Shown here one piece after another: positions 1 through 21,876 of a DNA stretch of 21,876 bases. Position 1 is the first letter of the stretch. Each line of letters opens with the position of its first letter. The notes beneath the pieces are model-generated. The model saw nothing but the letters and a program-made list of their open reading frames with translations. It was not told the DNA's origin and did no database searches. The stretch is from positions 1-21,876 of the IMG/VR virus record IMGVR_UViG_3300017971_000816; one strand, written 5' to 3'. Position numbers and translations under genes: made by a program. This DNA is from a virus.

Positions 1-2817
1 ATCCTTGATTTCCTTAGAATCCCCGTGTGATTTAACGTATCCAGTATTCACATAATACACGGTGCTATCCAATTCGGGTTCTGGTGGCATGTAATTAATG
101 ATTAACTTCATCTTGTCATCGGGACTCAATTTGCTTTCATCACCCTCATACCCAATATCGAGTTTGTGTTTTTCGAAAAGTTCCACGGCTTTTTCCTGAC
201 GTTCTTGTATCAGAAGTTCCATATGTGCTTGCATGGCTTTCTGTCTTCCGTTTTTATCAGTGCCTCTGTTCTTATATGCTTTCAGAGTCTGTTTGACTTT
301 GGATTTACTTGCGATTTTCTTCAAGGGAATCTGCATGTATCGAATATCTTCGACATAATCATAATAATAATCAACGAATTCCTTACCCTTACCCTGAAGA
401 ATTAATTTCAATCCCTTATCAATGAATTCCTCGATGTATTCTGGAAGTGCCTTGGATTTGATACTGTTACCCGTTAACTTAATCTTTTCCTTCATATCAC
501 CAGTTTTCTTGTCTTTAACCAATGACATTGTGGCATAATTAATTCTGGAAAGATTAAAACATGACACGCTCTCACCGTCATCATCAACAGCCATATAGGG
601 TTTCGGCATTTCGGTGTCATTAAATAATTCTATAAGTGCCTGAATACCAGATTTACCACCGTATTGCCACATGCGTTCGTTTTCAATTTCTTCGGGTTCT
701 GTGGTTATTTTACCATCAGGACTAACCCTGATATTCGTGACATCGGGAATCTGGAAGTTCACACCATCAGTTACACAAAGCAATGGTGTGCATCCGAATT
801 GCGAGAACCAATATATTGCGTGTCTGAGTTCAATACGTCCTACGGATGTGATTCTGGCAGCACAAACATTATCTGACCAGTTAAAACTGATATCTGAACC
901 CAGAGCACCGAAAAGCGAGTTATTCAAAATCTTAATAGGTAACTGCTTAACCTTAAACATTGAGATATCCTGTGGTTTAAGAGTACCTGCTTTGAATTTC
1001 TCGTAGGCTTCGGGGTCGATTTGCTGTAAGAGACCGATTTCCTCATTATCGAGTTCGAGTTCAGCACCCATTTTCTTATAGATATTACGAGTTGTGGTCA
1101 TATACAATAACATCCTTTTCATGACACCAGTAATATCGAATATCGGGAATACGTCATGGGTTAATTGAATCATGGGATAAAGACTGGCGTAGTCAATCTT
1201 AATCAGTCTCTCGGTATAGCCTTTTTTGAATGTTCTGGCGAGACCGCCACCGAAATTCTCCTTGACATCGGGAATCGGGATAGCAAGGTCGTTTTCATAA
1301 CTCCATGTGGTAAGAAGTAAGTTCCAGATACTCGCAGTACCCATAGTACAGATTCTCTGATAAGTTGTCGGTACGATTTTGGCAAGCATAAACGATGACT
1401 GGTTGTAGAGTTCATCTACTTGCTCGGTCTCATAAAGGTCATCGAGAAGATATTGATTTACAAGTTTTCTACCACCAATAAACTTATCGAGTTTTTTCTC
1501 CACGGCATTTTCACGATACCATCCCACAAATCCCTGACTGGTATCGAGATATTTTTTCCTTAACACATTATATTGGGTATCAGTTATTCTCTCACGATTT
1601 GCTTGTAATTTATAGAGATTTCTACCGACTTCCTGATATTCTTCAGGTAATTGTAGATACTGGTTTTTGTCGTTAATTAAAAATATTTTGTTTTCCTTAT
1701 ATATTTTACCGATAGCATTATCCTCACCCTTGATATAGGTTCTGTTTGGTCTTGCGAGTTTTTCGAATTTAGCAACGTATTTCAAATTGGTCTGCTTCAA
1801 ATCGGTATTCACGGCAGCAGTTCGCTTGGCAGCATGAAGTGTATCAATGATGGAATAACCCCACATCTCAGTTGCCGTGTACTTATCACTGGTGTTACCA
1901 TATTTGACACTGGTATTACCACGTCTTCTCAAAGGTATGTTTTCTTTAAGTCCTTGAGGTAAATCAGCGAGATTCATTTTAAGTATCTTGGCACGACCTA
2001 AAATAAAATCAAAGTCGAATTCCTCGGAGTTATGCCCTGCAATAACTGCGGGTCTGATGTAATCAACAAGATTGAAAAAATCCTGTATTAGTTTGATTTC
2101 GGCTTCATCATCATCACGTTTTTCGGCTTCCAATATGGTTTCAAACCCCCTATTATCTCTAACACCAATCGAAAACATTCTGTGAATCTGATATCTAAGA
2201 CCTTCGGTCTCGATGTCGAACGTCAGGCGATGAACTTCCTTATATTGTTCATATCCCTTGTAGAGTCTTGACTGTGTTGAGATAAAGAATTGTTCCGTGA
2301 GTCTTGGAGCGTAAAACAGGTGTCTGTTTTTATATATGATTTTATTATTGTGGTCTCTAACAAGCTGACCTTCTTCATCATAGAGCTTTTCAAAAGGGTC
2401 GATACCACCGTCTTTAAGAAAATTTGTTATATCGTCACTGGATTTCGTACTACTGATTTTATAACAATAACCATCGACAAGTCTCTGCTGATTTCCTGTT
2501 TTGAGCTTCGTTACCTTAACACCGTATTTTATTTTTTTGCTTTCAATATATTCATCGGTTTTACCCGCATAAAGAAAAACTCCGTGTTTTTCCAAATCTT
2601 TCATATATTGAAAGGGTCTGTACCTGATTTTCTCGATTCTCGGTGGTTTATTGGGTTCATGTATAACGCATTCCGCAATATCTGTTCTTCTATCGGTTTC
2701 TACGTTTACTATATATTTGAACTCATCATTATAGCCTTCGAGAAAACCCTTAATTTCTCCTAAGACCCTATGCTTGTCCATTTCGGTTTTATGTCCAGTT
2801 TTTTTGTTATTGCTCAT
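1..2817 (-). CDS. Family B DNA polymerase with 3'-5' exonuclease domain (partial, C-terminus outside window)
   Basis: Replicative DNA polymerase of the phage, with proofreading. The start codon is at 2815-2817, and the frame stays open for 939 codons to the left edge, so the C-terminus is missing. Exonuclease motifs are visible in order: Exo I F-D-I-E-T-E (Asp about residue 201), Exo II H-N-S-E-E-F-D (Asn about 263) and Exo III Y-S-I-I-D (Asp about 325). Polymerase motifs follow: motif A D-Y-A-S-L-Y-P (Asp 542), motif B K-I-L-N-N-S-L-F-G (Lys 629) and motif C C-V-T-D-G (Asp 684). The first Asp of the usual D-T-D in motif C is Val here, while the second, the main metal ligand in family B enzymes, is kept. 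The start overlaps the last 11 bases of the upstream helicase gene (ATGAGCAATAA), which suggests coupled translation. Cysteine content is ordinary, unlike the tail genes. The family call is firm; whether priming is by RNA or protein cannot be read from this part. Confidence 0.95.
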   Translation of the reverse strand, partial: MSNNKKTGHKTEMDKHRVLGEIKGFLEGYNDEFKYIVNVETDRRTDIAECVIHEPNKPPRIEKIRYRPFQYMKDLEKHGVFLYAGKTDEYIESKKIKYGVKVTKLKTGNQQRLVDGYCYKISSTKSSDDITNFLKDGGIDPFEKLYDEEGQLVRDHNNKIIYKNRHLFYAPRLTEQFFISTQSRLYKGYEQYKEVHRLTFDIETEGLRYQIHRMFSIGVRDNRGFETILEAEKRDDDEAEIKLIQDFFNLVDYIRPAVIAGHNSEEFDFDFILGRAKILKMNLADLPQGLKENIPLRRRGNTSVKYGNTSDKYTATEMWGYSIIDTLHAAKRTAAVNTDLKQTNLKYVAKFEKLARPNRTYIKGEDNAIGKIYKENKIFLINDKNQYLQLPEEYQEVGRNLYKLQANRERITDTQYNVLRKKYLDTSQGFVGWYRENAVEKKLDKFIGGRKLVNQYLLDDLYETEQVDELYNQSSFMLAKIVPTTYQRICTMGTASIWNLLLTTWSYENDLAIPIPDVKENFGGGLARTFKKGYTERLIKIDYASLYPMIQLTHDVFPIFDITGVMKRMLLYMTTTRNIYKKMGAELELDNEEIGLLQQIDPEAYEKFKAGTLKPQDISMFKVKQLPIKILNNSLFGALGSDISFNWSDNVCAARITSVGRIELRHAIYWFSQFGCTPLLCVTDGVNFQIPDVTNIRVSPDGKITTEPEEIENERMWQYGGKSGIQALIELFNDTEMPKPYMAVDDDGESVSCFNLSRINYATMSLVKDKKTGDMKEKIKLTGNSIKSKALPEYIEEFIDKGLKLILQGKGKEFVDYYYDYVEDIRYMQIPLKKIASKSKVKQTLKAYKNRGTDKNGRQKAMQAHMELLIQERQEKAVELFEKHKLDIGYEGDESKLSPDDKMKLIINYMPPEPELDSTVYYVNTGYVKSHGDSKEIKD

Positions 2818-4624
2818 TTTCTTCTATTGTATTTTTTCCGTGTTTTTTCTTAATTTTCTCTATTACCTCACCCAATACCGATTCACTTACATCTGATTCA
2901 TAATCTTCGTTGTCAATTACCTTGACGATTTCCTTTCTCTTGCTTTCGATTGCTGAAAACACGTAATCATCGATGGTGTCGGGAAATACCAGTACATAAA
3001 TATTGACAGCGTTTTTCTGACCGATACGATGTAAACGGTCACTAACTTGGTCATATTCCCCAACCGAATATGGCAAAGTTACAATAAATAATTTACTTGC
3101 AGCAGTTAAAGTCAAGCCATAATTACATGTTTGTATGCTTCCCAGAAATGCTCGGACTTCGGAATTCTTATCCTGAAATTTTTCAACGATATGCGCACGT
3201 TCTTCAACGTCTTGGTCACCAGTGTGTAACGCAGCAACATCTCCGAGTTTTTTATGGAGTTCATAAAGACTGTCTTTAAAATAATCCACAATCACGGCTT
3301 TTTCACCCGCATCAAAAACATTCTCAACTAATTCAATGATATGTTTTACCTTTACTTGAGCAAGATATTGTCTCAAGCGAATCATTATTGTCAGGGGATT
3401 ACCGTTGGGGTGCTCGACAAATTCATTAGCGACCCCTGCTTCGATTTCCTCATAAAGCCGTTGCTCGTCATCCGTCATCTCCAAAATAATGCGTTGATAG
3501 GTTTTATCGGGAAGGTCTTTAAGTGCATCGATTTTACGCTTTCTATGGGTATATGGTGCGATTTTATGATAGAGTTCTTCGAGTTTCTGTTCTGCTGTAT
3601 TGGTTTGATATCCCCATCCCGCATCAGCATCATAAGTCATTCCACAATAGTATTCCTGAAAATAGGTTTTAGTTGGGAATTCCAGTGGTGATATTTGATT
3701 TAATACGGTATAGAGTTCGTATGCACGATTTGGTGCAGGTGTTCCTGATAAGAAAATCTTACTTATCTTCTCGCCTCTGAATCTGTTTTTCTTAAAAGTT
3801 CTATCGAAATTCTTATACGTGTTGGATTTGGTGTTTTTGAGTTTCTGACTTTCATCACAAATTACCGCATCTATTTTATCAATATCCAAATTATCCCATT
3901 TTTTCTTGAATTTCTTTACGTCACTGGGATTAAAATAATCGTAATTAACGATGATATACTTGGCATCCTGAATTCCACAATCGTTTTTTCTCCAATTTAC
4001 AATATGTGCGGTGCTATTTGTAAATTTCTTGACTTCACCATAAAAATTGAACTTCAGGGAGTTCGGTGTTATGACCACGACTTTCTCAAAGCCGTTCATT
4101 TCAACATATAGAATTGCACTGAGAGTTTTCCCTAATCCCATCTCGTGACTAATTAAAGTATTACGTGTGACATTCATAAACATTGATGACACGATTTGAT
4201 GCGGGTAGAGTTTCACGCCTTCCTTAAGTAAAGCATGGAGTTTCTCACTATATTTCTCGTAATCGTCTTCGAGTTCTTGTTTGAATTTAACCCAATGTTC
4301 TTTCTTGACATTGAGTTGGGCGATAAACTTACGCTTCTCGGCTTCAGCAATTTCGACTTCCTTGATTTGATTAATGAAAATCTTACGACTGTCTTCATTA
4401 CCGAAATCAAAATGAATCTTTGTTGATTTCCTGAAGGTCTTAATTAATGCCAGAAGAGATTCAGTACTGATTTCCCAACACATCATACCCCGATTCCATT
4501 TACGGGTTTCACGAGGAAGTGCTTTGATGCGATTAATTAATTGGTCATTAATGGGAAACTTGACGTAATACCATTTCGTCTTTCTGACTCTTTCGCAATG
4601 TACAATAAAAACTTGTCTTTGCAT
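2807..4624 (-). CDS. SNF2-family helicase/ATPase with HARP-like N-terminus
   Basis: ATP-dependent DNA translocase or annealing helicase of superfamily 2. The 605-aa protein shows Walker A E-M-G-L-G-K-T (residues 161-167), motif II D-E-S-Q (257-260, replacing DEAH), motif III S-G-T-P-A-P-N (293-299) and a hallmark SNF2 motif VI, D-R-L-H-R-I-G-Q (529-536). The N-terminal 80 residues (K-F-P-I-N-D-Q-L-I, then I-K-A-L-P, then W-N-R-G and C-W-E-I) resemble the HARP domain of SMARCAL1-type annealing helicases. That match is by eye and less certain than the helicase core. A lysine/glutamate-rich helical stretch (about 85-135) links the two parts. It is the first gene after the Bacteroidota-type promoter at 4642-4672, with a predicted leader of only about a dozen bases. 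Its end overlaps the DNA polymerase start, so the two are probably made and used together, for example in fork restart or recombination-dependent replication. The role is inferred from family and context. Confidence 0.92.
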   Translation of the reverse strand: MQRQVFIVHCERVRKTKWYYVKFPINDQLINRIKALPRETRKWNRGMMCWEISTESLLALIKTFRKSTKIHFDFGNEDSRKIFINQIKEVEIAEAEKRKFIAQLNVKKEHWVKFKQELEDDYEKYSEKLHALLKEGVKLYPHQIVSSMFMNVTRNTLISHEMGLGKTLSAILYVEMNGFEKVVVITPNSLKFNFYGEVKKFTNSTAHIVNWRKNDCGIQDAKYIIVNYDYFNPSDVKKFKKKWDNLDIDKIDAVICDESQKLKNTKSNTYKNFDRTFKKNRFRGEKISKIFLSGTPAPNRAYELYTVLNQISPLEFPTKTYFQEYYCGMTYDADAGWGYQTNTAEQKLEELYHKIAPYTHRKRKIDALKDLPDKTYQRIILEMTDDEQRLYEEIEAGVANEFVEHPNGNPLTIMIRLRQYLAQVKVKHIIELVENVFDAGEKAVIVDYFKDSLYELHKKLGDVAALHTGDQDVEERAHIVEKFQDKNSEVRAFLGSIQTCNYGLTLTAASKLFIVTLPYSVGEYDQVSDRLHRIGQKNAVNIYVLVFPDTIDDYVFSAIESKRKEIVKVIDNEDYESDVSESVLGEVIEKIKKKHGKNTIEENEQ

Positions 4625-4641
4625 AATTACAGTATATCATG

Positions 4642-4672
4642 CAAATATAACGAAAAAAATATAAATATCAAT
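4642..4672 (-). promoter_or_regulatory. Bacteroidota-type sigma promoter for the helicase-polymerase pair
   Basis: On the minus strand the gap between the tail block and the helicase reads ATTG, a 19-base A/T-rich spacer, then TATATTTG. The Bacteroidota primary sigma factor consensus is TTTG at -33 and TAnnTTTG at -7, so this matches three of four bases at -33 and all fixed bases at -7 with a normal spacing. Transcription would start near 4634-4637, leaving a very short leader before the ATG at 4624. It sits exactly where the tail genes end and the replication genes begin. It suggests that host RNA polymerase reads the replication genes and is the main evidence for the host phylum. Confidence 0.72.
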
Positions 4673-4683
4673 AATTTATGGTA

Positions 4684-5076
4684 TTAAGTTGGTCTTGGTA
4701 CAACATAATAAACTGGAACAACTGTGATATCCTGTGGATTCGGGTGGTCTACAGGGAAACAGGTTTGAGTTCCAATAGGTATGTAATACCATGTGGTTCT
4801 ACTGGTAATGTCCTGATAATTTGGATGTGTGGATGGTATGTATGTGGTTATACCAGTAGGAACAGCATAGAAAATCGGGTTATCTGATATATCGTTGGGA
4901 TTTGGGTGGTCTTGTGGAAAATAAGTTGTTGTGCCAGTGGGAATAACATACCATTCGGTTCTCGATGTTATATCGGAACAATTCGGATGGTCTTCAGCAA
5001 AACAGGTTTGAGTTCCAACTGGAACACAGTAATACGTGAAGCTATCCGTAATGTCTTGTGTACTGGCATTACTCAT
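4684..5076 (-). CDS. 27-residue tandem-repeat protein (DHPN repeats), function unknown
   Basis: I do not recognise this 130-aa protein. Nearly all of it is a tandem repeat with an exact 27-residue period: H-P-N begins at residues 30, 57, 84 and 111. The unit reads roughly x-D-I-T-x-x-x-x-W/F-Y-x-[IV]-P-x-G-T-x-T-x-F-P-x-D-H-P-N-x. Copies alternate: units 1 and 3 carry D-I-T-S-R-T-x-W, while the others have D-I-[ST] followed by a Pro- or Phe-containing variant, so the higher-order period is 54. There is no signal peptide or membrane segment. The regular strand-turn pattern suggests a small beta-repeat structure. It is the last gene of the tail block, 11 bases after the BppU-N-like gene and just before the replication promoter, so a small virion or appendage protein is the best guess from position. 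Four cysteines sit in equivalent repeat positions. The leader contains TATAAATA about 12 bases before the ATG. Confidence 0.85.
   Translation of the reverse strand: MSNASTQDITDSFTYYCVPVGTQTCFAEDHPNCSDITSRTEWYVIPTGTTTYFPQDHPNPNDISDNPIFYAVPTGITTYIPSTHPNYQDITSRTTWYYIPIGTQTCFPVDHPNPQDITVVPVYYVVPRPT
4687..5058 (-). repeat. 81-bp coding tandem repeat (27 aa), about 4.5 copies
   Basis: Coding repeat within the 130-aa protein. The invariant H-P-N triplet recurs every 27 codons four times, and the D-I-T/S step recurs five times. A and B copy types alternate. The last copy is cut short after P-V-Y-Y-V-V-P. The copies are diverged at the DNA level, so this is an old duplication rather than a recent slippage array. 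Confidence 0.85.
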
Positions 5077-5087
5077 TTCGTTTTTAT

Positions 5088-5504
5088 TTATACCACAGTC
5101 GTCTTGGTTAGACTGTCACTGATTTGAATATTAATTAATTTTTCCGTGGGTAACGTGATTTTACCACAATTCCCTTCTCCAAGAAAATCGAGTTTAAATT
5201 CACCAAGATACCTACCCGCTTTACTGGTTTGAGGTAATTTGAATCTGTATTTCAATGTATAACGTTCTTCATCTGGTTGTGCTGCTCTATCGTTACTAAT
5301 CACAAGGTCAGCAGCAACATTGGCAATACGATATCTACCCGTATCGGCTTCCATCATGGAAAACGTGACCGCCACATTCTCCAGCATTTCCTCGGTAATA
5401 TCATATTGTTCCCTAAGATGTTGCGTTAATGGCAACTTTAACTCAGGCAAAGTGCTGTCCTTCTTAATAAAGAAGTTATTCATATGAAATGTACTGTAAT
5501 CCAT
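5088..5504 (-). CDS. BppU N-terminal-domain-like baseplate/appendage protein
   Basis: A 138-aa protein that resembles the N-terminal domain of the lactococcal baseplate upper protein BppU, a beta-sandwich used to attach receptor-binding proteins to a baseplate. Cues are the opening F-F-I-K-K-D-S-T-L-P-E-L-K-L-P-L (residues 11-26), the step Y-D-I-T-E-E-M-L-E-N-V-A-V-T-F-S-M-M (34-51), a late K-A-G-R-Y-L-G-E-F strand and a closing basic/aliphatic strand. BppU N-terminal domains are about this size, so the protein may be just this domain without a fused tip. The start ATG shares one base with the TAA stop of the membrane-protein gene (TAATG), which favours M1 over the internal Met at residue 8. 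The homology is by pattern, not by search. Confidence 0.55.
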   Translation of the reverse strand: MDYSTFHMNNFFIKKDSTLPELKLPLTQHLREQYDITEEMLENVAVTFSMMEADTGRYRIANVAADLVISNDRAAQPDEERYTLKYRFKLPQTSKAGRYLGEFKLDFLGEGNCGKITLPTEKLINIQISDSLTKTTVV

Positions 5505-5911
5505 TATCCTATTTCTTCATCGGCTTTGTCGCCAGCAATTATTCTTTCGGCTTCCATTAGCTTTTCACGGTCTGCACGTACTTGTTTAATTCGTTTCTTG
5601 GCTTTAGCACCGACTCCATCACCCAGTAAACCAAGCATAATGGCTTCGAAATACGTGAATTCGTGTCCAACGAATTCAACATAGAATCTGAAAAACACGT
5701 AAGTCGTGAGAAACGTAACAAGATATCTACGCCAGTTATCCTTGAACCAGAATCTCCATTTCCATTTTTTAGGGGTGTGAGTGCTTAATTTATCTCTTTC
5801 ACTGGCTTCATTTAATCCGTAGATAATATACCCAATAATGAAAAACCACGCAAACCCAAAAATCTGAATCCACGTATATGCTCCAAATATTACTTCAAGA
5901 ATCTCATTCAT
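5504..5911 (-). CDS. Small membrane protein with two hydrophobic helices; possible holin
   Basis: A 135-aa protein with a strongly hydrophobic segment at residues 17-33 (I-F-G-F-A-W-F-F-I-I-G-Y-I-I-Y-G-L) and a second at about 63-82 (Y-L-V-T-F-L-T-T-Y-V-F-F). Between them is a Trp/Lys-rich loop (K-K-W-K-W-R-F-W-F-K). A third, weakly hydrophobic Gly/Ala stretch at 87-103 is followed by a highly charged C-terminal tail (K-K-R-I-K-Q-V-R-A-D-R-E-K). Two helices plus a charged cytoplasmic tail in a phage late region fit a holin or other inner-membrane phage protein. No endolysin lies nearby in the window, so the lysis role is only a possibility. It begins 26 bases after the preceding gene, and a GTATTTATAA element lies in that gap. 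Confidence 0.7.
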   Translation of the reverse strand: MNEILEVIFGAYTWIQIFGFAWFFIIGYIIYGLNEASERDKLSTHTPKKWKWRFWFKDNWRRYLVTFLTTYVFFRFYVEFVGHEFTYFEAIMLGLLGDGVGAKAKKRIKQVRADREKLMEAERIIAGDKADEEIG

Positions 5912-5925
5912 CGTTTTCTGTTTTT

Positions 5926-5935
5926 TTATAAATAC
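5926..5935 (-). promoter_or_regulatory. GTATTTATAA element before the membrane-protein gene
   Basis: Read on the minus strand, GTATTTATAA starts 24 bases before the ATG at 5911 and two bases after the TAA stop of the 85-aa gene. Near-identical elements precede two other genes at 22-23 bases. It could be a phage-specific promoter or an mRNA processing or translation signal; which one cannot be decided from sequence. Confidence 0.35.
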
Positions 5936-5937
5936 TA

Positions 5938-6195
5938 TTATCTGTCTCGTTTTCCGTGAATCTTTTCTTTATTCGGTACGATTTTATTGAACTTACTCGT
6001 CATTTCAAAATCATAATTCCTGTCCATACGCATTTTATATGACTTGCCATTTGATGTGATGAAAATATGCTGGATTATCGGGTCGTAATTAAGTTCTTCA
6101 ATAACCATTGCATTTCCCTCATCATCATAAATCGTCATCCCAATCATAAGATTACGAAATAATATCTCCAAAAAATTTGTTTCCTGTTTTGCCAT
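5938..6195 (-). CDS. Small hypothetical protein, 85 aa
   Basis: I do not recognise it. The N-terminal 20 residues are moderately hydrophobic (F-L-E-I-L-F-R-N-L-M-I-G-M-T-I-Y). The middle reads as alternating beta strands (A-M-V-I-E-E-L, then I-I-Q-H-I-F-I-T-S-N-G-K-S-Y-K-M), and the C-terminus is lysine-rich and positively charged (P-N-K-E-K-I-H-G-K-R-D-R). It overlaps the 246-aa gene by one base (TAATG), which supports it as a real, coupled gene. No cysteine and no clear membrane helix. Confidence 0.7.
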   Translation of the reverse strand: MAKQETNFLEILFRNLMIGMTIYDDEGNAMVIEELNYDPIIQHIFITSNGKSYKMRMDRNYDFEMTSKFNKIVPNKEKIHGKRDR

Positions 6196-6935
6196 TATAC
6201 TATATCTGCTTCAATATCATCATATTTATCATAAATACCACAAATCAATACTTTGGTAAGAGCTTCTTTGAAGTCTTGCCATGTGCCTTGCAATAAAGCG
6301 TAACCATTTTCTTCAAGACCTTGACCAGTAAAACCATTCTTTGACCAAACATAATCATCAAGACCGTCTTGATTATCATTATAATCAATCCCAAGAATAC
6401 CCACCTCAATATAGAGGTCAACGAGATTCTTCACCGTGTTGAAGAGGTCTTCACCATCTGCACGACTAATATACATCAACACCGTGAATTTTGCGTAGTT
6501 CCAACGTGAGGTATATGCTTTAATGTTTTTTAAGTGATGTCTATGCCATTCTCTAAGCACATACCCCTGTGCTTGTGCCTGTGACATCCCCTTCACCGTC
6601 ATTAAATATATTATACAGTCCATTACATTACCATATGAAAAATATTTAATCGCAAGGTCTTTCTCGGTATTTGTAAGACCAGTCCACCCGATGATTTCAC
6701 ACATTTCTTTGATTTGAAACTTAACAACACTGTAGTCATTAGCGATATTCAATGCGAAACTATCCCAGTTTTCAATCGTATCGATTTCCGTATACCCGCT
6801 TGGCACGGTATCACCCGATAAGATTATTTTAAATGGCGGGTTTCCATTTAAATCATCTTGATTCCATGTACCAATATCTACACCGACCGTTTGTCCACTA
6901 ATTTGATATGCTAATAAATGTTTTTTTGTGTTCAT
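6195..6935 (-). CDS. Hypothetical phage protein, 246 aa
   Basis: No family recognised. The first 60 residues look like a beta-rich, mildly acidic domain with a P-S-G-Y-T-E-I turn. The rest looks largely alpha-helical with many aromatic residues (for example Q-A-Q-A-Q-G-Y-V-L-R-E-W-H-R-H-H, residues about 120-135, and a helix around L-F-N-T-V-K-N-L-V-D-L-Y-I-E). The C-terminus is acidic (Y-D-D-I-E-A-D-I-V). It follows the 417-aa fibre gene by a 14-base gap and overlaps the 85-aa gene, so it belongs to the same transcript. A fold unlike its fibre neighbours suggests an assembly or accessory role, which is only inference. There is no signal peptide. Confidence 0.8.
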   Translation of the reverse strand: MNTKKHLLAYQISGQTVGVDIGTWNQDDLNGNPPFKIILSGDTVPSGYTEIDTIENWDSFALNIANDYSVVKFQIKEMCEIIGWTGLTNTEKDLAIKYFSYGNVMDCIIYLMTVKGMSQAQAQGYVLREWHRHHLKNIKAYTSRWNYAKFTVLMYISRADGEDLFNTVKNLVDLYIEVGILGIDYNDNQDGLDDYVWSKNGFTGQGLEENGYALLQGTWQDFKEALTKVLICGIYDKYDDIEADIV

Positions 6936-6949
6936 CTCATTTTATTTTA

Positions 6950-8203
6950 TTATGCGGTTTCACCAATTTTCTGTATTCTAATTGTTCCAAAATATATTGA
7001 TGCTGTCCCACCACCACATTGTCTAAACACAATTGAAGGTGTATATGAACCCGCAGTCAACTGATTATTTTGAGTCACATATGCCGTTGAAACCGCATTG
7101 GTGTCATTGGTTTTTAACAGATTACAGTATCCCACAACATTACCATTAACTAAGAAACACACAATAGCACAACGGTTTGAAGTATTATTACCATATATTG
7201 CATTGAATTCGTATTCGTAATAACCAGCAGGAAGACTCCATGTTTGTGTCAAATATGTCGCATTGGTTTGTGTTGTATTGGCTTGGATTGTTCTTTTATC
7301 TACATAACAATATACACAAGCCGTACCACCTGTATTACTAAGGGTTCTGATTTCCTTAGTCACGGGATTCCAAACCACGCTGTAATCACTAAGAGTACCA
7401 CCAGTATCTGCATTATCTAAATATGTGTTACCGCCTATTCTGGTATCTCCGCTCACATTTAACGTAGACGCAGCAGTTACAGCACCCGTAATTCTTGCTG
7501 TGCCTGTTGAACACAAACAAGTACTTGAACATATTGTTGGTGAACATACGCATGTGCTACCAAAAGTAATGGGAGAAACAACACATGTCCCACCGCAAAC
7601 CACAGGTGCTTGCATTCTTGTTGTTGCACAACTAATTGGTGATGTAATACATGTTGAACCCGTTATCTGGGGTGCACTGATACTGGTGCTGGCGTTTAAA
7701 ACAGGTGTTGTCATCAACACACTTGCAGCCAGTGATGAACCAGTTACCGCACCATTTGCCAATAAATTAGATGTGGTACATAACGTACCCGTCATGGTAT
7801 CACCAGACCTATAGACTCTGGTATTTATATCTGCTTGAGTGCTTGCACTATAAACATTGATTTCGGTCTTGTTGTAATAATTTGCTGGTAATGTCGTACC
7901 AGTAAAATTATCGAAATTATCTTTTGTCGTTGCGGTATAACCAGTAAAAGGCGCATATGTTAAAGCCGTGTCACCATCTGGTGGAGTGGTAGTATCTTCT
8001 AAATACGCATTGATTGTCGCATCGTCATTAAGTATAATCGTATCACCACTTTCTCTGTACAAATAAAGCGGTTGGGTTCTGGGAATTAAAAAATCAATCT
8101 GTATCTCTCCCGTATCTGGTGGTAAAGGAGCAAAACTACTATTGCTCCTATCCACCAAAGTATTGTTATAGAGTGTCGTATATAGAAAATATTCTAAAGC
8201 CAT
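6950..8203 (-). CDS. Tail fibre/appendage protein with cysteine-rich 11-residue repeat
   Basis: A 417-aa modular appendage protein. Residues 1-70 match the N-terminus of the next-upstream 930-aa protein (shared pattern I-P-x-x-Q-P-L-Y-L-x-R, then G-D-T, then D-A-x-I-N-A-Y-L), probably a common attachment domain. One copy of the F-T-G-T-T-L-P-A-N-Y-Y-N-K-T-E-I-N spacer lies near residues 97-113. Residues 172-237 are six consecutive 11-residue repeats with about ten cysteines in 50 residues. After a short linker (V-W-N-P-V-T-K-E-I-R-T-L-S), the last about 125 residues form a beta-rich domain with strand patterns like a C1q/TNF-type jelly-roll tip (W-S-L-P-A-G-Y-Y-E-Y-E-F). Cysteine is 16 of 417 overall. 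The likely role is receptor binding or a fibre segment at the virion tip, inferred from architecture. Confidence 0.82.
   Translation of the reverse strand: MALEYFLYTTLYNNTLVDRSNSSFAPLPPDTGEIQIDFLIPRTQPLYLYRESGDTIILNDDATINAYLEDTTTPPDGDTALTYAPFTGYTATTKDNFDNFTGTTLPANYYNKTEINVYSASTQADINTRVYRSGDTMTGTLCTTSNLLANGAVTGSSLAASVLMTTPVLNASTSISAPQITGSTCITSPISCATTRMQAPVVCGGTCVVSPITFGSTCVCSPTICSSTCLCSTGTARITGAVTAASTLNVSGDTRIGGNTYLDNADTGGTLSDYSVVWNPVTKEIRTLSNTGGTACVYCYVDKRTIQANTTQTNATYLTQTWSLPAGYYEYEFNAIYGNNTSNRCAIVCFLVNGNVVGYCNLLKTNDTNAVSTAYVTQNNQLTAGSYTPSIVFRQCGGGTASIYFGTIRIQKIGETA
7493..7690 (-). repeat. 33-bp coding repeat: six 11-residue Cys/Ser/Thr/Pro units
   Basis: Six back-to-back units of exactly 11 residues (172-237 of the 417-aa protein). 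The consensus is [ST]-T-x-[IVLM]-x-[SA]-P-x-[IV]-x-[GAS]. Units 1 to 5 keep the Pro at position 7; unit 6 is degenerate. Examples are S-T-S-I-S-A-P-Q-I-T-G, S-T-C-I-T-S-P-I-S-C-A and S-T-C-V-C-S-P-T-I-C-S. Cysteine occupies the outward x positions. An 11-residue strand-turn repeat fits a triple-stranded beta-spiral or prism fibre shaft. Confidence 0.88.
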
Positions 8204-8216
8204 TCATTCTATTTTA

Positions 8217-11009
8217 TTATTGCAGCGTCTGTTTCTTTTTAATTAAAATACTTGCATTCGGAGATGTTAATGTAGCACCCGGGTCTCCAGTTCTAAATGC
8301 AGCCAATGTTAATATATCATCTTGTGCAAGTGTCAATATAACAGGTGGTAATGCAATATTTGCAGCAATACCATTATCTGTTGCGAGTCCCGCAGCAGCC
8401 GTAACATCGAGAACCGTGCTATTATTCAATATAACATTCGCACCAATACCGATATTCTTTCTATTTGTTGTTGAATTATATGGTATGTTGTAACTCAATT
8501 CATAATCACCAGCCACTTGAATCACGATATCACTTGTACCCGAAAGCACGTAATTGCTTCCCGACACCTGTACGGTATCCCAATCAATTGCTGTTGCAGC
8601 AACAGTATTGATATCAGTTCCACCAGTATGAATCAAGAAGAACTCATTTGGTGATGTACTTGCCGTGTAACCCGTAAAGACTGCGGTATCAAGTTTATTT
8701 GCGGTGGTTGCTGTTAAACCAGTAATATCGGCTTCAATATTATCGAGTCTGGTATCGGTTGCACCTGTATAAGCATTGATTTCGGTCTTGTTATAGTAAT
8801 TCGCAGGTAATGTCGTACCCGTAAATGTATTAAAGACCGTTTCATCGAGTTTCGTACCGATAAGCGTTGCTGTTGTACCAGTATAGGCATTGATTTCGGT
8901 CTTGTTGTAGTAATTCGCTGGTAATGTTGTACCTGTAAACGTATTGAAAACACTGGTATCAAGTTTACTTCCGAGTGCCGTGGCAAGCGTTCCACTGTTT
9001 ACATCAACATTAAATGTATTACCTGTCCACGCAATACTGTTTCCTGCGAGACTACTACCGTCAACATTAATCGTATTTCCACTGATGTCAATACCCACAC
9101 CACCAATAAGACCAGCAGCAGGATTACTGAATAACGTGAAATCGAGGTCATCTGTGCCAACCGTAATTGGGTCGGGAGTAATAAGTACCCAAATCGTATT
9201 GAATTGCGTATCACCGCTAATAACTGGAACGAGGTCACCCTGTACGACTTCACCACTTGGGTCACCATTGAAGTCCGCAGCACGATAGAAAGTTGTGCTG
9301 CTTCCCGAATACACCCAGATACCGTTCTGGCTGGCATCAGTTTGGTCTTTAACCAGAATTCTATCACCGTCCTGTACGGTATAACCATCTACCGTTCCAC
9401 CAAAAGTACCGCCAGTAAGGTCGATATTCGCTGTTGTCGCAGCAATAACACCCGCTTTAGGTGTGAGTCCTTGTGCTATACTATCAGCATATCTCTTGGT
9501 GATAAGTGATTCATTGGTGAAACTTGCACTGTAATCGGCAGCGTACTGCATACCGACCTTAGTTGTTCTACTATCGGTAATAAGCATGCTTGTCTCACTG
9601 ATTTCCAATTTTGTTTGTTCTGTGCCAACATTATTATTACCGATTATCGCAACAGTACCTGCGTCACTTTCGATATTGATTCCACCAACGCCATCGGTAT
9701 CAATAATATCGATACCGTTAACGCCTTGTAACTTAATTGTTTGTGTATTAACGGTGAAATCGTGTGTTGTTCCAGATATTAATGTGTCTCTGGTTAATCC
9801 ACCACCGAGTTCAACGACCTGACCATTTGTAACCAAACCGTTGCTTGCACCAGTAAGTGTACCACCTGTAAGTGCTTCAAGAGCATCGATTCTGCTATCA
9901 GTTATACCAGTGTAGCTGTTTATCTCGGTTTTATTGTAATAGTTAGCTGGAAGCGTAGTTCCAGTGAATGTATTGAAATCCGTAGTATCTAATTTGGCAT
10001 TAATTGCACTTTCCGTAGTTGCGGTATAACTATTGATTTCGGTCTTGTTATAGTAATTAGCTGGAAGCGTAGTTCCAGTAAATGTGTTGAAATCGGTTTC
10101 ATCTAATTTGGCATCGAGAGCATTTTGTAAGTCGGTTTGGTTACTAAGTGTACCTGTAATTTCACCCCAAGCAACACTTGAAGTACCGCCTGTTTGTCCG
10201 CTAATAACGAGATTATCGGCATCTCCGCTAAGACTTAAACCACCAAGAACGCTGATAGACTTGATAGTTGCATTTCTTCCACTAACACCACCCAACGTAG
10301 TGCCAGTTCCCAAATTGGTAACTCCTGTAAGAGCAGCGTCTATAACGGGTTGTGTAGTACCAGTGTAGCTATTAAAAGCACTGGTTTCCAGTTTATTGTT
10401 AAGTGCGGTTTGAGTCGTACCCGTGTAGCTATTAAAGGCAGTTACATCCAATTTGGCGTTTAAGGCATTTTGTAGGTCGGTTTGATTGCTAAGTGTACCT
10501 GTAATATCGCCCCATGCAACGGTCGTTCCCGTTGGCACTGCTGATGAGATTATGATTTGAATAACGCCAGATGTGCTACCCGTTGTGATGTTAGTTCCAC
10601 CACTACCAGTGAAATTGTATTTTGTATCGGCAGTTAACGAGGAAATAGCGAATCCGCTATCCTGCACATTACCGTCATCTGTAAATATTGCGACATTATC
10701 CTCAGTTGCACCACTTACCGTATCTATTTTTTGTGACGTGATTCCCGTCACAAAACCAACAGTCGCATCGTCCTGCGGTTCAGGTGGCGGTGCAATGCTA
10801 TCAAGATATGCGTTTATGTTTGCGTCTGTATTAGGAACAACTGTTGTGTCACCCGTAACTCTCCACAAATACAGAGGTTGTATTTCGGGAATTACGAAAT
10901 CCGAAAATAATCCAGCTTCATTAACTCCTGAATCATTCGTTGCACTTTCTCTCACAATCGTCTCAGCGAACGTTGTGCCTGTGCTGTAAATTAACCATCT
11001 AAATGCCAT
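8217..11009 (-). CDS. Large modular tail fibre protein, 930 aa, cysteine-free
   Basis: Long phage fibre with visible modules. Residues 1-75 are an N-terminal domain shared with the 417-aa protein (F-V-I-P-E-I-Q-P-L-Y-L-W-R; D-A-N-I-N-A-Y-L-D). Two copies of V-A-W-G-[DE]-I-T-G-T-L-S-N-Q-T-D-L-Q-N-A-L follow. Two pairs of the 38-residue N-Y-Y-N-K-T-E-I-N spacer repeat are present. Residues about 512-628 match a domain common in phage fibres (G-L-T-P-K-A-G-V-I-A-A-T-T-A-N-I-D-L, then D-G-D-R-I-L-V-K-D-Q-T, then Q-N-G-I-W-V-Y). Residues about 790-930 are a jelly-roll-like tip homologous to that of the 356-aa protein (A-I-D-W, R-K-N-I-G, A-A-F-R-T-G). I find no cysteine in the whole protein, in sharp contrast to the 814- and 1044-aa fibres. 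It is spaced 19 bases from the 356-aa gene with no Shine-Dalgarno. Confidence 0.9.
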   Translation of the reverse strand: MAFRWLIYSTGTTFAETIVRESATNDSGVNEAGLFSDFVIPEIQPLYLWRVTGDTTVVPNTDANINAYLDSIAPPPEPQDDATVGFVTGITSQKIDTVSGATEDNVAIFTDDGNVQDSGFAISSLTADTKYNFTGSGGTNITTGSTSGVIQIIISSAVPTGTTVAWGDITGTLSNQTDLQNALNAKLDVTAFNSYTGTTQTALNNKLETSAFNSYTGTTQPVIDAALTGVTNLGTGTTLGGVSGRNATIKSISVLGGLSLSGDADNLVISGQTGGTSSVAWGEITGTLSNQTDLQNALDAKLDETDFNTFTGTTLPANYYNKTEINSYTATTESAINAKLDTTDFNTFTGTTLPANYYNKTEINSYTGITDSRIDALEALTGGTLTGASNGLVTNGQVVELGGGLTRDTLISGTTHDFTVNTQTIKLQGVNGIDIIDTDGVGGINIESDAGTVAIIGNNNVGTEQTKLEISETSMLITDSRTTKVGMQYAADYSASFTNESLITKRYADSIAQGLTPKAGVIAATTANIDLTGGTFGGTVDGYTVQDGDRILVKDQTDASQNGIWVYSGSSTTFYRAADFNGDPSGEVVQGDLVPVISGDTQFNTIWVLITPDPITVGTDDLDFTLFSNPAAGLIGGVGIDISGNTINVDGSSLAGNSIAWTGNTFNVDVNSGTLATALGSKLDTSVFNTFTGTTLPANYYNKTEINAYTGTTATLIGTKLDETVFNTFTGTTLPANYYNKTEINAYTGATDTRLDNIEADITGLTATTANKLDTAVFTGYTASTSPNEFFLIHTGGTDINTVAATAIDWDTVQVSGSNYVLSGTSDIVIQVAGDYELSYNIPYNSTTNRKNIGIGANVILNNSTVLDVTAAAGLATDNGIAANIALPPVILTLAQDDILTLAAFRTGDPGATLTSPNASILIKKKQTLQ
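8775..8939 (-). repeat. 38-residue spacer repeat, two copies (C-terminal pair)
   Basis: Two copies of F-T-G-T-T-L-P-A-N-Y-Y-N-K-T-E-I-N, encoded at 8889-8939 and 8775-8825, exactly 114 bases apart. Each is followed by A-Y-T-G and then a K-L-D linker. The same unit occurs as another pair at 9918-10082 and once in the 417-aa protein. Such units are typical linkers in modular phage fibres and are natural sites for recombination between fibre genes. Confidence 0.9.
9918..10082 (-). repeat. 38-residue spacer repeat, two copies (N-terminal pair)
   Basis: Copies of F-T-G-T-T-L-P-A-N-Y-Y-N-K-T-E-I-N at 10032-10082 and 9918-9968, again exactly 114 bases apart. They are nearly identical in protein to the C-terminal pair about 1.1 kb away, with some synonymous DNA differences. 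Confidence 0.9.
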
Positions 11010-11028
11010 TTTAGTTTGTTTTTATATA

Positions 11029-12099
11029 TTATAATTTTTTTTCTGCTTTTATCCATGAACCCCCCGCTACGGTGTTAACCGTTCCAGCATATCCAATTCT
11101 GAACGCAATGAGTTCAATATAATCTCCACCTTCTAACGATACCAGACTCTCTGGCATCGTGTTAGTACTATTGTCGTTTTGGTAATTAGAACTAAAACTT
11201 GTAGTACTCATTGGAGTGATATCGGTATCACCATTTTTTCTGATAAGTGTGCCGATATTCTTATCACTCCTACTATTTGCTTTGACATTCAGGACATATG
11301 AAATTCCATAAATACCATTGCTTTGTATATAAATACGAGAACCACCTGTATAATTCAAAGCAGTTCCCGAAAAAGCCTGTGTTGTCCAATCAATTGTGGT
11401 TGGCGTTATTGTGTTGACATTTGTTCCACCGCTATTATCATAGAGTTGAAGCGCAGAATTACTGGTAATGCCCGTTACACTTATGACGTTACCCACAATA
11501 GAAATATTGTCACCAGCAACCAATTGGTCTTGCTTGGCGTTGATAAGCGATAACGTGGTTGCCGTGTATCCCGTAAATCTGGTTTCAGTATCTGCGGTAT
11601 ATGATGTGAAGTCAGCTATTGTGAGATACGTAGCGGGTGCTGTTGTACCCGTGAAATCCTGAAACGCACTTAAATTGACTTTGGTGTCGAGGTCTGCGAG
11701 ATATGCAATTGTGCCATCGCTATCCTGAACCGTTAATTGTCTGAAGACATTTGTGCTGACACCCGATACCACGAATTCCAGACCTTTGGTATTGTCACTG
11801 GCATCGTAAACCTGAAAATTATCTGACCTAAAATAATCTGGGGTCTCTCCCAGAAATCGCCAGACACTTCCAGTGCTAATATAGAACCCCGAAGGTTTTC
11901 TATTCAGAACATAATCACCACTCCCGTTTCTAACAACATAGATTTGACCCGTGGCGACACTTCCTGCCGATGGCAGGTCTCCGTAAACATTGACTTGAGG
12001 ATATGTTGAACCTGACGTTGGTGTGCCACCCGACCCCGTAAAATCTCCGCTAAATAAATATATATCGCCTCTTAGTAAATCTACTGTAAAAGTTGCCAT
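11029..12099 (-). CDS. Tail fibre/appendage protein with jelly-roll-like C-terminal tip, 356 aa, cysteine-free
   Basis: First gene after the terminator at 12157-12182. The N-terminal part (residues about 30-100: Y-G-D-L-P-S-A-G-S-V-A-T-G-Q-I-Y-V-V, then G-F-Y-I-S-T-G-S-V-W-R-F-L-G) resembles a phage-fibre domain that usually precedes a variable shaft. A short spacer region carries F-T-G-T-T-A-P-A-T-Y-L, a degenerate form of the NYYNKTEIN spacer, plus a K-Q-D-Q-L-V-A-G-D-N-I-S-I segment. Residues about 217-356 align closely with the tip of the 930-aa protein (G-G-T-x-[IV]-N-T, T-x-I-D-W, K-N-I-G, A-F-R-x-G), consistent with a C1q/TNF-like trimeric tip. No cysteine is present. It is likely an alternative or companion fibre of the 930-aa protein. 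A TATTTATGA element lies 23 bases before the start. Confidence 0.85.
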   Translation of the reverse strand: MATFTVDLLRGDIYLFSGDFTGSGGTPTSGSTYPQVNVYGDLPSAGSVATGQIYVVRNGSGDYVLNRKPSGFYISTGSVWRFLGETPDYFRSDNFQVYDASDNTKGLEFVVSGVSTNVFRQLTVQDSDGTIAYLADLDTKVNLSAFQDFTGTTAPATYLTIADFTSYTADTETRFTGYTATTLSLINAKQDQLVAGDNISIVGNVISVTGITSNSALQLYDNSGGTNVNTITPTTIDWTTQAFSGTALNYTGGSRIYIQSNGIYGISYVLNVKANSRSDKNIGTLIRKNGDTDITPMSTTSFSSNYQNDNSTNTMPESLVSLEGGDYIELIAFRIGYAGTVNTVAGGSWIKAEKKL

Positions 12100-12112
12100 T
12101 AATTAGACTTTT

Positions 12113-12122
12113 TCATAAATAC
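12113..12122 (-). promoter_or_regulatory. GTATTTATGA element before the 356-aa fibre gene
   Basis: On the minus strand GTATTTATGA begins 23 bases before the ATG at 12099 and lies between that gene and the upstream intrinsic terminator. That makes it the best candidate for the start of a new transcript here. It differs by one base from the elements at 5926-5935 and 12486-12495. Confidence 0.4.
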
Positions 12123-12156
12123 TAAGGAGATACAAAACAACATTAGGTTTCTGGAA

Positions 12157-12182
12157 ATAAAAAAAGGGGAATTGCTTCCCCA
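12157..12182 (-). terminator. Intrinsic (Rho-independent) terminator
   Basis: On the minus strand GGGGAA-GCAA-TTCCCC forms a perfect six-base-pair stem with a four-base loop and is followed at once by seven T residues. It lies 22 bases after the TAG stop of the 89-aa gene and about 57 bases before the 356-aa gene, so it closes the transcript of the right-hand fibre block. Confidence 0.9.
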
Positions 12183-12203
12183 GATATTTTTATATTATTG
12201 TCT

Positions 12204-12473
12204 CTATGCCGAATACGTATAAGTATCTCTTAAGTCCCAGTTAAATTCGAAATTCTGGTTGCCGTTTGGAAACCCGAAGTTCCAGACACTACCAACCTGC
12301 CAGATTCTCTTGATTCGCCAGTTATTCGTGTTCTTTATCGGTGTGTTTTGGGAATATCCGATATAGAATTCCGTATCACTGACTTCATCCACGAGCATGG
12401 GACGCTCGATGTTATGACTTATAAGCGCATCGCTGTTTTTAAAATCTGTTATATCTGTTCCCGGGTGTGCCAT
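12204..12473 (-). CDS. Small hypothetical virion-region protein, 89 aa
   Basis: I do not recognise a named family. The protein is rich in Asn, Asp and Trp, with a beta-strand-like middle (E-R-P-M-L-V-D-E-V, then E-F-Y-I-G-Y-S-Q) and an aromatic C-terminal half (N-W-R-I-K-R-I-W-Q-V-G, then W-N-F-G-F-P-N-G-N-Q-N-F-E-F-N-W). There is no cysteine and no membrane segment. It follows the 814-aa S74 fibre by a 24-base gap and is the last gene before a strong terminator. Small proteins in this place often act as fibre caps or assembly factors, but nothing here proves that. Confidence 0.72.
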   Translation of the reverse strand: MAHPGTDITDFKNSDALISHNIERPMLVDEVSDTEFYIGYSQNTPIKNTNNWRIKRIWQVGSVWNFGFPNGNQNFEFNWDLRDTYTYSA

Positions 12474-12485
12474 AATTACATTTTA

Positions 12486-12495
12486 TTATAAATAC
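12486..12495 (-). promoter_or_regulatory. GTATTTATAA element before the 89-aa gene
   Basis: On the minus strand GTATTTATAA starts 22 bases before the ATG at 12473 and two bases after the TAA stop of the 814-aa gene. Placement relative to both the preceding stop and the following start is the same as for the element at 5926-5935. Confidence 0.35.
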
Positions 12496-12497
12496 TG

Positions 12498-14942
12498 TTA
12501 CGAATTTATTTGTGCTTCCAACGCTTTGATTCTTACTTCTTGCTCCTTGACAATGTTCCATAATACTGGAACTAATTGGTCATATTCAACCTTTTTATAA
12601 TCAACATCATTGATTATAACACCACCTTTAACCGCTAACGGTAATACGGTTTCGATTTCTTGCGCAATAAATACGTATTCACAACAACCAGCACAATTAG
12701 ATAATTCATTGAACTCAGCACTATATCCACAGATACTATCTAAATAAGAAACGGCACATGTTAGTGGTTCAACACAACATTTTAATCTGCTGTCAGAAGC
12801 AGGTGTTCCTGTTGTTAACCTACCATTTGCATCAATATAAACCACACAGGTTTCAGATGTTTTACCTGTTAATAGTGGAAATGCGAGTTGTCCCGTACAA
12901 TAAACTTCAAATGCATTACATCTATTCGCAGCACTTGTACCGACACCAATTTCAGCAATTGTAGTGGCACAACCAATATTATACATACCACTTGCATGAG
13001 AACTACGTCCACTGGCAATTGTACATTCGCCTTCGGCATGTGAATATAAACCCAATGCGCAGGTAACAGCACCCTCTGCATGGGAATTAGCACCACATGA
13101 ATGTGTGAAATATCCTTCTGCATGTGAGTGGTCGCCACATGCTTTTGTATTCCAACCTTCAGAATGACCATAAAAACCAATCGCACAAGTTGTTCTGCCT
13201 TGAGCAAATGAACAATCACCACATGCTTCTGATGTACCACCAAACGCTGCCGAAGCCAAACCATATGCTTTTGCGCCCACACCTGCTGCAAGTGAATAAT
13301 TACCGTGCACTGTAAGAAATTGACCAACCCCTAATGACGAAGTACCAGTAAAGCTAATTGGAGTATCGCCAATCAACACTGAATTTGTTGTCGTGCAGCC
13401 GTTATCGGTTACATCTTGTAGGGTTGCAGACCCACCAGTTCCACCACTAATAACACCAGTACTTAGATTTCCACTGGCATCAATATATATTCCACAGGTT
13501 TCTGATGATTTGGCGGGTAAATTAGCCATTATTATCCTACCATCAGCAGCACCACCACTACCACAACCCGCCCTTAAACAAAGATTACCACCAGTACCTG
13601 ACGTTGAATCACCAGCGCAAACAAATAAGCAACCACCTAAACCAGTTGATGAGTTTTGACCAGCCTTAATACAAATATCGCAAGCAGCAGTTGCATCAGC
13701 AGAACCAGCAGCAAGAATTGCAACGTCCTTATGACCTGTAATTGTTCCCCCATTAGCGATTGAAATATAATTATTAAATCCCGAATCGGTAACCGTAAGA
13801 CTTGAGACTTGAGCAATCATTGAACCAGAAAGACTAAGAGCAATACATTCACCAGTACCGTTATCAACACACCAAGGATTATTTGTTGCACCAGTATATG
13901 CCCTCATAAACACACCACCATCCCAAGTAAAACACCCATCATTTGCAACACCAACATTATTTGTTGTTGTTGTTGGAGTTATCACACCTGTGCCTTGTGT
14001 CCAAAGAGATGTACTTCCACCGCTAATAACACCAGTGCTCAGATTTCCACTACCATCAATATAGATTCCGCAGGTTTCACTGGACTTAGCAGGTAAATTG
14101 GGTATTTGAACTCTACCATTTGTTCCACCATTTGAACAACCACCACATAGAATCAGATTTCCACCATCATTACTTGCAGCAAAACCACCGCCCCCACAGA
14201 GAGTAAGGTTTTTACCGCTAACGCCAATACCAGTTCCTTGGTTTCCTGAAATAGCGAAATCATTACAACTAATAACCGTTAATCCACCAGTAGCATTTCC
14301 ATCTAAACCCAAAGCATAGGTCGGTCCAACCAATTGAACCCCAAATCCCCCGCAAAGAATGAGGTTTTGCGTTCCCTTACTTTTAATAAATAAACCGATA
14401 TTTGTTTGTGTTCCAGAGGGTTGGATACCCATTATTGTGTCATCGTTATCACATGACCCGATATTAAGAAATCTGGTTGTTGACCCTCTCCCGGGGTCTA
14501 AATACAACTGACCATCTAAACATGTACTGCCCTCAACACACCCACCTCTTATAATTAATGATTGTCCCAGTGTTGATGTGGTGTTGGGTGCTTGAATTTT
14601 TTGAATTGTTGTATTACCTGTATCACCAACAACGACCATGTTATTAAGCAAACTTATTTTTCCTGTTTCATCAGCAATTGCACTGTCTTCAACACCATTA
14701 CCACCAGAATTAAACTTCGCCACACGGTCAGGAGTTCCAGATATTGAACCACCCCCACCTGTTGCTGCGGAGAAATATATGTTGTTGTCGTCACAAGTAA
14801 TAGATATGGTACTACCTGTAGGAGATAATGTCTTGAATTGCAAGATATTTCCCACGGTCTTGCCTTTATATACGTCAATACCAGTACCGACATTCTGACC
14901 TTCTGTGGCATTACCCACCAAATTAATATTTGACCTACTCAT
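12498..14942 (-). CDS. Tail fibre/spike with YadA-head-like repeats and C-terminal S74 chaperone, 814 aa, cysteine-rich
   Basis: Trimeric-type adhesin. The N-terminus (N-V-G-T-G-I-D-V-Y-K-G-K, then L-Q-F-K-T-L) matches a domain common at the start of phage tail proteins. A beta-rich middle follows, with two long repeats ending in N-L-P-A-K-S-S-E-T-C-G-I-Y-I-D and a third shorter one. Residues 548-652 are 14-residue S-H-A-E-G repeats like the YadA/Hep_Hag head of trimeric autotransporters. The C-terminal 99 residues are a peptidase S74 intramolecular chaperone: S-D-S-R-L-K with predicted catalytic Ser716 and Lys721, I-A-Q-E-I-E, then a coiled coil. In this family the chaperone guides trimer folding and then cuts itself off. 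Cysteine is 39 of 814 (4.8 %) by my count, including CC pairs in the chaperone. It starts 3 bases after the YkgJ-like gene. Confidence 0.9.
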   Translation of the reverse strand: MSRSNINLVGNATEGQNVGTGIDVYKGKTVGNILQFKTLSPTGSTISITCDDNNIYFSAATGGGGSISGTPDRVAKFNSGGNGVEDSAIADETGKISLLNNMVVVGDTGNTTIQKIQAPNTTSTLGQSLIIRGGCVEGSTCLDGQLYLDPGRGSTTRFLNIGSCDNDDTIMGIQPSGTQTNIGLFIKSKGTQNLILCGGFGVQLVGPTYALGLDGNATGGLTVISCNDFAISGNQGTGIGVSGKNLTLCGGGGFAASNDGGNLILCGGCSNGGTNGRVQIPNLPAKSSETCGIYIDGSGNLSTGVISGGSTSLWTQGTGVITPTTTTNNVGVANDGCFTWDGGVFMRAYTGATNNPWCVDNGTGECIALSLSGSMIAQVSSLTVTDSGFNNYISIANGGTITGHKDVAILAAGSADATAACDICIKAGQNSSTGLGGCLFVCAGDSTSGTGGNLCLRAGCGSGGAADGRIIMANLPAKSSETCGIYIDASGNLSTGVISGGTGGSATLQDVTDNGCTTTNSVLIGDTPISFTGTSSLGVGQFLTVHGNYSLAAGVGAKAYGLASAAFGGTSEACGDCSFAQGRTTCAIGFYGHSEGWNTKACGDHSHAEGYFTHSCGANSHAEGAVTCALGLYSHAEGECTIASGRSSHASGMYNIGCATTIAEIGVGTSAANRCNAFEVYCTGQLAFPLLTGKTSETCVVYIDANGRLTTGTPASDSRLKCCVEPLTCAVSYLDSICGYSAEFNELSNCAGCCEYVFIAQEIETVLPLAVKGGVIINDVDYKKVEYDQLVPVLWNIVKEQEVRIKALEAQINS
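12987..13301 (-). repeat. 14-residue YadA-head-like coding repeats
   Basis: Residues 548-652 of the 814-aa fibre contain repeats with a period of 14: S-H-A-E-G-x-x-T-x-x-x-G-x-x in its clearest copies. Such repeats form left-handed parallel beta-rolls in trimeric adhesin heads. Cysteine appears repeatedly at the variable positions (for example T-K-A-C-G, T-H-S-C-G, V-T-C-A-L). Confidence 0.85.
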
Positions 14943-14945
14943 TTT

Positions 14946-15182
14946 CTATTTTTTTAATATCTTGTTTTTTAATTTTCTTCTTTCCAAACACCACTCACCC
15001 CCTCTTTCATAATCCCGACACGCCTGTGGTCTGTTTTCATATATTTTACAACCTCTACCTTTCTCATGATGAAGACAGAAACCGTCTTCTTTAATTAACG
15101 CTTCTTTGTTTCCCGCTATAGTTTCGGGGTCAAACCAACAACACAATCCACATTCCATACATTCTTTTTCAGTTATTTTCAT
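14946..15182 (-). CDS. YkgJ-family cysteine-cluster (zinc- or iron-chelating) protein
   Basis: A 78-aa protein with the YkgJ/UPF0153 signature C-x2-C-G-x-C-C (Cys8, 11, 14, 15), then Cys36, a C-K-I-Y-x-x-R-P-x-x-C-R motif (Cys45 to Cys55) and Cys65. Eight cysteines are arranged to bind metal, probably iron-sulfur or zinc. The family is widespread in bacteria and seen in phages; its biochemical role is mostly undefined, though the domain also occurs in the flagellin N-methylase FliB. I prefer the start at 15182, which gives M-K-I-T-E-K-E-C and leaves 8 bases after the previous stop; a longer start at 15221 would overlap the upstream gene by 31 bases. It lies between two cysteine-rich fibre genes, which invites but does not prove a role in their metal loading or modification. 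Confidence 0.85.
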   Translation of the reverse strand: MKITEKECMECGLCCWFDPETIAGNKEALIKEDGFCLHHEKGRGCKIYENRPQACRDYERGGEWCLERRKLKNKILKK

Positions 15183-15190
15183 AATTTCAA

Positions 15191-15643
15191 TTATTGTCCG
15201 TCTGGAATTACTATGACCCAATCATCTGTTATTGATGGATTTGATGTTAAGCAATATCTTATAGTTGCGCTTCTGGTAGAAAAGGGATTAATTAAACCCG
15301 TAAGACCCGCAGTAATTTTTTGACTACCAGAACCCGAACTGGTAAATGATTGTACTATACTATCGGGGTCAGAAATCTTACTCGCTGTCCATGCACCACT
15401 GGCAGTTAAGGTATTAATTGCAATTTGTCCAGAAGAATTTGTTGTTGGTGATAAAGAAACAGCAATGCTTCCCACACCAGCAAAACCATAGAATGCTCTT
15501 ATACAACCGTTAACCCCAGCAGTCGTACTTAATGAAAGCAAACTCTTATTACCAGTAATATTACCATCAACACAATACGCAATACTGCGGTCATTTCCTG
15601 CTGCATTTTTTATACTTAAACTACCACTTGTTGGAAGTGCCAT
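15191..15643 (-). CDS. Small virion structural protein with Ig-like C-terminal part, 150 aa
   Basis: The N-terminus (M-A-L-P-T-S-G-S-L-S-I-K-N-A-A-G and, at 48-54, I-R-A-F-Y-G-F) matches a pattern I know from many phage structural proteins: L-P-x-S-G-x-I-S-x with an ending S-x-F-Y-G. Residues 57-150 are a Ser/Thr-rich beta domain resembling an immunoglobulin-like fold (S-I-A-V-S-L-S-P-T, A-S-G-A-W-T-A-S, W-V-I-V-I-P-D). Three cysteines are present. It lies 13 bases downstream of the 111-aa gene, in the fibre cluster, and is probably a virion decoration or appendage protein. The N-terminal family match is by memory of the pattern, not by search. Confidence 0.72.
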   Translation of the reverse strand: MALPTSGSLSIKNAAGNDRSIAYCVDGNITGNKSLLSLSTTAGVNGCIRAFYGFAGVGSIAVSLSPTTNSSGQIAINTLTASGAWTASKISDPDSIVQSFTSSGSGSQKITAGLTGLINPFSTRSATIRYCLTSNPSITDDWVIVIPDGQ

Positions 15644-15656
15644 TTACTATCAATTA

Positions 15657-15992
15657 TTATTCATCAATTATTTTTAATTCAAAATATACTCCACCAATAA
15701 AATTATTCAGCCAATTCCCGACTTCCTGATATAATTGAAGCGGAGTTAACGAATAGAACTCTTCTTCAGAGAAATTGATTTCAAAATCATTGGGTAGAAT
15801 GTCTTCCGACATCCATATCTGCGTATATCCGCTCTCAAACAATTCTCGGTTTCTATAGAGTCTTGGGGTAACTCTCACCACAGTACTTCCAGCCTGAAAT
15901 TCGGCATCCATTTTCAGTGTAGCACCGCTTGCAACAATACTCCCATCGCTTGCCGTTAAACCAGATATCGTCATTAAATCTATTTTTGCCAT
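15657..15992 (-). CDS. Hypothetical virion-region protein, 111 aa
   Basis: No family recognised. The first half is beta-like (I-S-G-L-T-A-S-D-G-S-I-V-A-S-G-A-T-L-K-M-D-A-E-F). The second half is acidic and more helical (F-S-E-E-E-F-Y-S-L-T-P-L-Q-L-Y-Q-E-V), ending in a strand G-G-V-Y-F-E-L-K-I-I-D-E. The pattern of a body of strands plus a helix near the C-terminus suggests a small adaptor. It has no cysteine, unlike most neighbours. It follows the S74 fibre with only 3 bases between stop and start. Fibre-associated small genes in this place can be assembly factors; that is a guess. Confidence 0.72.
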   Translation of the reverse strand: MAKIDLMTISGLTASDGSIVASGATLKMDAEFQAGSTVVRVTPRLYRNRELFESGYTQIWMSEDILPNDFEINFSEEEFYSLTPLQLYQEVGNWLNNFIGGVYFELKIIDE

Positions 15993-15995
15993 ATC

Positions 15996-18900
15996 TTATG
16001 TATTTAATTTTTCTCTTAATGCATTTATTTGTGTTTGCAGACACTGGTTCTGCTGTTTTAATTCTTTAATGGCTTCAACAAATAACCCAGCGAATTTATC
16101 GTATTTCAAACCATAGGTTTTGTCTTCAATTCCATATTTTTCTTTATGATGTTCACTTGCTTCACCCGTGCTTACAAGTCTTGGTTCTACTTTTTCAACA
16201 TCTTGTGCAATAAGACCCATATCGGGAGTACCGTCCTCACAAAATTCATAACAAACACCACAAAGGCAATCAACTGTTGATAATGCGCTTGAAATCGGTA
16301 CGATGTTCTTTTTCATTCTACAATCTGAAGTCGCAACCCAATCCACAGCACAACCACAACCAGATTGTGCACAAAAACGATACCCTGTAGATGTGGTGCA
16401 TATTCTTACCGCAAACGCACACTGAACATAGTCAATACATGCATAAGTACCACGAAAATAATAACCACATATAATACTAAATGAACTTGGTGCGCATATA
16501 TCGTCTCCCACAATTAAATCATCAGTTACACAAGAAATTCCTGTTGTGAGAGTTCCATATGTTGTGGTTTCAAGTCTTTTTGTGGTATCGTGATAGATTT
16601 CAACACAACCATCTGTAGTACCCGCACCACTACAAATCGTAACATTTCCACCATTACCAGTAGTGAAACCAGCGTACCCGGCACCACCGCAAATCTGTGC
16701 ATCACCACCAGCACCACCAGTATATGCATTTCCACCAGCACCACCACGAATAATCGCACGTCCACCTACTCCACCAGTACCAGTACCGCTTGCAGCACCA
16801 CCATCACCACCACGAACAAATACATAGCAACCAGCACCACCCGTACCACCAGCAGTATGACAACCACCGTCACCACCTAAAAGGCGTAGGCATCCACCAT
16901 AACCGGGCGTTGAATCACTATCACCCTTACCCGCAAAAATATTCAAAGTATCGCCATTTCCACCATCAGTGGCTTCAGCAACACAAATCGTTCTTTCCGC
17001 ACCTTGTGAGAAAATAATATCGCCATTTGTCATAGTCAACGGACCGTACATATCCACTGCACCATTTGGACAGAATTCATGTTTGTAACCACCGCCCACA
17101 TAAATGCAAATTGGTGCGGAAGTGTTTTCAATTGAGCCGAACGTCATCAAGTCAGAACCAGATGCCATTCCCATCATTCTGTTAAGGCTTCCACTGCAAT
17201 CATAAGCAGTATAATAACTCCCCGCTTGAATTCTAACCGATTGAAGAGCGGAAGAACAACTCTCAATTACGCCATCAAATCGTGCAGTGCTTTTCGTATA
17301 GGACGGACCATCAGAATAAACCGCCCAACAACCCAATTCAAGTGTTGATGTCCAGTTACCAGCAGTAGTACCCACAACACCAGCACCGTCTTGTGTTCCA
17401 CATAGGAAACCAATTACACCATAATTATATCTCGGAGTCTTACCACCAGCATAACCCACAACACCGTGAGAACGACCAGACCCCGAACTTCCATTGTATG
17501 ATGCATTCGCAATAAGACCCCAATTTCCACCATCTGTTGTACCACCTCTATTAAGGACATAGGCAGCAACATTTGTTGTTGTACTACCAGTATTTCCATA
17601 TACTATTAAACCATAACAATTACTATGGGTTTCGATTTTAGCGACAGCACCACTTGTGGGATACCATTCCGTACCGCCTTCAGTAACTCTAAAACAATCG
17701 GTTTTCACCGCAGCACTTGGAGTACATAAGCAGATATCGGCAGTGTCAATGGTTGCTAATGTTAATGTGCCAGTACCCCTATGACAAATCTTAGAATCGG
17801 CATTTGGACCTGTGTTATCTCTAATCATCCTAAAACCATAGTCTGTGTATGTATCATCACCGACAAAATCAATATATGTGTAACCAGTACCAGTTCTACC
17901 CTGTCCGAGTTGAATGTATCTTGTTTGGTCAGCAGTAGCACATAAATTCATGCTGCCCTGAATGCTTAAATTCTCACTCGAATAAGTTAAATTCGGATTC
18001 GCACATAAATCACCACTGGCATTTATATATGTTGTCAGGGCATTATCTGTTGTTCCGCTTACGGCAACCCCACCCCCCGAAGGAGTTTCCCATGTGGCAT
18101 TACCGCTTGCATCTGAAGTCAGAACACAACCAGCAGCAGCACCTGTTGTTAATTGGAATGTTTTTGTTGTTGTTTTACCTGTAACAGTTAAGTCACCATT
18201 TATTATTGTATTAGTACCAAGAGTGGCTAACGTTGGTGTAAATACAGATTGGTTTGATGCAGAAAGACAACCACTTGGTCTAATATATACTGCACCTGCT
18301 CCTGTTGTCCCTAAAAATAGCGATGTGTCTGTAGAGTAGAAGTAAGAGTCTGCTCCCACACACCCATTAACGGTTAATATACTACCATTAAATGTTAAAC
18401 CACTGCGTGCACAAATAGTATTGGCATCCACGTAGGTTGTGAGTCCACCGACAGTTGAACCGCTCATGCTAAGTCCACCACCAGTTTGACCCGTTACCCA
18501 TCCAGCATGGGGAATAGAAAGACAACTGATATTTGCGCTGTAATCCGCAAGATAACGTGCGGGTTGATTACCTTTACCACAGAATATCATGTTATCGTAT
18601 TCCATAGCAATACAGGCGTTGTCGTTATCCAATAAAATGACTTCGGCACAACTGCTATTTGGATTTTCTGACCAGATATAGGTTTCACCACTGGTCATCG
18701 TGATGAAACTCGTGGTGTTACAGATATCCGCACTGAATCCCTGATTCGAAACATAAAGTCCATCAGCATTGGAGTCATGAATGCAGAATATATTATTTCC
18801 GAGACCCACACATGTGTTTCCCGTTAATGTCCCGCCAAGAGCAATATCCGCTCCTGCTGTACATAAACCGTTTGTGCCACCAGTAATCGTTCCACCACCA

Positions 18901-19130
18901 GTTTCCTTTTCGATAAGGTCACCGTCTTCGATACCGTCTCTATACCAGTATTCCGTACCGCCAATATTAACGGTGAGTCCAGTATATCTTACACCACCAG
19001 CACCACCAAGAAGCGCAGCATTTACCTCAGTTACGCCTGTCCAAGGTTTATTTGTGGTGGTATTATAATACCTCGCATCGTTTGGTAGACCCAATCCTAA
19101 TTTTATGTTGTCACCTAATGAAATTGCCAT
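15996..19130 (-). CDS. Large tail fibre with Gly-rich region and C-terminal S74 chaperone, 1044 aa, cysteine-rich
   Basis: Fibre protein with an N-terminal phage domain (D-A-R-Y-Y-N-T-T-T-N-K-P-W, then R-Y-T-G-L-T-V-N-I-G-G-T-E-Y-W-Y-R-D-G, residues 18-65). A long Ser/Thr/Gly beta-rich shaft follows. Residues about 727-840 are glycine-rich G-G-x-G-G repeats alternating with short strands. The last 110 residues are an S74 intramolecular chaperone: S-D-C-R-M-K-K-N with predicted Ser935 and Lys940, G-L-I-A-Q-D-V-E-K-V and a terminal coiled coil (K-E-L-K-Q-Q-N-Q-C-L). Members of this family trimerise and then self-cleave at this Ser. I count 47 cysteines (4.5 %), spread over the shaft and the chaperone and encoded mostly by TGT in the stretches I read. 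It is paralogous in design to the 814-aa fibre. It starts 15 bases after the 283-aa gene; the leader is A-rich without a Shine-Dalgarno. Confidence 0.9.
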   Translation of the reverse strand: MAISLGDNIKLGLGLPNDARYYNTTTNKPWTGVTEVNAALLGGAGGVRYTGLTVNIGGTEYWYRDGIEDGDLIEKETGGGTITGGTNGLCTAGADIALGGTLTGNTCVGLGNNIFCIHDSNADGLYVSNQGFSADICNTTSFITMTSGETYIWSENPNSSCAEVILLDNDNACIAMEYDNMIFCGKGNQPARYLADYSANISCLSIPHAGWVTGQTGGGLSMSGSTVGGLTTYVDANTICARSGLTFNGSILTVNGCVGADSYFYSTDTSLFLGTTGAGAVYIRPSGCLSASNQSVFTPTLATLGTNTIINGDLTVTGKTTTKTFQLTTGAAAGCVLTSDASGNATWETPSGGGVAVSGTTDNALTTYINASGDLCANPNLTYSSENLSIQGSMNLCATADQTRYIQLGQGRTGTGYTYIDFVGDDTYTDYGFRMIRDNTGPNADSKICHRGTGTLTLATIDTADICLCTPSAAVKTDCFRVTEGGTEWYPTSGAVAKIETHSNCYGLIVYGNTGSTTTNVAAYVLNRGGTTDGGNWGLIANASYNGSSGSGRSHGVVGYAGGKTPRYNYGVIGFLCGTQDGAGVVGTTAGNWTSTLELGCWAVYSDGPSYTKSTARFDGVIESCSSALQSVRIQAGSYYTAYDCSGSLNRMMGMASGSDLMTFGSIENTSAPICIYVGGGYKHEFCPNGAVDMYGPLTMTNGDIIFSQGAERTICVAEATDGGNGDTLNIFAGKGDSDSTPGYGGCLRLLGGDGGCHTAGGTGGAGCYVFVRGGDGGAASGTGTGGVGGRAIIRGGAGGNAYTGGAGGDAQICGGAGYAGFTTGNGGNVTICSGAGTTDGCVEIYHDTTKRLETTTYGTLTTGISCVTDDLIVGDDICAPSSFSIICGYYFRGTYACIDYVQCAFAVRICTTSTGYRFCAQSGCGCAVDWVATSDCRMKKNIVPISSALSTVDCLCGVCYEFCEDGTPDMGLIAQDVEKVEPRLVSTGEASEHHKEKYGIEDKTYGLKYDKFAGLFVEAIKELKQQNQCLQTQINALREKLNT
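16616..16952 (-). repeat. Glycine-rich G-G-x-G-G coding repeats
   Basis: Residues about 727-838 of the 1044-aa fibre repeat short strands and glycine turns: G-G-D-G-G-C-H-T-A-G-G-T-G-G-A-G, then V-F-V-R-G-G-D-G-G, A-I-I-R-G-G-A-G-G and A-Q-I-C-G-G-A-G. The block recurs irregularly every 18-22 residues. Glycine repeats of this kind occur in phage fibre shafts and tips. Confidence 0.8.
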
Positions 19131-19145
19131 TTTTTATCTGTTTTT

Positions 19146-19997
19146 TTAATATGTTCTAAAGCAAATCGGTAAAGCATCCGTACTCGCTGAACCGCTCATA
19201 TATACCTTATAATTTACGCTTGACCAACACCCTTGTCCCGATGATATTGAAATCGAACATTCGTCTGGATATTTATCTGTTGGTAAAACATTAATATCAC
19301 CACAGTTCGGTGCTGCACCACTAATCCATTTGGTTCTCGAAGCATATGTCGCTGGCATTGCAAACCACGTCCATTGACCCACATTATTGAAATCAACAGT
19401 TACTGAACTACCAACAGCAGCAATTACCTTAGTTCCACCAGTTACGAGGTCATTGGTAACTGCTGGTCTACTACCACAGGTCTCAACACCCCAATAATAT
19501 GGATAGATACTGCATTCACTATTATTTCTACTAAAGCTGTCATCTTGTGTACTGCATCCCGTGATTTGCCATGTGTGTGTGGTTGGCGTGCTGTCTGTTA
19601 TAGTACAAATGCCCAGACTCTGAGGACTATCACCCGCATCAAAACCAGTACCAACTACTGCACCTGCATCACTTCCCGCTATTTTACGAATTCCCACACT
19701 ACCGCTTGCAACATTCGCACCCGTTGTCGTGCTCCAACTAAATGTCTTGTTTCCACTTAGTACACACCCAACCTCAAATGGCTCATCATCCAGTGCCACA
19801 TTAAATGCACTGAAAGTCGGCACAATATATGGTGCGAAAGCATCCTGAATAATACATGCAAGTGTTTTTCCCGTTAAAACATACCCGGGCGTTACACCAC
19901 CCACCTCACAAGTAGCAGGAGAATTAAGTGTATACGTACTACCCGTACTTTCAGCGAAACCCGCCTCATTAATAAATATTGATTTCTTAGTTGCCAT
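19146..19997 (-). CDS. Phage appendage protein with Ig-like domain, 283 aa, cysteine-rich
   Basis: The N-terminus places a T-P-G-Y-V-L-T-G-K-T-L segment before P-T-F-S-A-F-N-V-A-L. Next comes an Ig-like pattern, F-E-V-G-C-V-L-S-G-N-K-T-F-S-W-S (residues 74-89), like the V-E-V-G-x-x-x-x-G-x-x-T-F-x-W unit I know from gut and aquatic phage structural proteins. Later motifs are Y-P-Y-Y-W-G-V (about 165-171), V-D-F-N-N-V-G-Q-W-T-W-F-A-M-P and a C-terminal beta domain. Eleven cysteines (3.9 %) lie in the C-terminal two thirds, at places where the family usually has polar residues. It probably forms part of a tail appendage or decorates it. The gene sits between the 93-aa gene (25 bases upstream) and the 1044-aa S74 fibre (15 bases downstream). 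Confidence 0.78.
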   Translation of the reverse strand: MATKKSIFINEAGFAESTGSTYTLNSPATCEVGGVTPGYVLTGKTLACIIQDAFAPYIVPTFSAFNVALDDEPFEVGCVLSGNKTFSWSTTTGANVASGSVGIRKIAGSDAGAVVGTGFDAGDSPQSLGICTITDSTPTTHTWQITGCSTQDDSFSRNNSECSIYPYYWGVETCGSRPAVTNDLVTGGTKVIAAVGSSVTVDFNNVGQWTWFAMPATYASRTKWISGAAPNCGDINVLPTDKYPDECSISISSGQGCWSSVNYKVYMSGSASTDALPICFRTY

Positions 19998-20022
19998 TTA
20001 TTCTGTTTTTTATTTTTATTTA

Positions 20023-20304
20023 TTATACATCAATTGCGTCTTCAAAGAATGGTGATTCCTTAATAAACTCATAGGCTTGTGCAAGAAAATCATCAACAGT
20101 TCCCAAATCAGGTCTGAATTCGAAATCCAGTTGCGTTATTTCATCGGTATTGGTGTCAGCGTGTTCCCGATTCTCGTAACACATCATCTTAACATATAAC
20201 AGGGTTTTACCACCCGTAATACCTTCATCAACAGCTATTTTCCAATAACTATCGGGATAAGTTGTGTCAGTTCGTCTGTCATAAAAATCTTTTTGTAATG
20301 CCAT
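20023..20304 (-). CDS. Small virion-region protein, 93 aa
   Basis: The pattern M-A-L-Q-K-D-F-Y-D-R-R-T-D-T-T-Y-P-D-S-Y-W-K-I (residues 1-23) followed by a strand T-L-L-Y-V-K-M-M-C-Y and an acidic tail resembles a short protein I know from phage fibre clusters (M-A-L-Q-K, then Y-W-K-I, then a Y-K/E-strand). The C-terminal third is acidic and helical (D-D-F-L-A-Q-A-Y-E-F-I-K-E). Function is unknown; it is probably a small structural or assembly partner of the neighbouring appendage genes. It has one cysteine. It is preceded by a 35-base gap with CTATTTATAA 15 bases before the ATG. Confidence 0.75.
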   Translation of the reverse strand: MALQKDFYDRRTDTTYPDSYWKIAVDEGITGGKTLLYVKMMCYENREHADTNTDEITQLDFEFRPDLGTVDDFLAQAYEFIKESPFFEDAIDV

Positions 20305-20309
20305 ATCAT

Positions 20310-20319
20310 TTATAAATAG
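20310..20319 (-). promoter_or_regulatory. CTATTTATAA element before the 93-aa gene
   Basis: A variant (C for G at the first base) of the GTATTTATRA element, read on the minus strand, starting 15 bases before the ATG at 20304. The shorter distance to the start makes this the weakest of the four. Confidence 0.25.
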
Positions 20320-20339
20320 TTTCGTTATTCAATTATATT

Positions 20340-21876
20340 TTAAAGACTAATACCAATTATGCAATATCTTAAAACTGTCCCACCCGGGCATTTTGCGCAT
20401 TCAGTCCACCATACCTTTTCCCTGCTTGTCCAAGCCGTATTAGTTCCCAAGCCATCATAATCAGTACCAGCAGCAAGATTATTGACTTGTTCCTCGGTTA
20501 AATCCCATTCACTTCCACTCCACGTACCCAAATCACCTAATTGATATGTACCAGTTGGAGTGTCTTGAATATTTTGAAAATTAATATTCGAATAATTTCT
20601 GCTCCAATTTTTTCTATTTTCAAATAAGTAATTCGCAAACTCATTACTACCACATAAATCAGTACTATAAACACGAAATTGATATATGTTATTGGCAAGC
20701 GTAACTCCAGATAAATGACCCGTTATACAGGTATCATAAAGTTCAATCCAATAAGCACATGTACTGAAATCAAAATCGGTTTCGATATTGCTGCTAATAC
20801 AATTACCTCCCGCTCTTAGCGTAGCGGGTTCAGCAATACTTAATGCGCCCCTTAGATGAGGCATCCCCTGACCATAAAAATAATTTACGTTATCAAGATT
20901 CCAATTGGTTGTATCCGCACTAAATCCTGAGTTAAATCCTAAAACAACACGACTCAATGATGTAGTCCCAGTAAGAAATCCACTATAATCCCCAGAAAGA
21001 TTCGAATATTGGAGACCAAAACAAGTTAAATTACTTATATCGAGCTTATCAAAATTTGTGGCTGTAATATTACCACAGAAATTAGGACAACCACCAAATT
21101 GTAGGCATGTGACATTTGTCGTATCGAAATTCTGGAAATCTCCACTAACTTCCCCTATACCGTATATGTTTATGTTACGAATATCTGGTGCGTATGTTGA
21201 CGATAAATTCAGAGTTATACCCGAATTACCCCCAATACATAAATTTGTGGGTTCGTATGGATAGGTGCTGAGTTCTCCAGTTAAATTATTATCATGAAGA
21301 TATATTGATGTTGAACCCGAACCCATTGTTATGCCAGAAATATTGCCAGTAAAATTTGAACGAACCAAATTAACTTGATTTAAATTAGGAAGATTTAATT
21401 GAGTGAGGTCACCACATAATTGACTATCATATAAACCGAAACTTGTTACACCTGACGGAATGTTCCATGTTGTGACATCACCAGATAATGCACACATCCT
21501 ATAGCCACATATTTGTTGTATGTTCGTAGCATTCGAGAAATCACCATACATACTGGTAATGTGCTCCGTACCAAAAAGACATAGATACTGCAATGTGTCT
21601 GGATACCCATCAAAAAATACGTCTCCACTTATACAGTTGCTACCATACCCGAAATTAGCGAGATAAAGTCGTTCCATTTGAGTACCACTAATATCCCAAT
21701 TACTTAAATCACCCCCCATTGGGGTGTTAGTATATACTTGAAAAAATGTCATACCAGTGTTAAATGTCCAACCACTCATGCTTCCGCTTCTCGTGGAATT
21801 CGCCCAATACGCATTTAAATAAGTTAAATTAGATATATCTAATGTGGTGGCATTTATGGTCTGATTATATGTTCCA
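20340..21876 (-). CDS. Leucine-rich-repeat-like tail/adhesin protein (partial, start outside window)
   Basis: The frame is open to the right edge: before the Met at 21779 it still reads L-D-I-S-N-L-T-Y-L-N-A-Y-W-A, in the same repeat style, so that Met is internal and the true start lies beyond the window. At least 511 residues are repeats of about 20-25 residues with short strands followed by x-L-[TSC]-G-[DNEH]-[LIVF], for example L-Y-D-S-Q-L-C-G-D-L-T-Q-L and L-H-D-N-N-L-T-G-E-L. This resembles BspA-like or plant-type LRR solenoids, which bind proteins or glycans. The C-terminal 80 residues change character (W-D-L-T-E-E-Q-V-N-N-L, then W-T-S-R-E-K-V-W-W-T-E-C). Cysteine is 17 in the 479 residues after the internal Met. 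The likely role is receptor binding or host-surface interaction, from the fibre context and fold. Confidence 0.82.
   Translation of the reverse strand, partial: GTYNQTINATTLDISNLTYLNAYWANSTRSGSMSGWTFNTGMTFFQVYTNTPMGGDLSNWDISGTQMERLYLANFGYGSNCISGDVFFDGYPDTLQYLCLFGTEHITSMYGDFSNATNIQQICGYRMCALSGDVTTWNIPSGVTSFGLYDSQLCGDLTQLNLPNLNQVNLVRSNFTGNISGITMGSGSTSIYLHDNNLTGELSTYPYEPTNLCIGGNSGITLNLSSTYAPDIRNINIYGIGEVSGDFQNFDTTNVTCLQFGGCPNFCGNITATNFDKLDISNLTCFGLQYSNLSGDYSGFLTGTTSLSRVVLGFNSGFSADTTNWNLDNVNYFYGQGMPHLRGALSIAEPATLRAGGNCISSNIETDFDFSTCAYWIELYDTCITGHLSGVTLANNIYQFRVYSTDLCGSNEFANYLFENRKNWSRNYSNINFQNIQDTPTGTYQLGDLGTWSGSEWDLTEEQVNNLAAGTDYDGLGTNTAWTSREKVWWTECAKCPGGTVLRYCIIGISL

Follow-up and report, generated by a model that had tools for sequence, protein, structure and literature searches.

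The window analysed here, 21,876 nucleotides of viral DNA (positions 1 to 21,876 of IMG/VR record IMGVR_UViG_3300017971_000816), encodes two sets of phage fibres, one densely filled with cysteine and the other free of it (Table 1). This pattern is real and lineage-wide, and cysteine content is a property of modules, with the N-terminal anchors and the family of the 930-aa fibre lacking the residue. We tentatively favour the explanation that, in one fibre set, the distal modules have been selected for cysteine density, likely forming a bulk, multivalent thiol surface. No earlier description of such cysteine-rich fibres was found in the open-access papers searched.

Table 1. Features of the window and their cysteine content (exact counts; G001 is a related phage genome)
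Feature	Coordinates	Strand	Remarks
Family B DNA polymerase, truncated by the window end	1..2817	-	lineage marker
138-aa conserved neighbour gene	5088..5504	-	served to find the lineage
417-aa fibre, Cys-rich distal part	6950..7786	-	aa 140-417, 16 Cys (5.8 %; 3.8 % of the whole protein); ~10-residue repeats, e.g. GSTCVCSPTICSSTCLCS
417-aa fibre, Cys-free N-terminal anchor	7787..8203	-	aa 1-139, 0 Cys; 53 % identity to a Cys-free 441-aa fibre of G001
930-aa Cys-free fibre	8217..11009	-	middle part matches head-decoration and tail-fibre PHROGs; family Cys-free in relatives found
356-aa Cys-free fibre	11029..12099	-	58 % identity to a Cys-free 377-aa protein of G001
814-aa fibre	12498..14942	-	39 Cys (4.8 %)
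S74-like C-terminal domain of 814-aa fibre	12498..12797	-	7 Cys in 99 aa; SD..K signature retained
YadA/BpaC-like beta-roll repeats of 814-aa fibre	12969..13346	-	aa 533-658, 14-residue repeats
150-aa small fibre-associated protein	15191..15643	-	3 Cys; G001 homologue 15 Cys in 202 aa
111-aa Cys-free protein between Cys-rich fibres	15657..15992	-	kept in G001 (56 %)
1044-aa fibre	15996..19130	-	47 Cys (4.5 %); G001 homologue 46 Cys in 925 aa
Peptidase_S74 chaperone domain of 1044-aa fibre	15996..16328	-	6 Cys in 110 aa; SD..K signature retained
283-aa fibre protein	19146..19997	-	11 Cys (3.9 %)
LRR-like protein	20340..21875	-	17 Cys in 479 aa; frame open at and continuing past the window end, 511 aa with the same 17 Cys

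The counts reproduce exactly those made by hand in the initial annotation, for the rich and the cysteine-free proteins alike, and the proteins of the window are strongly heterogeneous (chi2 P = 1.4e-10). Extracellular virion proteins normally avoid cysteine, and the claim that it is rare in ordinary phage fibres is borne out by 72 control S74-type fibres from other viral contigs, in which it averages 0.17 %. The maximum among these controls, 0.77 %, makes the 4.5-4.8 % of the two largest cysteine-rich fibres exceptional and eliminates cysteine richness as an ordinary trait of S74 fibres. Against the 0.17 % baseline the binomial chance of the cysteine-rich proteins is 1e-49 to 1e-12 per protein, and the complete lack of cysteine in 930 residues has a chance of 9e-5 even if 1 % is assumed.

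Relatives were found via the conserved 138-aa neighbour gene, some of them on contigs of 200-366 kb, and the lineage is one of very large, largely jumbo, phages. Its cysteine-rich fibre set contains about 4-11 % cysteine, ~25 times the normal level; fibres of relatives with the neighbour gene reach 7.5 %, and one 205-aa protein has 23 cysteines (11.2 %). A fibre with more than 2.5 % cysteine occurs in 20 of the 28 loci of nearer relatives versus none of the six distant ones, and domains homologous to the 283-aa protein contain 2-6 % when they come from near relatives, as against 0.4-0.5 % when they come from distant ones. The same density recurs as a family trait within this group of jumbo phages and is absent from other phages, so that the refutation proposed in the initial annotation applies only to the lineage. 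The other proteins of the proteome have ordinary cysteine contents of about 1 % (0.96-1.36 %), and across whole jumbo genomes the fibres have 2.2-3.3 % versus about 1 % elsewhere. In five relatives, Shine-Dalgarno-like sites precede 21 of 886 starts versus about 15 in shuffled sequences, and the Bacteroidota promoter motif (TTTG / TAnnTTTG) occurs 12 times versus 1.3 expected, with 3 on the antisense strand; the missing Shine-Dalgarno sites and the Bacteroidota-type promoters suggest that the host is probably a member of the Bacteroidota. No bacterial genome with the lineage marker gene was found.

The split into all or none that was initially perceived holds for the large fibres of the window, but across the lineage the proteins span 0 to 8 % without a break, because long fibres combine cysteine-free and cysteine-rich modules. 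In a 1867-aa fibre of G001, nearly all cysteines are confined to the distal part. The difference between the two fibre sets stands: all five homologues of the 930-aa family are cysteine-free apart from three residues in about 4,900, all of them in a module inserted into one member. These lie at residues 375, 389, and 404 of a 1053-aa fibre of G001, in a stretch absent from the window's 930-aa homologue, and residues 278-447 of that fibre, part of the inserted stretch, resemble aa 69-218 of the cysteine-rich 1044-aa protein. Such tracking of cysteine with modules is what would be seen if cysteine-rich modules had merely been imported from another gene pool, one with cysteine-rich surface proteins, and carried along by recombination, with the cysteines having no role in this phage. 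We consider this unlikely, given that a density of 4-5 % persists among homologues only 25-45 % identical, which needs maintenance, and that neither GenBank phages nor two motif scans yielded a cysteine-rich donor from elsewhere (among the contigs of the second scan, ten are fragments, for most of which membership in the lineage is uncheckable). The CVCSP repeat, searched for as a strict DNA motif, gave a single match, at an unrelated locus.

The enrichment originates at the level of the protein. In the reading frame, TGY codons show an enrichment of about 30-fold (4.54 % vs 0.14 %), and they hardly differ in the two other frames (0.82 vs 0.78 and 8.07 vs 7.85); selection therefore acts on the protein, and a DNA-level or mutational cause is rejected. 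In alignments, TGY columns face a range of polar residues and fall at Ser/Thr/Asn-like positions, as would be the case if TGT and TGC were not read as cysteine in these late genes (e.g., owing to a tRNA that is modified or encoded by the phage) and actually specified Ser-, Thr-, or Asn-like residues. However, Cys-Ser alignments are enriched only 1.0-1.4x versus 2.6-4.9x for Ser-Ser, with Cys-Thr and Cys-Asn below 1, no tRNA with a Cys anticodon was found in about 980 kb of relatives, and CxxC motifs are used normally in the same genomes, for instance in zinc-finger-like proteins. On the alignment enrichments and the lack of such a tRNA we reject codon reassignment as extremely improbable.

Repeat register and homology place the fibre cysteines at variable, probably mostly exposed positions, as the initial annotation had held for surface-like sites; its further claim that they replace Ser, Thr, Asn, or Asp is correct but incomplete, since Lys, Ala, and Gly positions are also taken. 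The cysteine-rich fibres are mainly depleted in Asp, Glu, Thr, and Val. The placement can be seen in the putative beta-roll of the 814-aa fibre, which shares 14-residue GxNSVAIGAxSxAx-type repeats with the left-handed parallel beta-roll heads of YadA and BpaC (phmmer match to BpaC 7O23, E 5.4e-6) and differs from them in having many cysteines at variable repeat positions. It comprises nine consecutive 14-mers, with G8 in all nine and A6 or G6 in eight (Ser in one). With the repeat positions read as in PMC9543794, the cysteines are restricted to a few variable columns (positions 3, 10, 12, and 14, with none at 4-8) and never occupy core or axis positions, including axial position 7; their stacking between layers is at the chance level (10 vs 9.5 and 8 vs 9.5). 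Structure prediction gave a mean pLDDT of 30 for the beta-roll alone from a single sequence and a pLDDT of 44 for the 283-aa protein from 9 sequences. In relatives L085 and L092 the repeat occurs as 13-residue variants, with 60 and 43 cysteines per protein. The beta-roll region of the 814-aa fibre recurs in the tail spike of Flavobacterium phage immuto (QQO92087.1), at 34-38 % identity over 230-300 aa, but the spike contains no cysteine in 1053 aa and has Ser, Gly, Ala, Thr, Asn, or charged residues opposite the window's cysteines.

The cysteines are scattered and unpaired. CC occurs at 0.44 of expectation (z -4.6) and CxxC at 0.68 (z -2.8), and only 19 of 43 proteins have an even number of cysteines. 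Among pairs of cysteine-rich homologues about a third of the cysteines align with each other, while the density persists; the self-enrichment of 7x is like that of Gln, Asp, or Tyr, as against the 22.6x given by BLOSUM62 for Cys, which suggests that cysteine is conserved here as an ordinary polar residue and not as a structural one. The lack of pairing, stacking, and Cys-like conservation argues against the metal binding and trimer-axis cross-linking raised in the initial annotation, and makes improbable any account based on site-specific disulfides or metal sites (e.g., laddered along the trimer axis or from one layer to the next) or on a redox trigger of infection. Beyond a slight excess of CxC (1.24, z 1.7) and a recurrence of cysteines at repeat periods, which other residues also show, such an account could draw on Agrobacterium phage Milano, whose contractile tail is cross-linked by disulfides and needs reduction to contract (PMC10811340). 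Milano too has structural proteins enriched in cysteine (2.1 % vs averages of 0.7-0.9 % in A511 and T4), and its tail parts are covalently linked, with a possible redox step in infection (PMC10811340). However, Milano has defined inter-subunit pairs, with the key sheath pair conserved in its clade, whereas in the present lineage the enrichment lies in fibres, which are what the comparison covers, is at least twice as high, and shows turnover of positions between homologues with no pairing signal.

The enrichment extends, as initially claimed, into the S74 chaperone domains (5.5 % in the 1044-aa fibre and 7.1 % in the 814-aa fibre). The 1044-aa protein scores 36-42 bits against the Peptidase_S74 profile (PF13884), above the curated cut-off of 22 bits; the 814-aa protein, at 14.8 bits, falls under it, and its C terminus matches tail-fibre PHROGs. 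The motifs SDCRMKK and SDSRLK are retained, and S, D, and K (the putative cleavage Ser-Asp and a downstream Lys) are invariant in a six-sequence alignment. In the C-terminal Peptidase_S74 domain with SD..K and the modular beta-rich fibre these proteins resemble S74-chaperoned trimeric fibres such as endosialidase and T5 pb1, but the others have about 0.17 % cysteine and those of the window 4.5-5 %, chaperone included. In studied fibres the S74 domains are cut off; a function of the mature fibre does not predict their equal richness, which is poorly explained by any surface model.

This equal density, along with the polar-like conservation and the missing pairing, is accounted for if the cysteines have no dedicated function, a possibility that we regard as real but rather unlikely. 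Under it, a reducing host or habitat (e.g., anoxic or sulfidic) would lift counter-selection and cysteine, as a convenient small beta-sheet residue, would climb to or above its codon expectation, with the cysteine-free set avoiding it for reasons of its own or having another origin. The observed 4.5 % is near, and higher than, the 3.1 % predicted by base composition alone, and fibre cysteine correlates weakly with that of other proteins (30 loci; rho 0.40, P 0.03). However, neighbouring fibres and anchors of the same phages are nearly without cysteine (0/930, 0/356, and 0/139), the 930-aa family still avoids it in all five relatives, and some proteins, at 7.5-11 %, stand well over neutral. The idea of an overall amino-acid bias set by host or environment is likewise weakened by the 1.0-1.4 % in other proteins and by the sibling fibres with none.

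Scattered, probably exposed cysteines conserved only like polar residues favour a bulk, position-tolerant property of thiols, for which we infer both exposure on mature trimeric fibres and chemical action. Selection would retain the density and leave the positions free to vary; the 1044-aa fibre, if trimeric, would display roughly 140 thiols (47 x 3), which would make many interchangeable weak or covalent contacts with no single cysteine being essential. Such contacts might link chains or adjacent fibres to one another by disulfides, or attach the fibres to the host envelope through thiol-disulfide or soft-metal bonds. A phage-encoded thiol oxidase or reductase was considered as a partner: glutaredoxin was found in none of 14 records, and thioredoxin, present in 8 of 17, is unrelated to the cysteine trait. 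An Erv/Alr search was silent in the phages and in its controls alike and is therefore uninformative.

A lineage with one cysteine-filled fibre set and a cysteine-free sibling set offers a natural experiment on surface thiols. The two cysteine-free families serve as built-in controls, and the trait flags fibre modules moving between genes. If the thiols are inert, the lineage illustrates the extent to which fibre composition can drift once counter-selection is lifted; if they act, they would represent a novel means by which phages hold on to cells or stabilise fibres. More speculatively, and with lower probability than selection for density as such, these may be thiol-coated adhesion fibres, in which a selected, position-tolerant layer of exposed cysteines would bond the host envelope, particles, or neighbouring fibres covalently or via soft metals. 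If so, they would embody a principle of adhesion or cross-linking that arises from amino-acid density and not from a defined binding site.

All coding in the 21.9-kb viral record lies on the minus strand, with a family B DNA polymerase and an SNF2-type helicase at one end, small conserved genes next to them, and a fiber cluster filling the remainder, in which Cys-free fibers (930 and 356 aa) adjoin Cys-rich ones. On recount, we reproduced exactly every cysteine count of the initial annotation. At the fiber baseline of 0.17% Cys, the five Cys-rich proteins that it had named (814, 1044, 283, and 417 aa, and an LRR-like protein) have chances of 1e-49 to 1e-12; Cys content is likewise heterogeneous among the window's proteins (χ2 P=1.4e-10), with ORFs called mechanically and proteins classed as fibers by an STNG content of ≥33.5% and a Lys content of <5%. 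Among 72 usable control fibers from a profile scan of viral contigs for the S74 chaperone domain, Cys has a median of 0.08%, a mean of 0.17%, and a maximum of 0.77%, a range that the window's two S74-type fibers (4.5 and 4.8%) far exceed. A Flavobacterium phage protein has the β-roll of the 814-aa fiber, yet holds 0 Cys in 1053 aa. In GenBank phages, the 1044-aa protein is matched solely in its C-terminal S74 part among the matches listed, and the 417-aa protein has no match.

The polymerase and the conserved 138-aa neighbor gene recover viral contigs of one lineage, many of them 80–366 kb long. In G001, a syntenic relative whose polymerase is 68% identical, Cys-rich fibers of 925 aa (46 Cys), 249 aa (15), 202 aa (15), and 385 aa (15) adjoin Cys-free fibers of 377 and 441 aa; Cys-rich proteins found elsewhere have 800 aa (60 Cys), 479 aa (33), and 205 aa (17 and 23, respectively). 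In three large genomes, Cys makes up 2.2–3.3% of fiber-like proteins vs 0.96–1.36% of all others. A fiber above 2.5% Cys occurs at 20 of 28 non-redundant loci (at least 63% identity in the neighbor gene), whose flanks often extend no further than the Cys-free fiber set, and none of six more distant loci has a fiber exceeding 1.35%; high Cys is therefore a family trait of the lineage. The ordinary family trait that the initial annotation had set against a special role thus holds inside the lineage, with no instance found outside it. The probable hosts are Bacteroidota, judging from five relatives that lack Shine-Dalgarno sites and carry the promoter motif TTTG/TAnnTTTG. Intein-like insertions of about 330–350 aa interrupt the helicases of G002 (L028) and G004 (L029) at the DRLHRIGQ motif (first residue Cys, ending HN before C), and that of G001 (L023) in the Walker A region (ending THN before T).

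Coordinates of individual features in the window and in related contigs
Feature	Source	Position	Remarks
SNF2-type helicase	window	2807-4624	605 aa; without insertion
Repeat protein	window	4684-5076	130 aa with 4 Cys and no Lys; built of ~24-residue repeats such as QDITSRTTWYYIPIGTQTCFPVDHPN; conserved in relatives G002 (80%) and G003 (43%); no family match
Neighbor gene	window	5088-5504	138 aa
Open frame between fiber genes	window	14946-15221	91 aa; 8 Cys (CxxCGxCC...); resembles small zinc/iron-cluster protein; TTG start; slight overlap with next gene
Fiber-like proteins	L089	1024-6676	N termini resemble signal peptides of Bacteroidota (MKKILMLFCFLVFTSSLFSQ...), an uncommon trait among phage fibers; may be secreted or host-derived
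tRNA, anticodon CTA (amber)	L212 (jumbo phage G020)	1380-1453	phage-encoded; suggests TAG read-through or recoding

Across 42 Cys-rich and 36 Cys-poor fiber genes of the lineage, in-frame TGY stands at 4.54 vs 0.14%, whereas the two other frames are equal (0.82/0.78 and 8.07/7.85%); this confinement to the reading frame places the cause at the protein level. Cys-rich fibers exceed the 3.1% Cys predicted from base composition and are depleted in Asp (3.5 vs 5.8%), Glu (1.6 vs 3.0%), Thr, and Val. The main rival explanation, a relaxed counter-selection against Cys in a reducing habitat, is in its simple form disfavored by the sibling fibers and anchors, which hold almost no Cys. Cys richness is a property of modules rather than genes. 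Residues 1–139 of the 417-aa fiber, the part common to Cys-free relatives, have 0 Cys against 5.8% in the remainder, and the proximal part of a 1867-aa G001 fiber is nearly devoid of Cys. The five-member 930-aa family is Cys-free except for Cys 375, 389, and 404 of the G001 version, which lie within a stretch missing from the window protein and in part resembling aa 69–218 of the Cys-rich 1044-aa protein.

Relative to local-shuffle expectation, Cys-rich fibers show CC at 0.44, CxxC at 0.68, and CxC at 1.24 (z only 1.7), with an even Cys number in 19 of 43. Between Cys-rich homologs of 25–60% identity, 31–38% of Cys align to Cys; this amounts to self-enrichment by about 7x, comparable to that of Gln, Asp, and Tyr in the same pairs and well under the 22.6x that BLOSUM62 gives for ordinary structural Cys. 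Cys exposure and trimer geometry were read from homology and repeat register: the β-roll of the 814-aa protein, similar to that of the YadA-type BpaC (7O23), bears Cys at positions 3, 10, 12, and 14 of its 14-residue repeat and none at 4–8, and in BpaC position 7 lies at the threefold axis and surface positions hold solvent-facing charges (PMC9543794). Fibers of L085 (800 aa, 45 layers) and L092 (689 aa, 36 layers) consist almost wholly of 13-residue SVAMAGG-type repeats, a variant of the YadA β-roll; their Cys are restricted to a few variable columns, shared by neighboring layers at the shuffled level (10 vs 9.5 and 8 vs 9.5). Cys that are scattered, unpaired, and only moderately conserved, at a high density that persists, favor a bulk thiol property and disfavor defined disulfides, as well as the metal sites and trimer-axis ladder initially proposed.

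We tentatively consider it most likely that the Cys make up a multivalent thiol surface that would serve self-cross-linking or adhesion. The S74 domains are as Cys-rich as the fibers (6/110 and 7/99 Cys) and keep the cleavage signature; since this domain is removed in fibers studied, its Cys argue against a purely mature-surface function, an objection that would drop if the domain stays on these fibers.
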